64,000 nt of DNA, taken from NCBI GenBank assembly GCA_016793095.1, contig JAEUJQ010000005.1, positions 62,001 to 126,000 on the forward strand, written 5' to 3'. This document shows, in pieces, positions 1 to 64,000 of the stretch (position 1 is the first letter of the stretch; each line of letters begins with the position of its first letter). The notes under the pieces were generated by a model. It ran no database searches, was not told the origin of the DNA, and saw nothing but the letters and a program-made list of their open reading frames with translations. This DNA is from Myxococcaceae bacterium. Lineage in GTDB: Bacteria; Myxococcota; Myxococcia; Myxococcales; Myxococcaceae. The translations under genes were made by a program, and so were the position numbers.

Positions 1-534
1 GGCGAGCGGCTGGCCGAGGTGACGATTCACCGGGCGGTCGCTTCGCCGCTGTCTCGCGCGCGCCGCACCGCCGAGTACGCGCTCGGCGGCCGCACGCTCA
101 CGCTCGCGTTCGACGACGGGCTCAAGGAGATCTCGCACGGCGGCTGGGAAGGGAAGCTGGTGAGCGAGATCGAGGCCTCGCACCCTGACCTCCTCGACGC
201 GTGGAAGCACCGCCCCAACGCGACGTTGCCGGCGGGGCCGAACGCCGAGTCGCTCCAGCAGGTGCTCGATCGCGCGTGGCTCGCGCTGGGCCGGGCGACG
301 AAGGGCCTCGGGGCCAGCGAGACCGTGCTGGTGGTGGCGCACGACGCGGTGAACCGCGTGCTGCTGTGCCGGGTGCTGGGCCTGCCGCTCGAGCGCGTGT
401 GGTCGTTCCGTCAGGCCCCGGCCACGCTGAACGTGTTGTCAGGCGACACGCTCGAGGCGCTGCAGGTCGTGCGGCTCAACGACGCCGATCACGTCGCGCC
501 GCTGTTCAAGGAAGCCGTTCACAAGGCCGTCTGA
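1..534 (+). CDS. Histidine phosphatase superfamily protein, 5' end cut by window
   Basis: The frame is open to the window edge (the first visible residues are [10 protein letters not shown]), so the gene starts upstream and the N-terminal RHG motif with the phospho-accepting histidine is missing here. What remains is typical of the phosphoglycerate-mutase/alpha-ribazole-phosphatase superfamily: '[11 protein letters not shown]', the acidic 'ISHGGWEGK' segment, and the second catalytic histidine in 'VVAHDAVNR'. Members remove phosphate from small metabolites; the substrate cannot be told from this part. serC follows after 13 nt, so the two may be co-transcribed. A GTG at 19 could be miscalled as a start, but the conserved domain continues upstream of it. 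Confidence 0.85.
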
Positions 535-547
535 GCCCGAGGGCACC

Positions 548-1636
548 ATGCGAGTCATCAACTTCAACGCCGGGCCGGCCGGCCTCCCGCTGCCAGCGCT
601 CGAGCGCGCGCGGGATGAGCTGCTCGACTTCCAGGGCTCGGGCATGTCGATCATGGAGCACTCGCACCGCGGCAAGGAGTACGACGCGGTCCACCAGGAG
701 ACGATCGCCCGGCTCGAGCGGCTGCTGGGCCTGCCGAAGACGCACACGGTGCTGTTCTCGACCGGCGGCGCGTCGATGCAGTTCGCCCTCATCCCCACCA
801 ACTTCCTGCACGCCGGCACGAGCGCCGACTACGTGCTGACGGGCGGCTGGTCGGAGAAGGCCCTCGACGAGGCGAAGGTGCTGGGCCAGACGCGCGTCGC
901 CGCCAGCACCCGCAACCCCGACGGCCGCTACACGCGGGTGCCCACGCAGGCCGAGGTGACGTTCGATCCGAAGGCGGCGTACGTCCACACCACGTCGAAC
1001 AACACGCTGTTCGGTACCCAGTTCCATTCCTTCCTCGACACCGGCGCGGTGCCGCACGTCTGCGACATGAGCTCGGACTTCCTCTGGAAGCCGATCGACT
1101 GCGCGAAGTTCGATCTCATCTACGCTGGGGCGCAGAAGAACCTGGGGCCCTCGGGCGTGGTGGTGATCGTCGCGAAGAAGGCCTTCCTCGAGAGCGCGCG
1201 GAAGGACATCCCGAAGGTGTTCCGCTACCAGACGCACGCCGAGGCGAACTCGCTCTACAACACGCCGCCGACGCTCGCGATCTACCTCGTGCGCAACGTG
1301 CTCACGTGGATGGAAGGGCAGGGTGGCCTGCCGGCGATGGAGCGACGCAACCGCGCGAAGGCCGACGCGCTCTACGGCTGTCTCGACTCGCTCGCGGGCT
1401 TCTACTCGGCGCCGGTCGAGAAGGCCTCCCGGTCGACCATGAATGTGGTGTTCCGCCTGCCGTCCGAGGCGCTCGAAGAACAGTTCGTCGCAGAGGCGAA
1501 GAAGGCCGGCATGGTGGGGCTCAAGGGGCACCGCCTGACCGGAGGGCTTCGCGTCTCGACGTACAACGCGGTCTCGGAGGCCGACGTGCAGACGCTCGTC
1601 GGGTTCATGAAGTCGTTCGCGAAGTCGAAGGGCTGA
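548..1636 (+). CDS. serC: Phosphoserine aminotransferase SerC
   Basis: A 362-residue class-V PLP aminotransferase of normal family length. It converts 3-phosphohydroxypyruvate and glutamate to phosphoserine in serine biosynthesis, and the related step of pyridoxine synthesis, in the cytosol. The start '[10 protein letters not shown]' is the family signature. 'STGGASMQF' is the phosphate/PLP pocket, and Lys197 in '[12 protein letters not shown]' is the expected Schiff-base lysine. The ATG at 548 lies just after the upstream phosphatase stop. The downstream chalcone-isomerase-like gene has its own leader, so serC may close this unit. Confidence 0.95.
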
Positions 1637-1675
1637 GGCTAGCGTCGCCGCACTCACGTCGTCGGAGGTGCTCAC

Positions 1676-2218
1676 ATGAAGCGCGTGCTGCTGTTGTCGG
1701 GACTCATCGCGGGGTCGGCGTTCGCCGGCGAGCTCAAGGGCGTGAAGATGCCCGACGAGGTGCAGGTCGACGGAAAGGCGCTGAAGCTCAATGGCATGGG
1801 CCTGCGCGTGAAGTTCATCGTGCAGGTGTACGTGGCCGGTCTGTACGTCGAGAACGTCAACAAGGACGCGAACGCCATCCTGAAAGCGGACGAGGCCCGT
1901 CGGGTGGACATGAAGATGCTCCGCGACCTCGACAAGAAGGCGATCGTGGACGCGATCCGCACCGGCTTCGACAAGAACTCGGCCGACAAGCTGCCCGCCC
2001 TGAAGGAGCGGCTCGACACCTTCTGCGGCCTCATCACCGACCTCAAGGAAGGCCAGACGCTGTCGATCAGCTACGTGCCCGGCAAGGGCACCTCGGTGGC
2101 GGGCTCCGCAGGCGCCACGCTGGTGCCCGGCAAGGACTTCGCCGACGCCCTGTTCGCCGTGTGGCTGGGCAAGGCGCCCGTCGATGACGGGCTGAAGAAG
2201 GGCATGCTTGGCGGGTAA
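1676..2218 (+). CDS. Secreted chalcone-isomerase-like protein
   Basis: A 180-residue protein with an N-terminal signal peptide (hydrophobic residues 4-16, likely cut near 'AFAGE') followed by a chalcone-isomerase-like fold domain. The diagnostic stretch is 'KLNGMGLRVKFIVQVYVAGLYVE'-type sequence at about residues 38-60 and the later 'SISYVPGKGT' strand. Bacterial members of this family are periplasmic, are not flavonoid enzymes, and are generally of unknown function, perhaps binding fatty acids. A GGAGG ribosome site sits 9 nt before the ATG. A TAGCGT element at 1640-1645 could be a -10 box. Confidence 0.75.
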   Translation: MKRVLLLSGLIAGSAFAGELKGVKMPDEVQVDGKALKLNGMGLRVKFIVQVYVAGLYVENVNKDANAILKADEARRVDMKMLRDLDKKAIVDAIRTGFDKNSADKLPALKERLDTFCGLITDLKEGQTLSISYVPGKGTSVAGSAGATLVPGKDFADALFAVWLGKAPVDDGLKKGMLGG

Positions 2219-2229
2219 GTGCCCGTCGT

Positions 2230-2259
2230 GAGGCCGGAATCACGCGATCTCGCGGCCTC
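2230..2259 (+). terminator. Possible terminator hairpin after the chalcone-isomerase-like gene
   Basis: GAGGCCG (2230-2236) can pair with CGGCCTC (2253-2259) across a 16-nt loop, 11 nt after the stop codon. There is no T-tract, so it may only be a 3' stabilising stem. Confidence 0.25.
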
Positions 2260-2320
2260 GTAGATCCGCCCCCGGGCTCCTGCGTTGAAGGGCTCACACC
2301 CTCACCAGGAGTCACCCCAC

Positions 2321-3436
2321 ATGAAGCGCTCCGCTCTGCTCGCCGCGTGCTGCGCGGCGTTGATGGCCGTCCCTTCTCTCGCTGCCGAGACGCCGCGGGA
2401 GCCGAAGATCCAGATCGCCATCTTGATCGACACCTCGAGCTCGATGGACGGCCTCATCAACCAGACGCGGGAGCAGCTCTGGAAGATCGTCAACACGTTC
2501 GCGACCGCGAAGCGCGACGGCAAGCGCGCGAAGCTCGAGCTGGCCCTGTACCAGTACGGCAACGACGGGCTGCCCGCGGCCAACCACTACGTGAAGAAGA
2601 TGTCTGATCTCACCTCGAACCTCGACAAGGTGTCGGAGCAGCTGTTCGCCCTGCGCACCAACGGCGGCGAGGAGTGGTGCGGCGCGGTCATTCAGCACGC
2701 GATGAAGGAGCTCGAGTGGAGCGGCAACGCGGGCGACCTGAAGCTCATCTACATCGCCGGCAACGAGCCGTTCGACCAGGGCCCCATCGCGTACCGCGAG
2801 GTCGTGAAGTCGGCGATCGCGAAGGGCATCGTGGTGAACACGATTCACGCGGGCGACCAGGCGACGGGCGTCTCGCAGCACTGGGCCGACGCGGCGAAGC
2901 TGGCTGACGGCGCCTTCCTCACCATCGATCAAAACCGCGCCATCGCCCGCGTCGACGCGCCGCAGGACGTCGAGATCGCGAAGCTGAACGAGGCGCTCAA
3001 CAAGACGTACATCGGCTACGGCCCGCAGGGTGGCGAGGCGGTGGCCCGCCAGGCCGCGCAGGACTCGAACGCGCAGGGCATGTCGGCCGGCTCCCTGGCG
3101 ACGCGCGCTGCCGCCAAGGCCTCGGTCCAGTACAACAACGCCGACTGGGATCTCGTCGACGCGAAGAAGGAGGGCAAGAAGGTCGCCGACATGCCCGCGG
3201 CGGCGCTGCCCGCGCCGATGCAGGCGATGAAGCCGGCCGAGCGCGAGGCCTACGTCGAAGAGAAGTCGAAGGAGCGCGCCGAGCTGCAGGCGAAGATCGC
3301 GAAGCTCGCGAAGGACCGTGACGCCTACGTCGCCACCGAGATGAAGAAGCAGGCGGAGAAGGGCGGCAAGGCGATGGACGAGGCGGTCATCGAGTCGGCC
3401 GTCTCGAAGGCGAAGGCCGCGAACTACGAGTTCTGA
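2321..3436 (+). CDS. Secreted von Willebrand factor A domain protein
   Basis: A 371-residue periplasmic or secreted protein. I prefer the ATG at 2321 because it begins a clean signal peptide (MKRSALLAACCAALMAVPSLAAE); an earlier in-frame ATG at 2285 would put a charged tail in front. Residues about 28-200 form a VWA domain with an intact MIDAS start 'DTSSSM' (metal-dependent ligand binding) and later 'GGEEWCGAVIQ'. The C-terminal third is alanine/lysine-rich with a predicted helical coiled segment at about 300-350. The ligand is unknown. It stands alone between two hairpins and is not obviously part of the minus-strand VWA module downstream. Confidence 0.75.
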   Translation: MKRSALLAACCAALMAVPSLAAETPREPKIQIAILIDTSSSMDGLINQTREQLWKIVNTFATAKRDGKRAKLELALYQYGNDGLPAANHYVKKMSDLTSNLDKVSEQLFALRTNGGEEWCGAVIQHAMKELEWSGNAGDLKLIYIAGNEPFDQGPIAYREVVKSAIAKGIVVNTIHAGDQATGVSQHWADAAKLADGAFLTIDQNRAIARVDAPQDVEIAKLNEALNKTYIGYGPQGGEAVARQAAQDSNAQGMSAGSLATRAAAKASVQYNNADWDLVDAKKEGKKVADMPAAALPAPMQAMKPAEREAYVEEKSKERAELQAKIAKLAKDRDAYVATEMKKQAEKGGKAMDEAVIESAVSKAKAANYEF

Positions 3437-3461
3437 AGCGCCCACTGCGGCGTGACGCGAG

Positions 3462-3492
3462 CGGGGACTCCGGCCAGGCGCTGGGGTCCCCG
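3462..3492 (+). terminator. Hairpin between convergent genes
   Basis: CGGGGACTCC (3462-3471) pairs with GGGGTCCCCG (3483-3492), one G-T pair, 11-nt loop, 25 nt after the VWA stop and before the convergent JAMM gene end. There is no long T-run, so intrinsic termination is uncertain. Confidence 0.35.
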
Positions 3493-3519
3493 TCGGCGTT
3501 TCGAGGGGCGCGATGAACG

Positions 3520-3888
3520 TCACGCGGGGGAAGGTGGGCCGCTCATGCCCGAGGCGAGCCGAAGGAGCCCCGCCCACCACGGCTGGGACTCCACGGTGAC
3601 GTCAGCGCCGTCACGGCGAACGAGGAGCCCCTTCGGAGACACCACGGCCCAGGCCAGCCGCGCGCCCAGCGCCTCTTCGACGGCCTTCATCGTCGACTCG
3701 TCCTCGGCGCTGAAGGCGTGCGGCCCGACGGGGTGGCTGTGGACGATCAGCTCGAGCTCGTGCCGGTGCCGCCACAGCGCCTCCCAGCGCGCGCGGGAGT
3801 CGGGCAGGGCGAGGGCCGACTCCGACGCGTCGCTCCACAGCACCGCGCCGCCGCGGCCGATCAGCAGGAAGACCTCTCGCGCGCTCAT
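3520..3888 (-). CDS. Small JAMM/MPN-fold metallopeptidase (JAB family)
   Basis: A compact protein of about 122 residues carrying a textbook JAMM zinc motif, H-x-H-x7-S-x2-D, seen as 'HSHPVGPHAFSAED'. Candidate upstream glutamates lie in 'SDASESALALP' or 'RARWEALW'. JAMM proteases remove ubiquitin-like tags or trim peptides in pathways such as cysteine (CysO/Mec+) and cofactor synthesis. The ATG at 3888 overlaps the stop of the upstream gene (ATGA), which favours it over a GTG six bases earlier. It is the last gene of a three-gene module with a coiled-coil protein and a VWA protein. No ubiquitin-like, E1 or E2 gene is visible here, so the substrate is unknown. Confidence 0.7.
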   Translation of the reverse strand: MSAREVFLLIGRGGAVLWSDASESALALPDSRARWEALWRHRHELELIVHSHPVGPHAFSAEDESTMKAVEEALGARLAWAVVSPKGLLVRRDGADVTVESQPWWAGLLRLASGMSGPPSPA

Positions 3889-4904
3889 GGCCACCTCAGG
3901 ATCACCAGCGCCCCCGTGTCCATCGCCTCCTCGATCACGCCGATCAACGACTCCAGGGTGACGAGCTCGTCGCGTGGCGGGTGGCCCAGGCAGATGCCCG
4001 AGTCGATCACCTGCAGCGTCGCGCCGTCGACGATCGAGATGAAGCGCTCGCCGCGGTAGCGGAAGACGACCTCGAGCTGCCCGTCGCGCAGGCGCCGGAG
4101 GGTCTCGAGCTGGGCGCCGGCGGCGGCGAGCGTGTTCTCGGCCCGCTCCTCCACCGTGTCCTGCGGGCGGTTCCGCCGGCCCAGGCCTTGCGCGGCCTCG
4201 TGCGCCTGGCGATCACGGAGCGCCTGCCGTTGAACCTCGAGGTCCGCGGCGACGAGCTGCTGCTGGCGGCGCCGCTCGAGCTCGAGCAGCTCCCGGCGGG
4301 CCAGCTCGCGCTCGTCCTCCAGCGCTTGAAGCACCGCCTCGGCCTTCGGCGCGCCCTCCTCGGCGATCGGTCCGAGCGACAGCCGCACCTCGAGGGGAGC
4401 GAAGCGCACGTTCTTCTCGCGGCCGACGCGCTCGAGCACCGACAGCCCGTACGCCGCGCGGAGCGGCGCCGGCACGCCCTTCACGTCCTTCAAGGCCCGG
4501 CGCTCGGCCAGCGCCTCCCGCAGCGTGCCCTCGGCTTCGCTCTCGAACTCGAGGCTGTCGAAGAGCAGCGCGCCGTCGCTCCAGCGCCGGGCGACGATGG
4601 GGCTGAAGAGGGGCGGCTCCTCGTCTGGCAACAGCTGCACCGGCTCGATGACGCCGCCCTCGCGGAACAGGCGATCGCCGCGCAGCCAGCCGCGCACCTT
4701 CGGCCGCTTCGAGAGATCCGGCGGGTCGGCGGGCCCCTGCAGCGTCGCCTTCCGCCCCGAGACCTCGAACGAGTACCAGCCCGGCTTCCCCGGCGCCTCG
4801 CCCGTGAGGCGGAGCCGGCGATCCCCCGCGTCGACGTCGCGCCCGCCCAGCCACGGCAACACGAGCGCCTCGGTTTTCGCGAGGAACCGCCGGTAGTCCA
4901 CCAT
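3885..4904 (-). CDS. Coiled-coil protein of a VWA/JAMM module, unknown function
   Basis: A 339-residue cytosolic protein that I do not recognise. Residues 1-190 look like mixed alpha/beta globular sequence rich in charged turns. About 195-260 is an Arg/Glu/Gln-rich coiled coil ('ARRELLELERRRQQQ'). The last 80 residues are strand-rich ('LEVVFRYRGERFISIVDG') and end in 'LVILRWP'. Its ATG lies in the TGATG overlap with the VWA gene and its stop overlaps the JAMM start, so the three proteins are translationally coupled and probably made in fixed ratio. A scaffold or substrate role for the VWA and JAMM partners is inference. Confidence 0.6.
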   Translation of the reverse strand: MVDYRRFLAKTEALVLPWLGGRDVDAGDRRLRLTGEAPGKPGWYSFEVSGRKATLQGPADPPDLSKRPKVRGWLRGDRLFREGGVIEPVQLLPDEEPPLFSPIVARRWSDGALLFDSLEFESEAEGTLREALAERRALKDVKGVPAPLRAAYGLSVLERVGREKNVRFAPLEVRLSLGPIAEEGAPKAEAVLQALEDERELARRELLELERRRQQQLVAADLEVQRQALRDRQAHEAAQGLGRRNRPQDTVEERAENTLAAAGAQLETLRRLRDGQLEVVFRYRGERFISIVDGATLQVIDSGICLGHPPRDELVTLESLIGVIEEAMDTGALVILRWP

Positions 4905-6673
4905 CAGCCCTTCACCTCGAGCAGCGGCGTGCGCATGACCCGCTCCACCCAGCCCTGCTGCGGAGCGGTGCCCACGGCCACCGGCGCCTCGAGCAGCGCC
5001 TTCAGCACGCGCGGCACCTGGTACGGGTCGTCGAACGTCGACGCCTGCACCTCGCTGAAGGGCACCTTGAGCTGCCCTGCCGCCGAGCGCACCGTGTTGC
5101 CCCGCGCGCCGTGGCCCGCCACCGCGACGAGCATGGCCATGGCCGCCGGGGAGTAGCCCAGCTCACGGAAGGCGCGCGCGAACTGATCGCCCGCCTCGCC
5201 GGCCTCGTCGCCCACCACGATGACGATCAGCCGCGCCGAGTCCGGCAGGCGCACGCCCGCACCGTGGAGCGCGCGCACCGCCGCGCCGTGCGTGGTGCCG
5301 CCGCTCGCCTTGATCGTCTGCAGCATGTGCTTCACCGCCGCGCTGTTGGCCGCCTTCGGGACCAGCACCGTGCCCACCGTGTCGAAGGTCGCGATGTGCA
5401 CCTTCTCGAGCGGGAAGCCGGCGAGGATGCGGGTCAGCGCCTCCTTCGACTGCTCGATCGCGCCCTCCATCGAGCCCGACTTGTCGATGAGGAACATCAC
5501 GCGCACGTCGACGTCCTTCGTCGCCTCGGTCACGGCCTTCTTCACCGCGACATCGGCGGCCTCGACCAGCTTGTCCTTCAGCGCCTGCGAGCGGACGTTT
5601 TTCGCGACGTTCAGCGCGCGCTGATCGGTCGACTCGGCGATGGCCTTCTCCCAGCGCTGGCGGATCTCGGCGTCCGCCATGAGGCCCAGGGACTCGAGCG
5701 TCGGCGTCAACATGCGCAGGTCGCGGTCGGAGAGCGAGGGCACCAGCGCCGCCATGATCGCCGGCGTGAGGCCCACGTCCTTCGGCAGGCGGCCCACCAC
5801 GTCCTTGTAGGCGAGGCGCTGGGTCTCGATCGCCTCGCAGATCTCGGCCTCGGACAGCCCGTCGAAGCGGTCCTTCTTCTCGAGCTTGAGCGCGCCCAGG
5901 CCCACGGTGCGGTGACCGCCGGCGGCCTGCTTCTGCTTCCAGCCCAGCACCTCGAAGAATCGCTGCGACTTCGGCTTGTAGCCGGCCTTGCGGGCGATGG
6001 CCTTGATGGTCTCCTTGAAGCCGGCCTTCACGAGGCCCTCGAGGAGCTGCGGGTTCGCCTCGCGGTACTCGAGCCACTTCTGCGCGGCGCGCTTCCACCG
6101 GCCCAGCGGCGCCTTCTTCGAGGCGGGATCACCGAAGCCGGCCTTGCGGTTCAGCTTCGCGATGGCGTCGGTCTCGAGCAGCTCGGCGACGCGCAGGACG
6201 GCCTTCGGCGTCATCATGCGCTGCGACTTCTTCTCGTAGAACAGCAGCATGGCCTCGCCGATGCGGCGGAAGTCGTCGTCGTAGAAGGCCACCGAGCCGT
6301 CGTCGTCCTTGACCGGCTGACCCGCGCGCGTCTGGACCAGCATGAGCGCCGAGGCCGCGACCTTCAGATCGCGCCAGTCGGTCTCCTTGAGCGCGTAGCT
6401 CGCGAAGTGGGCGAACAGATCCTGGTTGAGGGCGTAGATCTCGAGCAGCCGCGCGTAGAGGCGCTCGGCCGCGGTGACGTGAAGGCCGGGCTTCACCTCG
6501 ACGGCGCCGCGCGGCAGGGCGACGCCCTTCTTCGGCCGCATCTGCCAGAGCCCACCGAGCTCGATGCCGGGGCGGTTGTGCCAGAGGTGCGCCGAGCTCG
6601 AGAGGATCAGATCGAGCAGCTTCTCAGCCGGGCCCATCTGCGCTTCCGGGAGCGGGTTTCGTGCGTTGGCCAT
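4904..6673 (-). CDS. VWA protein with N-terminal helical-repeat (TROVE-like?) region
   Basis: A 589-residue cytosolic protein with no signal peptide. Residues 1-360 are helical and repeat-like ('LNQDLFAHFASYALKETDW', 'LKVAASALMLVQTR'), reminiscent of TROVE/HEAT solenoids, followed by 'SLSDRDLRMLTPTLESLG'. Residues about 395-560 are a VWA domain with intact MIDAS 'DKSGSM', 'SGGTTHGAA' and 'VVGDEAGE'. TROVE plus VWA is the layout of Ro60/Rsr RNA-binding rings, but my TROVE assignment is only an impression. It is first in the module with the coiled-coil and JAMM genes. It starts at ATG 6673, with 69 nt between it and the cupin gene end. Confidence 0.65.
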   Translation of the reverse strand: MANARNPLPEAQMGPAEKLLDLILSSSAHLWHNRPGIELGGLWQMRPKKGVALPRGAVEVKPGLHVTAAERLYARLLEIYALNQDLFAHFASYALKETDWRDLKVAASALMLVQTRAGQPVKDDDGSVAFYDDDFRRIGEAMLLFYEKKSQRMMTPKAVLRVAELLETDAIAKLNRKAGFGDPASKKAPLGRWKRAAQKWLEYREANPQLLEGLVKAGFKETIKAIARKAGYKPKSQRFFEVLGWKQKQAAGGHRTVGLGALKLEKKDRFDGLSEAEICEAIETQRLAYKDVVGRLPKDVGLTPAIMAALVPSLSDRDLRMLTPTLESLGLMADAEIRQRWEKAIAESTDQRALNVAKNVRSQALKDKLVEAADVAVKKAVTEATKDVDVRVMFLIDKSGSMEGAIEQSKEALTRILAGFPLEKVHIATFDTVGTVLVPKAANSAAVKHMLQTIKASGGTTHGAAVRALHGAGVRLPDSARLIVIVVGDEAGEAGDQFARAFRELGYSPAAMAMLVAVAGHGARGNTVRSAAGQLKVPFSEVQASTFDDPYQVPRVLKALLEAPVAVGTAPQQGWVERVMRTPLLEVKG

Positions 6674-6742
6674 GGCGTCATCCTCCCTTGGTCGGGGATG
6701 AACGCCATGACTTTCGGCCAGCCCGTCACTGACGTGCGGTCG

Positions 6743-7210
6743 TCACTGGCCGTCTTTTTCGCCGTCGAGGTAGCCGACCTGCGAGTCCTTCTTGAACATG
6801 AAGCGCTGCCCTGAGGGGAACGCGCCCACCGCGCAGGCGATCTTCCCGGAGTCGGGGTACTCGACGATGTCGAAGCCCTTGCCGACCGAGAGGCCGAGGT
6901 AGACGAGCTCAGCCGTGCCGTCGTTGATGAGCTGGTGTGCGCCGGCGCCTGCTTCGAACGCCACGTAGTCGCCAGGGCCGATGGCGGTGAGGCCGTCGGG
7001 CGTGCGCACCTTCGCGGTGCCAGAGACGACGTAGAGCGCCTCTTCGGTCACGTGGTGCGCGTGGAAGGGGAACGACTTCTTGCCTGGCGGCAGGCGCCAC
7101 AGCGACGCCCCGAGCGCCGGGGACGACGACAGGGCCTTGCGCTGCTGCTGGAACGCGCCCTGGCTGAGCGCGTCGGTCCACGGGGCCTCGGCCGACTTCA
7201 CGAGCTTCAT
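6743..7210 (-). CDS. Cupin-domain protein
   Basis: A 155-residue single-cupin protein. The two cupin motifs are visible as 'FHAHHVTEEALYVVSG' (metal-binding histidines and glutamate) and 'GDYVAFEAGAGAHQLIN'. Such proteins bind a metal and act as small sugar-nucleotide or oxidised-compound enzymes or as sensors; the substrate cannot be deduced. The ATG at 7210 (MKLVKSAEAPW) has AAAGGCACTGTC upstream; a longer 5' extension encodes only arginine-rich sequence and was discarded. It is divergent from the secreted-protein gene at 7266. Confidence 0.8.
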   Translation of the reverse strand: MKLVKSAEAPWTDALSQGAFQQQRKALSSSPALGASLWRLPPGKKSFPFHAHHVTEEALYVVSGTAKVRTPDGLTAIGPGDYVAFEAGAGAHQLINDGTAELVYLGLSVGKGFDIVEYPDSGKIACAVGAFPSGQRFMFKKDSQVGYLDGEKDGQ

Positions 7211-7265
7211 GACAGTGCCTTTCTGGTGCTTGTGCGGGGAGAACGAGCGCGCGAGCCTCACACGC

Positions 7266-8046
7266 ATGCGCCTCTGCGTCATCGTCGGAGTGGTCCTCGC
7301 GGCGCCGGCCGTCCGCGCGTCGTCACGCTTCGAGGTGATCGGCCTGTCGAAGACGCACCTCGCGGTCCGGGAGCTGTTCTCGCGCTCGGAGTGCTGCGGC
7401 GCCGACCCGGTGGTGGACTGCCGCTACGAGGGCGTCAGCCAGCTCGAGAAGCGCCCTCGACGTGCTGAAGCCCGGCATCGCCTTCGTGCGCATGCCCCAG
7501 CGCCTCGGCGCGGTCCGCCTGCACGTGCTGCCGTGGAAGGCCGGCGCGCTCGTGAGCCCGACCGGGAAGGACGTCGACGGCCTCAAGACGTTCGAGATCT
7601 ACGAGTCCGTGACGAAGAGGGAAGCGTGCACGCAGAGGGCGGTGTCGACCGCGCGGCTGGCCGAGGCGCACGCGTACGCGAAGTCGGTCGGCATCGATCT
7701 GAAGGCGCCCCTCGAGGTCAGCACGGTCGAGGGTGATCCCACCGTGTCGGCAGACGACTGCACGAGCGCGAAGTACGCGCCGAGGTGCCGGCCCGAGGAG
7801 CCGATCGGACCAGCGTTCTTCGTCTTCGGTGAGGTGCCCGACACGCGGATCCTCCACCTCTTCGTCGAGACCGGGCCAGGCGCGTGGCGGCAGGCGACGG
7901 TGTCGAACAACGGCGGCGCCTGGCTCAGCCCGAGGCGCGAGGCCCTGAACGACGTCGGCCGCGTGGTGCACTTCCGGCGCTTCACCCACTTCATGGGCGA
8001 GGTGTTCGAGTTCCCCCTCTTCCTCGTCGTGCCCAGGTCGCAGTGA
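7266..8046 (+). pseudogene. Secreted protein of unknown function, interrupted by a frameshift
   Basis: Residues 1-60 read from ATG 7266 with a signal peptide (MRLCVIVGVVLAAPAVRA) and two cysteine-rich turns ('SECCGADPVVDC'). Near 7446-7450 the reading must slip by one base: 'cag ctc gag' continues sensibly as 'agc gcc ctc gac gtg ctg', giving SALDVLKPGIAFVRMP. The second part runs to 8046 with cysteines in 'CTSAKYAPRC' and ends 'FPLFLVVPRSQ'. A single extra base in 'gagaagc' explains everything. It could be a sequencing or assembly error, a young pseudogene, or two separate genes (GTG at 7462). No domain recognised. Confidence 0.6.
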
Positions 8047-8093
8047 GGGGATAGGAGCGGCGCGCGTCGAGGCCGTCGGTTAAGTCGCGGCAC

Positions 8094-9137
8094 ATGAACG
8101 CTCCGCTGCCGAGGCTCACCCAGCTGTCCAGCTGCGCGGGCTGCGCCGCCAAGCTGCGCCCCGACGTGCTGCACGAGATGCTGAAGGGCCTGCCCAACAC
8201 GAAGGTGAAGGAGGCGCTCGTCGGCTTCGAGACGAGCGACGACGCGGCGGTGTACCGGCTCAAGCCTGATCTCGCGGTGGTCGAGACGGTCGACTTCTTC
8301 CCGCCCGTGCTCGACGACCCGTTCGCCTACGGGCAGATCGCCGCGGCCAACGCGATGAGCGACATCTGGGCGATGGGCGGCCGGGCGATCTTCGCCCTCA
8401 ACATCGTCGCCTTCCCGAAGGAGCTGCCGATCACGATCCTCCACGAGATCCTCGCGGGCGGCGCGTCGAAGGCGAAGGAGGCCGGCATTCCCATTCTGGG
8501 CGGGCACTCGGTGCAGTCGCCCGAGCCGAAGTACGGCATGGCGGTGACGGGCCTCGTGCACCCGAAGCGGGTGCTCACCAACGCCGGCGGCAAGGCTGGC
8601 GACGTGCTGATCCTCACCAAGCCGATCGGCACCGGCATCGCGACGACGGCCCTCAAGCGCGGCGTGGCGGCGAAGGACCTGGTGAAGCGGGTGACGAAGC
8701 AGATGGCGACGCTCAACAAGGCGGCGGGCGAGGTGTTCGCGAGCGGGAAGTTCAAGGTGAACGCGCTCACCGACGTGACGGGCTTCGGGCTCCTCGGTCA
8801 CGGGCTCGAGGTGGCGCGGGGGGCGAAGCTGCGGGCGGTCATTCAGCTCGAGGACGTGCCGCTGCTCCCGGGCGTCGCCGCGCTGGCAGAGCAGGGCGTG
8901 GTGCCCGGCGGGACGAAGACGAACCTCGCGCACGCCGAGAAGGGCGTGACGTTCCCCGACGGGTTGCCCGAGCCGATCAAGCACGTGCTCGCCGACGCGC
9001 AGACGAACGGCGGGCTGCTCGCCGCCGTGCCCGCGAAGGACGTGCCCAGGGCGCTCAGGGCGCTGGCGGCGAAGAAGGTCGATGCCTGGCCGATCGGCTG
9101 GCTCGAGCGCGGCCGCCCGGGGCTGACGGTCGTCTGA
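8094..9137 (+). CDS. selD: Selenide, water dikinase SelD (Cys form)
   Basis: A 347-residue enzyme making selenophosphate from selenide and ATP, the selenium donor for selenocysteine and selenouridine. The N-terminal loop 'LTQLSSCAGCAAK' places the essential Cys17 and Lys20 at the same positions as in the E. coli enzyme. An additional Cys14 is present, and no in-frame TGA is needed, so this is the cysteine form. 'DDAAVYRL', 'NAMSDIWAMGG', 'GGHSVQSPEP', 'TDVTGFGLLGH' and 'DAQTNGG' are the AIRS-family signatures. selA/selB are not in the window. Followed by the thioredoxin gene. Confidence 0.95.
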   Translation: MNAPLPRLTQLSSCAGCAAKLRPDVLHEMLKGLPNTKVKEALVGFETSDDAAVYRLKPDLAVVETVDFFPPVLDDPFAYGQIAAANAMSDIWAMGGRAIFALNIVAFPKELPITILHEILAGGASKAKEAGIPILGGHSVQSPEPKYGMAVTGLVHPKRVLTNAGGKAGDVLILTKPIGTGIATTALKRGVAAKDLVKRVTKQMATLNKAAGEVFASGKFKVNALTDVTGFGLLGHGLEVARGAKLRAVIQLEDVPLLPGVAALAEQGVVPGGTKTNLAHAEKGVTFPDGLPEPIKHVLADAQTNGGLLAAVPAKDVPRALRALAAKKVDAWPIGWLERGRPGLTVV

Positions 9138-9156
9138 GGCTGGTTACCGGTAGTCC

Positions 9157-9579
9157 ATGTTCCGCTGCGCTTCGTGTGGTGCCTTCAACCGTGTCGCGAC
9201 CGAGCGGTCGGGCGTGCCGACCTGCGGCCGCTGCAAGCGTGATCTCGACGTCTCCGGCGCCCCGCAGGAGGTCGACGCCGAGGGCTTCGCGCGCGCGGTC
9301 TCGTCCTCGCCGGTGCCGGTCGTGGTGGACTTCTGGGCGCCGTGGTGCGGGCCGTGCCGCATGGCCGTTCCGATCCTCGAGCAGGTGGGGCGCGCGCAGG
9401 CGGGCCGCCTCGTGGTGCTGAAGGTGAACACCGACGAGCACCCGCAGCCGTCGGCGCAGCTGGGCATCCGCGGCATCCCCACGTTCATCGTGTTCCGCGA
9501 CGGGCGCGAGATCGCCCGACAGTCGGGCGTGCTGCCGGGGCCGGCGATGGAGCGCTGGATCGCCTCGGCGTCAGGCTGA
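9157..9579 (+). CDS. trxC: Thioredoxin 2-type protein with N-terminal zinc ribbon
   Basis: A 140-residue cytosolic disulfide reductase. Two CxxC pairs (Cys4/7, Cys23/26) form the zinc ribbon that separates thioredoxin 2 from thioredoxin 1. The thioredoxin domain has the active site WCGPC at 63-67 in 'VVDFWAPWCGPCRM' and the cis-proline loop 'GIRGIPTFIVF'. Length and layout match TrxC. It lies 19 nt after selD and may be co-expressed with it, which would link thiol reduction and selenium metabolism. Confidence 0.9.
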   Translation: MFRCASCGAFNRVATERSGVPTCGRCKRDLDVSGAPQEVDAEGFARAVSSSPVPVVVDFWAPWCGPCRMAVPILEQVGRAQAGRLVVLKVNTDEHPQPSAQLGIRGIPTFIVFRDGREIARQSGVLPGPAMERWIASASG

Positions 9580-9703
9580 CCGTCGCCTCCACCGACGCGA
9601 CGGCCGTGGAGGCCACCAGCTCGAAGAAGCGTTCGTGTAGGGAGTGGCGCCGGGCAGGTCGTGGACTGGAGGCCGGGCAGGCGCCACGCGATACTGCCCG
9701 CCA

Positions 9704-10489
9704 GTGAGAGCGCTCCTCCTCTCGAGCTTGATCGGCACCGCGGCCAGCGCCGGGCCCGTCATCGTCATCGACCCGGGCCACGGCGGGAACCAGGACGGCG
9801 CCTCGTCGCCCGCGGGCCTGCTCGAGAAGAACCTCGCCCTCGCCATCTCGAAGAAGCTCAAGGCGAAGCTCGAGGCAGACCTCGACGCAAAGGTGAAGCT
9901 CACGCGCGATGGTGACTCGCGGCTGCACCTCGACGAGCGCGTCGGGGTCGCGAACCGTCAGCGCCCCGATCTCTTCGTCTCGATCCACGCGAACTCGATG
10001 CCCACGGCGTCGCAGCGGCGAATCAACGAGGGTATCGAGACCTACTTCCTGTCGGCCGCAGCCAGCGGCGAGGACGCGAAGAAGGTGGCCGCGCGCGAGA
10101 ACGCCGAGGCCCGCCAGCAGTCGAAAGCCGCGACCAGCGACACCCTCGCCTTCATCCTCGCTGATCTCCAGAAGGCCGAGACCCACCACGACTCGTCGCG
10201 GCTCGCCTACGCCGTTCATGAGTCACTGATCGAAGGCACGAAGGCGCAGGACCGCGGTGTGCAGCAGGCGCCGTTCTACGTGCTCATGGGCCTCGAAGCG
10301 CCCGCGGTGCTCATCGAGGTCGGCTTCGTCTCGCACCCGAGAGAAGGGGAGCGCCTGGGCGACGCGAAGTACCAGCAGCAGATCGCCGACAGCATCGCCG
10401 GAGGCATCAAGGCCTTCCTCGCGCAGGTCGAGGCCCGCGACAGCAAGCGGAGCGAGGGCACGGTGCCCGAGCCGGGCGGCAGCAAGTAG
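9704..10489 (+). CDS. Secreted N-acetylmuramoyl-L-alanine amidase (Amidase_3)
   Basis: A zinc amidase of about 261 residues that splits the stem peptide from MurNAc, likely periplasmic in cell separation or wall turnover. I chose GTG 9704 because it opens a signal peptide (VRALLLSSLIGTAASA). Zinc and catalytic residues are visible: His26 in 'DPGHGG', Glu41 in 'LLEKNLALAI', His in 'FVSIHANS', and the catalytic Glu in 'VLIEVGFVSHP'. There is no AMIN or LysM targeting domain, so it is a minimal catalytic form. The C-terminal tail is charged and disordered. Confidence 0.88.
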   Translation: MRALLLSSLIGTAASAGPVIVIDPGHGGNQDGASSPAGLLEKNLALAISKKLKAKLEADLDAKVKLTRDGDSRLHLDERVGVANRQRPDLFVSIHANSMPTASQRRINEGIETYFLSAAASGEDAKKVAARENAEARQQSKAATSDTLAFILADLQKAETHHDSSRLAYAVHESLIEGTKAQDRGVQQAPFYVLMGLEAPAVLIEVGFVSHPREGERLGDAKYQQQIADSIAGGIKAFLAQVEARDSKRSEGTVPEPGGSK

Positions 10490-10527
10490 TCCGTCGCAGG
10501 TCGGCCGAAACCGTGTAGAGCGCGCGC

Positions 10528-11241
10528 ATGCGCTCCTTCAATCGCGGCTCGCTCGAGACCCGGCCCGTCGTCCTCACGCCCAACTTCAACAAGCACGCCG
10601 AGGGCAGTTGTCAGGTGGAGTTCGGCGACACGAAGGTGATCGTCACCTGCTCGGTGGAGGAGCGGGTGCCCCCCCACGTCTTCGGCACCGGCGCCGGATG
10701 GCTCACGGCGGAGTACGGCATGCTGCCGCGCTCGACGCACGATCGCAGCGCGCGCGAGGCCGCGAAGGGCAAGCAGGGCGGGCGCACCCTCGAGATCCAG
10801 CGCCTCATCGGCCGGTCCCTGCGCGCGGCGGTCGATCTCAAGGCGCTCGGCGTGCGCACCCTCACGCTCGACTGCGACGTGATCCAGGCCGACGGCGGCA
10901 CCCGCACCGCGTCGATCACCGGCGCCTACGTGGCCCTCGTGCTCGCCCTGCGCAAGCTCCAGGCGGCCGGCAAGCTCTCGAAGCTGCCCCCGGTCACGCC
11001 CGTCGCCGCGATCAGCGTCGGCATCGTGAAGGGCGCCGTGTCGGTCGACCTCGACTACGACGAAGACAGCTCCGCCGAGGTCGATCTGAACATCGTCGGG
11101 CTCGAGGGCGGCAAGCTGGTCGAGGTCCAGGGCACCGCCGAGCACGGCTCGTTCGATCGCGCGAAGCTCGACTCGATGCTCGACGCCGGCACGGCCGCCA
11201 TCAACAAGCTGATCGAGCACCAGCTGCGCGTGCTGGGATGA
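10528..11241 (+). CDS. rph: Ribonuclease PH
   Basis: A 237-residue phosphorolytic 3'-5' exoribonuclease that trims tRNA 3' ends. Family marks include '[23 protein letters not shown]' (split by residues about 25-45), '[13 protein letters not shown]', '[16 protein letters not shown]' and '[19 protein letters not shown]'. Full length and catalytic aspartates present. Its TGA overlaps the rdgB ATG (ATGA at 11238-11241), so the two are coupled, a pairing common in bacteria. Confidence 0.95.
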
Positions 11242-11816
11242 AGGATCTCGTCTTCGCCACCTCGAACAAGGGGAAGCTGGTCGAGCTCCAGGGGCTGGTG
11301 GGCGCTGACGTGCACGTGCGCTCGCTGAAGGACTTCCCCTCGATCGGCGAGATCCCCGAGACCGCCGACACCTTCGAGGGCAACGCGGAGCTCAAGGCGC
11401 GCGCCGTGGCGAAGGCCACCGGGCTCTGGGCGCTGGCAGACGACTCCGGGCTCGCGGTCGACGCGCTCGGTGGCCAGCCCGGCGTCTACTCGGCGCGCTA
11501 CGCCCCCACCGACGCCGAGCGCATCGCGAAGCTGCTCCTCGCCCTGCAGGGCGTGCCCGACGATCGCCGGACGGCCCGCTTCGTCTGCGCGCTGTGCCTC
11601 TGCAGCCCGGCGCAGCAGGTCGTCTTCACGCGCGGCACCTGCGAGGGCCGCATCGGCCACGTCGCGAAGGGCGCCCATGGCTTCGGGTACGATCCCGTCT
11701 TCGTGTTGGCCGACGGGCACACGCTGGCCGAGCTCACCCACGAGGAGAAGTCGGGGCTCTCCCACCGGGGCAACGCGTTCCGGTTGATGCTGCCCCGCCT
11801 GCGTCAGCTCGGCTGA
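11238..11816 (+). CDS. rdgB: XTP/dITP pyrophosphatase RdgB (HAM1 family)
   Basis: A 192-residue nucleotide-pool sanitising enzyme that hydrolyses dITP, XTP and ITP to monophosphates. '[12 protein letters not shown]' is the substrate-binding start, '[25 protein letters not shown]' (about residues 65-90) the metal and catalytic segment, and 'GFGYDPVFV' with '[11 protein letters not shown]' close the active site. It starts on ATG 11238 inside the rph stop. It ends 4 nt from the convergent rnhB stop. Confidence 0.95.
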
Positions 11817-11820
11817 GCGC

Positions 11821-12663
11821 TCACTTCTTCGAGCGGCGCGCGGGCGCCTCCACCGCGAACAGCTCCTGCTGCTCGGGCTCGAGCCCCAGCGCGCGTCGCA
11901 CGGGCGCGTAGCTGCGCCGGTGGAACGGCAGCACGCCGAGCCGGTCCATCGCCTCGAGGTGCTCGGCCGTCGGGTAGCCCTTGTGCTGCTCGAAGCCGTA
12001 GCCCGGGTGCTTCGCGCCCAGCTCGTTCATGTGCCGGTCGCGCGTCGTCTTCGCGAGGATCGCGCCGGCCGCGATGGACAGGCTCTGCGCGTCGCCCTTC
12101 ACGATGCCCCGCTGCGGCTGCGTGACGCCGGGGACGCGTCGCGCATCGACGAGCAGGTAGTCGGGCGACACCTTCAGGCCATCGACCGCCCGGCGCATCG
12201 CCAGCAGCCCCGCCTGGAGGATGTTGATCTCGTCGATCTCCTCGTGGCTGCACCAGCCCACCGCCCACGCGACCGCGTCACGCTTCACCGCCTCTGCCAG
12301 CTCGTCGCGTTTGTCCTCGTCGAGGATCTTCTTGGAGTCGTCGAGCCCGCGCAGCTTGTAGCCGATGGGCAGAATCGCCGCGCCCGCCACCACCGGCCCT
12401 GCGCAGGGCCCGGCGCCCGCCTCATCGACGCCGGCGATCAGCTTGAACCCCTGCGCCCACAGCTCGTTCTCGTACTTGAGCATGTGCCGCAGCCGCTGGC
12501 CCTCGGCGCGGTTGTCGGCCTGCCTGGCCTTGATCGCCTTGAGGAGCGCCGCCGCTCCGGCCCGGCCATCGGCCTCGAGCTCGGCCACGACGGACGAGGG
12601 CACTGACGCCCCGTCCTTCACGTACTTCTCCCTCAGCTCGGCCAGGTTCGGCTTCGAGCGCAT
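11821..12663 (-). CDS. rnhB: Ribonuclease HII
   Basis: About 280 residues, longer than the usual 200-220 because of an N-terminal extension of about 85 residues with charged helices. The enzyme nicks RNA-DNA hybrids at ribonucleotides. Catalytic Asp-Glu sit in 'AGVDEAGAGPCAGPV', with 'LDDSKKI', 'DYLLVDA' and 'KGDAQSLSIAAGAILAKTTRD' completing the site. I start at ATG 12663 (MRSKPNLAEL); a longer frame adds only low-complexity residues. The upstream lipoprotein gene ends 11 nt before it. Confidence 0.9.
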   Translation of the reverse strand: MRSKPNLAELREKYVKDGASVPSSVVAELEADGRAGAAALLKAIKARQADNRAEGQRLRHMLKYENELWAQGFKLIAGVDEAGAGPCAGPVVAGAAILPIGYKLRGLDDSKKILDEDKRDELAEAVKRDAVAWAVGWCSHEEIDEINILQAGLLAMRRAVDGLKVSPDYLLVDARRVPGVTQPQRGIVKGDAQSLSIAAGAILAKTTRDRHMNELGAKHPGYGFEQHKGYPTAEHLEAMDRLGVLPFHRRSYAPVRRALGLEPEQQELFAVEAPARRSKK

Positions 12664-12674
12664 GGGGCCGCCGC

Positions 12675-13070
12675 TCAGCGCTGCAGCTGGAGCCGGAGAT
12701 CTCGCGGCTCGACCAGCGAGCCGGCGCACTCGCTCGGCGTGAAGGTGAAGCGGCCGGGGTTGGTGTTCAGGCCATTGAAGCTCGCCCGCACCGTCACCGG
12801 GCCCGTGCCCACCAGCTTCCCGTCAACCAGGAAGATGCCGCGCGAGTCCGTCTTGCCGGTGACCTTCAGCGACAGGTTGGTGTCGTTGGTCGCCGTCACG
12901 TCGGCGCCCGTCACCGGCAGGCCGCCGAGATCCACCACCTCGACCGGCCAGGTGCTCGACGTCGTGTCGCAGTTGACGCGAATGCGGCCACCATCAGGAT
13001 CGACGTTGCCCGGATCGAGGCAACCCAGCGCGGCGAGGGACACGACGACGGCGAGGGGGACGAGACGCAT
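12675..13070 (-). CDS. Small lipoprotein with Ig-like/carboxypeptidase-regulatory-like domain
   Basis: 131 residues. A lipoprotein signal with lipobox 'LAALGC' (cysteine at about 17) is followed by an aspartate/glycine linker and one beta-sandwich-like domain ('VDLGGLPVTGADVTATND', 'GIFLVDGKLVGTGPVTVRASF'). Such domains occur in surface proteins of many delta-type bacteria. Function unknown. Two further cysteines (in 'VNCDTT' and 'PSECAG') may form a disulfide. Confidence 0.65.
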   Translation of the reverse strand: MRLVPLAVVVSLAALGCLDPGNVDPDGGRIRVNCDTTSSTWPVEVVDLGGLPVTGADVTATNDTNLSLKVTGKTDSRGIFLVDGKLVGTGPVTVRASFNGLNTNPGRFTFTPSECAGSLVEPRDLRLQLQR

Positions 13071-13165
13071 GACGCGCGCACCTACACCCGGGCAGGACCC
13101 GGGGCAACCGGTGAGTAGCAGCCGCCTCCAAGACCTGTTACGCGGGCCGTTCGCCCTCCCGCCTC

Positions 13166-16100
13166 ATGAACGCCCCTACGACGAAGCTCCCCCCCGATGA
13201 CGGGCTCTGGCTCAAGAGCCTGCGCGACGACGTTCAACCGATGACCTTCAAGAAGGGGCGCCAGTACGCCGAGGCGCGGCGCGTCTCGATGCTGGGCCGC
13301 ACCGAGATCGGGATCGCTGCGCGTGTCACCGGCAGCGAGGGCCAGAAGTACGACGTGCAGGTCGCGCGAGGGCAGGGCGGAGCGATCGACTCGAGCTGCA
13401 CGTGCGAGTCGTGGGGCAAGTACGGGCACCACTGCAAGCACGTGGTCGCCGTCGCGCTCGTGTACCTGGCCCGCCTGCGCGCCAACCAGACCGCCGCCGC
13501 AGCGCCCGCGTCGTCCGCCGCGCCGGCCGCCGCTGGAGGCAGCGAAGCTCCCGCGCCCCTCCAGGGCGAGAAGCAGGCCGACCCCGTCGATCCCGTGGGG
13601 GTGCCCACGGTCGCCAAGCTCGAGAACTGGCTCGGGCTGTCGGCGCTGCCCGATCTCGAGTTCGTCTACCGGCTCACGCCGACCAACTCCCAGACCGGCG
13701 CGCGCGCGTGGGTGGTGGAGGCGCGGCGGTCGGATCAGCAGGCGAAGGGGCCGGTGCACGTCAAGCGCCTGCTCGCCGCAGGCACGCGGGTCACCCCCGG
13801 CGACGAGCGCGTGTTCCAGGAGCTCTCGCGTCACGAGATCCGCTTCGACGCGAAGATCGTGCTCGGTGACGATGACGTGGCCGATCTCTTCGAGGTGATC
13901 CGCAACCGGCGCGTCGTCTACCGCGGCACCGCGCTGGTCTTCGGCCAGGAGCCCGCCCGGCCGGTGATCAAGGTGATGAACCGGCCCGACGGCGTGACGG
14001 CGCGGGTCGATGTGGCGCTGCCCGACGGCGCGACCCTGCAGCTCAAGGACGTGATCGTGCTGTGCGGCCGGCGTACGTGGGTCCTCGCCGGGCAGAACGC
14101 GCACGTGCTCGAGCCTGACTTCCCGCCGCGCATGCTGCGGAAGTGGCTGCTCGAGCCGCAGATGTCGTTCCCTCCCTCGCAGCTCGATCGAACGCTCTCG
14201 TTCTTCGCGGCGCACCTGCCGAGGTACCGGCTGTCACTCCAGGCCGACGGCATCGACGTGGACGACACCACCGAGCCGGCGTTCCTGCTCACGCTCGAGG
14301 GGAAGTCCGACGCGGTCAAGGCCCAGCTCGCCGCGCGCTACGGCCAGGCGGTGACGGTGCCGGTCTCGCCTTCCGCGCGCTACCTCGGGTACGCGAGCGG
14401 TGGCTCCGGCGACTCGCGCAAGCTCTTCCTGCGGCGCGATGAGCTCGAACGGGCGGCCGGCAAACACCTGCTCGACGCAGGGCTCCGCTACGACGACGCG
14501 ACCAGCTCGTACGAGGCGGTGGGCGACAAGGCCATCGACTTCTGGGCGAACGGCCGGGCGGCCCTGCCGAAGGCGTGGGAGATCTACGCCGCCGCGCCCC
14601 CGAAGCTGCGCATGCGCGCGAAGCTGCGCCCGAAGATCCGCGTGAACATGTCGGCCGTGAACTGGTTCGAGCTCGAGGCCGAGTTCGTGTCCGAAGATCA
14701 GACCGTCGATCTCGGCGCGGTGCGCATGTTCCTCGAGTCGGGCCGCAAGTTCATTCCGCTCAAGGACGGCTCGTTCGCGGAGGTCGATCTCGCCGAGCTC
14801 AAGACCGCCACGACGCTGCTCGAAGAGGCCGGCGCGCTGCCCGGAAAGAAGCTGACGAAGCTGCCGCTCTTCCACGCCACCGCGCTCGATCTGCTCGCCA
14901 CCATCGGCGACGTCGAGATCGAGGCGAAGGCCCGCCGCGCGATCGCCGAGCTGAAGGAGATCGACGGCATTCCGCCGGTGAAGACCCCCGACGGCCTCAC
15001 CGCCGAGCTGCGCCACTACCAGGAGGCCGGCCTGTCGTGGTTGTGGTTCCTCTTCCGTCATGGGCTGTCAGGCGTGCTCGCCGACGACATGGGCCTCGGC
15101 AAGACGGTGCAGGCCCTCTCCCTGCTGCTCAAGGTGAAGCAGGAGCACGGCTCGAAGCCCGTGCTCGTGGTGGCGCCGACGTCGGTGCTGCCCAACTGGG
15201 AACGCGAGATGGAGCGCTTCGTGCCCTCGCTCTCACGCTTCACCTGGCACGGCGCCGATCGCAAAGAGAACATCGGCATGCTCGAGAAGGTGGACGTGGT
15301 GCTCACCAGCTACTCGCTCGTGCGCCGCGACGTCGAGCAGCTCAAGCAGGTGAAGTTCCGCACGGTGATCCTCGACGAGGCCCAGAACATCAAGAACGCC
15401 GACTCGGCGACCGCGCAGGCCTGCAAGACGGTCGAGGCCGACAGCCGGGTGGCCCTCACCGGCACGCCGCTCGAGAACCGCCTGTCGGAGCTGTGGAGCA
15501 TCTTCGACTTCCTCATGCCGGGCTTCCTCGGCAGCGCTGACGCCTTCAACGATCGGTTCGAGCACCCGATCATGGTGCAGGGTGACGCCGAGGCGCGCGA
15601 TCGCCTCAAGAAGCGCATTCACCCGTTCATCCTGAGGCGCCTCAAGACCGAGGTCGCGAAGGATCTGCCGCCCAAGACCGAGGTCGTCACCTGGGTCGAC
15701 ATGGATGCCGGCCAGCAGGCGCTCTACAAAGAGGTGCTGCAGGAGACGAAGCGCAAGGTCTACGACCAGATCGAGAAGCAGGGCTTCAACAAGTCCCGCA
15801 TCTCGATCCTCTCGGCTCTCATGAAGCTGCGGCAGGTCTGCTGCGATCCGCGGCTGCTCAAGCTGCCGCCGGGCACCGCGCTGCCCCCGTCGGCCAAGCT
15901 CGAGCGCTTCGGCGAGCTCGTGGACGAGCTCGTTCGCGAGGGGCACCGGGCGCTGATCTTCAGCCAGTTCACCGAGATGCTCGAGCTGCTCAAGGAGCAG
16001 GCCGACGCGAAGAAGCTCGGCTACCTCTACCTCGACGGTCGCACCAGGGACCGCATGTCGAAGGTCGATGCCTTCAACGCGCCCGAGGGCCCGCCGGTCT

Positions 16101-16405
16101 TCTTCATCTCCCTCAAGGCGGGCGGCACGGGCCTCAACCTCACCGCGGCCGACTACGTCATCCATTACGATCCCTGGTGGAACCCGGCAGTCGAAGACCA
16201 GGCCACCGATCGGACGCATCGCATCGGGCAGACGCGGTCGGTGTTCAGCTACAAGCTGATCACCCGCAACACCGTCGAAGAGAAGATCCTCTCGCTCCAG
16301 CAGCGCAAGCGTGAGCTCGCGGCCGGCGTGTTGGGGACCGACGCCGACGTGGGCAAGGCCCTCACCGAGAAGGACGTCGAAGATCTCTTCAAGATGGAGG
16401 AGTGA
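13166..16405 (+). CDS. SWIM zinc-finger SNF2-family helicase/ATPase
   Basis: 1079 residues. An N-terminal SWIM finger (CxC...CxH: 'CTCESWGKYGHHCKH', about residues 77-91) is followed by an Ala-rich linker, a beta-rich middle region typical of bacterial SNF2 proteins, and a C-terminal SNF2 motor. Motor motifs: Walker A 'DDMGLGKTVQALSLL' (about 640), 'VVAPTSVLPNWEREM', 'LDEAQNIKN' (DEAQ box), 'ALTGTPLENRLSELWSIFDF', 'LIFSQFTEML', 'SLKAGGTGLNLTAAD' and 'DRTHRIGQ'. It is an ATP-driven DNA translocase, probably acting on protein-DNA or RNA polymerase complexes. Its end overlaps the convergent kinase gene by 17 nt. Confidence 0.9.
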   Translation: MNAPTTKLPPDDGLWLKSLRDDVQPMTFKKGRQYAEARRVSMLGRTEIGIAARVTGSEGQKYDVQVARGQGGAIDSSCTCESWGKYGHHCKHVVAVALVYLARLRANQTAAAAPASSAAPAAAGGSEAPAPLQGEKQADPVDPVGVPTVAKLENWLGLSALPDLEFVYRLTPTNSQTGARAWVVEARRSDQQAKGPVHVKRLLAAGTRVTPGDERVFQELSRHEIRFDAKIVLGDDDVADLFEVIRNRRVVYRGTALVFGQEPARPVIKVMNRPDGVTARVDVALPDGATLQLKDVIVLCGRRTWVLAGQNAHVLEPDFPPRMLRKWLLEPQMSFPPSQLDRTLSFFAAHLPRYRLSLQADGIDVDDTTEPAFLLTLEGKSDAVKAQLAARYGQAVTVPVSPSARYLGYASGGSGDSRKLFLRRDELERAAGKHLLDAGLRYDDATSSYEAVGDKAIDFWANGRAALPKAWEIYAAAPPKLRMRAKLRPKIRVNMSAVNWFELEAEFVSEDQTVDLGAVRMFLESGRKFIPLKDGSFAEVDLAELKTATTLLEEAGALPGKKLTKLPLFHATALDLLATIGDVEIEAKARRAIAELKEIDGIPPVKTPDGLTAELRHYQEAGLSWLWFLFRHGLSGVLADDMGLGKTVQALSLLLKVKQEHGSKPVLVVAPTSVLPNWEREMERFVPSLSRFTWHGADRKENIGMLEKVDVVLTSYSLVRRDVEQLKQVKFRTVILDEAQNIKNADSATAQACKTVEADSRVALTGTPLENRLSELWSIFDFLMPGFLGSADAFNDRFEHPIMVQGDAEARDRLKKRIHPFILRRLKTEVAKDLPPKTEVVTWVDMDAGQQALYKEVLQETKRKVYDQIEKQGFNKSRISILSALMKLRQVCCDPRLLKLPPGTALPPSAKLERFGELVDELVREGHRALIFSQFTEMLELLKEQADAKKLGYLYLDGRTRDRMSKVDAFNAPEGPPVFFISLKAGGTGLNLTAADYVIHYDPWWNPAVEDQATDRTHRIGQTRSVFSYKLITRNTVEEKILSLQQRKRELAAGVLGTDADVGKALTEKDVEDLFKMEE

Positions 16406-18215
16406 CGTCAGGCTCGTTCGGCCTGCGCAGCGACCAGGCCAGCGTGAAGAAGCCCGCCGCCGACGCGAGCCCCGCGATGGCGAAGGCGAAGCGTGGCGCC
16501 GCCGTGCTCAACACCGCGCCGACCGCCACTGCCCCGCCTACGATGCCGCCGCGGCGCTGGAAGAGCACCATCGACACCAGCCAGTTCGCCGCCACCAGCA
16601 CGAGGTAGAGGGTCAGGGTCGTTCGCAGCTCGACCCCCAGGGCTGTCGCGAGCGCCCACAACCCCACGCTGGACCAGGCGCTCACCCGCAGCGCGTTCTG
16701 CATCCGTCGCTGGGCGCTGTTCTGTTGCCGGGCTCGCTTGAGGAGCAGCGAGAAGAGCTCAGACGTGACGAGCGGGAGTCCGAAGACGACGATGCCGAGC
16801 CCCGTGGTGGGCACGAAGACGCCCGAGTCGATGAGGAGCTGGCTCAGCAGCCCGCCGAGCCCCGTCAGAACGCCGAACGCGATCGAGAACTGCCGCTTCT
16901 CGACCAGCGCGAGGTCCGCCTCCTGGTCGCGCGCGTTGCGCTCGAGCTCGAACAGCCTCGCCTCCCGTCTGAACTGGCGCTGCTCTTCGGCTTCGACGGC
17001 CGTGACGAGCTCTGACGACGGACTGGTGAGCTGCGAGAGGAGAATGCGGGCGGCCCTGGGCTCGTGACGTGCGAGCTCGTAGCGCACCATCAAGGTGAGC
17101 GCGCGCTGCAGCCCGTCGTGCGCGGGTGTGAAGCTGGGCCGCAGCCGCCGCACCTGCTCGAAGCTCGCGCGACAATCGGCGAAGACGACGTGCGCCTGCA
17201 GCCCGTCCACTGACGCCATCACGTTGCCACCCGTGCCCACCGCGTGCTCCAACTGGACGAGCCGGTCGCGCGCGTGTTCGTACAACGCCCAGGCCTCGCG
17301 GTGACGCAGCCAGTCCGTCACCGCGGCCTTGAACTCGAGCACCGACGGGAACCGCGCGGCGGGTTCGCGTGCCATCGCCTTCCGGCAGATCGCGGCGAGC
17401 TCTGCCGGGACCGATCGCTCGAACTTCGGAGGAGCCGCCGCCGTCGCCAACGCGAGGCACTCCTCGGGTGACGAGGCCAGGTTCGGCGGCCGGCCGGACA
17501 ACACGTGGAAGAGGGTGGCGCCGAGCAGGAACACGTCGCAGCGCTCGTCGAGCTCGCGGTACCCGGCCGCCGCCATCTCGGGCGCCATGTAGGCCGGCGT
17601 GCCGGCGAAGTCGCAGGCGCGCGCAGAGGGCAACACCGGGTCGTCTGCCCGCAGCGAGACGGCGAGCCCCCAGTCCACGAGGTAGACCTCGCCGAAGCGG
17701 CCCAGCATGACGTTGTCGGGCTTGATGTCGCGGTGGAGCACTCCGCGATCGTGCGAGAACGCGACGGCGTCACACACCCGAACGAGCGTCTCGAGGTGCT
17801 CCACCAGCGGCCGGCCGGCCTCGATGGCGTGGCTCCACGGCGTCCCCTCGACGCGCTTCATCGTGAAGAACGGCGCGCCGAGCTCGGTGGTCGCGAGCAC
17901 GTGCACGGGGATGATGTTGGGGTGCTCGAGGCGGCCGGTGACGAGGGCCTCGCGCAGGAGGGGCGCCGGGTCGCCTCGCGGGTCCTTGAGGAACTTCGCC
18001 GCGACCGGTCGATCGAGGGCGACCTGCCGCGCTGCCAGCACCTGGCCCATGCCACCCACGCCGATCGTGCCTTCGAGCTCGTAGTCAGCCGCAGGCGCCG
18101 GCGCTGATCCCACCACAGCGCGCGGAAGCCTGGGCGTCACGTCCACGGGCACCGGGCTCTCACCCGACGGGACGGTCGTTGCGCCTGCGAGCGAGCTGTC
18201 GAACCGCTCCTTCAT
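16389..18215 (-). CDS. Membrane-anchored Ser/Thr protein kinase (Pkn2/Hanks type)
   Basis: 608 residues. The kinase domain (about 45-310) has the glycine loop 'GVGGMGQV', Lys74, catalytic 'HRDIKPDN' (Asp163), a DWG in place of DFG ('VDWGLA', 181-183), and 'GTPAYMAPE'. DWG variants are common in active bacterial Hanks kinases. A helical linker of about 130 residues ('ARDRLVQLEHAV', 'RREARLFELERNAR') precedes a C-terminal block of five or six hydrophobic segments (about 440-595). This multi-span C-terminus replaces the usual single TM plus sensor domain. A TACGCT element 8 nt upstream of the ATG may be the -10 box. Substrates unknown. Confidence 0.88.
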   Translation of the reverse strand: MKERFDSSLAGATTVPSGESPVPVDVTPRLPRAVVGSAPAPAADYELEGTIGVGGMGQVLAARQVALDRPVAAKFLKDPRGDPAPLLREALVTGRLEHPNIIPVHVLATTELGAPFFTMKRVEGTPWSHAIEAGRPLVEHLETLVRVCDAVAFSHDRGVLHRDIKPDNVMLGRFGEVYLVDWGLAVSLRADDPVLPSARACDFAGTPAYMAPEMAAAGYRELDERCDVFLLGATLFHVLSGRPPNLASSPEECLALATAAAPPKFERSVPAELAAICRKAMAREPAARFPSVLEFKAAVTDWLRHREAWALYEHARDRLVQLEHAVGTGGNVMASVDGLQAHVVFADCRASFEQVRRLRPSFTPAHDGLQRALTLMVRYELARHEPRAARILLSQLTSPSSELVTAVEAEEQRQFRREARLFELERNARDQEADLALVEKRQFSIAFGVLTGLGGLLSQLLIDSGVFVPTTGLGIVVFGLPLVTSELFSLLLKRARQQNSAQRRMQNALRVSAWSSVGLWALATALGVELRTTLTLYLVLVAANWLVSMVLFQRRGGIVGGAVAVGAVLSTAAPRFAFAIAGLASAAGFFTLAWSLRRPNEPDVTPPS

Positions 18216-18245
18216 CCGGGCGCAGCGTAGATCAGCGGCCCAGAC

Positions 18246-19928
18246 TCAGATGCTCAATCGCAACAGCACGCCCGCCTGCGCGATCGGCGGGCCAAAGGCA
18301 GAGGCGTTCGGGATCTGGCTCGCCAGCTCGGACGGCAGGGTGAAGCGCAGCTCGCCCCCTTTCTGCCCGTAGAACACGGCGCCGAACACCTGCACGTTCA
18401 GGTACGTCAGCACGCGGAACGTGACGTCCATGCGGGCGAGCCCCGAGATGTCGTTCAGGTTGAGCAGGTTGGTCGCGCTGACGCTGATCCACGGGAAGCC
18501 CGGAATGCCGGGCGCCGACGCGATCAGCGCGAGGTAGTGGCGCCCCCCGTACAGCGGGATCTGCTGCACCGGGTCGGGCGTGAGGCGCAGGATCCCCTGG
18601 GCGATGAAGAGGCCCGCCTGGTATTCCACCGGGTTCGAGTAGCCCGCGGGGTTGTAGAAGTACTCCGCCGCGAGGATGCCGAAGTTCTTGTCGGTGTAGT
18701 TGAACTGCCACGACAGGCCACCCGACACCTGAGCGTAGATGCCGGTGCCGCGGCCGATCGTCACGTCGTACTTCCCCAGCTCATCCGAGTACGCCGCCCC
18801 GAAGTCCTCTCCGAGCAGCGCGTTGCGCAGGCCCGCGTTCTGCGCCGCGTCGAGGAACGACTGGAACTTCGTGTCCGACGGAGCGCGGGTGATCACGAAG
18901 TCGCGCCCGCTGCGGATCGCGACCTCGCCGTACACGTCGAACGGGCCGATGGGCAGCGAGATGTCGGCGGCGTACCGCGGGCGACGCCCGTTCATCCACA
19001 CTGCGCCCAGCCCCAGCTCGGCCTGCCACACGACGAACTCGGCCCTGAGCGCGCCGCCGAGGTTGCCGAGGGTGAGCTGGGAGTTCCCCACACCGATGTT
19101 GTCGAAGAGCCCGTAGCCGTAGAAGTTCCAGCCCAGCTTCTCCACCGGCACGTGGACCTTCACCATGTTCACGCCGAGGCGAACGTCGAACGGGTTGAAC
19201 GGATCGCGCGGCTGCGAGTTGAGGTAGTCGGTCGGGTACCAGATGCGCGCCGTGCCCCAGCGGACCTTCTGACGCCCAACGGTGAGGTAGACGGTGCGCG
19301 CGATGTCGAAGCGCAGCCACAGCTGATCGAGCACGACCGTGGGGTTCTGCGCCGTCGCGCCGGTGAGCCCGACGCCGCCCGCGCCCGGCAGGGTGAACGT
19401 GCCCATGCCCATGTTGGCCATGTCGTTCATCGTCATCATGGTCGAGGTGTTGGTGGTGGCCGTGGCCGCGGGACGCGAGGGGTCGTATTGCAGGCGCGCG
19501 ACGGCGTAGGCGCGCAGACGATCCGTGGGCCGCCCGTCCATGTAGGCCTCGAGCAGCATCGGCAGGCTGACGGGCTCCTTCGCCAGCGTCTTGCCCTCCT
19601 GGAAGAGCACCTGCCCGAACATGTTCAGGTTCGCGCCGATCTTCAGCGGGTCGCTCTTCACCTCGTCGGTGTCGAACTTGCTCTTGCTCGAACCCATCAG
19701 CTCCGACACGTCGCGGTCCACGCCGCCGTCGGGCACCAGCGAAACCTGGGTGGGCGAGTCCGACCCGAAGAGCTCACTGTCGGTCGGCCGGCTGGTGGTG
19801 CCTGCGTCGGCTCCCGTCGTCGGCGTGGGCTCGCCGAAGAGATCAGCCTCGTTCGGCCGGTCCTGCGCGAGCGTGACGAGCGGAGCCAGACACAGCGCCG
19901 CGACGAACAACCCCCGATGCGCGATCAT
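18246..19928 (-). CDS. Outer-membrane beta-barrel protein of an ABC export operon
   Basis: 560 residues with a signal peptide (to about 'TLAQ', residue 22). A disordered N-terminal stretch repeats a short motif: 'ADLFGEP', 'SELFGSD', 'SELMGSS'. The rest alternates aromatic and glycine residues as in 16- to 18-strand barrels ('LWLRFDIARTVYLTVGRQKVRWG', 'YGLFDNIGVGNSQLTLG') and ends with Ile preceded by 'VLLRLS', compatible with BAM insertion. It is the last gene of an operon with a LolA-like protein and an FtsX-type ABC transporter, so it is probably the outer-membrane acceptor or channel of that pathway. Homology to the DUF1302 group is possible but not shown. Confidence 0.7.
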   Translation of the reverse strand: MIAHRGLFVAALCLAPLVTLAQDRPNEADLFGEPTPTTGADAGTTSRPTDSELFGSDSPTQVSLVPDGGVDRDVSELMGSSKSKFDTDEVKSDPLKIGANLNMFGQVLFQEGKTLAKEPVSLPMLLEAYMDGRPTDRLRAYAVARLQYDPSRPAATATTNTSTMMTMNDMANMGMGTFTLPGAGGVGLTGATAQNPTVVLDQLWLRFDIARTVYLTVGRQKVRWGTARIWYPTDYLNSQPRDPFNPFDVRLGVNMVKVHVPVEKLGWNFYGYGLFDNIGVGNSQLTLGNLGGALRAEFVVWQAELGLGAVWMNGRRPRYAADISLPIGPFDVYGEVAIRSGRDFVITRAPSDTKFQSFLDAAQNAGLRNALLGEDFGAAYSDELGKYDVTIGRGTGIYAQVSGGLSWQFNYTDKNFGILAAEYFYNPAGYSNPVEYQAGLFIAQGILRLTPDPVQQIPLYGGRHYLALIASAPGIPGFPWISVSATNLLNLNDISGLARMDVTFRVLTYLNVQVFGAVFYGQKGGELRFTLPSELASQIPNASAFGPPIAQAGVLLRLSI

Positions 19929-19937
19929 GATGAGGCC

Positions 19938-20702
19938 TCAGCGGCTCTTCGACTCGAGCCACGCCTTGGTGAACATGTTCTGATCGAGCGCGTTGAGATC
20001 GACGGCCTTGAACAGGACCAGCGTCGAGTTCGACTTCTCGATCTCGTCGAAGATGCGGATCTCTCCAGGGAACCAGAGCTCGGCGTTCTTCGACTGCGAG
20101 AACAGCTTCTGCCACTTCGGATAGTACGAGGTGCGCGCGAGCTTGCCCGACAACGCGAACTCCTGCCGCTTCAGGATGTTGTGGTTCGCCTTGTCCACCC
20201 AGAGCTTCTGCACGGGATAGGCGACGTCGAAGCCCTCCTTCACCTTGAGCTCGAGGAGCACCGTCTCGAACTTGCCCAGCTTCTCTTCACCACCGAAGGA
20301 CGGCTCGAACTCTTCGGCGAGGCGCGACTCGTCGAAGTCCGAGCGCCGCGTGTTGGTGCCGCCGATGCGCTCCCGCTCGGTGGTACGATCCCACTTCCCG
20401 GTGCCGGGGTCATAGGTCCACAGGTTCTTGTCGAGGCGCAGAATGCCCTTGCCCTCTTCGCTCTTGGGCTTGCTGAAGAGCAGCATCAGCTTGTCGTCGG
20501 CGTCGCGGCGGTAGACGAGCACCTCGCGCACGACGTCGGCTTTGTCCTTCTCCTTCTGCTCCAGGTAGACGAGGGCCTTGTAGTCGCCGCCATTGCGCTG
20601 GCGGTCGTCGATCTCTGCGAGCAGCTTCACCAGCTCGGGCTTCTCCATCGCCGCCGCGGACCGCGCAGTGAGAAAGAGGACGGCGAGAATGAGCGTGCGC
20701 AT
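19938..20702 (-). CDS. LolA-like outer-membrane lipoprotein-sorting family protein
   Basis: 254 residues with a signal peptide (MRTLILAVLFLTARSAAA). The mature part has the half-barrel pattern of the LolA/LppX superfamily ('DKLMLLFSKPKSEEGKGILRLDKNLWTYDP', residues about 65-95; 'LWVDKANHNILKRQEF'). These periplasmic proteins carry a lipid or lipoprotein acyl chain in a hydrophobic cavity. The start at 20702 lies 5 nt after the permease stop. Place in the operon between inner-membrane ABC permeases and an outer-membrane barrel fits a shuttle role. Confidence 0.75.
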   Translation of the reverse strand: MRTLILAVLFLTARSAAAMEKPELVKLLAEIDDRQRNGGDYKALVYLEQKEKDKADVVREVLVYRRDADDKLMLLFSKPKSEEGKGILRLDKNLWTYDPGTGKWDRTTERERIGGTNTRRSDFDESRLAEEFEPSFGGEEKLGKFETVLLELKVKEGFDVAYPVQKLWVDKANHNILKRQEFALSGKLARTSYYPKWQKLFSQSKNAELWFPGEIRIFDEIEKSNSTLVLFKAVDLNALDQNMFTKAWLESKSR

Positions 20703-20707
20703 GTTGG

Positions 20708-22021
20708 TTACCCCACGTGAGACATCGCGGTGACTGGCTTGAGCCGCGCCGCGCGGAAAGAAGGAATGATCGAGATGAGGGTGATGGCTCCGGTGATGAA
20801 GCCGATGGCGAACACGATCCATCCCGGGGTGGGCGTCACGATCAGCTTCTCGCTCATGAGCACCAGCTGGGCGCCCTTGGGCAGCTGAATGGCCGCGGCG
20901 TTGAGCGCTGCCGTGAGGGCGCCGCCGATGAGCACGCCCAGGCCGGTGCCCATCAACCCCAGCAGGAAGCCCTCGGTGACGAACATCGCCAGCACGCTGC
21001 GGCGCTGCATGCCGACCGCGCGAAGGGTGCCGATCTCGCGCGTCCGTTCGCGAATCGAGATCCACATCACGTTCATGATGCCAACGCCGATGATCACGGT
21101 GAGCACGAAGATGAGGGTGGTGGCCGCCACGGTGAGAATGGTGACGAACCACTGCACGAACGCGGTCTCGTCTTCCCAGTTGGTGATGTCGAGCTTCTGC
21201 CCCGTCCACGACTCGCGGTTCACTCCGTCGAACTTCATCCAGAAGGGGCGCGGGTCGTTGTCGAGCAGCTCGAAGCCGGCCTCGGCGAACGACTTGCGCA
21301 GCCCCTCCTGCACCGGGCGCAGCTTCGAGAGATCCTTGAGGTAGATCTGCAGCGCGCCGGTGGTCTCGTCGTTGAGCTGGTACAGCTTGCGCAGCCCCTG
21401 GTCGTTCATGAACGTGTTCCAGCTCGAGAGCATGCCGATGTTGCCGGCGATCGCGACCACCGTGACGTCGATGGTGTTGTTGGTGCCCTTGTACGTGGGC
21501 GCCGAGAAGGTGAGGCGGTCGCCGACCTTCACGTCGAGCTTCTTCGCCTGCTCCTCGAACAGCAGCAGCCCGTCGGGGCGCTTGAGATCGTCGAGCGAGC
21601 CGCTCTTGAGGTTCACCACCTTGAGGAAGCCGGGCTCATTGGCGATGTCGATGCCGCCGATGCCCACCTGCATCGAGCCGCTGTCGCTGATGAGCTTGGC
21701 CCAGCCGCGCCCGCGCTGGACCACGTAGTCGAGGTCCTTCACGTCGCGCCGCACGATCTCCATCAGTTGCTTGTACTGGGTGACGACCGGCGACGACGAG
21801 CTCGCCGTCGACTTGTAGAAGCCCGCGACGTTGACGTGGCCGCTCATCAGCGTCGTCGCCGACACCAGGAGCGTCTCCTTCATGCCGACGTAGATGCCGG
21901 CGAGCGCCACCAGCAGGGCCGTGACCACCGCGATCGCACCGCCGAGCAGGGACGTTCGAATGCGGTGCTGGAACAGGCTGCGGAACGCGATGAGCCACAT
22001 CATCGGATCGAAGATCGTCAT
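20708..22021 (-). CDS. FtsX/LolC-type ABC transporter permease (small)
   Basis: 437 residues, the MacB/LolCE layout: TM1 near 20-45 ('TSLLGGAIAVVTALLVALAGIYVG'), a periplasmic domain of about 240 residues, then three TM segments in the FtsX domain ('VTILTVAATTLIFVLTVIIGVGIM', 'EGFLLGLMGTGLGVLIGGAL', 'GWIVFAIGFITGAITLISII'). The cytosolic coupling loop 'RTREIGTLRAVGMQRRS' is the family signature. It pairs with the larger permease and the ATPase upstream. Mechanotransmission rather than substrate channelling through the membrane is the known mode of this class. Confidence 0.88.
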   Translation of the reverse strand: MTIFDPMMWLIAFRSLFQHRIRTSLLGGAIAVVTALLVALAGIYVGMKETLLVSATTLMSGHVNVAGFYKSTASSSSPVVTQYKQLMEIVRRDVKDLDYVVQRGRGWAKLISDSGSMQVGIGGIDIANEPGFLKVVNLKSGSLDDLKRPDGLLLFEEQAKKLDVKVGDRLTFSAPTYKGTNNTIDVTVVAIAGNIGMLSSWNTFMNDQGLRKLYQLNDETTGALQIYLKDLSKLRPVQEGLRKSFAEAGFELLDNDPRPFWMKFDGVNRESWTGQKLDITNWEDETAFVQWFVTILTVAATTLIFVLTVIIGVGIMNVMWISIRERTREIGTLRAVGMQRRSVLAMFVTEGFLLGLMGTGLGVLIGGALTAALNAAAIQLPKGAQLVLMSEKLIVTPTPGWIVFAIGFITGAITLISIIPSFRAARLKPVTAMSHVG

Positions 22022-22025
22022 GGGT

Positions 22026-24149
22026 TCACTCGTCGGCCTGCATCGCGCGCAGCGGGGAGATGCGTGTCGCGATGACGGCGGGGAAGAGGGTGGAGAGCAG
22101 GGTGACGAGGAAGATGATCACCAGGGCCACCACCAGGTTGGTGGTGGACAGCTCGGGCAGCAACCGTGGACCCGAGAAGAAGAAGTAGGCCACGTCGTTG
22201 GGCGCGGGAATGCCCTTCGCGTGCAGCCAGGCCATCGCCGCCGAGCCCAGCAGAATGCCGACGCCTCCGAAGATCATGCCCAGCACACCGGACTCGGTCA
22301 GCACCATCGTGAGGATGAGCGAACGCTGCGCGCCGATCGCCCGCATGGTGCCGATGGTCTGCGTGCGCTGGATCGTCGCCATCATCATCGCGTTGTTGAT
22401 GATCACCATCGCGATGCCGAAGATGAAGAGGACCGCGAGGATCAGCACGCCCCGGAAGAAGTTGATCACCTGCCCCAGAATGCCCGACGCCTGCTGCCAC
22501 GAGACGGCCTTGATCTCGAGCTGCTGCGCGGAGGCCGTGGCGTTGATGGTCGCGAGGGTCTCGCTCAGCCGGCTGGCGTCCTTCAGCATCACCGCCGCGT
22601 TCAGCACCACGCCTCCGTTGATCTCGGCCTCGGTGTAGACGCGCTTGACGAGGTCGTCTTCACGCAGTCGCCGTCCGGCCCCGGTGAACGTCTTGTCCTC
22701 GTCGATGATGCCGGGGGTCGCCTCAGCGACGACCGTGTTGCCCTCTCCGAAGAGCGCGTCTTCGGCGTTCTCGCGGTTCACGGCCCTGGCCCCGGTGTCA
22801 CGTTGGAGCTGGGCGAGCTCCTCCTTCTTGTCGGCGGTGAGGTAGCCGTAGAGATCGCGGAAGCTCATCAGATCCATCAGGCTGGTGCCCCCGGCGAGCG
22901 GCGACTTCTCGAGGCCCGTGAAGGCGAAGGTGCCGTAGACCCGGACGTTGACCGCCTGAATCGCGCCGCCCTTGCTGAAGGCCTTGATGGTGAGGGTGTC
23001 GCCGATGCGCACGCGGTACAGCTCCACCAGCGGGGCGAGCTGTTCGTAGAAGAAGCGGTGCCGGTCCTCGAGGTTCGCGTCGGTGGTGTCGAAGAAGGCC
23101 GAGAGCAGGGCGGTGAGATCGCCCTCGGTGCTCTGGAGGTAGCCCTGCAGCCGCTTCGTCGCTTCGGCCGTCTTGAGATCGTCGAGCTGCAGCACGAGAT
23201 CGCGTGTCTGCGCGCGGTTCTCCTTCACGAAGCGCTTGAGCTCGTCGTCGGTGGCGATGAGGCGCCCGTTCGCTCGCGCGTCCTTCAGCTTGTCGAGCCG
23301 GCGCGCGTTCTTCAGCTTCATCTGATCCTCGTACATCAGCTTCGCGATCAGGAAGCCGCGCTGGCCCTTCGGTACCTTCGTGCCATCGACGATCTGCATG
23401 CGATCGAATGACTCCTGGAACCGATCGAGGTCGGTGCCGAGGTAGCGCAGGAACATGAGCTGCGCGTCGGTCACCTGCGGCGCGATCTTGTTCTCGAGGA
23501 ACTCGAGGGAGCCCCACGTGTCCTTCTCGAAGTCATGCCAGAACGCGTCCTTCGAGACGCGCTCGACGGCGGCCACGACCTCGGGGTCGATGGCCTCGGC
23601 CTGGAGGATGGCCTGCGCCTTCTTCTGATCGGCCTCCAGCACGCGGATGATCTGGCGCACGTGGCGCCGCGTCGCGGTGATGCGCGCGTCGAGCTCCTCA
23701 CGCGACAAGTCCCTGAGGCGCGGGTCATCGAGCTGGCCTTCACGCGCCTTGTAGAGGTTGCGAAGGCGCTCGAGGGTGACGTCGACGATGTTGCCGGCCG
23801 TGATGAGGGCGCCCGACGAGCCCATCGGCACGACCTCTTTGACGTTGTCGAGCTGCTCGAGGGTCTGTTTGATGCGCGGGAACTCGGTGACCGCCGAGAG
23901 ATCCTGATCGCCGCCCATGCCGCCGTAGAGCGCCAGCTCGTCCTTCGACTTCGACGAGTAGAGCTGAATGTGGCCTGCCACCGAGCCGACCACCGAGCGC
24001 GCCATCGCGTCGTTCAGGCTGTCGAGCAGCCCCCCGACCACGACGAAGAGGAACGTGCCGGCGAGGATGAGCCCGCCGATGATCAGGTTGATGGGGCTGG
24101 CGAGGAGGTTTCGCCACGCGATCTGGATCAGCATCCCGAGCCGGCTCAC
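22026..24149 (-). CDS. FtsX/LolE-type ABC transporter permease with large periplasmic insert
   Basis: 707 residues, GTG start one base after the ATPase stop. TM1 at about 15-45, three C-terminal TMs ('VINFFRGVLILAVLFIFGIAM', 'GVLGMIFGGVGILLGSAAM', 'LVVALVIIFLVTLLSTLF') and the coupling loop 'RTQTIGTMRAIGAQRS'. The periplasmic region is about 500 residues, roughly twice the usual size. Its extra part is helical and charged ('DELKRFVKENRAQTRDLVLQL'), likely a coiled stalk that could reach or hold the LolA-like partner. The function of the insert is inference. Confidence 0.87.
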   Translation of the reverse strand: MSRLGMLIQIAWRNLLASPINLIIGGLILAGTFLFVVVGGLLDSLNDAMARSVVGSVAGHIQLYSSKSKDELALYGGMGGDQDLSAVTEFPRIKQTLEQLDNVKEVVPMGSSGALITAGNIVDVTLERLRNLYKAREGQLDDPRLRDLSREELDARITATRRHVRQIIRVLEADQKKAQAILQAEAIDPEVVAAVERVSKDAFWHDFEKDTWGSLEFLENKIAPQVTDAQLMFLRYLGTDLDRFQESFDRMQIVDGTKVPKGQRGFLIAKLMYEDQMKLKNARRLDKLKDARANGRLIATDDELKRFVKENRAQTRDLVLQLDDLKTAEATKRLQGYLQSTEGDLTALLSAFFDTTDANLEDRHRFFYEQLAPLVELYRVRIGDTLTIKAFSKGGAIQAVNVRVYGTFAFTGLEKSPLAGGTSLMDLMSFRDLYGYLTADKKEELAQLQRDTGARAVNRENAEDALFGEGNTVVAEATPGIIDEDKTFTGAGRRLREDDLVKRVYTEAEINGGVVLNAAVMLKDASRLSETLATINATASAQQLEIKAVSWQQASGILGQVINFFRGVLILAVLFIFGIAMVIINNAMMMATIQRTQTIGTMRAIGAQRSLILTMVLTESGVLGMIFGGVGILLGSAAMAWLHAKGIPAPNDVAYFFFSGPRLLPELSTTNLVVALVIIFLVTLLSTLFPAVIATRISPLRAMQADE

Positions 24150-24150
24150 C

Positions 24151-24900
24151 TCACGCCCTCGCTTCCGCCTGGGGCGCCTCGCCGAGTGACAGCGCGTGCT
24201 CGACGGCCTCGCGCGCCGACACCCGCTCGAGCACCTTGCCGTCGGCCAGCCGGATGACGGCGTTCGCGTGCTGCATCACCTTGTGGTCGTGGGTGGAGAA
24301 GATGAAGGTGGTGCCCTTCTGCTGGTTGAGCGTCTTCATCAGGTCGATGATCTGGTTGCCGGTCGTCGAGTCGAGGTTCGCGGTCGGCTCGTCTGCGAGC
24401 ACGAGCAGGGGGTCGGTCACCAGCGCGCGCGCCACGGCGACCCGCTGCCGCTGACCGCCCGACAGCTCGCTGGGCCGGTGCTTCGCGTGCGTGTGCAGCC
24501 CGACCTGCTCGAGCAGCTGCATCACCTTGTCGCGACGCTCCTTCGCGCCGAGCTTCCGCTGGAGGAGGAGCGGGAACTCGACGTTCTGGAAGAGGGTGAG
24601 CACCGAGACCAGGTTGAAGGACTGGAAGATGAAGCCGATGGTGTTGAGGCGGAGATCGGTGAGCTCCCGCTCCGACAGCTTCGCGGTGTCCTTGCCCGCG
24701 ACCTCGACGACGCCGCGGGTTGCCGTGTCCACGCAGCCGATCAGGTTCAGCAGCGTCGTCTTCCCCGAGCCCGACGGACCCGCGATCGAGAGGAACTCGC
24801 CCTTCTGGACCTCGAGCGAGACGCCGCGGAGCGCCTGCACGACGGTGGTTCCGAGCTGGTACTCCTTGACGACGTCGCGGATGGAGACGATGGCATTCAT
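24151..24900 (-). CDS. LolD/MacB-type ABC transporter ATPase
   Basis: 249 residues. Walker A 'GPSGSGKTT' (41-49), Q-loop 'FIFQSFNLVSVLT', signature 'LSGGQRQRVAVARAL', Walker B 'LLVLADEPTANLD', H-loop 'FSTHDHKVM'. It powers the two FtsX-type permeases downstream, and its TGA is separated from the next GTG by one base. ATG 24900 starts 'MNAIVSIRDVVKEY'; the further upstream frame has no coding character. It is divergent from the T3SS-like locus with about 190 nt between them. Confidence 0.92.
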   Translation of the reverse strand: MNAIVSIRDVVKEYQLGTTVVQALRGVSLEVQKGEFLSIAGPSGSGKTTLLNLIGCVDTATRGVVEVAGKDTAKLSERELTDLRLNTIGFIFQSFNLVSVLTLFQNVEFPLLLQRKLGAKERRDKVMQLLEQVGLHTHAKHRPSELSGGQRQRVAVARALVTDPLLVLADEPTANLDSTTGNQIIDLMKTLNQQKGTTFIFSTHDHKVMQHANAVIRLADGKVLERVSAREAVEHALSLGEAPQAEARA

Positions 24901-25032
24901 GGGTAGGGAGTCCGTAGCGCAGCGGGAACGCGAGAGGATGAAGAATCGTGAACGTGCAGAGCCGCTGTTCTTACGGGCAGCCGCTGCGATTGCTTCGCTG
25001 AGTGCGCCGATCGGGCTGTTTGCGCTTGCAGA

Positions 25033-25061
25033 TTGATGGTGAGGAGCGATTCCTCTAGCGT
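25033..25061 (+). promoter_or_regulatory. Candidate sigma-70-type promoter of the T3SS-like locus
   Basis: TTGATG (25033-25038), 17-nt spacer, TAGCGT (25056-25061), 31 nt before the preferred start of the HEAT-repeat gene. Four of six bases match at each box. It is the first possible promoter of the plus-strand locus. Confidence 0.4.
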
Positions 25062-25092
25062 GCCGCCCTCCACGATGACGGAGGGGCCCGCG

Positions 25093-25899
25093 ATGTCCTT
25101 GAAGGAAGAGGCGATCGCAGAAAAGCTGGCGGAACTCGAGCCCGCGTGGGCCGGTCGCCCGAACCTGTTCGAGAAGGAGATCAGCGCGAAGGACGCGAAG
25201 GCGATTCGCGCACGCCTCACCGATTCCCTGCCGGCCGTGCGCGGTGACGCCGCGGAGGCCCTGGGACGCCTGAAGGAGCTCTCCGTCGTGGGCGAGCTGA
25301 AGGCCCTCCTCGCCGATGCGGATCCTACCGTTCGCCGCTCCGCCGCCATCGCCCTTGCCTCGCTCGGAGACGAGCAGCTCGCGAAGGAGTTCGTGAAGGG
25401 CCTGCTCGACGCGAGCGCGAAGGTCGTCGCCGGCGCCGCAACGGCCCTGGGCCTGGCAGGCTACAAGGCCGCCGTGCCGTATCTCCTCAAGGCCTACCGG
25501 ACCGAGCACCCCCGGGTCGCGGCTGCGATCGCCACCGCCCTCGGCCAGCTCGGTGACCGGCAGGCGGTGCCGTGGCTCGTACAGGCCCTGAAGACCGGCC
25601 TGGCCCCTGTCGAAGCGGCGGCGGCCCTCGGACAGCTCAATGATCCAGCGGCGACCCGGCCCCTCTGCGACGCCCTCTCACACGATCTTCCGGCCTTGCG
25701 CGCTGCCGCCGCGCGTTCGCTGGGCCGGCTCGCCAGCGCGGGCACCGTCGACTTCGTCTTGAAGGACCAGGCGCTGTCATCTCTCCACAAGCTCACCAAC
25801 GACGCAGACGAGCGGGTGCGCTTCTGCGCCGCCCTGGCCCTCGCGGGCTTCGGCGACCCCGTCGGTCAGCAACAGCTCACGCAGCTCCTCGCCAACTGA
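25093..25899 (+). CDS. HEAT/PBS-lyase-repeat protein, first gene of the T3SS-like locus
   Basis: 268 residues. I choose ATG 25093 because GGAGGGG lies 7 nt before it; an ATG at 25075 is possible. The protein is a solenoid of about six HEAT-like repeats ('LPAVRGDAAEALGRLKE', 'DPTVRRSAAIALASLGDE', 'RVRFCAALALAGFGDP'). Such solenoids bind proteins. It has no signal or membrane segment. It heads the plus-strand locus, 17 nt before the next gene, so a chaperone or adaptor role in secretion is reasonable but unproven. Confidence 0.75.
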   Translation: MSLKEEAIAEKLAELEPAWAGRPNLFEKEISAKDAKAIRARLTDSLPAVRGDAAEALGRLKELSVVGELKALLADADPTVRRSAAIALASLGDEQLAKEFVKGLLDASAKVVAGAATALGLAGYKAAVPYLLKAYRTEHPRVAAAIATALGQLGDRQAVPWLVQALKTGLAPVEAAAALGQLNDPAATRPLCDALSHDLPALRAAAARSLGRLASAGTVDFVLKDQALSSLHKLTNDADERVRFCAALALAGFGDPVGQQQLTQLLAN

Positions 25900-25916
25900 A
25901 CCCACCAGGAGAACGC

Positions 25917-26183
25917 ATGGCAGCCCGCCGCAACGAAGAGCCTTCCCGTCAGCCGATGCCTCAGCCCGAGTACCCCGCGATCGCCACCTTCGTCGACAAG
26001 GCCGAGAAGGCCGACATCGACGCACTCTTCGACGCCCTGAAGAACGGCCTCACCACGATGAAGGGGCCCAAGGCGGACCAGGCCAGGAAGGTCACGAAGG
26101 CCATCGAACGCACAGAGGAGCTGATGTCGCACCTTCTTCAAGTGCGCGAAAAGATTGCCTCTGAGCGGAAGGGCAAGCGCTGA
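25917..26183 (+). CDS. Small helical-hairpin protein of the T3SS-like locus
   Basis: 88 residues, unrecognised. After a proline-rich start (about 20 residues) come two predicted helices ('EKADIDALFDALKNGLTTMK' and 'ARKVTKAIERTEELMSHLLQ') joined by a 'GPKADQ' turn. This size and shape is seen in T3SS needle co-chaperones and needle subunits, but there is no convincing motif for either. GGAG precedes the ATG. It is probably co-translated with the HEAT gene. Confidence 0.55.
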   Translation: MAARRNEEPSRQPMPQPEYPAIATFVDKAEKADIDALFDALKNGLTTMKGPKADQARKVTKAIERTEELMSHLLQVREKIASERKGKR

Positions 26184-26196
26184 GGAGGCGGGTCTC

Positions 26197-26224
26197 GCAA
26201 CTTGAGATGCCGTTGGACGAGAAT
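26197..26224 (+). promoter_or_regulatory. Shared locus promoter motif, copy 1
   Basis: GCAACT (26197-26202), 16 nt, GAGAAT (26219-26224), 77 nt before the gene at 26302. The same two boxes with identical spacing occur before the genes at 28757 and 41579. The -10 side reads GACGAGAA, resembling the sigma-28 -10 sequence GCCGATAA at 6 of 8 positions. Confidence 0.5.
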
Positions 26225-26301
26225 GAGAGCACAGGGCGGCGCTGGCAGGTGCCGGCGGAAGCAAGACCCTGACACTTCACGCAGCACCCTCGGAGGATTC
26301 C

Positions 26302-26835
26302 ATGGCCGTCAATCGCATTGATTCGACCCCCGCTCGCATCTCCACCAACTTCACCGTCTCCAAGCAGACCCAGGGCGTGGACTTCGGCCAGCGCATGCAG
26401 GCTGGTCTCGCCAACGCTGGAAACGCGCTCGCTTCAGGCGTCGGCCTGCTCGGCAACGCGATCCCCGGCGGCGGCATCGTCTCTGCCGCGATCTCGTCGG
26501 TCTCCAACCACATCGGCGGCCCGTCGTCGGGCGCCTACGCCTCGACGGGCATGGTGAACGTCGGCGGCGGCACCGGCATCAACACCACGGTCGGCGGCAA
26601 CACCGGCGGCCCGATGGTCGGCGGCGCGGGCCCGAGCCCCAACTTCTCGGCCGGCGTCTCGGCGAACGACGTGGGCATGGGCAACCAGGCCATCTCGGGC
26701 ATGAGCGGCGAGATGAGCAACATGCTCCGCCTGCAGTACCAGATGCAGCGCGAGAACATGACCTACACGTCCATCTCGAACGTGATGAAGGGCAAGCACG
26801 ACACCGTGAAGAACACCATCCAGAACGCGCGCTAA
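26302..26835 (+). CDS. Candidate secreted subunit with needle/rod-like C-terminus
   Basis: 177 residues, no signal peptide. Residues 1-60 are mixed and amphipathic, 60-135 very rich in Gly/Ser/Thr/Asn, and the last 40 form a helix. The end, 'SNVMKGKHDTVKNTIQNAR', lines up without gaps against the C-terminus of PrgI/MxiH needle subunits as I remember it (pattern SN..K...D.....IQN.R). Needle subunits are only about 80 residues, so this would be an extended variant; an inner-rod relative is also possible. Strong GGAGG site, own motif upstream and a hairpin downstream suggest high expression. Function is inference. Confidence 0.55.
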   Translation: MAVNRIDSTPARISTNFTVSKQTQGVDFGQRMQAGLANAGNALASGVGLLGNAIPGGGIVSAAISSVSNHIGGPSSGAYASTGMVNVGGGTGINTTVGGNTGGPMVGGAGPSPNFSAGVSANDVGMGNQAISGMSGEMSNMLRLQYQMQRENMTYTSISNVMKGKHDTVKNTIQNAR

Positions 26836-26864
26836 GCGCAGGATGATTCGAACGGCAGTCTTCG

Positions 26865-26892
26865 AAGGGCGACCGGAAACGGTCGCCCTTTG
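26865..26892 (+). terminator. Strong hairpin after the needle-like gene
   Basis: AAGGGCGACCG (26865-26875) and CGGTCGCCCTT (26880-26890) form a perfect 11-bp stem with a GAAA tetraloop, 29 nt after the stop. The T-run is short (TTTG). It could end most transcripts or protect the 3' end of a high-level mRNA. Confidence 0.7.
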
Positions 26893-26935
26893 TGCTATTC
26901 AGCGGCTCGTTCCCAACCTCGAAAGGACCCGCGTC

Positions 26936-27628
26936 ATGGCCGAGCCGAAGAGCGACATCGCCGGTAGCATCCTCCCCGTCACCAAGCAGCAGGCGATGAT
27001 CATGCTGGAGTCCGTGTACCTCTGGATGGATCTCGGCAAGTTCGATCACGCGCGAGAGCTCGCCAACGGCGCGGCGGCCCTCATGCCGAAGACGAAGCAG
27101 GTGCAGTTCGCGCTGGGCACGATCGAGTTCAACCAGCAGAAGTACGACAAGGCGCTCCAGGCCTTCCGCGCAGCCCAGCGGCTCGACCCGAAGAGCGGTC
27201 TTGCGCGCGCGCACTGTGGTGAAGCGCTGGTGTTCATGGGCAAGACGGGGGAGGCCCTCAAGGAGCTCCAGGCGGCACGAGAGCTGGAAGATGACGGCGG
27301 GGTCGCCGAGTTCGCGTTCCGCCTCACGCTCTTCGCAGGCATCAGCGACGTCGAGCGCGCGCTGAAGGAGCCGAACGAGAAGAAGCGCTCGGAGCGCTTC
27401 GACAGCGCCCTCAAGGCGTTCCAGCTCGCGGCGAAGTTCGAGCCGAAGGCTCCCGAGCCCCGGATCCGGATCGGCGAGGTCAACGTCCTGCTCGGGAAGA
27501 ACGCCGAGGCGAAGACCGAGCTCGACGCCGCCACGAAGCTCGGTCCGTCCGACGAAGAGAAGGCGATGATCGAGAAGCTGCTCGAGGTCGCGGGCGGCAA
27601 GGTGAAGGACGCACCGAAGAAGCGCTAG
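26936..27628 (+). CDS. TPR protein of the T3SS-like locus (LcrH/SycD-like)
   Basis: 230 residues with at least three TPR units ('LWMDLGKFDHARELANGAAALMP', 'GTIEFNQQKYDKALQAFRAAQRLDP', 'RIRIGEVNVLLGKNAEAKTEL'). The opening 'AMIMLESVYLWMDLGKFDHA' resembles the LcrH/SycD class of T3SS chaperones that hold translocators or needle subunits. It follows the needle-like gene, so it may be its chaperone. GAAAGGA precedes ATG 26936. No signal peptide. Confidence 0.65.
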   Translation: MAEPKSDIAGSILPVTKQQAMIMLESVYLWMDLGKFDHARELANGAAALMPKTKQVQFALGTIEFNQQKYDKALQAFRAAQRLDPKSGLARAHCGEALVFMGKTGEALKELQAARELEDDGGVAEFAFRLTLFAGISDVERALKEPNEKKRSERFDSALKAFQLAAKFEPKAPEPRIRIGEVNVLLGKNAEAKTELDAATKLGPSDEEKAMIEKLLEVAGGKVKDAPKKR

Positions 27629-27650
27629 GCTTCTTCGAAACGAGGAGCTC

Positions 27651-28061
27651 ATGTCCGTTCGAGGTGTCGGTCGCGGTGGCAAAGCGGGTGGGGCCGGGCG
27701 TGCCGGCGCCGCGGGCGGTGCGAGCGGAGCGTCGAAGGCGCAAGGGGCGTTCGGCTCGAAGGTCGATCGCACCGAGTCGCTGGTGGGCCCGTCGGGGCTC
27801 GTGGGCTCGTCGAACGTGGGCGCGACCGCCGCCACCAATCCCGTCGTCGCGCAGGCCCTCGACATCGCGCGGCAGATGAAGGCCGGGCAGATCAAGAGCC
27901 GCGACGAAGCCACCAAGAAGCTCGTCTCGGACATCCTTCGCGACAAGGTTCGCACGCAGTCCCGACAGCTCACCGAGAAGATCGTCGAGCAGCTCAAGGA
28001 CGATCCCCGCCTGGCCCAGACCCTCGAGCGCCTGTGGAACAAGGCCGAGCAAGAGGAGTAA
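27651..28061 (+). CDS. Small protein upstream of the sigma factor, possible FlgM-like anti-sigma
   Basis: 136 residues. Residues 1-65 are Gly/Ala/Ser-rich and probably disordered. The rest is helical: 'ALDIARQMKAGQIKSRDEATKKLVSDIL' then 'LTEKIVEQLKDDPRLAQTLERLW'. The block around 'QMKAGQIKSRD' is loosely like the FlgM core (I-R-N-G-x-L-K). Disordered N-terminus, size and position 7 nt upstream of a FliA-family sigma gene fit an anti-sigma factor, but sequence support is weak. It could equally be another locus-specific component. GAGGAG precedes the ATG. Confidence 0.5.
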   Translation: MSVRGVGRGGKAGGAGRAGAAGGASGASKAQGAFGSKVDRTESLVGPSGLVGSSNVGATAATNPVVAQALDIARQMKAGQIKSRDEATKKLVSDILRDKVRTQSRQLTEKIVEQLKDDPRLAQTLERLWNKAEQEE

Positions 28062-28068
28062 CCGGCCC

Positions 28069-28944
28069 TTGCCTCTCGCGGAATCCAAGGCGCAGATCCT
28101 GGAGAAGTACGGCGCCTACGTGAGGTCGCTGGCCGCCCAGGTCCGCAAGCAGTTCAACTCCCAGTTCGAGATGGAGGAGCTCGTCGCCTGGGGCCAGGTC
28201 GGTCTGCTCGAGGCCGCCGAGCGCTTCGATGCGCGGGTGGGCGCGAACTTCCTCACGTTCGCCCACTACCGGATCAAGGGAGCGATCTACGACGGTCTCC
28301 GCAAGATGGGGGTGCTGAAGGGCGGTGGGGCGGCCTCGGAGCGCGCCAACGCCTACCTGGGCAACCTCGCGGATCGTGAAGGCGGCGGGGGTGGGCTGGA
28401 GGACGAGGTCGAGCGGATCTCGAGCGCCGTCACGGGTCTGGCGATGGTGTTCGGCACCAGCCTCGATGGCGCGGAAGGTATGGGAATCTCTGATGATTCC
28501 CTTCCTCCTGACGAACGCATCCAGATGGAGCAGATGCGTCGGCGGGTTCGGTCGGCCATCGAGAAGCTACCGGAAAAAGAGCGGAAACTGCTGCAGGGCT
28601 ACTACTTTCAGAACAAGACGCTCGAGGAAGCAGGCGCGGAGATTGGACAATCCAAGTCCTGGGCGAGCCGGCTCCACGCGCGGGCGGTTGAACGGTTGAA
28701 GCAACTCCTCGAAGATGAGGACGATAACTCTACAGACGACTTGAGGAGGCACCACCATGGCGGGTCCACTGGCAGGAATTTCAGCGGCGCAAATCGCCCA
28801 GCAGAAGCTGCCCGAGCAGGGCTTGCAGCAGGCCAACAAGGCGGGCCCAAGCAAGTTCGATCAGGCGATGAAGACGCAGGGGGTCGACAAGGCCCAGAGC
28901 GCCCAGTCGGTCCAGGGCACGCAGCAGGTCCAGCACGCCGATAA
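28069..28944 (+). CDS. FliA/WhiG-family sigma factor with abnormal C-terminal tail
   Basis: Sigma region 2 is clear at 30-85 ('EMEELVAWGQVGLLEAAERFD', 'FLTFAHYRIKGAIYDGLRKMG') and region 4 at about 165-220 ('LPEKERKLLQGYYFQNKTLEEAG', 'SKSWASRLHARAVERLKQLL'); the middle region is glycine-rich. The start is TTG 28069 with AAGAGGAG 10 nt before. The normal end would be near residue 225, but the frame runs on about 66 residues, overlapping the sctI gene by 188 nt with low-complexity sequence. Either the tail is real or a one-base indel near 28700-28742 removed the stop (a TGA lies at 28742 in the next frame). It may serve the motif shared by the three subunit genes. Confidence 0.8.
   Translation: MPLAESKAQILEKYGAYVRSLAAQVRKQFNSQFEMEELVAWGQVGLLEAAERFDARVGANFLTFAHYRIKGAIYDGLRKMGVLKGGGAASERANAYLGNLADREGGGGGLEDEVERISSAVTGLAMVFGTSLDGAEGMGISDDSLPPDERIQMEQMRRRVRSAIEKLPEKERKLLQGYYFQNKTLEEAGAEIGQSKSWASRLHARAVERLKQLLEDEDDNSTDDLRRHHHGGSTGRNFSGANRPAEAARAGLAAGQQGGPKQVRSGDEDAGGRQGPERPVGPGHAAGPARR
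28701..28728 (+). promoter_or_regulatory. Shared locus promoter motif, copy 2 (inside the sigma gene)
   Basis: GCAACT (28701-28706), 16 nt, GATAAC (28723-28728), 28 nt before sctI. The -10 side reads GACGATAA, matching the sigma-28 -10 consensus GCCGATAA at 7 of 8 positions. It lies inside the region-4 coding end of the sigma gene. Confidence 0.5.
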
Positions 28945-29281
28945 GGCGCGTCAGATCGAGCAGGCGGGCAAGATCGAGAAGGGGTCGCTCAACAAGGTCT
29001 CTGACAAGCTGACCGCGAAGGGCATGGACCCTGTCGCCCAGAAGAACGAGGTCAACAAGGGCTCCAGTCTGCTGAAGGGCCTGGTGGCCAACATGGAGAA
29101 GGGCCAGGCCTCGATCGACAAGCTCATCAACGGCGGGCTCAACGGCGCCAACTTCTCCAACACCGAGATGCTGGCGATGCAGGCCGGCATGTACAAGTAC
29201 ACGCAGGAGCTGGAGCTGACCGGCAAGGTCGTCGAGAAGGCCACCAGCGGCCTGAAGGACACCCTCAAGACGCAGGTCTGA
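28757..29281 (+). CDS. sctI: T3SS inner-rod protein SctI
   Basis: 174 residues. The C-terminal 40 residues carry the inner-rod signature: 'EMLAMQAGMYKYTQELELTG', then 'KVVEKATSGLKDTLKTQV', matching the L..Q...Y...E...K.......L...Q pattern of YscI/PscI/PrgJ proteins. The N-terminal 110 residues are Gln/Lys-rich and likely flexible. Placement directly before the SctJ gene is the standard yscI-yscJ order. GAGGAGG lies 7 nt before the ATG. It has its own promoter-like motif and a terminator after it. The rod links the export gate to the needle. Confidence 0.78.
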   Translation: MAGPLAGISAAQIAQQKLPEQGLQQANKAGPSKFDQAMKTQGVDKAQSAQSVQGTQQVQHADKARQIEQAGKIEKGSLNKVSDKLTAKGMDPVAQKNEVNKGSSLLKGLVANMEKGQASIDKLINGGLNGANFSNTEMLAMQAGMYKYTQELELTGKVVEKATSGLKDTLKTQV

Positions 29282-29303
29282 GGTCGCCGTCAGCCGCCCC
29301 GAA

Positions 29304-29338
29304 GGGCAGTCACCGAGAAGGTGGCTGCCCTTTTTGTT
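29304..29338 (+). terminator. Rho-independent terminator after sctI
   Basis: GGGCAGTCACC (29304-29314), loop GAGAA, GGTGGCTGCCC (29320-29330): 11 bp with one G-T pair, followed by TTTTTGTT. A complete intrinsic terminator inside the locus, 22 nt after the sctI stop. Confidence 0.85.
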
Positions 29339-29366
29339 TCCGAGCCGTAGTAGGGTTCGCAACCCG

Positions 29367-30173
29367 ATGCCCTGCTCGGCCACCAGACTCCTCATCGCCT
29401 TCGGTCTCCTCGCGCTCACCGGCTGCACCGTCGAACTTCAGCACGACCTGACCGAGGACGATGCCAACGAGATCTACGTCGTCCTCCAGAACAACGGGAT
29501 CGGCGCGACCAAGCTCAAGGAAGAGGGAGGCAATGAGCCGCGCTACATCATCAGCGTGGGCAAGCAAGACGTCGCCGCCGCTGCCCAGTTGCTGAAGGAT
29601 CACTCCCTGCCGCGTCCCAAGGCCGACGGCCTCGCGGTCTTCAAGCGGATGAAGGGCATGATCCCGACGCAGACGGAGGAGCGGGCCATGTTCATCGAGG
29701 CCCTCGCCGGCGAGATCTCCAACGCGCTGAACCGCTACCCCGGCGTGCTCGAGGCGCGCGCCATCGTGATGATCCCCGAGGTGAACGATCTCACCCAGCC
29801 GGAGAAGCGGCCGATGCCCACCGCCTCCGTCTTCATCAAGTACACGCCGGGCACCGACGAGAAGGCGTCGATGCCCTTCAGCGTGAGCGAGGTGCAGGAG
29901 TTCGTGGCCAACTCAGTCACCGAGCTGAAGAAGGAGAACGTGAAGGTCCTCGCGACCGCGGCGAAGCCGGTCGAGGTGACGATGGACCCCGCGAAACAGC
30001 CACAGACGGTGCTTGGGCTGCGCATGGACAAGACCAGCGCCGACACCTTCAAGGTGATGGTGGCGGTGAACGCGGTCCTGTTCCTCGCGCTGGCGGGCGT
30101 CGCGGCGTTCCTCATCATCCGCAAGCCCGGCGGCAACGGCCGCCCCACTCGCAAGACGCAGCCGGAGAGCTGA
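29367..30173 (+). CDS. sctJ: T3SS inner-membrane ring lipoprotein SctJ
   Basis: 268 residues. Lipoprotein signal with lipobox 'LALTGC' (about residue 20), then the YscJ/FliF ring-building domain: 'LTEDDANEIYVVLQNNGIGA', 'GLAVFKRMKGMIPTQTEERAMFIEALAGEIS' (about 90-120), 'ARAIVMIPEV', 'TASVFIKY'. A C-terminal TM (about 235-257, 'VMVAVNAVLFLALAGVAAFLII') and short basic tail complete the SctJ plan. It forms the periplasmic face of the inner-membrane ring. Only a TAGGGT box lies between the terminator and ATG 29367. Confidence 0.9.
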   Translation: MPCSATRLLIAFGLLALTGCTVELQHDLTEDDANEIYVVLQNNGIGATKLKEEGGNEPRYIISVGKQDVAAAAQLLKDHSLPRPKADGLAVFKRMKGMIPTQTEERAMFIEALAGEISNALNRYPGVLEARAIVMIPEVNDLTQPEKRPMPTASVFIKYTPGTDEKASMPFSVSEVQEFVANSVTELKKENVKVLATAAKPVEVTMDPAKQPQTVLGLRMDKTSADTFKVMVAVNAVLFLALAGVAAFLIIRKPGGNGRPTRKTQPES

Positions 30174-30199
30174 GCCCCGGCGATCGAAAGCGGTGACGA

Positions 30200-31657
30200 G
30201 TGGAACAGTACTTCGCGTCCCTCTCGAAGCGGCAGACGATGCTGCTGCTCACGGCGCTGGCTTTCGGCGGCTCCGACGCGATCGGCTCGTTCGAGCACCT
30301 GGCTCCCGAAGAGGAGGAGCTGCTCAAGCACCGCGCGCAGGGCCTGCTGCAGATCCCCCGAGACAAGCGCATTCCCCTGGTGATCCAGGAGATCAAGCGC
30401 ATCGTGATCGCCCGCCGGCGCCAGCTCGCGAACGCCGACCCGAAGCGGCTCGCTGCGTTGCTCTCCCGTGAGCGAGGTGCGCTGGTCGAGGTCGTGCTCC
30501 GCGCGTTGCCGAGCGAGCTCGCTGATGCCTGTCGCGCCGAGCTGGGGCCGCGCCCGACCATCAAGCTGGCTCGCGAGGTGCGCCCCGACATTCTCTCGAT
30601 CGTTCGTTGGCGGCTCGAAGAAGGGCTCAAGCAGGGGGCGCCGCAGGTCGGCACCTTCCGCTTCACCGATCTGCTGATGATGCCGCAGCGCGAGGTGCTC
30701 TCGATCTGCGATCGCATGGGCGCGCGGGTGCTGGCGACCGCGGTCGCAGGCCTGGGCGACGCCGATCGCGAGGCGTTCTTCTCGAAGTTGCCGCCCGATC
30801 AGCGCGCGTTGGCGCACAAGGCGGCGGAGGCCGGAAAGGCACGGCGGCTGTCCGAGGGTGACGCGAAGACGGTGCTCGAGATCCACGGCGCCCTCGAGAC
30901 GCCCTCGGCGGGCATGCGGTCGGCCGGCGCGCAACGGGTGATACGGGCGTCGGTCGCCCAGGGCCCCGAGTTCGCGCAACGGCTGGTGGAGCGGCACTTG
31001 ACGGGCGAGCTCGGCAAGGTGCTCCAGCGATGGCTGAAGGAAGAGAAGAGCAAGGCAGTGAAGGGCGACGGAGGGCGGCTCGACATCGTCGAGCAGATGG
31101 AGCGGCTGGCCCAGAAGGGCGTCATCGATCGCCCGCTCCGTCTGCCGCCCCCGATGAAGGCGCCTGAGCTCGCGCCCGTTCAGGCGCCGCCCGGTCGGCG
31201 GAGCGGGTCGCTGAACCAGGTGCCTCCTCAGTTCCGGAACCAGCCGGTTCAGGAGCGGCCTCCCGAGCGGAGCCGGGTGGGGCCGGCACCCGAGCGAAGC
31301 CGGGTGGAGCCCGCGCCTGAACGGAGCCGGGTGGAGGCCGCGCCAGGCCAGCCGCGGCGTGACCCGATCGCCGAGCGCAACGCCCGGCGTGCCGGTGTCG
31401 CCTCTTCGCGGGCCGTTCCGCCTGGCGCCCAGCTCAAGGGCTCGAGCGATCCGTCAGCGTCCGGCGTGCGGCGCATCATGCGTGATGGAAAGCCACTTCC
31501 GAGGGATCCCACCGAGACCGTTGCACCCCAGCCGAAGCCCCGCCGCGCGATGACGTCGCCGGCCGTTCAGGAGCTGCCTCGCCGGAAGGAGCGGCCCGCC
31601 GACGGATCGTCCGACCCGAAGGGCCCCAACCGTGGATCGGGCGGACGTTCGGGCTAG
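30200..31657 (+). CDS. FliG-like protein at the SctK position
   Basis: 485 residues, cytosolic. Residues about 80-230 read like FliG middle and C domains: 'LAALLSRERGALVEVVLRALPSELA', 'FRFTDLLMMPQREVLSICDRMG', 'LGDADREAFFSKLPPDQRA', compared with the FliG pattern F-x-F-x-D-L ... L. A second weak copy may lie at 235-300. The C-terminal 160 residues are Pro/Arg-rich and disordered with a three-fold repeat. In known injectisomes this site between SctJ and SctL holds SctK; FliG-like proteins are flagellar rotor parts. So this is either a divergent adaptor between ring and SctQ or a FliG relic. Confidence 0.65.
   Translation: MEQYFASLSKRQTMLLLTALAFGGSDAIGSFEHLAPEEEELLKHRAQGLLQIPRDKRIPLVIQEIKRIVIARRRQLANADPKRLAALLSRERGALVEVVLRALPSELADACRAELGPRPTIKLAREVRPDILSIVRWRLEEGLKQGAPQVGTFRFTDLLMMPQREVLSICDRMGARVLATAVAGLGDADREAFFSKLPPDQRALAHKAAEAGKARRLSEGDAKTVLEIHGALETPSAGMRSAGAQRVIRASVAQGPEFAQRLVERHLTGELGKVLQRWLKEEKSKAVKGDGGRLDIVEQMERLAQKGVIDRPLRLPPPMKAPELAPVQAPPGRRSGSLNQVPPQFRNQPVQERPPERSRVGPAPERSRVEPAPERSRVEAAPGQPRRDPIAERNARRAGVASSRAVPPGAQLKGSSDPSASGVRRIMRDGKPLPRDPTETVAPQPKPRRAMTSPAVQELPRRKERPADGSSDPKGPNRGSGGRSG
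31262..31342 (+). repeat. Three tandem 27-nt repeats
   Basis: Three in-frame 27-nt units (31262, 31289, 31316) encode PERSRVGPA, PERSRVEPA and PERSRVEAA in the disordered tail of the FliG-like protein. Units differ by only a few bases, suggesting recent copy-number change. Confidence 0.85.
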
Positions 31658-31669
31658 ACTGGGCCCTGA

Positions 31670-32374
31670 ATGGAAGACGAACGTCGGCCGGCCCCCTCCT
31701 CGAGGGTGCTGGGCAAAGTCATCAAGAGCGGCGATGCGGGTGACGGGCCAGCCCCCGAAGCCAAGCCCATGCTGCCTCCGCCCCGTCGCGGGGGCGTCGT
31801 CAACGCCGAGGAGTTCGAAGCGATGACGGCTGCCAAACAGATCATCGTCGACGCCCAGAAGAAGGCCGACGAGATCAAGGCCGAGGCGCTGCGCTTCAAG
31901 GAAGAGGTCTTCGCGAAGGCGCGCGAGGAGGCGAAGGCTGACGTGCAGGCCCGGGCCGCCGAGGAGCTGGCGCGCGCGAAGATGCAGGCCGGGCAGATCG
32001 TCGCCGAGGCCGAGAAGGACGTGCTCGAGCTGGCCTTGAAGATGGCTGCCAAGATCATCGGCCGCGACCTCGAGCGCAATCAAGACGTGGTGCTCGAGGT
32101 CTGTGCGACGGCCATCGAGGCGGCGCGCGGCTCGAAGGCGATGATCCTCAAGGTGCACCCCGAAGACGGCAAGGTGCTGCGCGAGAAGCGCCCCCGCCTC
32201 ATGGAGCTGATCGGCCGCGCCGTGGACATCGCCATTCGCGACGACGCCGAGGTCGAGCGCGGGGGCTGCGTCATCCAGACCGAGTTCGGCGTCATCGATG
32301 GGCAGATCCGCACGCAGTTCGAGATGCTGCGCAACGTGCTGATGCCCGACGGCCAGAAGAAGGAGTCGAAGTAG
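31670..32374 (+). CDS. sctL: T3SS stator protein SctL (FliH family)
   Basis: 234 residues. A proline-rich N-terminus is followed by a long Ala/Glu/Lys coiled coil (about 50-110, 'KKADEIKAEALRFKEEVFAK') and the compact C-domain 'ALKMAAKIIGRDLERNQDVVLEV', 'GCVIQTEFGVIDGQIRTQFEML', as in FliH/YscL/V-ATPase E. SctL dimers hold the ATPase and tie it to SctQ. It ends 3 nt before sctN, the conserved order. Confidence 0.88.
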   Translation: MEDERRPAPSSRVLGKVIKSGDAGDGPAPEAKPMLPPPRRGGVVNAEEFEAMTAAKQIIVDAQKKADEIKAEALRFKEEVFAKAREEAKADVQARAAEELARAKMQAGQIVAEAEKDVLELALKMAAKIIGRDLERNQDVVLEVCATAIEAARGSKAMILKVHPEDGKVLREKRPRLMELIGRAVDIAIRDDAEVERGGCVIQTEFGVIDGQIRTQFEMLRNVLMPDGQKKESK

Positions 32375-32377
32375 GCC

Positions 32378-33700
32378 ATGGCGATCGATCTGCGCCGCTA
32401 CCACGAGCTCTTGAAGACGGCCCAGACCGTGCGGGTGCGGGGCCGGGTGACCGAGCTGACGGGCCTGGTGATCAAGGCCGCGGTGCCCAACGTGCGCGTC
32501 GGCGAGGTGTGCATCATCAAGCGCGGGCGCGAGTCGGTGCGCGCCGAGGTGGTGGGGTTTCAGGGCGAGCAGGTCATGCTCATGCCGCTCGGTGAGCTCT
32601 CGGGCATCGGCCCGGACAGCGAGGTGATCCCCACGGGACGGCCGCTCACGATCCGCGCCGGTGACGGCCTGCTCGGGCGAGTCTTGAACGGGCTCGGCGA
32701 GCCGATCGACGGCAAGCCGCTCCCCGCAGAGGGCATGCAGGACTGGGCGGTGGATCGCGACTGCCCCGACCCGTTCAAGCGCATGCGCATCACCCGGCCG
32801 CTCCCGCTCGGTGTCCGGTGCATCGACGGGCTCTTGACCGTGGGCGAGGGGCAGCGCATCGGCCTGTTCGCCGGTTCCGGCGTCGGCAAGTCCACGCTCA
32901 TGGGGCAGATCGCCCGGAACACCGCCGCCGAGCTGTCGGTCATCGCGCTGATCGGCGAGCGTGGCCGCGAGGTGCTCGAGTTCATCGAAGACGCGCTCGG
33001 CCACGAGGGCATGAAGCGCTCGGTGGTGGTCTGCGCCACGTCCGACCAGCCGTCCCTGGTGCGTCTGCGCGCCGGCTACGTCGCCACCTCGATCGCCGAG
33101 TACTTCCGCGAGCGCGGCGGCAACGTGCTCTTCATGCTCGACACCGTGACGCGTCTCGCCCGCGCCCAGCGCGAGATCGGCCTCGCCATCGGTGAGCCCC
33201 CGGCGCGCCAGGGCTACCCGCCCAGCGTCTTCTCGATGCTGCCGCGCATGCTCGAGCGCACCGGCAACAGCGACAAGGGCCGCTGCACCGCCATCTACAC
33301 CTGCCTCGTGGCCGGCGGTGACATGGAAGAGCCGATCGCCGACGAAGTGCGCGGTATTCTCGACGGCCACTTCATCTTGAACCGCGCCATCGGCGAGCGG
33401 AACCAGTGGCCCGCGATGGACGTGCTCGCCTCGCTCTCACGTGTGATGAGCCAGATCGCGACCAAGGAGCACAAGAAGGCAGCGGGCCTGCTGCGCCAGA
33501 CCTTGTCCACCTACGAGAAGCAGCGCGACCTGATCCTCCTCGGCGCCTACCAGTACGGCACCGACCCGCGCACCGACTACGCCATCGACAAGTACGACCA
33601 GATCATCGGGTACCTGAAGCAGGACACCCACGACAGCACCCCGTTCGACGAGACGGTCCAGCGGCTGGTGGACATGTTCGCTGACGCGCCCACCACCTGA
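32378..33700 (+). CDS. sctN: T3SS ATPase SctN (FliI family)
   Basis: 440 residues, the usual length. Walker A 'GSGVGKST' (166-173) in 'GLFAGSGVGKSTLMGQI', catalytic glutamate in 'ALIGERGREVLEF', Walker B 'VLFMLDTVTRLARAQREIGL', and 'GEPPARQGYPPSVFSMLP' are diagnostic of the FliI/YscN ATPases rather than F1. The hexamer strips chaperones and unfolds substrates at the base of the export gate. ATG 32378 follows sctL by 3 nt. Confidence 0.95.
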   Translation: MAIDLRRYHELLKTAQTVRVRGRVTELTGLVIKAAVPNVRVGEVCIIKRGRESVRAEVVGFQGEQVMLMPLGELSGIGPDSEVIPTGRPLTIRAGDGLLGRVLNGLGEPIDGKPLPAEGMQDWAVDRDCPDPFKRMRITRPLPLGVRCIDGLLTVGEGQRIGLFAGSGVGKSTLMGQIARNTAAELSVIALIGERGREVLEFIEDALGHEGMKRSVVVCATSDQPSLVRLRAGYVATSIAEYFRERGGNVLFMLDTVTRLARAQREIGLAIGEPPARQGYPPSVFSMLPRMLERTGNSDKGRCTAIYTCLVAGGDMEEPIADEVRGILDGHFILNRAIGERNQWPAMDVLASLSRVMSQIATKEHKKAAGLLRQTLSTYEKQRDLILLGAYQYGTDPRTDYAIDKYDQIIGYLKQDTHDSTPFDETVQRLVDMFADAPTT

Positions 33701-33714
33701 CGCGAAGGGGTGCT

Positions 33715-33730
33715 AGGCTTTTCGAAGCCT
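33715..33730 (+). promoter_or_regulatory. Small hairpin in the sctO translation start region
   Basis: AGGCTT, loop TTCG, AAGCCT ends one base before the sctO ATG (33732). The only ribosome-site-like stretch, GAAGGGG (33703-33709), is on its 5' side at 22 nt. Folding the hairpin would shorten the effective distance to about 6 nt. Confidence 0.4.
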
Positions 33731-33731
33731 T

Positions 33732-34241
33732 ATGCCCCCGTATCGACTCCAGGCGCTGCTCGACATCCGCATCAAGGCCGAGGAGGACGCGAAGGACGCG
33801 TTCTCGGCGGCCGTCAAGGCGGCCGAGGCCGAGAAGAAGAAGCTGGTCACCATGCAGCAGGACCTGGAGAAGAAGAAGGTCGATCGCAAGGCGAAGGTGC
33901 AGGCCTTCCTCGAAGACGTCACGAAGAAGGGCGGCGGCATCGCGGGGTTCCAGCAGATGAACCGGTTCGAGGAGCGCCTCAAAGATGACGAGGCGCAGCT
34001 GGCGCTGGAGATCGAACGACAGAAAGAAGCGGTCACCCAGGCCGAGAAGGTGGTCGAGCAGCGACGCCAGGAGATGGCGGAGGCCACCATCGAGAAGAAG
34101 GCCATCGAGAAGCACAAGGACACCTGGAAGAAGCAGGTGCGCTACGAGCTGCAGCAGAAGGAAGAGATGAACCAGGAGGAGATCGGCAACACGCTCCACC
34201 TTGCCCGCGTACGCGCCGCGGAGAAGAAGAAGTCCTCATGA
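33732..34241 (+). CDS. sctO: T3SS stalk protein SctO (FliJ/YscO-like)
   Basis: 169 residues, almost wholly a two-helix antiparallel coiled coil. The start 'PPYRLQALLDIRIKAEEDAKD' is the FliJ opening (Y-R-L-Q-x-L-L-x-x-R). FliJ/SctO is the gamma-like axle inside the SctN hexamer and couples ATP use to the export gate. Position directly after sctN is conserved. It overlaps the SctP-like gene by 4 nt (ATGA). Confidence 0.82.
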   Translation: MPPYRLQALLDIRIKAEEDAKDAFSAAVKAAEAEKKKLVTMQQDLEKKKVDRKAKVQAFLEDVTKKGGGIAGFQQMNRFEERLKDDEAQLALEIERQKEAVTQAEKVVEQRRQEMAEATIEKKAIEKHKDTWKKQVRYELQQKEEMNQEEIGNTLHLARVRAAEKKKSS

Positions 34242-35239
34242 GCCGAGTCGACGACGATCGCCAGGCAGCCCGAGCGGCCGAACGCCAGATGGAGGCGCGC
34301 CGCAACGAGGAGCTGCAGAAGAACAAGAAGTCCACCGAGCAGTCGACCTTCAAGAAGCTGGTCGGACAGCAGCAGACCCAGGCCCAGGTCCACCAGCAGA
34401 AGGCCGCCGAGAAGGAGGCCGATCTCGGCAAGAGCGTGATCGCGTCGCTCCTGGAGGGGGCCGAGGCGAAGCAGGCCGACGAGGCGAAGGGCAAGCACCA
34501 GAACGCGAACACCTTCACCTCGAAGCTGAAGTCGAAGACGGCGGGGGAGGACGTGGCGCAGACGACCCGCCACGAGGGCGAGCACTCGCAGAAGGTGAGC
34601 GAGGGCAGCCAGCAGGTCGATCAGCAGGGCTCGAAGCAGGTGCAGTCCGACAAGGGCAACACGGCGCGCGCCCTCGACGAGCGCAAGGCCGACGCGAAGA
34701 ACACCCGCGAGGCGCTGTCCGAGAAGGGTGAGGCTTCCGATCTCAACGCCACCAACGCCGCGGGAGGCGCCGGCGGAGCGCGGGGTGAGAAGGGTGAGCT
34801 CAAGGCCGACGCCGACAAGGGCGGAGGCGGGCAGGGTGGGTCAGGCCAGAAGGACGGCAAGGACTCGCCGGCCATGCAGCCTGGCTTCCGCTTCAACCCC
34901 GCGCTCATGGCCCCGGTGCCGGTCGCCAAGCAGAAGGACGTCTCGGGCTCAGAGCGCCTGCGCAAGGTGGCCAACGAGCTCGCTCAGAAGATCGTCGAGC
35001 GGGTGCGAGTCGGCACGAACGCGGCGGGGAAGATCGAGTTCCAGATCGACCTGCGCTCCGATGTGCTCAAGGGCTTGTCGGTGAAGGTGTCGAGCCAGAA
35101 CGGCAAGATCAAGGCCGTCTTCCAGGGCTCTGACAAAGACGTGCTGAAGATGATCGAGGAGCAGAAGGAAGCCCTCACCCAGGCGCTCGCGTCGCGTGGC
35201 CTGTCGCTCGAGGACTTCAAGGTCGAGGGCCGCCCGTGA
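34238..35239 (+). CDS. FliK/SctP-like ruler or substrate-switch protein
   Basis: 333 residues. Residues 1-240 are Gln/Lys/Glu/Gly-rich and disordered, as in length-control rulers. The C-terminal 90 residues resemble the FliK hook domain: 'IVERVRVGTNAAGKIEFQIDL', 'LKGLSVKVSSQNGKIKAVFQGS', 'ALTQALASRGLSLEDFKVE' (strand-strand-helix with L...L...G....V). Such proteins set needle or hook length and switch SctU specificity. Placement between SctO and SctQ matches yscO-P-Q and fliJ-K. GTG of sctQ overlaps its stop. Confidence 0.75.
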   Translation: MSRVDDDRQAARAAERQMEARRNEELQKNKKSTEQSTFKKLVGQQQTQAQVHQQKAAEKEADLGKSVIASLLEGAEAKQADEAKGKHQNANTFTSKLKSKTAGEDVAQTTRHEGEHSQKVSEGSQQVDQQGSKQVQSDKGNTARALDERKADAKNTREALSEKGEASDLNATNAAGGAGGARGEKGELKADADKGGGGQGGSGQKDGKDSPAMQPGFRFNPALMAPVPVAKQKDVSGSERLRKVANELAQKIVERVRVGTNAAGKIEFQIDLRSDVLKGLSVKVSSQNGKIKAVFQGSDKDVLKMIEEQKEALTQALASRGLSLEDFKVEGRP

Positions 35240-36669
35240 GCGAGAAGGGCGACCGGACGATGATGATCGACGTCTCGAAGATCCGGCAGAAGCCGCCGGC
35301 TTCGGGTACTCAGACGAAGCGGCCGGCGGCGCCCCCACCGCCGCCTCCTCCGGCGCGCGCTCCCGCGAGAGACTGGCAGCCGTTCTCGTTCGCGAACCTC
35401 GAGAAGCTGACGAAGACCCACGGGCGGCTCGCGCGCAACCTCGAGTGGATGTTGCCGAACGTGCGCTCCACCGGCGAGGTGAGCGAGTCGGTCAAGAAGC
35501 GGCTGTCGGAGATGCTGGACGAGAAGATCTCGCTCCAGGCCGAGTACCTGCACTTCATTCACCCGTCGAAGCTGCGCCGCTACGTGGGCGATCCCACCTT
35601 CCTCGGCGTGCTGGCGCCGATCCCCAACAAGGCGCGAGGCCTGCTCGAGGTGGACATCGGGCTCGCGCACTGGGCCATCGACACGCTGCTCGGCGGTACC
35701 GGCGAGGCGGTCGGCTTGCGGCCGCTGACGGACATCGAAGAAGGCGTGATGACCTTCGTCGTCCTCGAGACGCTCAAGGCGCTGGCGCCGAGCCTCGACA
35801 GCGCGCTGCCCAAGCTGCGCCTCGAGACCATCGCGCCCTCGCTCGACGCCGCGCTGGGCGTGCTGCAGGAAGAGGAGACGCTGGCCGTCGTCCAGCTGAA
35901 GGCGATCTTCGGTGGCCACACGGGCTACGTGCGCCTCTTCATCCCCGAGAGCGTGCTGGCGGTGGCCGAGCCCGCGCCCGACGCTCCGGTGCGCCGCCAA
36001 CGCCGCGCCGCCGACGCGGTCGCGCACGCGACGCGGCTGTCGAACGTGAAGGTGTGGCTGCGCGCCGAGATCGGTCAGGTGGAGATCTCGGCGGGGGACC
36101 TCGCGCAGCTCCGCGAGCGCGACGTGGTGCTCGTCGATGGCCTGTCGGCGCGACCTGACAAGCACGAGGGCGGCACGGCGCGGCTCAAGCTCGGCCTCGG
36201 GCGGACGGGCTTCGTGGCGGCCGACATCGCCATCGACTCCGATCGCTACGTCGCCACGGTGACGGGGATCCACGTTGGAGAGCCCCCACCCCCGGGCCAG
36301 CCGATCGAAGGTGGCGAAGAGCAGCCCGCTGCGGAAGCGGCCGAGGGCGAGCCCCAGGAGCCCCCGGCCCTGGGCGAAGGGCCCGACGAGTCAACCAACC
36401 CGGGAGCCGAGAGGGCGAACATGGAAGAAGGCCAGGCAGAGGGGGCCGATCTGCTCAACGACGTGCCGTTGCAGATCGCGGTGGAGGTGGGGCGGCTGCC
36501 GATCTCCGCCGAGGACGTGGTGGGGCTCAAGGTGGGCCACGTGTTCGATCTCAACCGACAGGTGGGCGAGCCGCTCGATCTGTCGGTGAACGGCAAGGTG
36601 GTCGCGCGGGGCGAGCTGGTCGAGATCGAGGGCAACCTCGGCATTCGCATCGTCTCGCTCGCGGGCTGA
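35236..36669 (+). CDS. sctQ: T3SS C-ring/sorting-platform protein SctQ, FliM-FliN-like
   Basis: 477 residues, GTG start overlapping the previous TGA. After a basic proline-rich N-tail (PPPPPPP at 33-39) comes a FliM-like middle domain with 'LLGGTGEAVGLRPLTDIEEGV' at about 151-171, which is the FliM GG...R.LT.IE signature. Two SpoA domains follow, about 268-345 and 405-477 ('VPLQIAVEVGRLPISAEDV', 'LVEIEGNLGIRIVSL'). It thus joins FliM-like and FliN-like parts in one chain, forming the cytosolic platform that receives chaperone-substrate complexes. Retention of the FliM-type middle motif is unusual for injectisome SctQ. Confidence 0.88.
   Translation: MSEKGDRTMMIDVSKIRQKPPASGTQTKRPAAPPPPPPPARAPARDWQPFSFANLEKLTKTHGRLARNLEWMLPNVRSTGEVSESVKKRLSEMLDEKISLQAEYLHFIHPSKLRRYVGDPTFLGVLAPIPNKARGLLEVDIGLAHWAIDTLLGGTGEAVGLRPLTDIEEGVMTFVVLETLKALAPSLDSALPKLRLETIAPSLDAALGVLQEEETLAVVQLKAIFGGHTGYVRLFIPESVLAVAEPAPDAPVRRQRRAADAVAHATRLSNVKVWLRAEIGQVEISAGDLAQLRERDVVLVDGLSARPDKHEGGTARLKLGLGRTGFVAADIAIDSDRYVATVTGIHVGEPPPPGQPIEGGEEQPAAEAAEGEPQEPPALGEGPDESTNPGAERANMEEGQAEGADLLNDVPLQIAVEVGRLPISAEDVVGLKVGHVFDLNRQVGEPLDLSVNGKVVARGELVEIEGNLGIRIVSLAG
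36409..36669 (+). promoter_or_regulatory. Internal ribosome site and start for a short SctQ-C product
   Basis: GAGAGGG (36409-36415) lies 5 nt before an in-frame ATG at 36421 (codon 396 of sctQ). Initiation there would give an 82-residue protein holding only the second SpoA domain. Known SctQ genes of Yersinia, Salmonella and Shigella make such a short form, which assembles with full-length SctQ. Confidence 0.55.
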
Positions 36670-36670
36670 C

Positions 36671-37222
36671 ATGGCGCGCTGGCTGTCGCTCACTCTGGCG
36701 TTGCAGGCGGTGATCGCCTTCGCCGATGGCGGTTCGCCGACCCAGGACGCCGGCGGCGTTGACGTGGCGGCGCTGATCCAGCCGGGGCTCGCCGAGGAGC
36801 CGCAGATCCCCGTGTCGGAGCCGCCTGAGCTGCTCAAGGACACCGAGCTCGACCTCGGGTGGTCGCTGGTGAAGACCTTCGTGGTGCTGGGGCTGGTGGT
36901 CGCGATCGCCTGGCTCACGCTCAACGTCGGGTTGCGGAAGCTGCTCGGGGTGGGGGCGCCGGGCCGGCTCGGCATCATCTCGGTGCTCGAGCGGGTGCCG
37001 CTCGATCAGAAGCGCACGCTGTATGTGGTGCGCGCCGGAGACGAGGTGTTGCTGCTGGGGGCCAGCGATCTGTCGGTGAACTTCCTCTCGCGGCTCGACC
37101 CGAAGCTCGCCGAGGCGGCGACGCCCAGACCTGCCGCCACGCCCGGCCCCGTCACGCTCAGCCCGTTCTTGCAGAAACTGCTGGGGAAGAAGGATGCTCC
37201 GCCTCCTCCTCCAGCCACCTGA
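36671..37222 (+). CDS. fliO: FliO-like export-gate assembly protein
   Basis: 183 residues. Signal-like N-terminus, a periplasmic stretch, one TM (about 62-85, 'SLVKTFVVLGLVVAIAWLTLNVG'), then the FliO cytosolic domain: 'LGIISVLERVPLDQKRTLYVV', 'AGDEVLLLGASDLSVNFLSRL'. FliO helps assemble the FliP (SctR) ring and is normally found in flagellar, not injectisome, loci. It sits immediately before sctR as in fliO-fliP operons, overlapping no gene but ending 13 nt before ATG 37236. Confidence 0.85.
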   Translation: MARWLSLTLALQAVIAFADGGSPTQDAGGVDVAALIQPGLAEEPQIPVSEPPELLKDTELDLGWSLVKTFVVLGLVVAIAWLTLNVGLRKLLGVGAPGRLGIISVLERVPLDQKRTLYVVRAGDEVLLLGASDLSVNFLSRLDPKLAEAATPRPAATPGPVTLSPFLQKLLGKKDAPPPPPAT

Positions 37223-37235
37223 CTGGACTCTTCGC

Positions 37236-38018
37236 ATGACGCGACGCCTGCCCTCCTCGATTCTCTTCGCTTCGGTGCTGCTGGCGCCGGCCCTCGCGTT
37301 CGCGAAGAAGGGCACCGACGTCGTCCAGGCAACTGGCGCGACCGAGGTGTCGTTCGCGAACCGGCCGCTGGTGCTGATGATCACCCTCGGCGCGCTCGGG
37401 TTCGCGCCCTTCGTGCTGATGATGGTGACGAGCTTCGTGAAGATCTCGGTGGTGCTGTCGGTGGTGCGCTCGGCGCTCGGGACTCAGCAGATCCCGCCGA
37501 CGCAGGTGATCACGGGCCTCGCCATCATCCTCACCGTCTACATCATGGCGCCCGTCGGTCAGGAGATGTTCAAGGCCGCCGACACCGGCGAGGTGGCGGA
37601 GGGACGAGGGCTGCTCGACGCGAAGAACGTGGACACCCTGCTCAACGCGGCGAACCGGGCGAAAGAGCCCCTGCGGAACTTCCTCATCAAGAAGGTCACG
37701 CGGAAGGATCGCACGCTGTTCTACGGCCTCGCGCTCAAGCTCCGGAAGGCGGAGGACCGCGGGGGGATCACCGAGAACGACTTCCTCATCCTCGTCCCCG
37801 CGTTCGTGGTCTCGGAGCTGAAGGAGGCCTTTCAGATCGGCTTCCTGCTCTTCGTGCCCTTCCTCGTCATCGACATGGTGGTGGCGAACATTTTGCTCGC
37901 GCTTGGCATGCAGATGTTGTCACCGACCACCATCTCGATGCCGTTCAAGCTGCTGCTCTTCGTGCTCGTGGACGGGTGGTACCTGATCGCGAAGGGCCTG
38001 GTCGTCGGCTACCTGTGA
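37236..38018 (+). CDS. sctR: Export-gate protein SctR (FliP family)
   Basis: 260 residues from ATG 37236, with a cleavable-looking signal peptide (MTRRLPSSILFASVLLAPALAFA), a FliP-like trait, since injectisome SctR usually lacks one. Core motifs: 'FAPFVLMMVTSFVKISVVLSVVRSALGTQQIPP' (about 45-80), 'ILVPAFVVSELKEAFQIGFLLFVPFLVIDMVV' and 'MQMLSPTTISMPFKLLLFVLVDGW'. Five copies form the helical export gate with SctS and SctT. Part of an unbroken fliO-R-S-T-U run. Confidence 0.93.
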   Translation: MTRRLPSSILFASVLLAPALAFAKKGTDVVQATGATEVSFANRPLVLMITLGALGFAPFVLMMVTSFVKISVVLSVVRSALGTQQIPPTQVITGLAIILTVYIMAPVGQEMFKAADTGEVAEGRGLLDAKNVDTLLNAANRAKEPLRNFLIKKVTRKDRTLFYGLALKLRKAEDRGGITENDFLILVPAFVVSELKEAFQIGFLLFVPFLVIDMVVANILLALGMQMLSPTTISMPFKLLLFVLVDGWYLIAKGLVVGYL

Positions 38019-38028
38019 AGGAGGCAAC

Positions 38029-38295
38029 GTGCACCAACTCACCTATGTCACGCAGCAGGCGCTGATCCTGGTGCTGGTGGCCTCCGGACCGCCCATCATC
38101 ATGAGCCTGATCGTCGGGTTCGCGGTCTCCGTGTTTCAGGCGGCGACGCAGATCCAGGAACAGACGCTCTCGTTCGCGCCCAAGCTCGTCATCGTCTTCG
38201 GCGTGCTGGGCCTCGCCGGCCCGTGGCTCGGCTATCAGCTGCTGCGCTTCACCTTCAACATCTTCGACCGCTTCCCGGCGCTGATCGCGCACTAG
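38029..38295 (+). CDS. sctS: Export-gate protein SctS (FliQ family)
   Basis: 88 residues, GTG start with AGGAGG before it. Two TM helices ('ALILVLVASGPPIIMSLIVGFAVSVFQAATQI', about 12-43, and 'LVIVFGVLGLAGPWLGYQLLRF') separated by 'QEQTLSFAPK', the FliQ hallmark. It forms the gate with SctR and SctT. The stop is 2 nt before sctT. Confidence 0.93.
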   Translation: MHQLTYVTQQALILVLVASGPPIIMSLIVGFAVSVFQAATQIQEQTLSFAPKLVIVFGVLGLAGPWLGYQLLRFTFNIFDRFPALIAH

Positions 38296-38297
38296 CC

Positions 38298-39131
38298 ATG
38301 GACAACATGCAGGACCTGCTCCTCGAGGTGAGGAACCAGCTCGGCATTCAGCACGACCTCACGCAGGTGATGCTCGGGTTCGCGCTGCTGATGGGGCGGG
38401 TCATGCCGGTGATCATGCTCACGCCGTTCCTTGGCGGAGAGAGCGTGCCGTCGGAGGTGAGGCTCGGCCTCGGGGTGCTGATGGGCCTCGTGCTCTACCC
38501 GCTGTTGATGGAGCAGACCCAGGCGGTGCCCGTGTCTCCGCTCATCTTCATCGGGCTCATGCTGAAGGAGCTGTTCATCGGGCTGGCGCTGACGATGTGC
38601 GTGAACATCATCTTCGACGCGGCGAACGTCGCCGGTGGGCTGGTGGACATCATGTCGGGCACCAACCAGGCGCAGCTCATGGTGCCGCAGATCGGCTCGC
38701 AGGTGACGCTGTTCGCGAACCTGAACCTGCAGCTCACCGTCGTCACCTTCCTCACGCTCAATGGCCACCACCTGGTGATCCAGTCGTTCGCCGAGAGCCT
38801 CTCGCTCATCCGCCTCGATCAGCTGCCCAACTTCGGGCGCGGGCTGTGGCCCTTCTTCGACACGCTCATGCGGATCTCCGGTGACATGCTGCGCATCGCC
38901 CTCGCGCTGGCGTCGCCGGTGTTGCTCGCGACCTTCCTGACGGATCTCGCGCTGGGCATGATCAACCGCGTCGCGCCCCAGGTGCAGGTCTTCTTCGTCG
39001 CCATGCAGATCAAGCCCGCGGTCACCATTCTGATCATGTTCACGGCGATGCACCTCATCCTGAACCGCACGGTTGATGAGTTCGGGGTCATGTTCCGCTG
39101 GCTGAAGACGGCCATGCTCTTGTTGTCGTGA
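38298..39131 (+). CDS. sctT: Export-gate protein SctT (FliR family)
   Basis: 277 residues with about seven hydrophobic segments. Family marks: 'FALLMGRVMPVIMLTPFLGGESVPSEVRLGLG' (about 28-60), 'LMLKELFIGLALTMCVNIIFDAANVAGGLVD', 'TFLTLNGHHLVIQSFAESL', and 'LASPVLLATFLTDLALGMINRVAPQVQVF'. One copy caps the SctR-SctS spiral. The ATG at 38298 follows the SctS TAG directly. Confidence 0.93.
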   Translation: MDNMQDLLLEVRNQLGIQHDLTQVMLGFALLMGRVMPVIMLTPFLGGESVPSEVRLGLGVLMGLVLYPLLMEQTQAVPVSPLIFIGLMLKELFIGLALTMCVNIIFDAANVAGGLVDIMSGTNQAQLMVPQIGSQVTLFANLNLQLTVVTFLTLNGHHLVIQSFAESLSLIRLDQLPNFGRGLWPFFDTLMRISGDMLRIALALASPVLLATFLTDLALGMINRVAPQVQVFFVAMQIKPAVTILIMFTAMHLILNRTVDEFGVMFRWLKTAMLLLS

Positions 39132-39144
39132 TCGGACCGGCGCC

Positions 39145-40212
39145 ATGTCCGACGACAAGACGGAAGAACCCACCCAGAAGAAGCTCGACGACGCCCGCAA
39201 AGAGGGGAACGTCTGGAAGTCGAAGGACCTGTCGGGGGTGATGGCCTTCGCGGTGGCGATGGGCGTGGTGAAGGCGACGTGGAGCACCGTGGAGGAGCGC
39301 GTCACCATGCTCTTTCACTTCACGTTCGATCACATCGCCCACCCGCAGGCGCTCAACGTGGCGATCGCGCACATGCTCTCGCTCGCTCTGACGACGCTGC
39401 TGGTGCTGTGCGTGCCGATCGCGTTCGCCGCCGCGGTCACCGGCGGAATGCTCGAGTTCCTGCAGGTCGGCCCGCTGCTGGCCCTCAAGGCGTTGATGCC
39501 GAAGTTCTCGAAGCTGAACCCGCTCGCCGGTATCAAGAACATGTTCAGCAAGAAGCAGATCATCGAGCTCGCCAAGTCGATGGCGAAGCTCGGGGTCACC
39601 GGGTACGTCGTCTACGGTGTCGTGCGCGATGCCATGGCGCTGGTCGTCGCGACCATCGGCGGCGACGCGAACATGACGATGACGGTGCTGGGCGAGCTGG
39701 TCTCACGCGTCGTGATCAAGGTGACGATGCTCTTCATCGGCTTCGCCATCTTCGACGTGTGGTGGCAGCACAAGTCGTACATGAAGGATCAGATGATGTC
39801 GAAGGAGGACGTGAAGAAGGAATACAAGGAGAGCGAGGGCGATCCGCACCACAAGGCGCACCGCAAGCAGATGCACCAGGAGATCATGGAGGGCGCGCAG
39901 ATGGAGGCGGTGCAGGGCGCCGACGTGATCGTGACGAACCCCGATCACGTCGCGGTGGCGCTCAAGTACGACCGTGATCGGGACGGCGCTCCGCGGGTGA
40001 TTGCGAAGGGGCTCGACTTCAAGGCCGAGAAGATCAAGGCGATCGCGCGCGAGGCCGACGTGCCCATGCTGCGGAACATTCCCCTCGCGCACGCGCTGCT
40101 GCGCACGGACGTCAACCAGGAGATCCCTGAGGAGCTGTACGACGCGGTCGCCGAGGTCCTCAACTTCGTCTACCAGCTCAAGAACCCGCCCCCGGCGCCC
40201 GCCCGCGCTTAA
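39145..40212 (+). CDS. sctU: Export switch protein SctU (FlhB family), NPDH variant
   Basis: 355 residues. The start 'DDKTEEPTQKKLDDARKEGNV' is classic FlhB/YscU. Four TMs (about 30-205) precede the cytosolic switch domain. The autocleavage site is NPDH (265-268) in place of NPTH; Asn and Pro, which carry out the chemistry, are kept. Downstream 'VAVALKYDRDRDGAPRVIAKG' and 'EIPEELYDAVAEVLNFVYQL' are normal. Cleavage there switches export from early to late substrates. The next gene is a copy of this C-domain. Confidence 0.93.
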   Translation: MSDDKTEEPTQKKLDDARKEGNVWKSKDLSGVMAFAVAMGVVKATWSTVEERVTMLFHFTFDHIAHPQALNVAIAHMLSLALTTLLVLCVPIAFAAAVTGGMLEFLQVGPLLALKALMPKFSKLNPLAGIKNMFSKKQIIELAKSMAKLGVTGYVVYGVVRDAMALVVATIGGDANMTMTVLGELVSRVVIKVTMLFIGFAIFDVWWQHKSYMKDQMMSKEDVKKEYKESEGDPHHKAHRKQMHQEIMEGAQMEAVQGADVIVTNPDHVAVALKYDRDRDGAPRVIAKGLDFKAEKIKAIAREADVPMLRNIPLAHALLRTDVNQEIPEELYDAVAEVLNFVYQLKNPPPAPARA

Positions 40213-40244
40213 GCATTCAGGCCCGGCGATGGTAGGGTAGGGGC

Positions 40245-40520
40245 GTGGCCGAAGATCCCGACATGGCGATCGCCATCAAGTACGATCGCGAGAAGGACGG
40301 CGCCCCTCGCGTCATCGCGAAGGGCATGCGCCTCAAGGCCGAGAAGATCCGTGAGATCGCGAAGGCCGCTGGAGTGCCCTTCATGAAGAACACCACCCTC
40401 GCGGCCGCCCTCTACCGGGTGGACGTCGGCCAGGAGATCCCCGAGGAGCTGTACGACGCGGTCGCTGAGGTCTTGAACTTCGTGTACGCGCTGCAGCAGG
40501 AGCAGCAGGGGAAGAAGTGA
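40245..40520 (+). CDS. Free-standing SctU/FlhB C-domain paralogue (FlhX-like)
   Basis: 91 residues, GTG start. It matches the SctU C-domain over its length ('MAIAIKYDREKDGAPRVIAKG', 'EIPEELYDAVAEVLNFVYALQ') but starts right at the cleavage point with 'EDPDM' where SctU has 'TNPDH', so the cleaving Asn is absent. Small FlhB C-domain homologues (FlhX/YlqH) can replace the cleaved FlhB tail. It is very likely a local duplication of the 3' end of sctU. A TAGGGT box sits 6 nt before the GTG. Confidence 0.85.
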   Translation: MAEDPDMAIAIKYDREKDGAPRVIAKGMRLKAEKIREIAKAAGVPFMKNTTLAAALYRVDVGQEIPEELYDAVAEVLNFVYALQQEQQGKK

Positions 40521-40540
40521 CTCACCGGGGAGCCTGACGC

Positions 40541-41014
40541 ATGGCGAAGGTTGGACAACAGCCCAAAGCGCCGTTGTGGCCGTGGGGTGGCCCGCGGTCG
40601 GTTCGAGACAAGCTCGTCGACAAGACGCAGGTCGCCTCGAAGGCGCGGAAGAAGGGCGACCCCAAGAACCCGGCGCTGGCCTCCGCTGCGCTGCTCGACT
40701 TCATCGCGCCGGCGCACTCTGCCGAGGAGCTGCGCCTGCCGATGCCGCCCATGCCTTCGGGCCACGGCGGCGACACCGAGGGCTTCCTCGATCGTCCCTA
40801 CGTCTCGACCGTCGCCGAGCGCATGAGCGAGTACCGTCAGGCCGAGCTCGAGCGGGGAATGCAGGTGATCCGCGCCGCGCCCGAGCGCGTCGAGCGCCTC
40901 CGCTCGCTGCTGCAGCGAGAAGCCCAGATGCTCAACCTGGTGAACACCGTCGGCGACGCGATGGGCGAGGTGGAGAGGCGCCGCCGCGAAGAACAAGCCG
41001 AAGAGGCCTACTGA
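40541..41014 (+). CDS. Unknown helical protein of the T3SS-like locus
   Basis: 157 residues, unrecognised. A basic N-terminus ('KLVDKTQVASKARKKGDP') and a proline-rich middle ('LRLPMPPMPSGHGG') lead to a helical C-terminus ('VAERMSEYRQAELERGMQ', 'VNTVGDAMGEVERRRREEQAEE'). No signal or TM. It overlaps no gene and is 2 nt from the next ATG. It could be a gatekeeper, chaperone or secreted regulator; nothing decides. Confidence 0.6.
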   Translation: MAKVGQQPKAPLWPWGGPRSVRDKLVDKTQVASKARKKGDPKNPALASAALLDFIAPAHSAEELRLPMPPMPSGHGGDTEGFLDRPYVSTVAERMSEYRQAELERGMQVIRAAPERVERLRSLLQREAQMLNLVNTVGDAMGEVERRRREEQAEEAY

Positions 41015-41016
41015 TC

Positions 41017-41478
41017 ATGCCCCCGCCGCAGAACGATCAGCAGCTCCCCGCGCGGCTGCAGAAGTGGGCCGAGGGCAAGGCCACGCTCAAGGACGTGCGC
41101 GGGTACTCGGACGAGGAGCTCTATTCCATCGCCCGCATGGGGTATTTCTTCTTCTACCAGGGGAAGATCGAAGAAGCGCGGACCATCTTCCAGGGGCTGT
41201 ACGCGGTCAATCCCCTCGACCCCTATTTTGCAAAGGCGCTTGGCGTTGTGGAGATGGCGGCGGGCAACGCAGCTGGCGCCCTCGCCGCGTACGACGTCTG
41301 TCTCAAACTTTCCCCTCAAGATTCAGCCGCTTACGTTGGTCGAGCGGAGGTGAAGGTGGCCCAGGGGCAACGCGGCGGAGCGGTTGACGATCTCCGCCGT
41401 GCGGCTCAGCTCGTGGACGGCGATGATCCCCTGAAGGACAAGATCGGCGCGCTCTTACAGCGGCTCTCCAGAAGGTAA
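41017..41478 (+). CDS. LcrH/SycD-family TPR chaperone
   Basis: 153 residues with three TPRs in the LcrH/SycD arrangement: 'IARMGYFFFYQGKIEEARTIF', 'YAVNPLDPYFAKALGVVEMA', 'AGALAAYDVCLKLSPQDSAAY'. 'G-x-x-x-F-Y-x-G-K-x-x-x-A' and 'P-x-D-P-Y-F' are the class II T3SS chaperone marks. These bind the two translocator proteins in the cytosol. It sits 100 nt before the candidate secreted gene at 41579, the expected neighbour of a substrate. Confidence 0.8.
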   Translation: MPPPQNDQQLPARLQKWAEGKATLKDVRGYSDEELYSIARMGYFFFYQGKIEEARTIFQGLYAVNPLDPYFAKALGVVEMAAGNAAGALAAYDVCLKLSPQDSAAYVGRAEVKVAQGQRGGAVDDLRRAAQLVDGDDPLKDKIGALLQRLSRR

Positions 41479-41499
41479 GAAAGAAGACTGTTCGATCAC

Positions 41500-41527
41500 G
41501 CAACTCAGAAGTGCGGGTCGAGATAAT
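41500..41527 (+). promoter_or_regulatory. Shared locus promoter motif, copy 3
   Basis: GCAACT (41500-41505), 16 nt, GATAAT (41522-41527), 51 nt before the gene at 41579, in an unusually AT-rich gap. Same boxes and spacing as at 26197 and 28701. Confidence 0.55.
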
Positions 41528-41578
41528 CTCCACATCAGCGCCGGGGAATACACCTCGGCTCACTCAGGGAGAAACACC

Positions 41579-42241
41579 ATGGCGTTCCTCAACAAGATCG
41601 GTAGCTTCATCAAGCCCCTCGCGACCAACCTCATCAAGAACATCGCGCCCAAGGTGACCAGCGCGCTGAAGGGCATCGCTGGGAACGTCATCAGCGACAT
41701 CTTCCAGAAGGGCACGGGCGCTCTCCAGGGTCTGCTCGGCAAGATCCCCCTGGCTGGCCCGCTCCTCTCCGGCCTCGTCGGCAAGTACGCCCCCGGCCTC
41801 GAGAACATCGCGAAGAACTTCGTCAACGGCGGCATCGACAAGCTGCTGAGCATGATCACTGGCGCGCCCACGCAGCGCCCGGTCCCCGGCACCAGCGCCA
41901 ACGTCACCACCCCGCCCCTCTCTGACCCGGGTCGCGCGGCCTCGATCGTTGCCAACTCGCCGGCTCCGCAGACCAGCTCGGCGGCTTCGACGGGCGGCTC
42001 GAGCGGCGCGGGCAGCACGGGCGGCGCTTCCTCCGGCATGCCGACCTACAACGGCAGCTTCCCCTCGTTCCCGAAGCCCCCGACCGACCCGAAGGACCTG
42101 GCGGCGCAGAACAAGTACCAGGAGGACATGTACGCGTTCCAGCACGCGCAGCAGACCATGAACACCTTCTGGACCACGATGCAGAACGCGCTGAAGTCGA
42201 TGGGCGAAGTGGCGATGGGCGCGGCCCGCAATCTCCGCTGA
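41579..42241 (+). CDS. Candidate secreted subunit or translocator of the T3SS-like locus
   Basis: 220 residues without signal peptide. Residues 1-95 are amphipathic and moderately hydrophobic helices ('GSFIKPLATNLIKNIAPK', 'ALQGLLGKIPLAGPLLSGLVG'), able to insert into membranes. A Ser/Gly/Thr/Pro linker (95-165) leads to a helical end ('YAFQHAQQTMNTFWTTMQNA', 'MGEVAMGAARNLR') resembling in layout the protein at 26302. Its position after an LcrH chaperone, private promoter motif, AGGGAG ribosome site and terminator point to an abundant exported protein such as a pore or filament component. No homologue recognised. Confidence 0.55.
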   Translation: MAFLNKIGSFIKPLATNLIKNIAPKVTSALKGIAGNVISDIFQKGTGALQGLLGKIPLAGPLLSGLVGKYAPGLENIAKNFVNGGIDKLLSMITGAPTQRPVPGTSANVTTPPLSDPGRAASIVANSPAPQTSSAASTGGSSGAGSTGGASSGMPTYNGSFPSFPKPPTDPKDLAAQNKYQEDMYAFQHAQQTMNTFWTTMQNALKSMGEVAMGAARNLR

Positions 42242-42270
42242 TGACAGCGGCATAAGCCTCGATACAATCG

Positions 42271-42309
42271 GCTGGGGACTTCCTCTGGAGGTCCCCAGCT
42301 TTTTCTTTT
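42271..42309 (+). terminator. Rho-independent terminator after the 41579 gene
   Basis: GCTGGGGACTTCC (42271-42283), loop TCT, GGAGGTCCCCAGC (42287-42299): 13 bp with one wobble, then TTTTTCTTTT. 29 nt after the stop. The best terminator in the window. Confidence 0.9.
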
Positions 42310-42349
42310 CCGAAGGTGTTTTTCTCGCAGGTGGGGCTGAGGGGACTCA

Positions 42350-43015
42350 ATGAGCACTGAAAAGAAGGAACCGCCCAAGCCGATCGCGCCGGACATTCCC
42401 GTTACCGCGACTGGACAGGTGATCGCTGGCGAAGTGACGAAGGACTACGAGAAGATCCTCTACACGCCTGAGCGGCAGCAGATGCTCCTCAAGGGCGAGC
42501 TGACGCTGAAGGACTACCACGCGATCAGCGGCCCCGAGATGCTGCAGATGGCGCTCATCGGCTTCCGCATGTACGAGAACGGGAAGTACAGCGAGGCGGA
42601 GACGATCTTCAACGGCCTCATCTCGCTCGATCCGCGTGAGGCCTACTACTACACGGCCCTCGGCGCGGTGTACCTCGCCCAGGATCAGTTCGAGCGCGCG
42701 AAGCACAACTTCGATCAGGCGCTCGTCTTCAACCCGAAGGAGCTCGCCGCCTACGTGAACCGCGGCGAGGTGCACCTGCGGATGGGCAACGTGATGGAGG
42801 CGGCCCAGGACTTCAAGTCGGCGGTCGACCTCGATCCGTCCGGCAAGGATCCGCTGGTGCTGCGCGCCCGCGTGCTCGCGGCTGCGGCGCTCGAGATGAT
42901 CGAGAACGCCCAGAACGAGGGTGGCGCTGCTCCGAAGAAGGACTCGGGCAAGAAGGCAGAGCCGGCCAAGAAGGCCGAGCCCGCGAAGAAGGCCGCGCCC
43001 AGCAAGAAGAAGTGA
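42350..43015 (+). CDS. TPR protein, LcrH/SycD-like, with lysine-rich tail
   Basis: 221 residues. Three TPRs ('ALIGFRMYENGKYSEAETIFNGLISLDPREA' at about 68-98, 'LGAVYLAQDQFERAKHNFDQAL', 'RGEVHLRMGNVMEAAQDFKSA') match the LcrH layout. The last 35 residues are a low-complexity 'KKAEPAKKAEPAKKAAP' tail. It is probably a chaperone for a secreted protein and it follows the strong terminator, so it needs its own promoter or read-through. Confidence 0.7.
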   Translation: MSTEKKEPPKPIAPDIPVTATGQVIAGEVTKDYEKILYTPERQQMLLKGELTLKDYHAISGPEMLQMALIGFRMYENGKYSEAETIFNGLISLDPREAYYYTALGAVYLAQDQFERAKHNFDQALVFNPKELAAYVNRGEVHLRMGNVMEAAQDFKSAVDLDPSGKDPLVLRARVLAAAALEMIENAQNEGGAAPKKDSGKKAEPAKKAEPAKKAAPSKKK

Positions 43016-43018
43016 CGC

Positions 43019-43624
43019 GTGGTGAAGTCGTCTCGCAAGCCGACCCCGGTCCCCGTCGTCTACTTCCCCAAGAAGGCGACGAGGACCGTCAGTCGCACCC
43101 AGACCATTCCTGAGCTGTTCCTGGGTGGGGAAGACTCGAAGACGGAAGAACTCGACACCTCTGAGCTGCGGCGTGGCAAGCGCCGCACCCGGAGTGGTTC
43201 GTTCGCCCGCACGACCCTGAGCGACGAGACGCCAGCGCCTGCCGATCACGGGCAGGCGCACGCGGACATGGCCGCGCTGGGCCATGAGCTGTTCTCACGT
43301 GGGAAGGTCGCCGAGGCGAAGGTGATCTTCGAGGGGCTCGCGGCCAACACCGTCGATGCCTTCGTCTACACCATGCTGGGGACGATCCACCTTGCCCAGA
43401 ACGAGCTCGACCGGGCGCTCGGGCGCTTCGAGGAGGCGCTCAAGCTCGATCCCCAGGATCTCGCGGCGCTGGTGTACCGCGCCGAGATCCGCCTCCAGAA
43501 GAAGAAGGTGCGACAGGCCATCGACGATCTGCAGCGCGCGATCGGCATGGGCAGCGACAACGAGCCCTTCGTCGATCGGGCGCGACGGCTGCTTCAGATG
43601 GCGAGGCGAGCCGTCAAGCGCTGA
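43019..43624 (+). CDS. TPR protein with basic N-terminal extension
   Basis: 201 residues, GTG start (a second GTG follows). About 75 basic, Thr/Arg-rich residues precede three TPRs ('MAALGHELFSRGKVAEAKVIF', 'LGTIHLAQNELDRALGRFEEALKLDP', 'RAEIRLQKKKVRQAIDDLQRA'). It is related in style to the previous gene and starts 3 nt after it. Probably a further chaperone or assembly factor. Confidence 0.68.
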   Translation: MVKSSRKPTPVPVVYFPKKATRTVSRTQTIPELFLGGEDSKTEELDTSELRRGKRRTRSGSFARTTLSDETPAPADHGQAHADMAALGHELFSRGKVAEAKVIFEGLAANTVDAFVYTMLGTIHLAQNELDRALGRFEEALKLDPQDLAALVYRAEIRLQKKKVRQAIDDLQRAIGMGSDNEPFVDRARRLLQMARRAVKR

Positions 43625-43699
43625 GGCGTTCGCTCGCCCGGCCCGGCTGGTTGGTTGGACCGCCCCTTCGTTTCGGGGTTGGGCTAGGCTCGCCCGTCG

Positions 43700-45832
43700 A
43701 TGGACGCCTCAGCCGCCCCTTCAGGCTTTCTCAACAAGTACTCGGACATCGCGCTGGCGATCGTCGTCGTCGCGATCATCGGCATGATGATCGTGCCGCT
43801 GCCGACGCTGCTGCTCGACATCCTCCTCACGGTCAACATCAGCCTGTCGGTCATCATCCTGCTGATGACGATCTACATCCCGGGCGCGCTCCACTTCTCG
43901 GTCTTCCCGACGCTGCTGCTCATCACGACGATGTACCGTCTGGCGCTCACCGTCTCGACGACGCGCCTCATCCTCGCGACGGGAGACGCCGGCGAGGTCG
44001 TCTATTCGTTCGGCAACTTCGTCGCCCGCGGCAACTTCGTGGTCGGCGGGATCATCTTCGTCATCCTCGTGATCGTGAACTTCATCGTGATCGCGAAGGG
44101 CTCGGAGCGCGTGTCCGAGGTGGCCGCGCGCTTCACCCTCGACGCCATGCCCGGCAAGCAGATGTCGATCGACGCCGACCTTCGCGCCGGCTCCATCGAG
44201 ATGGAGGAGGGGAAGCGCAAGCGACGCGACCTGGAGCGCGAGAGCCAGTTGTTCGGCGCCATGGACGGCGCGATGAAGTTCGTGAAGGGCGACGCCATCG
44301 CCGGCATCATCATCACGGTCGTCAACCTCGTGGGTGGCCTCGCCATCGGCGTGATGCAGAAGGGCCTGTCAGCGGGCGACGCGGCGAAGAAGTACTCGCT
44401 GCTCACCATCGGCGACGGCCTCGTCGGCATGATCCCCGCGATCCTCATCTCGACGGCCGCCGGCATCATCGTCACGCGCGTCGGCGGACAGGAGGAGGGG
44501 GCTCACCTCGGCAAGGACGTCGGTGGCCAGCTGATCGCCTTCCCCCGCGCGATCGCGATCGCGTCGGGCATGTTGATCGCCCTCGGGCTCATCCCCGGTC
44601 TGCCGAAGCTGCCCTTCTTCGTCATGGGCGCGCTGGCGGGCGTCGGCGCCTACAAGCTGCTCACCAAGGGCAAGAAGAAGGCGGAGGGCGCAGCCGAAGG
44701 CGAGGCTGGAGAGAACGGTGAGAACGGGGAGACCCCGGCGGCCGCCGAGCCGCAGCCCAAGGAGCCGATCAACCCCGACTCCGAGCTCTTCATCCCGGTC
44801 GTGACGCCCATCGTGCTCGAGGTGTCCGACGCCCTGGTGCCGTACGTGGACTCGCGGCAGGACGGCGGCAAGTTCCTCTACGAGCTGATCCCCTTCATGC
44901 GCGACGGGCTCTTCGTCGAACTGGGCGTGCGGTTCCCCGGCGTGCGCGCGCGCGGAAACCCGGGCCTGCCTCCCGGGGCGTACCAGATTCAGATCAACGA
45001 GGTGCCGGTGGTGACGGGCCAGGCGACGCTCGGCCACATCCTCGTGAACGACACGGTCGATCGTCTCAAGCTGATGAACATCGAAGGCTTCGAGGCGGTG
45101 AACCCTGCGACGCGGCAGCCGGCCGCGTGGGTGCCGGAGCAGAACAAGGAGATGCTCGAGGCAGCAGGCCTCACCACGTGGGACGTGCCCGGCTACATCA
45201 TCCTGCACGTGGCGAGCGTGCTCCGCCGTCACGCGCGCGAGTTCCTGGGCGTTCAGGAAGTGCAGTCGATGCTCGACCAGCTCGAGAAGGCCTTCCCCGC
45301 CATCGTGAAGGAGGTCGTGCCGAAGGTGGTGACGATCCTCAAGCTGTCGGACGTCCTGGGTCGCCTCGTCGAGGAGGAGATCTCGATCCGCGATCTCCGC
45401 GGGATCCTCCAGGCGATCGCCGAGCACGGCCAGACCGAGGCAGACAGCGTGATGCTCACCGAGCACGTGCGGTCGTCACAGAAGCGCTACGTCTCACACA
45501 AGTACGCGCGCGGGACGAACACGCTCATCGTCTACCTCCTCGACCCGCAGATCGAGGAGGCGATTCGCAGCTCGATCAAGCGCACCTCGGCCGGCACGCA
45601 CCTGGCCCTCGAGCCCGACATCGCGCAGGAGATCGTCCAGGCGGTGAAGAACGAGTGCGGGCACCTGCCGCCGACGGCCCAGCGCCCGGTGATCCTCACG
45701 TCGATGGACATCAGGCGCTACGTGCGGAAGCTGCTCGAGTACGAGTTCAACCCGCCGTTCTCGGTGGTGAGCTACCAGGAGCTCTCGCCCGAGCTGAACA
45801 TTCAGCCGGTGGCGCGCATCAGCACGCGCTGA
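43700..45832 (+). CDS. sctV: Export apparatus protein SctV (FlhA family)
   Basis: 710 residues, normal length. Eight N-terminal TMs (about 15-330), with the FHIPEP-family block 'TTMYRLALTVSTTRLILATGDAGEVV', 'RFTLDAMPGKQMSIDADLRAG', 'DGAMKFVKGDAIAGIIIT' and 'GMIPAILISTAAGIIVTR'. A Gly/Glu/Ala linker (about 330-355) joins the four-subdomain cytosolic part that forms a nonameric ring and binds chaperones. A TAGGCT box is 9 nt before the ATG. It closes the plus-strand locus; the converging FHA gene ends 59 nt away. Confidence 0.95.
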   Translation: MDASAAPSGFLNKYSDIALAIVVVAIIGMMIVPLPTLLLDILLTVNISLSVIILLMTIYIPGALHFSVFPTLLLITTMYRLALTVSTTRLILATGDAGEVVYSFGNFVARGNFVVGGIIFVILVIVNFIVIAKGSERVSEVAARFTLDAMPGKQMSIDADLRAGSIEMEEGKRKRRDLERESQLFGAMDGAMKFVKGDAIAGIIITVVNLVGGLAIGVMQKGLSAGDAAKKYSLLTIGDGLVGMIPAILISTAAGIIVTRVGGQEEGAHLGKDVGGQLIAFPRAIAIASGMLIALGLIPGLPKLPFFVMGALAGVGAYKLLTKGKKKAEGAAEGEAGENGENGETPAAAEPQPKEPINPDSELFIPVVTPIVLEVSDALVPYVDSRQDGGKFLYELIPFMRDGLFVELGVRFPGVRARGNPGLPPGAYQIQINEVPVVTGQATLGHILVNDTVDRLKLMNIEGFEAVNPATRQPAAWVPEQNKEMLEAAGLTTWDVPGYIILHVASVLRRHAREFLGVQEVQSMLDQLEKAFPAIVKEVVPKVVTILKLSDVLGRLVEEEISIRDLRGILQAIAEHGQTEADSVMLTEHVRSSQKRYVSHKYARGTNTLIVYLLDPQIEEAIRSSIKRTSAGTHLALEPDIAQEIVQAVKNECGHLPPTAQRPVILTSMDIRRYVRKLLEYEFNPPFSVVSYQELSPELNIQPVARISTR

Positions 45833-45891
45833 GTCCGTTCTCTGGCTGGGCCGGCGGCACCTGTGATCTTCGGCGCTGGCGACAGCCCGGG

Positions 45892-46965
45892 TCAGGTGAA
45901 GAACACCAGCACCATGAGGACGATCGCGATCAGCACGAACACGGCTACCAGGCCCAGGCCGATGAGCGTCTGCTTGTTCGAGAAGTCGATCAGCTTGCCC
46001 GAGCCCTCCTCGGCGGGAGGGTCTTCGGTCGTGTTGGCCGGACTCTCGCCGTCCTCGGGCGGCGGCTCTTCGGCTGGAGCGTCGCCTGCGTCTCCGGGCT
46101 GGCTCTCGGAGGGGCTCTCTTCAGCAGGCGCGTCGGCGGGCTGCTCGGGCTCGGGTTCGGGCGGGGCGGCTTCGGGCTCCGGCTCGGGCTCCTGCTCCTG
46201 GGCGACGCTGACGGTGCCCTCGGTCTCCTGAGACTCGGACGGGAGCACGACAGGGGTCTCGCGCACCTCGGACGGATCGAGGAAGAGGAGCTTGACGCCA
46301 CCGATCTCGAGCTCGTCACGATCCTTGAGCGTCTGCTTCTTCGTGCGCTTCTTGTTGACCTTGATGCCGTTGCGGCTGCCGAGGTCTTCGACGTGCACAC
46401 CCGACCAGTCGCGGCGCACCCGCGCGTGGCGCCGGGAGACGAGGTCGTCGTTGAGCACGATGTCGGCGGAGTCGTCGCGGCCGAAGGTGTACTCCTGGGC
46501 CTCTTCGATCTCGATGCGGTGGCCCTCCCGCGGGCCGGTCATCACGCGGAAGTAGGGCTGCTCGCCGCTCGAGCCGAGCCCCTTCATCACGTCCTTCACC
46601 AGGTTCCGGCTGACGAACATGGTGTTGCCGGCGTTCGACTCGGTGACGTCGGCCACGCGATCGAAGACGACGTCGAACTGGGCGATGGCGATGGTGTCGC
46701 CGTTCGAGAGCAGCTGCTTCTCGTGCTTCTTCAGCTTGGTGCCATTGAGCAGGGTGCCGAAGCTCGAGCCAAGATCCTCGAGGAAGAAGAGGGTGCCGTC
46801 GCGGCTGATGCGGGCGTGGTTGCGCGAGACCGCCGACTGAGCGAGCACCACGTCGCAGCCGTCGTCGCGGCCAAGCGTGATGGTGTCCTCGGTGAGGGTC
46901 ACCACCTGCGGCTTCTCGGCACCGCCGGCCTCGGCGCGCCGTTTGACGGTGAGGCGAACGCCCAT
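45892..46965 (-). CDS. Tail-anchored protein with two FHA domains
   Basis: 357 residues. FHA 1 (about 20-100; 'ITLGRDDGCDVVLAQSAVSRNHARIS', 'DLGSSFGTLLNGTKL') and FHA 2 (about 140-215; 'YTFGRDDSADIVLNDDLVSRRHARVR', 'DLGSRNGIKVN') both keep G-R, S-R-x-H and N. A long acidic Pro/Glu/Ala linker leads to one C-terminal TM ('TLIGLGLVAVFVLIAIVLMVLVFF'). FHA domains bind phosphothreonine, so a Hanks kinase could recruit it. SctD proteins also have an FHA-like cytosolic domain and TM but then a large periplasmic part, which is missing here. Confidence 0.85.
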   Translation of the reverse strand: MGVRLTVKRRAEAGGAEKPQVVTLTEDTITLGRDDGCDVVLAQSAVSRNHARISRDGTLFFLEDLGSSFGTLLNGTKLKKHEKQLLSNGDTIAIAQFDVVFDRVADVTESNAGNTMFVSRNLVKDVMKGLGSSGEQPYFRVMTGPREGHRIEIEEAQEYTFGRDDSADIVLNDDLVSRRHARVRRDWSGVHVEDLGSRNGIKVNKKRTKKQTLKDRDELEIGGVKLLFLDPSEVRETPVVLPSESQETEGTVSVAQEQEPEPEPEAAPPEPEPEQPADAPAEESPSESQPGDAGDAPAEEPPPEDGESPANTTEDPPAEEGSGKLIDFSNKQTLIGLGLVAVFVLIAIVLMVLVFFT

Positions 46966-46971
46966 GGTTCC

Positions 46972-48012
46972 TCAGTCACGCACGTACTGCTGACACGTCG
47001 CCGTCTGCGACTGGTACTCGGTCTCGTTGGCGAACTTGAGGAAGTTCTTGCAGGCCGTGGTGGCCTGCTTCTCGTCGCTGCGGTTCTTGAAGAGCTCGAA
47101 GAGGCCGAAGTGGCACAGGGCGAACTTCGGATCGTACTTGAGGCAGCGCTTGTAGGCCCGCTCCTCGTCGTTCACGAGGCCCTGCTCGCGGAACTTGAGG
47201 GCCGCGGAGTACTCGCTCTCGGGCGTCTTCTGGCCTGCCGCGCGCTCCTTCACGTCGGTGAGGGCCTTGTCCTGCAGTTTGCACTTCTTCTCGGCGTTGA
47301 TGATGTTGTTGCGGCACAAGATGTTGTTCGCGTCGGCCTCGATGCACGAGCTGAAGGCGTCCTTCGCGTCGCAGGGCTTTCCGCTCTCGACGAGGGTGTT
47401 GCCCAGCATGAGCCACGCATCGACGAACTGCGGGTCGAGCTGGGTCGCCTTGGTGAGCTCCTCGACGGCGGTCTCCAGGTTGCCCTCTTCCATCGCGATG
47501 GCGCCGAGCTCTTTGTAGGGGTCAGCGAGGCTCCCGTTCACCTCGATGATGGTGCGCAGCTCCTTCTTCGCCTTGTCGTCCTGCTTGAGGCCGCGGAAGG
47601 CGAGCGCGAGGTTGTACCGGGCCTCGGTGTAGTCGGGGTTCACCTTGAGGGCGCGCTGGAAGTTGTCGTGCGCTTTGCCGAACTGCTGATCGCCCAGGTA
47701 GATGTAGCCGAGGTTGTTGTACGCCTGCGCCTGATCCTGGTTGAGCCGCAGGGCTTTGATGAAGAGCTCCTTCGACTGCTCCTTCTGGCCCCGCTTCAAG
47801 GCGATGAGGCCCTTGTTCACCCAGAGGTCGGCGTACTGGGGCGAGAACTGAATGCCCAGATCGCACTGCACCTCGGCGCGGGTGAGATCTCCCTGCGAGA
47901 TGTACTCGGTGCAGATGTTGTTGGCCTCGAGGGCGCGGGGGTGCGGTGGCGGTGTGGTGACACACGCGAGCACGGCCAGCGGCAACAGGCCCATGAGGAC
48001 ACGACGCGTCAT
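46972..48012 (-). CDS. TPR lipoprotein (Tgl/PilF-like layout)
   Basis: 346 residues from ATG 48012. Lipobox 'LLPLAVLAC' (Cys about 17), then about seven TPRs ('GLIALKRGQKEQSKELFIKAL', 'LGYIYLGDQQFGKAHDNFQRALKVNPD', 'LGAIAMEEGNLETAVEELTKATQLDP'). Outer-membrane TPR lipoproteins of this type act as pilotins or assembly factors, for example Tgl for PilQ in Myxococcus. It is 6 nt upstream of the FHA gene. A link to the T3SS-like locus is suggested only by position. TACACT lies 10 nt before the ATG. Confidence 0.75.
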   Translation of the reverse strand: MTRRVLMGLLPLAVLACVTTPPPHPRALEANNICTEYISQGDLTRAEVQCDLGIQFSPQYADLWVNKGLIALKRGQKEQSKELFIKALRLNQDQAQAYNNLGYIYLGDQQFGKAHDNFQRALKVNPDYTEARYNLALAFRGLKQDDKAKKELRTIIEVNGSLADPYKELGAIAMEEGNLETAVEELTKATQLDPQFVDAWLMLGNTLVESGKPCDAKDAFSSCIEADANNILCRNNIINAEKKCKLQDKALTDVKERAAGQKTPESEYSAALKFREQGLVNDEERAYKRCLKYDPKFALCHFGLFELFKNRSDEKQATTACKNFLKFANETEYQSQTATCQQYVRD

Positions 48013-48122
48013 GGTGGCGGGCAGTGTAGAGAGTCCGCTGGGGGCCGGCAACGACCCGTTTTGCTCAAACGAGACGGATTTCCGCAGGTTGCGGTCAGCA
48101 AGTCCCGTACAATGCCGGCGCC

Positions 48123-48683
48123 ATGCGGATCGCCCTCAAGCTCGCGCTCGCGTTCAGCCTCGCCGTTGGAAGTACCGCCCACGCCACCAGCTTCGCGAAC
48201 CGCGGGCTGGGGCTGGGCATTGGCTTCATGAAGCTCTTCACCGACGACTCCTCGGTGCCCGACTGGGCTGCGCCGCTCTGGCTCGAGGGCTCGTACTACG
48301 CGGAGAACGGCTTCGACGTGTACGTGCGCATTCCGCTCGCGCTGGCGTACGTGAAGATCGGCGCGCCGACGACCTCGGGCGCGGGGATCGTGGTGGCGAC
48401 GGGCGGTCAGGCTGGCGTCCGGTACCTCTTCCTGGAGGAGTCCTTCAGGCCGTTCGTCTCGCTGCACCTGTCCGGGATCTACGTCATCCGCCCGACGCAG
48501 CAGGGGACGATCGACGTCGGCAGCAACCTGCTGGCGGGCCCGGGGGTCGGCGCGGGCATGGAGTACTTCGTCGGGGACAGCGTCTCACTGCAGCTGCGTG
48601 GCTTCTTCGACTGGTTCATCGCGCTCAACTCGCCCCAGCGGTTCAACCTGGGCGCCACGCTGACGGTCGCGACGTACTTCTGA
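48123..48683 (+). CDS. Small secreted beta-barrel-like protein
   Basis: 186 residues with a signal peptide (MRIALKLALAFSLAVGSTAHA). The mature part alternates in the manner of an 8-strand outer-membrane barrel ('GFDVYVRIPLALAYVKIG', 'GAGMEYFVGDSVSLQLRGFFDW') and ends with Phe ('TLTVATYF'), the usual BAM signal. A TACAAT box lies 9 nt before the ATG with no ribosome site between, so the mRNA may have almost no leader. Function unknown. Confidence 0.65.
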   Translation: MRIALKLALAFSLAVGSTAHATSFANRGLGLGIGFMKLFTDDSSVPDWAAPLWLEGSYYAENGFDVYVRIPLALAYVKIGAPTTSGAGIVVATGGQAGVRYLFLEESFRPFVSLHLSGIYVIRPTQQGTIDVGSNLLAGPGVGAGMEYFVGDSVSLQLRGFFDWFIALNSPQRFNLGATLTVATYF

Positions 48684-48704
48684 CCGCCGCACGGGTCGAG
48701 CGCG

Positions 48705-49679
48705 CTACGCCGTGCGGCCGGGCGGAGGCGGGGCCTTTCGCCTCGTGCTGAGCAGCGACTTCTCGGCCTTCCGCGCGGCGAGTGAGGCCGTCACCAGCAG
48801 CACCAGCTTCTCGTCCGACAGGTGCGGCGGCTTGAAGAAGCCGAGCTCGTCCTGCAGGCGCTGAGACAGGGTCGAGAAGAGGTGGAGTCGGGCCTCCATG
48901 CCCAGCTCTTCGCGGCGCATCGCGGCGGCGAACAGCACCGTCTCCTCGTCTGCCGACAGCTTCGCCACGCGGGCGCGGAAGTCGGGGTCGCCCAGCAGCG
49001 CGGTGTCACCCTCGGGCCGGGTGAGTGACGCAGGGATCTTCAGCCGCCGCTCGCGTACGACGACAGTGCCGGCCAGCAGATCGCCGAGGCGCTGCTGAGA
49101 CTGGGTGAACAAGGCCGCGGCCCCGCCCACGAGGTAGAACAGCGGCAGGCGATCGACGGGCCGCGCGAGGTTGCGCAACAGCGCCTGGAGCCAGCTCACC
49201 CGCACGCCGCTCTCCTGGATCACGCGCAGGCCGAACAACCGCTTGCCGATCGTCTGACCGCTCCACAGGCCCTCGAGGAAGATCCCGTAGCCCCAGTCGA
49301 CGAGGAAGTAGAGGATGAAGACCAGCGCTCCGCCGATCGCGGGCGAGATCAGGTTCATCGCCAGCCCGCCCAGCGAGAGCAGCAGGCCCGTCGCCATCAG
49401 GCCGATGGGGAGCGTGAGATCGGAGGAGTCGGTTTCCCGCCGCGCGCCGAACTTGCGCACGAGGAGCAGCACCAGCCCCACCACCGCGACCGCTCCGCCA
49501 AGGTAGAGGGCGAAGAAGGGCAGGAAGACGATCGCGATCGCCAGCACGATGGTGACGAAGGTGTCGGCCAGCCAGGCGAGGAAGCGGCTGAAGAGGCCCG
49601 CGAGCACGAAGTCGAACTCGACGTACTCGGGGGTCAAGACCGAGTGTTGCCCGTCGAGGTGGAGGCGATCGTCCGTCAT
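48705..49679 (-). CDS. RDD-family membrane protein
   Basis: 324 residues from ATG 49679. RDD hallmarks: 'FVLAGLFSRFLAWLADTFVT' with the Arg-Asp-like pair in the first TM, 'SGQTIGKRLFGLRVI', and 'LLRNLARPVDRLPLFYLVG'. Four to five TMs in the first 220 residues, then a cytosolic tail. RDD and SpoIIM-like proteins are regular partners of the MoxR/DUF58 cluster, which lies just downstream here. TACGCT at 49712-49717 (minus strand) could be the -10 box. Confidence 0.85.
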   Translation of the reverse strand: MTDDRLHLDGQHSVLTPEYVEFDFVLAGLFSRFLAWLADTFVTIVLAIAIVFLPFFALYLGGAVAVVGLVLLLVRKFGARRETDSSDLTLPIGLMATGLLLSLGGLAMNLISPAIGGALVFILYFLVDWGYGIFLEGLWSGQTIGKRLFGLRVIQESGVRVSWLQALLRNLARPVDRLPLFYLVGGAAALFTQSQQRLGDLLAGTVVVRERRLKIPASLTRPEGDTALLGDPDFRARVAKLSADEETVLFAAAMRREELGMEARLHLFSTLSQRLQDELGFFKPPHLSDEKLVLLVTASLAARKAEKSLLSTRRKAPPPPGRTA

Positions 49680-49932
49680 CGGTCGGGCCCGAGTCTTTCT
49701 CAGCGCCGGGCAGCGTACCAGCGCGGACATGGATCATCGGCCGGAGGACCGGCGGAGCGCCTGACGGGAGGTGGCGCTTCACCTTCGCGGACGTCTTCAG
49801 TCCACGGCGCCATTCCTGTGGCGGCCCTGAGGGGAGGGTGACGAGCCGAAGAGGCCAGGCGCGGACGCCGGAGAGAGCCTCTGGGGGATGGAGAACCGTC
49901 CTCCAGCGTGGAGGGGACAGGCCGGCCCGGCC

Positions 49933-50420
49933 ATGTTCGCGAACCTCGTACTGGTGGTGGGGCTGTCGAGCGCGACGCGGCTCGACGGAGGCCAGGGACC
50001 CGAAGGCGACAGCGGCGTCATCGCCGCGGAGGTGCCTGATGCCGGAGTCGTTGTCCCGACTGCGGCCCGGCCGGCAGAGGCGCGCCCCGGTTGCGCGGCC
50101 GGCGAGCGCCGGAGAGACGATGAGGTCCGAGAGGGCCTCGCCGATGGGCAGCGGCCCGCGCTCCTCGAGGATCGCAGGCGATCGCGCTCACGCAGCAGGC
50201 CACCGGGCAGCTTCAGGGCATGTTCAAGCGGCTCGCGGCGAAGATGGAAACCGACGTGCGCGCGCTCGGACAGGCGTACGAGAAGCTGACCCACGCTCAC
50301 AACGCGCTCGTGGACGAGGTGCAGGCGCTCCGCGCGACCGTCAACGCGCTCGGGCACGCCGGGCCCCCGCGGCGCACGCCTGCGCCTGTCGAAGGCCGGG
50401 CCCTCGAGGAACTCCCTCAC
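49933..50420 (+). pseudogene. Probable remnant of a secreted coiled-coil protein gene
   Basis: A signal-peptide-like start at ATG 49933 ('MFANLVLVVGLSSATRL') with a 'DSGVIAAEVPDAG' stretch is in one frame. A convincing coiled-coil stretch, 'QAIALTQQATGQLQGMFKRL' to 'NALVDEVQALRATVNAL', is in another frame from about 50175 to 50355. Between them no frame looks coding. Either the gene carries at least one frameshift or these are chance stretches. No homologue recognised. Confidence 0.35.
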
Positions 50421-50915
50421 GAAGGAGTGGGAGCCTCCTTCGAGCCGGGTACGCAGGGCCAGGAAGGCCCAGGCCTGACGGCGAGGCGCCAGGACCGGTG
50501 CGCAGCCGCGGTGCGCGCCGCTGCCCGGGGGAACGCCGCTCGACGCGGCGCGGGCAGCCGAGGCCGAACAACGCCCTGCGATGATCAAATCAGCCTCGGG
50601 AGCAGCACGTTGTTCGATCTCAGGGCGTCCGGTTGCCTCGATGCGCCCGTGGCCACGCCCAGACACCGATGACGACGGGTATCGCCTCGCTCGCCTCAGT
50701 CGACGTCCGATGGCCGCGGCACCAGCACGTCCCTCATCTGGGCGCGCGTGACGCAGCCCCTCACCGAGACGATCCACCGGGGCGCCGTCGAGGTCCGGTT
50801 GCTCCAGGGAGGCGTGCTGGGCGGCGGCCGCGACCGCCCGCAGGCGTGGGTGCGCGGTTGACCCTCGTCTCACACGTGCTCGAGCGCCCGTGGTTGCTGC
50901 TACGCTTCCGCGCCG
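50421..50915. other. Non-coding or decayed stretch before the SpoIIM-like gene
   Basis: About 500 nt with no frame I can defend on either strand. Stop codons and low-complexity Arg/Ala/Pro translations dominate. It includes TACGCT at 50901-50906, 9 nt before the next ATG. No repeat ends or transposase remnants were noticed. Confidence 0.4.
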
Positions 50916-51920
50916 ATGGAGCTGCCCGAGTTCATCGACGTACGCCGGCCCCGGTGGGAAGCCCTCGAGCGCTTGCTCGAGCGCGCCGAGCGGATGGGGC
51001 TCAAGACCTTGTCCCTCGACGAGGCGAGGGCGCTGTCCCGCCTCTACCGGGCCGCCTCGTCCGATCTCCTCTGGGTGCGGTCGCGCGCCGGGGCCGCTGA
51101 CGTGAGCGGCTACCTCAACGATCTCGTGGGGCGCGCGTACGCGGTGACGTACCCTGGCCGGCGCGTGCGACTCCGCGAGGTGGTGCGCTTCGTGAGCCAC
51201 GGCTTCCCCGAGCTGGTGAAGCAGGAGTGGCGCCTCGTCGTCGCCTCGACGCTCCTGTTCGTCACGGGCGCCGGGTTCGGGTGGATCGGCATGATGTTCG
51301 ACCCCGACGCCGCCCCGTACCTGGTCCCCACGATGCACCAGAAGCTCGATCCCACCGAGCGGGTGAAGAAGGAGCAGAAGAACGACGGCGCGGACGTCGG
51401 TGAGCAGGCGGCGTTCTCGGCCTTCCTCATGCGCAACAACATCGGCGTCGCCTTCTTCGCCTTCGCGCTCGGCCTCACCGCGGGAGTCGGCACGTCGATT
51501 CTGCTCTTCGGCAACGGCGTGCTGGTCGGCTCGCTCGCGTGGGTCTATGCGGCGAAGGGCCACGCGTGGTGGTTCTGGGCGTGGATCCTCCCGCACGGCA
51601 TTCCGGAGATCACGGCGATCTGCCTTGCCGGCGCGGCAGGCCTCGCGATCGGCCGCGGGCTGGTGGCGCCTCGGGGCCTCTCGCGTCGCGTGGCGTTGCG
51701 GCGAGAGGGCGTCGTCGCGGTGAAGCTGGTGCTCGGCACCATCGTCCTGTTCGTGCTGGCTGGCCTCATCGAAGGAACGATCTCGCAGATCCACCCGCCA
51801 CGGCTGCCGATCTGGTTCAAGATCGGCTTCGCGCTGGTGGTGGGCAGCGGCGTTTACGCCTACCTGCTGTCAGCCTTCTTCCGGCGCGCCCAGGCGACCG
51901 GCCTTTCCTCGGGGATGTGA
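50916..51920 (+). CDS. Stage II sporulation protein M-like membrane protein (DUF95)
   Basis: 334 residues. A helical cytosolic start ('RWEALERLLERAERMGLKTLS', 'LSRLYRAASSDLLWVRSRAG') is followed by six or so TMs ('WRLVVASTLLFVTGAGFGWIGMMF', 'NNIGVAFFAFALGLTAGVGTSILLFGNGVLVGSL', 'WILPHGIPEITAICLAGAAGL'). 'HGIPEI' and 'NNIxVAFxAFxxG' are the SpoIIM/DUF95 marks. It is a standard partner of MoxR, DUF58 and RDD proteins, though this gene is on the opposite strand from them. Exact role of these non-sporulation homologues is unknown. Confidence 0.85.
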   Translation: MELPEFIDVRRPRWEALERLLERAERMGLKTLSLDEARALSRLYRAASSDLLWVRSRAGAADVSGYLNDLVGRAYAVTYPGRRVRLREVVRFVSHGFPELVKQEWRLVVASTLLFVTGAGFGWIGMMFDPDAAPYLVPTMHQKLDPTERVKKEQKNDGADVGEQAAFSAFLMRNNIGVAFFAFALGLTAGVGTSILLFGNGVLVGSLAWVYAAKGHAWWFWAWILPHGIPEITAICLAGAAGLAIGRGLVAPRGLSRRVALRREGVVAVKLVLGTIVLFVLAGLIEGTISQIHPPRLPIWFKIGFALVVGSGVYAYLLSAFFRRAQATGLSSGM

Positions 51921-52049
51921 CGCCTCGTCGGCGAGGCCGCCGTGCCCGCTGGCCTCCACCTCACCGCTCCTCATCCGCGGCGGGAAGGTCGCTGGTGCTC
52001 GGCGCCGTGATCGATCACCGACACCAGCGAGAAGAGCGCGCCGTGCGTG

Positions 52050-52579
52050 TCAGCGTCCGAGGGCGGCGATCGCGAAGTAGAGCCCCCAGCCCAGGCAGCT
52101 CAAGAAGCTCGTCACGATCCCGCCGATGGCCAGCTCACGGCCCTTCTGGGCGCCGTTCGACCCGTTGATCTGCGAGAGCGCGATGAAGCCCGTGATCACC
52201 CCGGCGAGCGAGCCGAGCGCGGGGATGCAGAGGCACCCGAGGATCCCCGACACCAGCGAGACGATGGCGAGGGTGTTCGTCTGGCCGCCGGTCGCGACGG
52301 GTGGGGCGGAGAAGGCGCCAGGCTGGTTGGGCGTCCACACGTTGGGCGGGGGCTGGACGACCGCCGGAGGGGCGCCGGGTGCTGCATCGGCATGGGCGTC
52401 GCCGGACCGCCGAACGTCTGTACCGGCCGGCCGCCGAAGCTGGGCTGCTGTGGCGGGGGAGCGGGCTGGCCGCCGCCGTCGAACGGCACCTCGAAGCTCG
52501 CGGTGCAGGCGCGGCAGGTGAGCCGGCTGCCGGCGGTCCCTTCGTTCTCGGTTCCACAGTTCGGACAGAAGACCTTCAT
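52050..52579 (-). pseudogene. Zinc-ribbon/DUF4190 membrane protein, split by a frameshift
   Basis: From ATG 52579: a zinc ribbon ('MKVFCPNCGTENEG', 'RLTCRACTASFEV') and a Pro/Gly/Gln linker to 'PMPMQHP'. At 52377-52379 (GGG on the plus strand) the frame must shift by one base. It then continues 'GAPPAVVQPPPNVWTPNQPG' and a DUF4190 two-TM domain ('LAIVSLVSGILGCLCIPALG', 'LSQINGSNGAQKGRELAIGG') to 52050. One missing C in a CCCC run would restore a single protein of about 176 residues. The gene follows DUF58 by 19 nt in the MoxR operon. Confidence 0.65.
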
Positions 52580-52598
52580 GAGCTCCTCGAGGGCGGCG

Positions 52599-53906
52599 TC
52601 AGAGCGCGCCGCGTGACTTGATCTCCAGATACTTGTTCACGGCGGCCAGGGACAGCGCGTCGGCTTCGACGTCGATGACGGTGACGCCATCCTGCCCCAC
52701 CTTGCGCTTGGCGGCCTCGCGATCGAGCAGCAGCTCGCTGGCGACCGCGTGCTGGTAGGCCACCTCGGTGTCGGCCGGCGTGGTGTGCAGGAGCCGGTGC
52801 AGCGCGGTGTCCTTGATCGACAGGCAGACGGGCACGTGGCGCCTCGCGAGGCGGCGCATGGGACCGATCATGGTGGCCGCCTGATCCTCGTCGAGGAAGT
52901 CGGTGAAGACGCACAAGAGGCTGCGCCGGAGGAGCCGCGTGTTGAGCTCCTTGAAGAGCGTCAGGTAGTCCACGTACGTCAGGTTGGGCTTCGACGAATA
53001 GAGGGTGTCGACGATCTTCCGGTACTGGGCGCGACCGGAGGCGGGCGCGAGGAACGACTTCACGCCGTCGGCGAACACGACCAGCCCCACCCGATCGCCG
53101 TTGCGGATCGCGACGAAGGCGAGGAACAGGGCCGCGTTGACGGCGTGATCGAGCTTGGTGAGGCCCTCGACGTGGGCGGCCATGCTGCGCCCCGCGTCGA
53201 CGCCGATGAAGACGGTCTGCGAGCGCTCCGACTCCATCACCCGCGTCACCGGCTTGCCGCGCCGAGCGCTGGCCTTCCAGTCGACGTCGCGCACGGAGTC
53301 GCCCTGAGCGTAGTCGCGCAGGCGGGCGAACTCGCTGCCCTTACCGTCGCGCCGCAGCTGGCGCAGGCCCAGGTTCACGAAGTCGAGCGCCGCGTCGGAC
53401 AGGAGGAGCCGGCTGGCGCCGCGCATGTCGGGGAACACGCTGACCTGCGTCTTCGCGGCGATCACCCGCTCGTGCCACATGAGGCCGAGGGGGCCGCGGA
53501 CGCGCAGGTGCAGCTCGCCGAACTCGAAGCGCCCCCGGCTCTTCGGGGAGCAGACGTAGGGCAGGCGAATGCGGCTCTTCCCAGAGAGCGCGAAGTGAAG
53601 CTGCTCTGGCTGCGCCTCGAAGCCGTCGGGGCTGTCGTCCTTGAGCTGCAGCCCGAGGCCCCGCCCGCCGGGGTTGATGACGTCGAGGTGCACCTTGTTC
53701 TCGACGCCGACCTGAAAGCGGTGCGGCAGCTCCCGCGTCACCTTCACCACCGCGCGGCGCGCCACCAGCCAGTCGAGCCCGCTCAGCACCAGCAGCGACA
53801 CGTCGAGGAGCAGGACGAGGGGCCACAACCCCGCGATGAAGCCCGCGGCGATCGTCGGGATCGCCAGCAGGCACACCGTCGCCCAGAGCCGCGCCGAGGG
53901 GATCAC
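52599..53906 (-). CDS. DUF58 protein of the MoxR operon
   Basis: 435 residues, GTG start. Two N-terminal TMs (about 8-50), a beta-rich region, then the DUF58 core 'GSEFARLRDYAQGDSVRDVDWKASARRGKPVTRVME' (about 190-225) and a VWA-like fold ('VFIGVDAGRSM', 'LLCVFTDFLDE'). MoxR ATPases are thought to act as chaperones on such DUF58/VWA partners. It starts 7 nt after moxR. Complete length. Confidence 0.9.
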   Translation of the reverse strand: MIPSARLWATVCLLAIPTIAAGFIAGLWPLVLLLDVSLLVLSGLDWLVARRAVVKVTRELPHRFQVGVENKVHLDVINPGGRGLGLQLKDDSPDGFEAQPEQLHFALSGKSRIRLPYVCSPKSRGRFEFGELHLRVRGPLGLMWHERVIAAKTQVSVFPDMRGASRLLLSDAALDFVNLGLRQLRRDGKGSEFARLRDYAQGDSVRDVDWKASARRGKPVTRVMESERSQTVFIGVDAGRSMAAHVEGLTKLDHAVNAALFLAFVAIRNGDRVGLVVFADGVKSFLAPASGRAQYRKIVDTLYSSKPNLTYVDYLTLFKELNTRLLRRSLLCVFTDFLDEDQAATMIGPMRRLARRHVPVCLSIKDTALHRLLHTTPADTEVAYQHAVASELLLDREAAKRKVGQDGVTVIDVEADALSLAAVNKYLEIKSRGAL

Positions 53907-53913
53907 GAGGCGC

Positions 53914-54927
53914 TCACCTCGGGACCTCGACGGAGTTGACGACCTCGCGCAGCACCTCGCCGGGGGTCGCGCCGTCGAGCTCGGCGTCGGGGGACAGCAG
54001 CAGGCGGTGCTTCAGCACGGGGCCCGCGAGGTAGCGCACGTCGTCGGGCGTCACGAAGGAGCGCCCCCGCAGGGCCGCCAGCGCCTTCGAGGCGATCAGC
54101 AGGTGCACCGCGGCGCGGGGGCCGGCCCCGAGGCGGATGCGGCTCGAGCTGCGGGTGGCGGCCACCAGCTTGCGCACGTACGAGAGCACCGGCGGCTCGA
54201 TGGCGACCTGCTTCATGGACTCCCGCGTCGCCATCAGCTGCTCCTGGGTGATGGCCGCGTTCACGCCCGCGCGCTGCAGATCGCCGGCGTCGAAGCCGCG
54301 GTGCACCGACTGGAGGATCGCCTCCTCCTCGTGATCGCTCGGGTAGCCGACGTCGATCTTGAAGAGGAACCGGTCGAGCTGCGCCTCGGGCAGCGGGTAG
54401 GTGCCCTCGGACTCGACGGGGTTCTGCGTCGCGAACACGGTGAAGATGGGCGACAGGGTGGTGTGGCGGCCTTCCAGCGAGACGCTGCGCTCCTGCATCG
54501 CCTCGAGCAGCGCGGACTGGGTCTTGGCGGGGGCGCGGTTGATCTCGTCGGCGAGCAGCAGGTCCGTGAAGATCGGCCCCTTCACCAGCACGAACGACTG
54601 GCTCTTCAGATCGAAGACGCTGGTGCCGAGGATGTCGGCGGGCATGAGATCGGGGGTGAACTGAATGCGCCGGAACTCCGCCGAGACGCTGCGGGCGAGC
54701 GCGCGGGCCATCAACGTCTTGGCGACGCCCGGCACGCCCTCGAGCAGCACGTGGCCGCCGGTGATGAGGCCGCACAGCATCAGCTCGAGCGCCTCGTCCT
54801 GGCCGACGACGGCCTTGCGCACCTCGGCGAGCGCGGCCTCGCGCACCTGGTGGGCGACGGTGACGGCCTGGGAGCCGGGCGGTGGGGCTGCGGGCAGGGG
54901 AGCGATGGGTCCACCAGTGGGCGTCAT
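53914..54927 (-). CDS. moxR: MoxR-family AAA+ ATPase
   Basis: 337 residues. Walker A '[18 protein letters not shown]', Walker B '[24 protein letters not shown]', sensor 1 '[24 protein letters not shown]' and the C-terminal lid '[20 protein letters not shown]'. A Pro/Ala-rich start precedes the domain. MoxR proteins are AAA+ chaperones that mature or activate VWA-type partners, here likely DUF58. It overlaps the DUF4350-like stop (ATGA). Confidence 0.95.
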
Positions 54928-56213
54928 GTCGTGCGGCCTTTCTTCGGAGTGGCTTCGAGCTTCAAGCGGGCGAGGGCGGCGAGGCGGGCGACGGTCTCGA
55001 CGCCGGCGTCGCTGTGGGCCTCGTTCGCGGCGCGGGTGACGTCGAGCAGCGCCGAGGCGAGGTCCTTCCGGCCCCGCAGATCGAGCGCCGCGGAGATCTC
55101 GGACGGCTCGGCGCGCCCAGAGACGCCGGCCTTGCGGGCGTACTCGGCGGCGAGCTCCTTCGCGATCGACGAGGCGGCGTGCGCGTGGTGTCGGCCCTCG
55201 CGGTAGAGGCGGCTGGTCGCGAAGAGGGCGTCGGTGGCCCCGATGCGGACGGCGTCAGGTGGCAGCCGCGGCCTGCCGAAGCGCCGGAGCGACGCCGCCC
55301 ACAGCATCACGCCCAGGAGGAGCTGCGCCCCGGCGAACTGCAGGCCGTAGCGCGCGGCGAACTCGGCTATGGAGCGGTCGCCGGTGAAGCCGTGGTGGTA
55401 CTCGTCGAACGCGATCGGCCCGTCCGCCAACGCGCGCCCGACCGATCTCCAGAAGAGCGCGTTGTCAGCACGCGAGAGGGCCTGGTTCATCGCCAGCTCG
55501 GGAGCGCCGATCACGATCAGCCGCCCCAGGCCCCAGGGGACGAGGCCCACCACGGTGCGCTCCGCGCCCTCGTCCACGAGCAGGGCGACCCCGCCGGGCG
55601 GGAGATCGAGCCATACCCGCACGCGCGCCTCGAGCCGCTCGACGCCCACCGTGAAGCGCGACGGCTGCGCGGGGACGAGGGTGGTGATCTCCTTCCGGTT
55701 CTCGGCGCGCTCCAGGTACACGTCCACGGCGGTGAGCAGGTCGTTCTCGTCCTGGTCCCACGGGGCGTAGACGACGGTGCCGCCGTTGCGCAGGTGTTCG
55801 AGGAGCTTCTTCGTCTCGTCGGAGGTGACGGATGGGCTCCGGAAGGCGTTGAGGCCGCGCTCCCTCATCTCCTCGCGCTCCTCGTCGGTCAGCTCGTCGT
55901 CCTGCACGCCCCCGTCGAGGCTGAAGACGAACGGGTTGGTGCTCTTGCGATCGCTCTCGTCGCGAAACGTCGTGCCGAGCATCACCAGCGTCGTCCCGCG
56001 ATCGATCACCTCGAAGTCCTGCTGCCAGCGCTCCGCGGGCAGGCCGGCCTCGGACAGGAGCAGGTAGAGGGCGCGGGCGCCCGAGGGCTCCGAGCGCCAC
56101 GTGGAGAGCCGATCGGCGAAGGCGCCCCGCTTCGCGCCCGACATCACGAACGAGCCGAAGGCGCCGAGCACGAGCAGCCCCGAGATGAAGAGCAGCGGGA
56201 ACCGATCACGCAT
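54924..56213 (-). CDS. DUF4350-like membrane protein of the MoxR operon
   Basis: 429 residues. One TM at 8-25 ('[20 protein letters not shown]'), a globular region with a glutamine-amidotransferase-like or receiver-like domain ('[20 protein letters not shown]', '[20 protein letters not shown]'), '[16 protein letters not shown]', a second TM near 300 ('[17 protein letters not shown]'), and a helical cytosolic end. 'FDEYHHG' is the DUF4350 mark. Function unknown; conserved in MoxR/DUF4129 clusters. It overlaps the gene before it by 8 nt and moxR by 4. Confidence 0.8.
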
Positions 56214-58038
56214 GCGCCGGCGCCTCCTGGGCAGCGAGCAGGGGCTGAACGATGGCCCGGAACGTGCGGTACGCCGGCTCGGTGACGTCGAGGTTGCCGT
56301 ACCAGGCGAAGTCGAAGCGGCGGGTGAGATCGCGGAACGCCGACTTGCTCTCGCCGGGGCCCTTGAAGCCGAACAGGTAGTCCCAGTTCGACTTCGTCGG
56401 GTCGTAGTCGATGACGCCGCCGCGGTGCAGGTGCGAGAGCAGCGCGAGGTAGAGGTGACGAATCGCCTCGCGGAACTCGCCCTTCGCCGCCAGCTCGTCG
56501 GCCAGCCCCGCCCACGTCTCGGGCCGCTTCGAGAGCGCGCTCATCGGATCACTCGACAGCGCCGCTTCGCCGTAGCTCGAGCGTTCGCCCTCGGCCTCCT
56601 CGTCCTCACCACGCCTGCGGAACTGGAGCAGCAGGAAGACGAGCAGGCCGACGAGCGCCACGACGATCACGACCATCACCAGGTTCGCGCCGGCCATCTC
56701 GCCGCCGAACGTCGGCGCGCGCACGGTCGGGGTGCGGTCGCGCTCGAGCAGCCAGTCGAAGAAGCGCTTGAGCCACTTCAAGAAAGCCTCCCAGTACTCG
56801 TTGGGCGGCTCCTGCTCGTCGGGGGGCGGCGGCTCCTCGGGCTTCTTCTCGACGGCCTGGAACTCGGGGCGCGCGAGGATCTGCTGGGCGTCGTCGCGCG
56901 CGCGTTGTGCCGCGGTGGGGCTCTCGAGGGCGCGCACGGCCTTGAGCTCCTTGAGGCCTTCGCGCAGATCCTCCTCGGCGGCGTCGCAGTCCTGATCGTC
57001 GTAGGCGCGGCGCTCCACCCGGCTCACGAAGCGCGAGAGGGCCGAGTGATCACGCTCGGGCACGCCGTCGAGGCTCTCGAGCTGCTCGCGCTTCACGCGC
57101 CCTGCCATCTCGCACTCGTCCACCAGGCGCTCGACGCGTTGGCGCACGGCCGACGGCTCCACCGAGAGCTGGGCGAAGGCGGGCGTCGCGAGCGCGAGGG
57201 CGAGCAGGGTGGCGGCGACCAGCGGCGCCTTCGGCTTCTTGCGCCGTGGCAGCTGCTCGACCTGCGCGATCAGATCGAGGCCTTCCTGGCGAACCCGGCC
57301 GTCGATGAGCAGCAGCACGCCCGCGGCGGCGCGCACCGGCTCGAGCAGCGTGAAGGCGGTGACGAAGAGGGTGGCGATCCAGGTCGGGTTGTCGATGGAG
57401 GTGAAGCGGGACACGAAGTTGAGATCGAGCGCGAGCAGCTGCTGGCCGATCAACATGAGGAACCCGGTGCCGAGGTGCAGGTTCAGCACCAGCACGAGCT
57501 GCACCGAGTTGCAGAAGCGGAGGAAGGGCGCGGTGTAGCGGGCGGCGCCGAGCAGCCGTGAGGTGGTGCCGTAGAGGCCGAGCGCGCTGCCCTCGCCGCG
57601 CATGGCCGCCGCGAAGATCGCCTGGTGCGCGCCCACGAAGAAGAAGGCGATGCCGAAGGTGAGGAACGCCACCACTGCGTCGATGACCAGCTGGATGGTG
57701 CCGGCGACGAGGAGGCTGGGCGCGCGCTTCACCGCTGCCAGCAGGCTGCCGCGGGCGGTCGGCTCGGTCTGCGAGAGGATCTGCTGCTCGAGGAAGTGGC
57801 TCGCCGCGCCCTGCGCGACACAGCGCAGCGCCCACGCGAAGGTGAGGCCGGCGACCGGCCACAGGAGCGGCTTGTTCCGGCTGATCGCCTCGGCGAGCGA
57901 GAAGAAGGTGAAGATCGTCACCGCTGCCACGGGCATCGTCAGCACCCACAGCCCCGAGGAGCCGGCGGCCGCCCTCAGCGCGGCGTCGTAGAGCGCGAGG
58001 GTGGAGCGCGGCCTCAGCTGGAGGGCGTCGACGGCCAT
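56206..58038 (-). CDS. Large membrane protein with C-terminal DUF4129
   Basis: 610 residues. Six or so TMs in the first 280 ('GLWVLTMPVAAVTIFTFFSL', 'AGTIQLVIDAVVAFLTFGIAFFF', 'LLVAATLLALALATPAFAQ'), a periplasmic helical region, one TM near 455 ('GANLVMVVIVVALVGLLVFLLLQF') and a cytosolic DUF4129 domain ('AAKGEFREAIRHLYLALLSHLHRGGVIDYDPTKSNWDYL'-type, residues about 510-550). In other bacteria DUF4129 often ends transglutaminase proteins; here that domain is absent. One base separates it from the preceding gene stop. Confidence 0.78.
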   Translation of the reverse strand: MAVDALQLRPRSTLALYDAALRAAAGSSGLWVLTMPVAAVTIFTFFSLAEAISRNKPLLWPVAGLTFAWALRCVAQGAASHFLEQQILSQTEPTARGSLLAAVKRAPSLLVAGTIQLVIDAVVAFLTFGIAFFFVGAHQAIFAAAMRGEGSALGLYGTTSRLLGAARYTAPFLRFCNSVQLVLVLNLHLGTGFLMLIGQQLLALDLNFVSRFTSIDNPTWIATLFVTAFTLLEPVRAAAGVLLLIDGRVRQEGLDLIAQVEQLPRRKKPKAPLVAATLLALALATPAFAQLSVEPSAVRQRVERLVDECEMAGRVKREQLESLDGVPERDHSALSRFVSRVERRAYDDQDCDAAEEDLREGLKELKAVRALESPTAAQRARDDAQQILARPEFQAVEKKPEEPPPPDEQEPPNEYWEAFLKWLKRFFDWLLERDRTPTVRAPTFGGEMAGANLVMVVIVVALVGLLVFLLLQFRRRGEDEEAEGERSSYGEAALSSDPMSALSKRPETWAGLADELAAKGEFREAIRHLYLALLSHLHRGGVIDYDPTKSNWDYLFGFKGPGESKSAFRDLTRRFDFAWYGNLDVTEPAYRTFRAIVQPLLAAQEAPAHA

Positions 58039-58039
58039 G

Positions 58040-58309
58040 TCAGTCCGCCAGCAGGGCCGAGAGCCCGTAGAGGCCGCCGAAGACGATCAGGACGCACAGC
58101 GCGGCGAGGAAGAGGTTGCCGAACGACCAGTCGTTGCGCGCGACGAGCCTGCGCGCCTTCTCGAGCCGCTTGCCGAGGCAGGTGGCGCAGCGGTTGATGC
58201 CCTCGAACTGCGTCGTGCACTCGACGCAGATCACGTTGCGGCACTCGACGCAGATGCCGAGGCCAGCGCGGTCGGGGTGGTAGTGACAACGACCTGAGCC
58301 CAGGCTCAT
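58040..58309 (-). CDS. Small B-box-type zinc-finger membrane protein
   Basis: 89 residues. Metal ligands: 'CHYHPDRAGLGICVECRNVICVECTTQFEGINRCATC' spans residues 8-44 with a CxxH...CxxC...CxxC...CxxC pattern as in bacterial B-box-like fingers. A single C-terminal TM ('LFLAALCVLIVFGGLYGLSAL') follows. It heads the MoxR operon. Such small proteins often precede rhomboid or DUF4129-type genes and may recruit partners to the membrane. Confidence 0.75.
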   Translation of the reverse strand: MSLGSGRCHYHPDRAGLGICVECRNVICVECTTQFEGINRCATCLGKRLEKARRLVARNDWSFGNLFLAALCVLIVFGGLYGLSALLAD

Positions 58310-58358
58310 CGGGCGACGAGCTTAGGGCCCGGGGTGGTGCGTTTCGACGGGTTTTTCC

Positions 58359-59918
58359 TCACAGCTCTTCGAGGAACTCGTCGTTGTAGGTGTAGCGGGA
58401 GAGCCGCTTGATGAGCGCCTCCATGGCCTCGACGGGCTTCACCGAGAAGAGCATCTGCCGCAGCTTCTTCACCTTCTCGTACTCCTTGAAGGCGAACAGC
58501 TTCTCCTCCTTGCGGGTGCCCGACTGCGGAATGTTGATGGCCGGCCAGATGCGCTTCTCGGCCAGCAGCCGGTCGAGCACGATCTCGCTGTTCCCGGTGC
58601 CCTTGAACTCCTCGAAGATCACCTCGTCCATGCGGCTACCGGTGTCGATGAGCGCGGTGCCGATGATGGTGAGGGTGCCGGCCTCTTCGGTGGCGCGGGC
58701 GGCGCCGAACATGCGCTTGGGGCGCTCGAGCGCGCGGGAGTCGACGCCGCCTGACATCGTGCGGCCCGACGAGTCCACCTCCTTGTTGAAGGCGCGGGCG
58801 AGGCGGGTGATGGAGTCGAGCAGCACCACGACGTCTTTCCCGTTCTCGACGAGGCGGCGGGCGCGCTCCATGGCGAGCTCGGCCACCTTGAGGTGCATGG
58901 CGGGCGACTGATCGCTCGACGAGGCCAGCACCTCGGCCTTGATGTTGCGCCGCATGTCCGTCACCTCTTCGGGGCGCTCGTCGATGAGCAGCACCATGAC
59001 GTGGCACTCGGGGTGGTTGGCGAGCACGGCCTGGGCGATCTTCTGGAGGATGATCGTCTTGCCCGTCTTGGGGGGCGCGGTGATCAGCGCGCGCTGGCCC
59101 TTGCCGAGGGGTGCGATGAGATCCATCACCCGGGTGACCATCTCGTTGTGCTGGTGCTCGAGCTTGAGGCGCTCCACCGGATCCACGGAGGTCAGATCGT
59201 TGAAGTGGGGCGTGCGCGTGGCCTGATCCATCGGCACCCCGTCCACGGTCTCGACGCTCACGATGGTGCCCTTGAGGCCCTTCATCTGCGCGCGGGCGGT
59301 GAGGTACTGGCCGGCGCGCAGGCGGAGCTTCTGCACCAGGTTCTTGGGGATCTCGGCGTCGTCGGGCCCGGGCAGCAGGTTGCGCTTGATGGAGCGCAGC
59401 ATGGCGTTCTGGCCCTTCACGTCGGTGTCGAGCACGCCCTCGACGATCTGCGTGGGCGCCTGCACCGGCTGGCCGGCCTGCTGGGCCTGGCGCATCTGGT
59501 TCTGCTGCTGCTGCTGCGCCTGCTGCTGGGCCTGGCGCTGCTTGTACTGCTCGAGCTCCTGGGCGGTGAGGAAGATGTTCACCACCTGGCCGTCGGGCTG
59601 GATCACCTTGCGGAACGCCTGGCCGTCGTCGGTGAAGAAGACGGGGTTGCCCTTGCGGCGGCGGCGGCGACGGCGGCGTCGACCCTGGCCCGGGAGCCCC
59701 GGCTGACCGGGTTGGCCCGGCTGGCCCGGCTGCCCGGGTGCGCCCCCGGCGTTCGGAGCGCCCTCCGCGCCCTCGGGGCCGCCTTCGTCGGGGCCCTCAT
59801 CGCCGCCGTCATCGCCTCCTTCGTCATCGCCGCCGTCGTCGCCACCGTCGTTCGCGGGCGGGGTCGGCTGGGTGGGATCGTTCGGATCGGTGGGCTGCTC
59901 GTCGTGTTCGTCGCTCAT
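58359..59918 (-). CDS. rho: Transcription termination factor Rho with long disordered N-terminus
   Basis: 519 residues. Residues 1-95 are unusual: an Asp/Gly/Glu-rich stretch, then 'PGQPGQPGQPGQPGLPGQG' and nine arginines. A Gln-rich helix (about 118-155) precedes a divergent RNA-binding region. The motor is standard: Walker A 'APPKTGKT' (281-288), 'LLIDERPEEVTDMRRN', 'SITRLARAFNKEVDSSGRTMSGG', and the Q-loop 'EEFKGTGNSEIVLDR'. Rho ends transcripts at C-rich sites. The usual Rho_N domain is not obvious. ATG 59918 is chosen because the longer upstream frame encodes only Arg/Ser-rich sequence. Confidence 0.93.
   Translation of the reverse strand: MSDEHDEQPTDPNDPTQPTPPANDGGDDGGDDEGGDDGGDEGPDEGGPEGAEGAPNAGGAPGQPGQPGQPGQPGLPGQGRRRRRRRRRKGNPVFFTDDGQAFRKVIQPDGQVVNIFLTAQELEQYKQRQAQQQAQQQQQNQMRQAQQAGQPVQAPTQIVEGVLDTDVKGQNAMLRSIKRNLLPGPDDAEIPKNLVQKLRLRAGQYLTARAQMKGLKGTIVSVETVDGVPMDQATRTPHFNDLTSVDPVERLKLEHQHNEMVTRVMDLIAPLGKGQRALITAPPKTGKTIILQKIAQAVLANHPECHVMVLLIDERPEEVTDMRRNIKAEVLASSSDQSPAMHLKVAELAMERARRLVENGKDVVVLLDSITRLARAFNKEVDSSGRTMSGGVDSRALERPKRMFGAARATEEAGTLTIIGTALIDTGSRMDEVIFEEFKGTGNSEIVLDRLLAEKRIWPAINIPQSGTRKEEKLFAFKEYEKVKKLRQMLFSVKPVEAMEALIKRLSRYTYNDEFLEEL
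59650..59745 (-). repeat. Simple repeats encoding poly-Arg and PGQ units in rho
   Basis: A run of CGC/CGN codons (nine arginines) adjoins five near-identical 9-nt units encoding PGQ. Low-complexity DNA of this kind is prone to length change. Confidence 0.7.
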
Positions 59919-60151
59919 GAGGCGTCCACACGCGCCGCGGCTCGCCCCGGCGCAGGTCCTGCGTTCGTGGTGGGGCAGGGTCGGCTGAAGCCACCGGGTG
60001 GGAACGTTGCCGTGAGCCCACCAAACGATGTGACCCTGAATCACCCCGGGACCGTCGTGACGACCGCTCCGAGCGAGGTGACGACTTCGATGTAGCACCC
60101 CAAAGGCGCCTGCGCACCAGGTTCCCGCATGGCGTGGGCTAGATTGGCGCG

Positions 60152-61180
60152 ATGGCAGGCAGGCGGACGTGGCTGTGGGGGCTGCTGGCGGTGGCCGGGG
60201 CGTGTGGCGTCTGCGGCGCTGCGACGCTGCTGTTGGGACTCCTGACCGCAAGCGACGAGGGCAGTCCGAGCGTGGGTGAGGGCTCGCCGGGCGCTGCTGG
60301 AGGGTTCGGGTTCGCACCGCCGCAGGGCTGGAAGAGCGCAGGCCCGGGGCGGTTCACGACGGCGCAGGCTCAGCGATCGGCCACGCTCGGCGTCGAGGTG
60401 ATTCGCCTTTCTGCGATCGCAGGCCGCGACTCGCCAGGGCGCAAGCTCACCTCCGTCTGGACGACGCAGGTCGGCGCGGACTGGGCCGGCGCGTCAGCCA
60501 CTCCCCTCGTGCTGCGCCGCTATGTCGGGAACGGCGCCATCGCCCACTTCACCTCGGCGGTGCTGAAGCCGAAGGCCGGCGGCATCGACACCCGCGTCTC
60601 GCTCTACCTCGTCGAGGCGGACGATCGGCTCGAGCCCCTCGTCATCCTCCAGACGTATTCGGACCCGGAGTCGATGGCCGAGGTGAACACCAACCACGCG
60701 GCGAGCTTCTCGTTCGACACCTCGTCGGCGCAGGTCGAGGAGGCGCTGAACGCGACGCAGGGCTCCCCGGTGGGCGTCCCCCTCGCCGCGGACGACGAGC
60801 TCACCGGCGCCTGGGTGTCGAGCACGTCGAACAACCTGCAGTGGCTCAACACGTTCTCCGGTGCGCGCGAGATGACCGCCGTCGGCGGCGTCACGCGCTA
60901 CGAGCTGAGCGCCGATCACCGCTTCACCTACCGGTACCAGGGCGGGGCCGGGAACGTTGACGCGATGAAGTTCGGCTCGGACGAAGACCAGGGCCAGTGG
61001 GCGATCGAGCGCGACGTGCTGGTCCTCACGGGCGAGAAGCACCTGACGAAGTACCTGATCGCTGGCGCGGCACGCGCCCCGGACGGCAAGCGCACGCTCT
61101 TCATGCTGCCGCACCCGCGTTGGTCGTGGGCGCCGGGGCAGGTGGCGCAGAACGGGCAGCTCTTCGAGGCCGAGGAGTAG
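60152..61180 (+). CDS. Membrane-anchored protein of unknown function with lipocalin-like end
   Basis: 342 residues. An N-terminal TM or uncleaved signal ('LWGLLAVAGACGVCGAATLLLGLL') is followed by a domain with 'FAPPQGWKSAGPGRF' (a common start of bacterial alpha/beta lipid-binding-like domains) and a C-terminal part 'ELTGAWVSSTSNN', 'YELSADHRFTYRYQG', 'QGQWAIERDVLVLTG' that resembles a lipocalin-like barrel half. Function unknown. TAGATT ends exactly 6 nt before the ATG with no ribosome site, so a leaderless mRNA is likely. Confidence 0.6.
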   Translation: MAGRRTWLWGLLAVAGACGVCGAATLLLGLLTASDEGSPSVGEGSPGAAGGFGFAPPQGWKSAGPGRFTTAQAQRSATLGVEVIRLSAIAGRDSPGRKLTSVWTTQVGADWAGASATPLVLRRYVGNGAIAHFTSAVLKPKAGGIDTRVSLYLVEADDRLEPLVILQTYSDPESMAEVNTNHAASFSFDTSSAQVEEALNATQGSPVGVPLAADDELTGAWVSSTSNNLQWLNTFSGAREMTAVGGVTRYELSADHRFTYRYQGGAGNVDAMKFGSDEDQGQWAIERDVLVLTGEKHLTKYLIAGAARAPDGKRTLFMLPHPRWSWAPGQVAQNGQLFEAEE

Positions 61181-61181
61181 C

Positions 61182-63653
61182 TCAGCGAACCTCGACGTCG
61201 TACTCGAGGCGGGCCTGCACCGCGGGTGGGCCAAACAACCAGCCGTGAGGTCCGAGCTGCTTGATGATGGGCGCCAGCGCGTCGGGCACGGGGGTCTGCG
61301 CGGGCACGGGCTGGTCGAGCAGGGACGGCGCGGTCAGCCCCAGCAGCGTGCCCACCAGGCTCCCTGAGGACTGCATGATCGCCACCTGGAAGTCGTCGTC
61401 GTCAGCAGCGAGGCCCCCCTTCACCTTTGCGGCCTGCACTGCCTCCATCAAGCCGCCGAGCTGATCGACGAGGCCCTTCGCCTTCGCGTCCCGTCCGCTC
61501 CACACGCGGCCCCGCGCCACCGCGTCCACGTCTTCCTTCTTCATCTTCCGGCTCGCGGCCACCTCGGTGATGAAGGTGTCGTAGAAGTCGTCGATCCACT
61601 TCTGGGCGGCGGTGCGCTGCTCGTCGGTCCACGGCTCGAAGAGATCAGTGACGCCGGCGAGGCGGCCCCGCAGGATGGCCTCCTGGGTGACGCCGTACTT
61701 GTTGGCCAGCCCCTTGATGGCCGGCTTCGCGTAGAAGACGCCGATGCTGCCCGTCAGCGTGGTGGGGTTGGCCCAGATCTCGTCCGCGCCCATCGCGACG
61801 TAGTAGCCGCCCGAGGCCGCGGCGTCGCCCATCGAGGCCACGATCGGCTTCTTCTTCTTCGCCTCGAGCACGGCGCGGTACATGAGATCGGACGCGAGCC
61901 CGTCGCCGCCACCGGAGTCCACGCGCAGCACGATCGCCTTCACGTCCGGGTCAGCCGCTGCCTCGGACAGCGCCTCGATGAAGGTCTCGGCTCCCGACAT
62001 GGCGCCGGTGAGCGGGTTCGACTGGTTCTTCCCCCCGGTGATGCTGCCGAGCACGGGCACGATCGCGATCTTGCGGCGGCTGCCCCAGCGCGTGTCGCGG
62101 AAGTCGAAGGGCCGGTACGCCTTCGTGGCCTTCGCGTCGGGCAGGGCGTTCTTCATGCGCTCGTCCAGTTGCTGCGGCGTGACGACCTCGTCGATCTGCC
62201 GAAGCTCGACCGCCCGGCGGGCCGGCTTGATGCCCTCGTCGAGGCCCGCCTTCCACGCCTCCGCCGTCAGGTTGCGGCGCCTCGTCACCCGCTCGGTGAG
62301 CAGCTCGTCAGCGGTGTCGAGCCAGGCGTTGAGCGACTCCTTGTGCTCGTCGCTCATGCCGGTGCGGGTGAACTGATCGGGGAACGACTTGTACGCGCCG
62401 ACGCGGGCCACATCGACGGTGATGCCGAGCTGCTCCGCGGCGCCGCCGAAGTAGACGACCGACGAGCGCAGCCCATCGACGATGTACATCGCCTCGGCGG
62501 CCGAGAAGATGCCGTCACACGCCGACGCCATGAGGTACTCGGCGTCACCCGCCGAGAGGATGTACGCGTAGACCTTCTTCCCCGCCGCGCGCAGCTTCTC
62601 GATGCCAGCGCGCACCTCGTCGGCCCGCGCGAGGCCCACCTGGGCGCCCTCGATCTTGATCAGCACGCCGGCGAGATCGGGATCCTTCGACGCCCGCTCG
62701 AGGAAACGCAGGAAGCGCACGTAGCGATCCTCGGCGGCCACCCCCAGCACGGAGCCCAGCGTCAACCCGCCCTCCGAGCCGAGATCGTTCACGCTGATCA
62801 CGGCGAGCTTCTTCGAGGGCACGATGGAGCCGTACTTCGTGCCCGACACGCGGCCCATGAACTGGAAGTCGAAGCTGCCGTTCGCCGTGCCGAAGCCCTG
62901 CGTGTAGCCGACGTTCTCGAGATCGACGCCGAGCCCCGCGTGGAAGGCGAGGGGGCTGCCGCCGGTGAAGCCGTGGCTCACGCCAGCCGAGACCCGCAGC
63001 CCGCGGACGATCGTCGCCTTCGCGGTGTACTGCAGCCGGCTCAGCTCGACGAGGCGCTGCTCGGGGAAGTACCAGTCAACGCCCACCGACACGTACTCCT
63101 CGAAGGGCCGCAGGCCGACGCCGAGCCCCCACTCGCGGGGCAGCGCCAGCCCGGAGGTGCTCGCGGGCGCGTTGACGTTCCGCACCGTGGCGCCAAAGGA
63201 CAGCCAGCGCGTCGGGCGCGACTGCAGGCCGAGATCGACGACGAAGAGCCCACGCGCGGCGCCGTTGACGAGCCAGTTCGCGCTGACGCCAGCAGAGAGG
63301 GCCTGCGGGCCGAACGCAGCGCCCACCGACAGCTTCGTGAGATCGCCTCCCCCCACGAGGCTGTTGACGCCCACGCCCAGCCCGAAGGTGTTGCCGATGC
63401 TGGTGGCGCCGAAGAGCGCGTTGCCCACCACCGAGCGGGTCTGGCTGCGCTCGTGCACGTAGATGAGGTTCCAGTCGCCCACCCGCCCGAGGCCCGCGGG
63501 GTTGTACGTGAGCGCCGAGGACTCGTCGGCGAAGGCGAGCGAGTCGGGCAGCAGGGTGACGCCTCGCGAGGGGTCGCCGTTCGCGAGGTTGGCCGTCTGC
63601 GCCAGCGCCGCGTGCGCGAGCAGCAGCAGCCCCGTGGTGGTGAGTCGGATCAT
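61182..63653 (-). CDS. SppA-type signal peptide peptidase fused to an N-terminal outer-membrane-barrel-like domain
   Basis: 823 residues. Signal peptide to about residue 18; residues 20-280 look like a PorV/OmpP1-type barrel ('SALTYNPAGLGRVGDWNL', 'GNTFGLGVGVNSLVGGG', 'REWGLGVGLRPFEEYVSVGVDWYF'). From about 280 on it is a tandem-domain SppA: catalytic Lys422 in 'VGAYKSFPDQFTRTGMS' and nucleophile Ser614 in 'GDAAASGGYYVAMGADEIW', with 'LRVDSGGGDGLASDL'. E. coli SppA is an inner-membrane protein; this layout would put the protease on the outer membrane's periplasmic side. ATG 63653 overlaps the stop of the AAA gene. Confidence 0.85.
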   Translation of the reverse strand: MIRLTTTGLLLLAHAALAQTANLANGDPSRGVTLLPDSLAFADESSALTYNPAGLGRVGDWNLIYVHERSQTRSVVGNALFGATSIGNTFGLGVGVNSLVGGGDLTKLSVGAAFGPQALSAGVSANWLVNGAARGLFVVDLGLQSRPTRWLSFGATVRNVNAPASTSGLALPREWGLGVGLRPFEEYVSVGVDWYFPEQRLVELSRLQYTAKATIVRGLRVSAGVSHGFTGGSPLAFHAGLGVDLENVGYTQGFGTANGSFDFQFMGRVSGTKYGSIVPSKKLAVISVNDLGSEGGLTLGSVLGVAAEDRYVRFLRFLERASKDPDLAGVLIKIEGAQVGLARADEVRAGIEKLRAAGKKVYAYILSAGDAEYLMASACDGIFSAAEAMYIVDGLRSSVVYFGGAAEQLGITVDVARVGAYKSFPDQFTRTGMSDEHKESLNAWLDTADELLTERVTRRRNLTAEAWKAGLDEGIKPARRAVELRQIDEVVTPQQLDERMKNALPDAKATKAYRPFDFRDTRWGSRRKIAIVPVLGSITGGKNQSNPLTGAMSGAETFIEALSEAAADPDVKAIVLRVDSGGGDGLASDLMYRAVLEAKKKKPIVASMGDAAASGGYYVAMGADEIWANPTTLTGSIGVFYAKPAIKGLANKYGVTQEAILRGRLAGVTDLFEPWTDEQRTAAQKWIDDFYDTFITEVAASRKMKKEDVDAVARGRVWSGRDAKAKGLVDQLGGLMEAVQAAKVKGGLAADDDDFQVAIMQSSGSLVGTLLGLTAPSLLDQPVPAQTPVPDALAPIIKQLGPHGWLFGPPAVQARLEYDVEVR

Positions 63654-64000
63654 CGCTTCCCCTTCCGCTTCGGCGCCTGCGCCGGCGTGCTGCGTTTCAG
63701 GTACTCGTCGAACATGGGCACGGTGAAGGCCGTCTCGCCGTGCCGCGGGCTGTAGAGCATGCCCTTCTTGATGAGCGCATCGCGCAGCGGCGCCACGGTG
63801 GAGACCTTCTGGGCCATCGCCGCCGCGATCTCGCCCGACCGGTGCGGGCCGGGGCCCAACGAGGCCATCGCGTTCACGTAGTCGCGCTCTCTCGGCGTGA
63901 GCCGGTCGCCGCGGACCTTGAAGAAGCTGGAGTCGAGGCGCTGCAGCGCCGCCATCGTCGCCAGCTTCGCGTCGCCGAGCGTGATGGGCGAGCCGGCCGC
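63650..64000 (-). CDS. C-terminus of an AAA ATPase with winged-helix end, cut by window
   Basis: The frame is open to the window edge ('AAGSPITLGDAKLATM' upstream of an internal ATG at 63955), so only the last 116 residues are seen. 'LDSSFFKVRGDRLTPRERDYVNAMASLGPGPHRSGEIAAAM' (about 20-60 of the visible part) and 'LIKKGMLYSPRHGETAFTVPMFDEYLKR' are the winged-helix end of a family of Orc/Cdc6-like bacterial ATP-binding proteins. The Walker motifs lie outside. It is co-transcribed with the SppA gene (ATGA overlap). Confidence 0.75.
   Translation of the reverse strand, partial: AAGSPITLGDAKLATMAALQRLDSSFFKVRGDRLTPRERDYVNAMASLGPGPHRSGEIAAAMAQKVSTVAPLRDALIKKGMLYSPRHGETAFTVPMFDEYLKRSTPAQAPKRKGKR

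What the first reader, a model, noticed from the sequence alone, without database searches (positions are those of the whole stretch)
26197..41527. One spaced motif upstream of all three candidate secreted-subunit genes
GCAACT-N16-GA(T/G)AA(T/C) occurs at 26197-26224, 28701-28728 and 41500-41527, before the needle-like gene (26302), sctI (28757) and the 41579 gene. The spacing is identical in all three and the GCAACT box is exact. The -10 side at two sites reads GACGA(T/G)AA, close to the sigma-28 -10 sequence GCCGATAA, and a FliA-family sigma gene lies inside the locus. I propose a dedicated promoter class for exported subunits, giving a flagellar-style late-gene circuit in a T3SS-like system.
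Basis: partly seen in the sequence, partly recalled or inferred. Interest (0 to 1): 0.82.

Follow-up and report, generated by a model that had tools for sequence, protein, structure and literature searches.

The report
Shared promoter for myxobacterial T3SS cargo
In predatory myxobacteria a flagellar-type sigma factor encoded inside a protein-injection gene cluster appears to switch on, through one conserved promoter, both the cluster's needle-like genes and several to about fifteen scattered genes per genome that look like injected prey-lysing enzymes, which yields a testable list for weapons that have so far been unknown.

Summary
The motif is real, correctly located and far above chance. 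It recurs genome-wide: 800 hits against 55 control hits in 87 Myxococcaceae genomes carrying the locus's FliA-type sigma, but 4 against 4 in seven that lack it. Two genomes outside the family that carry the sigma also show it. Upstream of homologues it is found at 34/35 needle-like genes, 11/11 homologues of 41579, 15/15 copies of a 72-aa needle-like gene, 16/39 sctI genes, and 0/916 other locus genes. The -35 to -10 spacing equals that of sigma-28 (TAAAGTTT-N11-GCCGATAA); the -35 letters differ. A fourth site in the window's genome precedes an unlinked small gene whose product starts like 41579. In relatives, unlinked sites precede peptidoglycan hydrolases, lipase-like and T3SS translocator-like proteins, nearly all without Sec signals. 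Many share DxF[ED] near residue 49 (12/37 clusters; 0.4 expected). Best reading: an effector regulon working like hrp-box/HrpL but with a FliA-family sigma, serving the predatory 'needleless' T3SS*, which may have a needle after all. Promoter activity, sigma-promoter match and secretion are inferred, not shown. The late-gene checkpoint (FlgM-like) part is unsupported.

The parts
26197..26224 (+). sigma-28-like promoter (-35 GCAACT, -10 CGAGAAT) of the needle-like gene
   Evidence: Exact motif; a match above threshold in 34/35 homologous upstream regions
26302..26835 (+). needle-like exported subunit gene (177 aa; conserved helical C-terminus)
   Evidence: Family profile hits 7y6c_F, annotated in PDB as a needle protein co-chaperone, at E 0.011; C-terminus aligns with the 72-aa needle-like family
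28069..28944 (+). FliA/WhiG-family sigma factor gene; the ORF overlaps sctI in another frame
   Evidence: Pfam sigma regions 2 and 4; TIGR02479 110.9 bits, below the 189.6 cut-off; best PDB relatives FliA and WhiG
28701..28728 (+). sigma-28-like promoter of sctI, inside the 3' end of the sigma ORF
   Evidence: Exact motif; rare CAA codon kept; found in 16/39 relatives
28757..29281 (+). sctI-like inner rod gene
   Evidence: Weak match to PF17001, E 0.0097, below cut-off
41500..41527 (+). sigma-28-like promoter (-10 GAGATAAT) of the 41579 gene
   Evidence: Exact motif; 11/11 homologous upstream regions
41579..42241 (+). small exported-subunit candidate (220 aa), amphipathic N-terminus, needle-like C-terminus
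   Evidence: C-terminus aligns with 26302 and with the 72-aa needle-like family; no Pfam match
27651..28061 (+). 136-aa protein gene directly upstream of the sigma gene; function unknown, tested as an anti-sigma candidate without support
   Evidence: No FlgM similarity by Pfam or PDB profile search
32378..33700 (+). sctN ATPase gene of the same T3SS, no motif upstream (contrast gene)
   Evidence: TIGR02546 628 bits, above cut-off; 0/61 upstream regions with the motif
43700..45832 (+). sctV export gate gene of the same T3SS, no motif upstream (contrast gene)
   Evidence: TIGR01399 811 bits, above cut-off; 0/7 upstream regions with the motif

Best explanation
G(C/A)AACT-N15/16-CGA(T/G)AA(T/C) is the promoter class of the FliA-family sigma factor encoded in the myxobacterial T3SS locus. 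RNA polymerase with this sigma transcribes the genes of T3SS-exported proteins: needle-like subunits and, in some clades, the inner rod inside the locus, plus several to about fifteen scattered genes per genome for effector-like proteins. Those include peptidoglycan hydrolases, lipase-like and protease-like proteins and translocator-like proteins without Sec signals, many with an N-terminal DxF[ED] motif that I propose as a sorting or secretion signal. The regulon works like the HrpL/hrp-box regulon but with a sigma-28-type factor, and would supply the predatory T3SS* with its lytic cargo. Shown from sequence: the motif, its spacing, its conservation, its co-occurrence with the sigma, and the features of the downstream genes. 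Inferred: promoter activity, recognition by this sigma, and secretion of the products.
For: Enrichment 800 against 55 control hits in 87 sigma-positive genomes, 4 against 4 in 7 sigma-negative ones. Outside the family the only two sigma-positive genomes are motif-positive (8 and 3 against 0), while 39 sigma-negative ones have 16 against 11. Spacer 15 or 16 in 68 of 76 hits with N10-22 allowed. Upstream of needle-like gene 34/35, 41579 homologues 11/11, sctI 16/39, other locus genes 0/916; 72-aa needle-like genes 15/15. Same spacing and -10 as the sigma-28 consensus, plus extra information at the expected start point. Sigma closest to FliA/WhiG and the top FliA/WhiG-family match, ahead of RpoD-like hits, in genera without a flagellar-type FliA hit. 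Downstream proteins: PG hydrolases and T3SS-translocator domains, 3/37 with Sec-like starts, DxF[ED] in 12/37 clusters against 0.44 and in 6/18 proteins outside the family.
Against: No transcript starts or binding data. The sigma and the T3SS occur together, so co-occurrence cannot separate the sigma from another locus-linked regulator. The -35 is not the sigma-28 TAAA. G127 has the motif without a detected sigma (86% complete), and G044 and G048 have the sigma but no N16 site (both have N17 sites of the GCGATAAT type). About a quarter of the sites read have no good ORF start within 130 bp.
Confidence: 0.8

Rival explanations
1. Chance: a pattern composed after seeing three sites.
For: The pattern was fitted to the three sites; one-mismatch sites are at background.
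Against: Out-of-sample hits in the same genome, in 94 family genomes and in other families; conservation at orthologous genes only.
Confidence: 0.01
2. The promoters are read by the flagellar FliA that the window's genome also has, not by the T3SS-locus sigma.
For: The window's genome has a second FliA beside flhF- and fleN-like genes; the -10 is the sigma-28 type.
Against: Myxococcus, Corallococcus-type and Archangium-type genomes lack such a FliA yet have many sites. G104, which has flagellar FliA but not the locus sigma, has no site.
Confidence: 0.05
3. Another regulator linked to the T3SS (an activator or a different sigma) reads the motif, and the FliA-type sigma has other targets.
For: Sigma and T3SS co-occur, so phyletic data cannot separate them; the -35 departs from sigma-28 and GCAACT slightly resembles ECF or hrp-box -35 elements.
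Against: Two boxes at -35/-10 spacing with a sigma-28 -10 and a start-point signal indicate a sigma promoter; the sigma gene sits inside the locus.
Confidence: 0.12
4. The promoter class is real, but the unlinked products are not T3SS substrates; they are stress or envelope proteins using another exporter or acting inside the cell.
For: No secretion data; some downstream proteins have lipoprotein or Sec-like starts.
Against: Co-regulation with needle and rod genes; periplasm-targeting hydrolases without Sec signals; HrpK1/NolX domains; shared DxF[ED].
Confidence: 0.2

Closest known systems
HrpL / hrp-box effector regulon of Pseudomonas syringae
   Same: One sigma-type promoter marks T3SS genes and scattered effectors, so that effectors can be found by their promoter (hrp boxes ggaacc...ccac before new effectors, PMC3136466).
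   Different: HrpL is an ECF sigma (own knowledge); here the factor is FliA/WhiG-like and the -10 is CGATAAT. The organisms are predators of bacteria.
Flagellar sigma-28 (FliA) class III regulon
   Same: -10 and spacing of TAAAGTTT-N11-GCCGATAA (PMC2859248); FliA-family sigma; exported subunits as targets.
   Different: The -35 is G(C/A)AAC(T/C). Targets belong to a non-flagellar T3SS. No FlgM recognised in the locus.
Myxococcus xanthus 'needleless' T3SS* (mxan_2434-2464)
   Same: Same kind of locus in Myxococcaceae; required for prey lysis (PMC12075869; PMC10849154).
   Different: Published work reports no needle and speaks only of potential effectors; here candidate needle subunits and a candidate effector regulon are found.

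Membership tests
Canonical sigma-28 promoter | -10 GCCGATAA | tested here: met
   CGATAAT or close variants, C preferred before GATAAT; consensus
Canonical sigma-28 promoter | -35 TAAA(GTTT) | tested here: not met
   G(C/A)AAC(T/C) instead; the canonical pattern is absent from 8 genomes. So it is called sigma-28-like, not canonical.
Canonical sigma-28 promoter | Spacing between the boxes | tested here: met
   68/76 hits at the sigma-28 spacing or one base more
FliA/WhiG sigma family | Sigma regions 2 and 4, closest to FliA/WhiG | tested here: met
FliA/WhiG sigma family | TIGR02479 trusted cut-off (189.6 bits) | tested here: not met
   110.9 bits: a divergent relative, not a certified member
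Non-flagellar T3SS | SctN and SctV over their curated cut-offs | tested here: met
   628.3 against 604.75 and 810.7 against 692.25 bits
HrpL-type regulation | ECF sigma and GGAACC-N15/16-CCAC box | tested here: not met
   The locus sigma is closest to FliA/WhiG in solved structures and the motif differs; it works like it but is not a member
Sigma-28/FlgM secretion checkpoint | FlgM-like exported anti-sigma | tested here: inconclusive
   27651 protein not FlgM-like by profile; no PF04316 hit in the window's genome, though some relatives have one
T3SS needle subunit (PF09392), 72-aa family of relatives | Pfam match and needle fold | tested here: inconclusive
   4/11 members match, best E 6.8e-5; PDB needle hits weak; helical hairpin model; fold search uninformative
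T3SS effectors | T3SS-dependent secretion or translocation | not testable with these tools
   Only indirect: no Sec signal, shared N-terminal motif, shared promoter

The most novel reading that the evidence does not exclude
A FliA-family sigma and a two-part signature (the promoter plus an N-terminal DxF[ED] signal) define the previously unknown arsenal of the myxobacterial predatory T3SS*: non-Sec peptidoglycan hydrolases, lipases and proteases delivered to lyse prey through a system that has a needle after all.
Probability: 0.6. Interest if true: 0.93.

Novelty: new variant of a known kind. Interest (0 to 1): 0.86.

Why it matters
The T3SS* of Myxococcus is needed for prey lysis, yet the held literature speaks only of potential effectors and calls the system needleless. 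A promoter that marks its cargo makes both questions directly testable: delete one sigma, read the regulon, tag the products. It would also be a sigma-28-type counterpart of the hrp box, and it suggests a short sequence signal for substrate sorting.

Tried and rejected
FlgM-like role for the 27651 protein: no support by profile. Function of the 25917 protein: no convincing PDB match. Canonical sigma-28 promoters as a contrast set: none found in 8 genomes. One-mismatch scan for more sites in the window's genome: background. Structure of 26302: low confidence (pLDDT 50). Foldseek of the 72-aa model: uninformative, with MxiH (6rwy_L) only at E 2.8. The N17 site before a kinase-like gene at G000:C90:68026: left as probable chance. 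Literature search for an earlier description of this regulon: none in the held library; the SigF paper of 2005 was not held, so whether this sigma already bears a name in M. xanthus is unresolved.

Full report
OBSERVATION. The three sites are exact and are the only ones in the window (0.04 expected). Genome-wide there are four exact N16 sites and no control hits (row G000), whereas one-mismatch sites are at background. The fourth site, on another contig, lies 41 bp before a gene for MAFIKKIGSAFKK..., whose start resembles that of the 41579 protein (MAFLNKIGSFIKP...). This was the first out-of-sample test and it came out positive.

CONSERVATION AT THE LOCUS. 64 related SctN loci were fetched, mostly from myxobacteria. 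Scoring 160 bp upstream of each homologous gene with the consensus gave: needle-like gene 34/35, 41579 homologues 11/11, sctI 16/39, and 0 of 916 upstream regions of 23 other locus genes. The sctI site overlaps the sigma ORF. Its Gln codon is CAA, a 3.7% codon in this locus, in all five relatives printed with Gln there, which argues for selection on the DNA. In the Myxococcus-type clade the residue is Glu and the site is lost. A further gene found by protein homology alone, a 72-aa protein in one to three copies towards the sctV end of relatives' loci, has G(C/A)AAC(T/A)-N15-GATAAY sites before 15/15 copies.

GENOME-WIDE ENRICHMENT AND CO-OCCURRENCE. In 94 family genomes the motif has 804 hits against 59 control hits. 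The locus sigma is present in 87 (800 against 55) and absent in 7 (4 against 4). In the wider class only two genomes outside the family have the sigma, and both have the motif (8 and 3 against 0). Thirty-nine sigma-negative outgroup genomes have 16 against 11, and 15 of those 16 are GAGAAY, not GATAAT. G127, where the sigma was not found (86% complete), is an exception with 9 against 1. With any spacer of 10-22 before CGATAAY allowed, 68 of 76 hits have 15 or 16. The reversed-pattern control does not preserve all composition effects, but the sigma-negative genomes provide a second, natural control.

PROMOTER ANATOMY. Aligned on the sigma-28 consensus TAAAGTTT-N11-GCCGATAA (PMC2859248), GCAACTYY-N13-CGATAAT has the same spacing and the same -10, with G/C changes in the -35. 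Alignment of 142 sites shows information outside the search pattern: A or C just before the -35 box, C before GATAAT, and A seven bases after the -10, where the start point is expected. Starts of the downstream ORFs lie mostly 30-80 bp away.

The 28069 protein has sigma regions 2 and 4 and its closest solved relatives are FliA and WhiG. It falls below the TIGR02479 cut-off, so it is a divergent FliA relative. In six family genomes of other genera (G003, G017, G037, G042, G058, G061) the locus sigma is the top FliA/WhiG-family match, ahead of RpoD-like and weaker hits, and none has a flagellar-type FliA over the cut-off. The window's own genome additionally has a fliA next to flhF- and fleN-like genes. 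Binding is not shown.

THE REGULON. Downstream genes were read at 167 unique sites; 126 have a good start within 130 bp, against 9 of 26 background sites (Fisher p 1e-4). They form 37 protein clusters by simple BLAST linkage. Pfam finds SLT transglycosylase with LysM or PG_binding_1, Amidase_2, NlpC/P60, CHAP-like and phage-lysozyme domains, weak lipase and peptidase C39 matches, and HrpK1 and NolX T3SS-translocator domains. Only 3 of 37 cluster representatives start with a Sec-like hydrophobic stretch, and none of twelve hydrolase-cluster members checked does. In an enumeration of three-residue patterns in the first 100 residues, D.FE is the most enriched (9 observed, 0.18 expected). D.F[ED] occurs in 12/37 clusters against 0.44 in shuffles and 1.1% of background ORFs, at a median position of residue 49. 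In genomes outside the family, read after the pattern had been noted, 6 of 18 downstream proteins carry it (binomial 3e-8 at the background rate). I propose it as a sorting or secretion signal; that is inference.

NEEDLE. The 72-aa family matches PF09392 in 4/11 members (best E 6.8e-5). Its best PDB profile hit is 7y6c_F (E 0.0014), followed by weak hits to MxiH and PrgI needles (E 0.16-1.4). PDB names 7y6c_F a needle co-chaperone; that the 43-residue chain is the needle is my reading of its sequence. The AlphaFold model is a helical hairpin, but fold search is uninformative. The C-termini of 26302 and 41579 align with it. The published 'needleless' label therefore deserves re-examination.

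MECHANISM. Most likely the locus sigma directs RNA polymerase to the cargo genes, so that the core machine (no motif) and its exported subunits and effectors are under separate control. This works like HrpL and the hrp box (PMC3136466) but uses a sigma-28-type factor. A secretion-coupled anti-sigma checkpoint is possible but unsupported: no FlgM was recognised in the locus. The published phenotype, T3SS*-dependent lysis of prey that the Kil system can kill without it (PMC12075869), fits cargo made of peptidoglycan hydrolases and lipases.

LIMITS. Everything is from DNA sequence. The regulon was sampled, not exhaustively catalogued. The pattern used genome-wide (GCAACT) misses the GAAACT and GCAACC variants seen at the locus, so regulon sizes are lower bounds; some hits per genome are background (about 0.6 control hits per genome).

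Noticed in passing
L020, L021, L022, L031, L044, L045, L047, L051, L052, L056 (sctV end of the loci, e.g. L051:20145-21274): One to three copies of a ~72-aa helical protein resembling T3SS needle subunits in a system published as needleless; every copy has the promoter motif upstream.
   Followed up: partly
N-termini of motif-downstream proteins, e.g. L220, L223, L236, L252, L262: Recurrent short motif [KSRV]D[GSTV]F[ED]x[GA] around residue 35-65 in otherwise unrelated proteins; candidate secretion or sorting signal.
   Followed up: partly
G000:C39:8501-9124 (L277): The window's genome carries a flagellar-type fliA beside flhF- and fleN-like genes, so it has two FliA-type sigmas.
   Followed up: partly
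G083, G084, G085 (2.1-2.7 Mb genomes; a G083 contig has the length of the contig of L043, isolate Emb289P3bin65): Small-genome relatives keep the sigma and 6-11 motif sites each, with GCAACTTT at the -35; one product has HrpK1/NolX translocator domains (L191).
   Followed up: partly
28757-28944: The sigma ORF has no stop before the sctI start and runs 188 bp into sctI in another frame.
   Followed up: no
25917-26183: Small conserved protein gene just upstream of the needle-like gene (11 invariant columns in 20 relatives), without family or PDB match; a needle-chaperone role is a guess.
   Followed up: partly
L142 (G011:C120), L249/L260 (G127), L253 (G126): Motif-downstream proteins with a NuiA-like domain (Pfam), a calpain-like stretch and a phosphatase-like stretch (the last two by eye only).
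   Followed up: no
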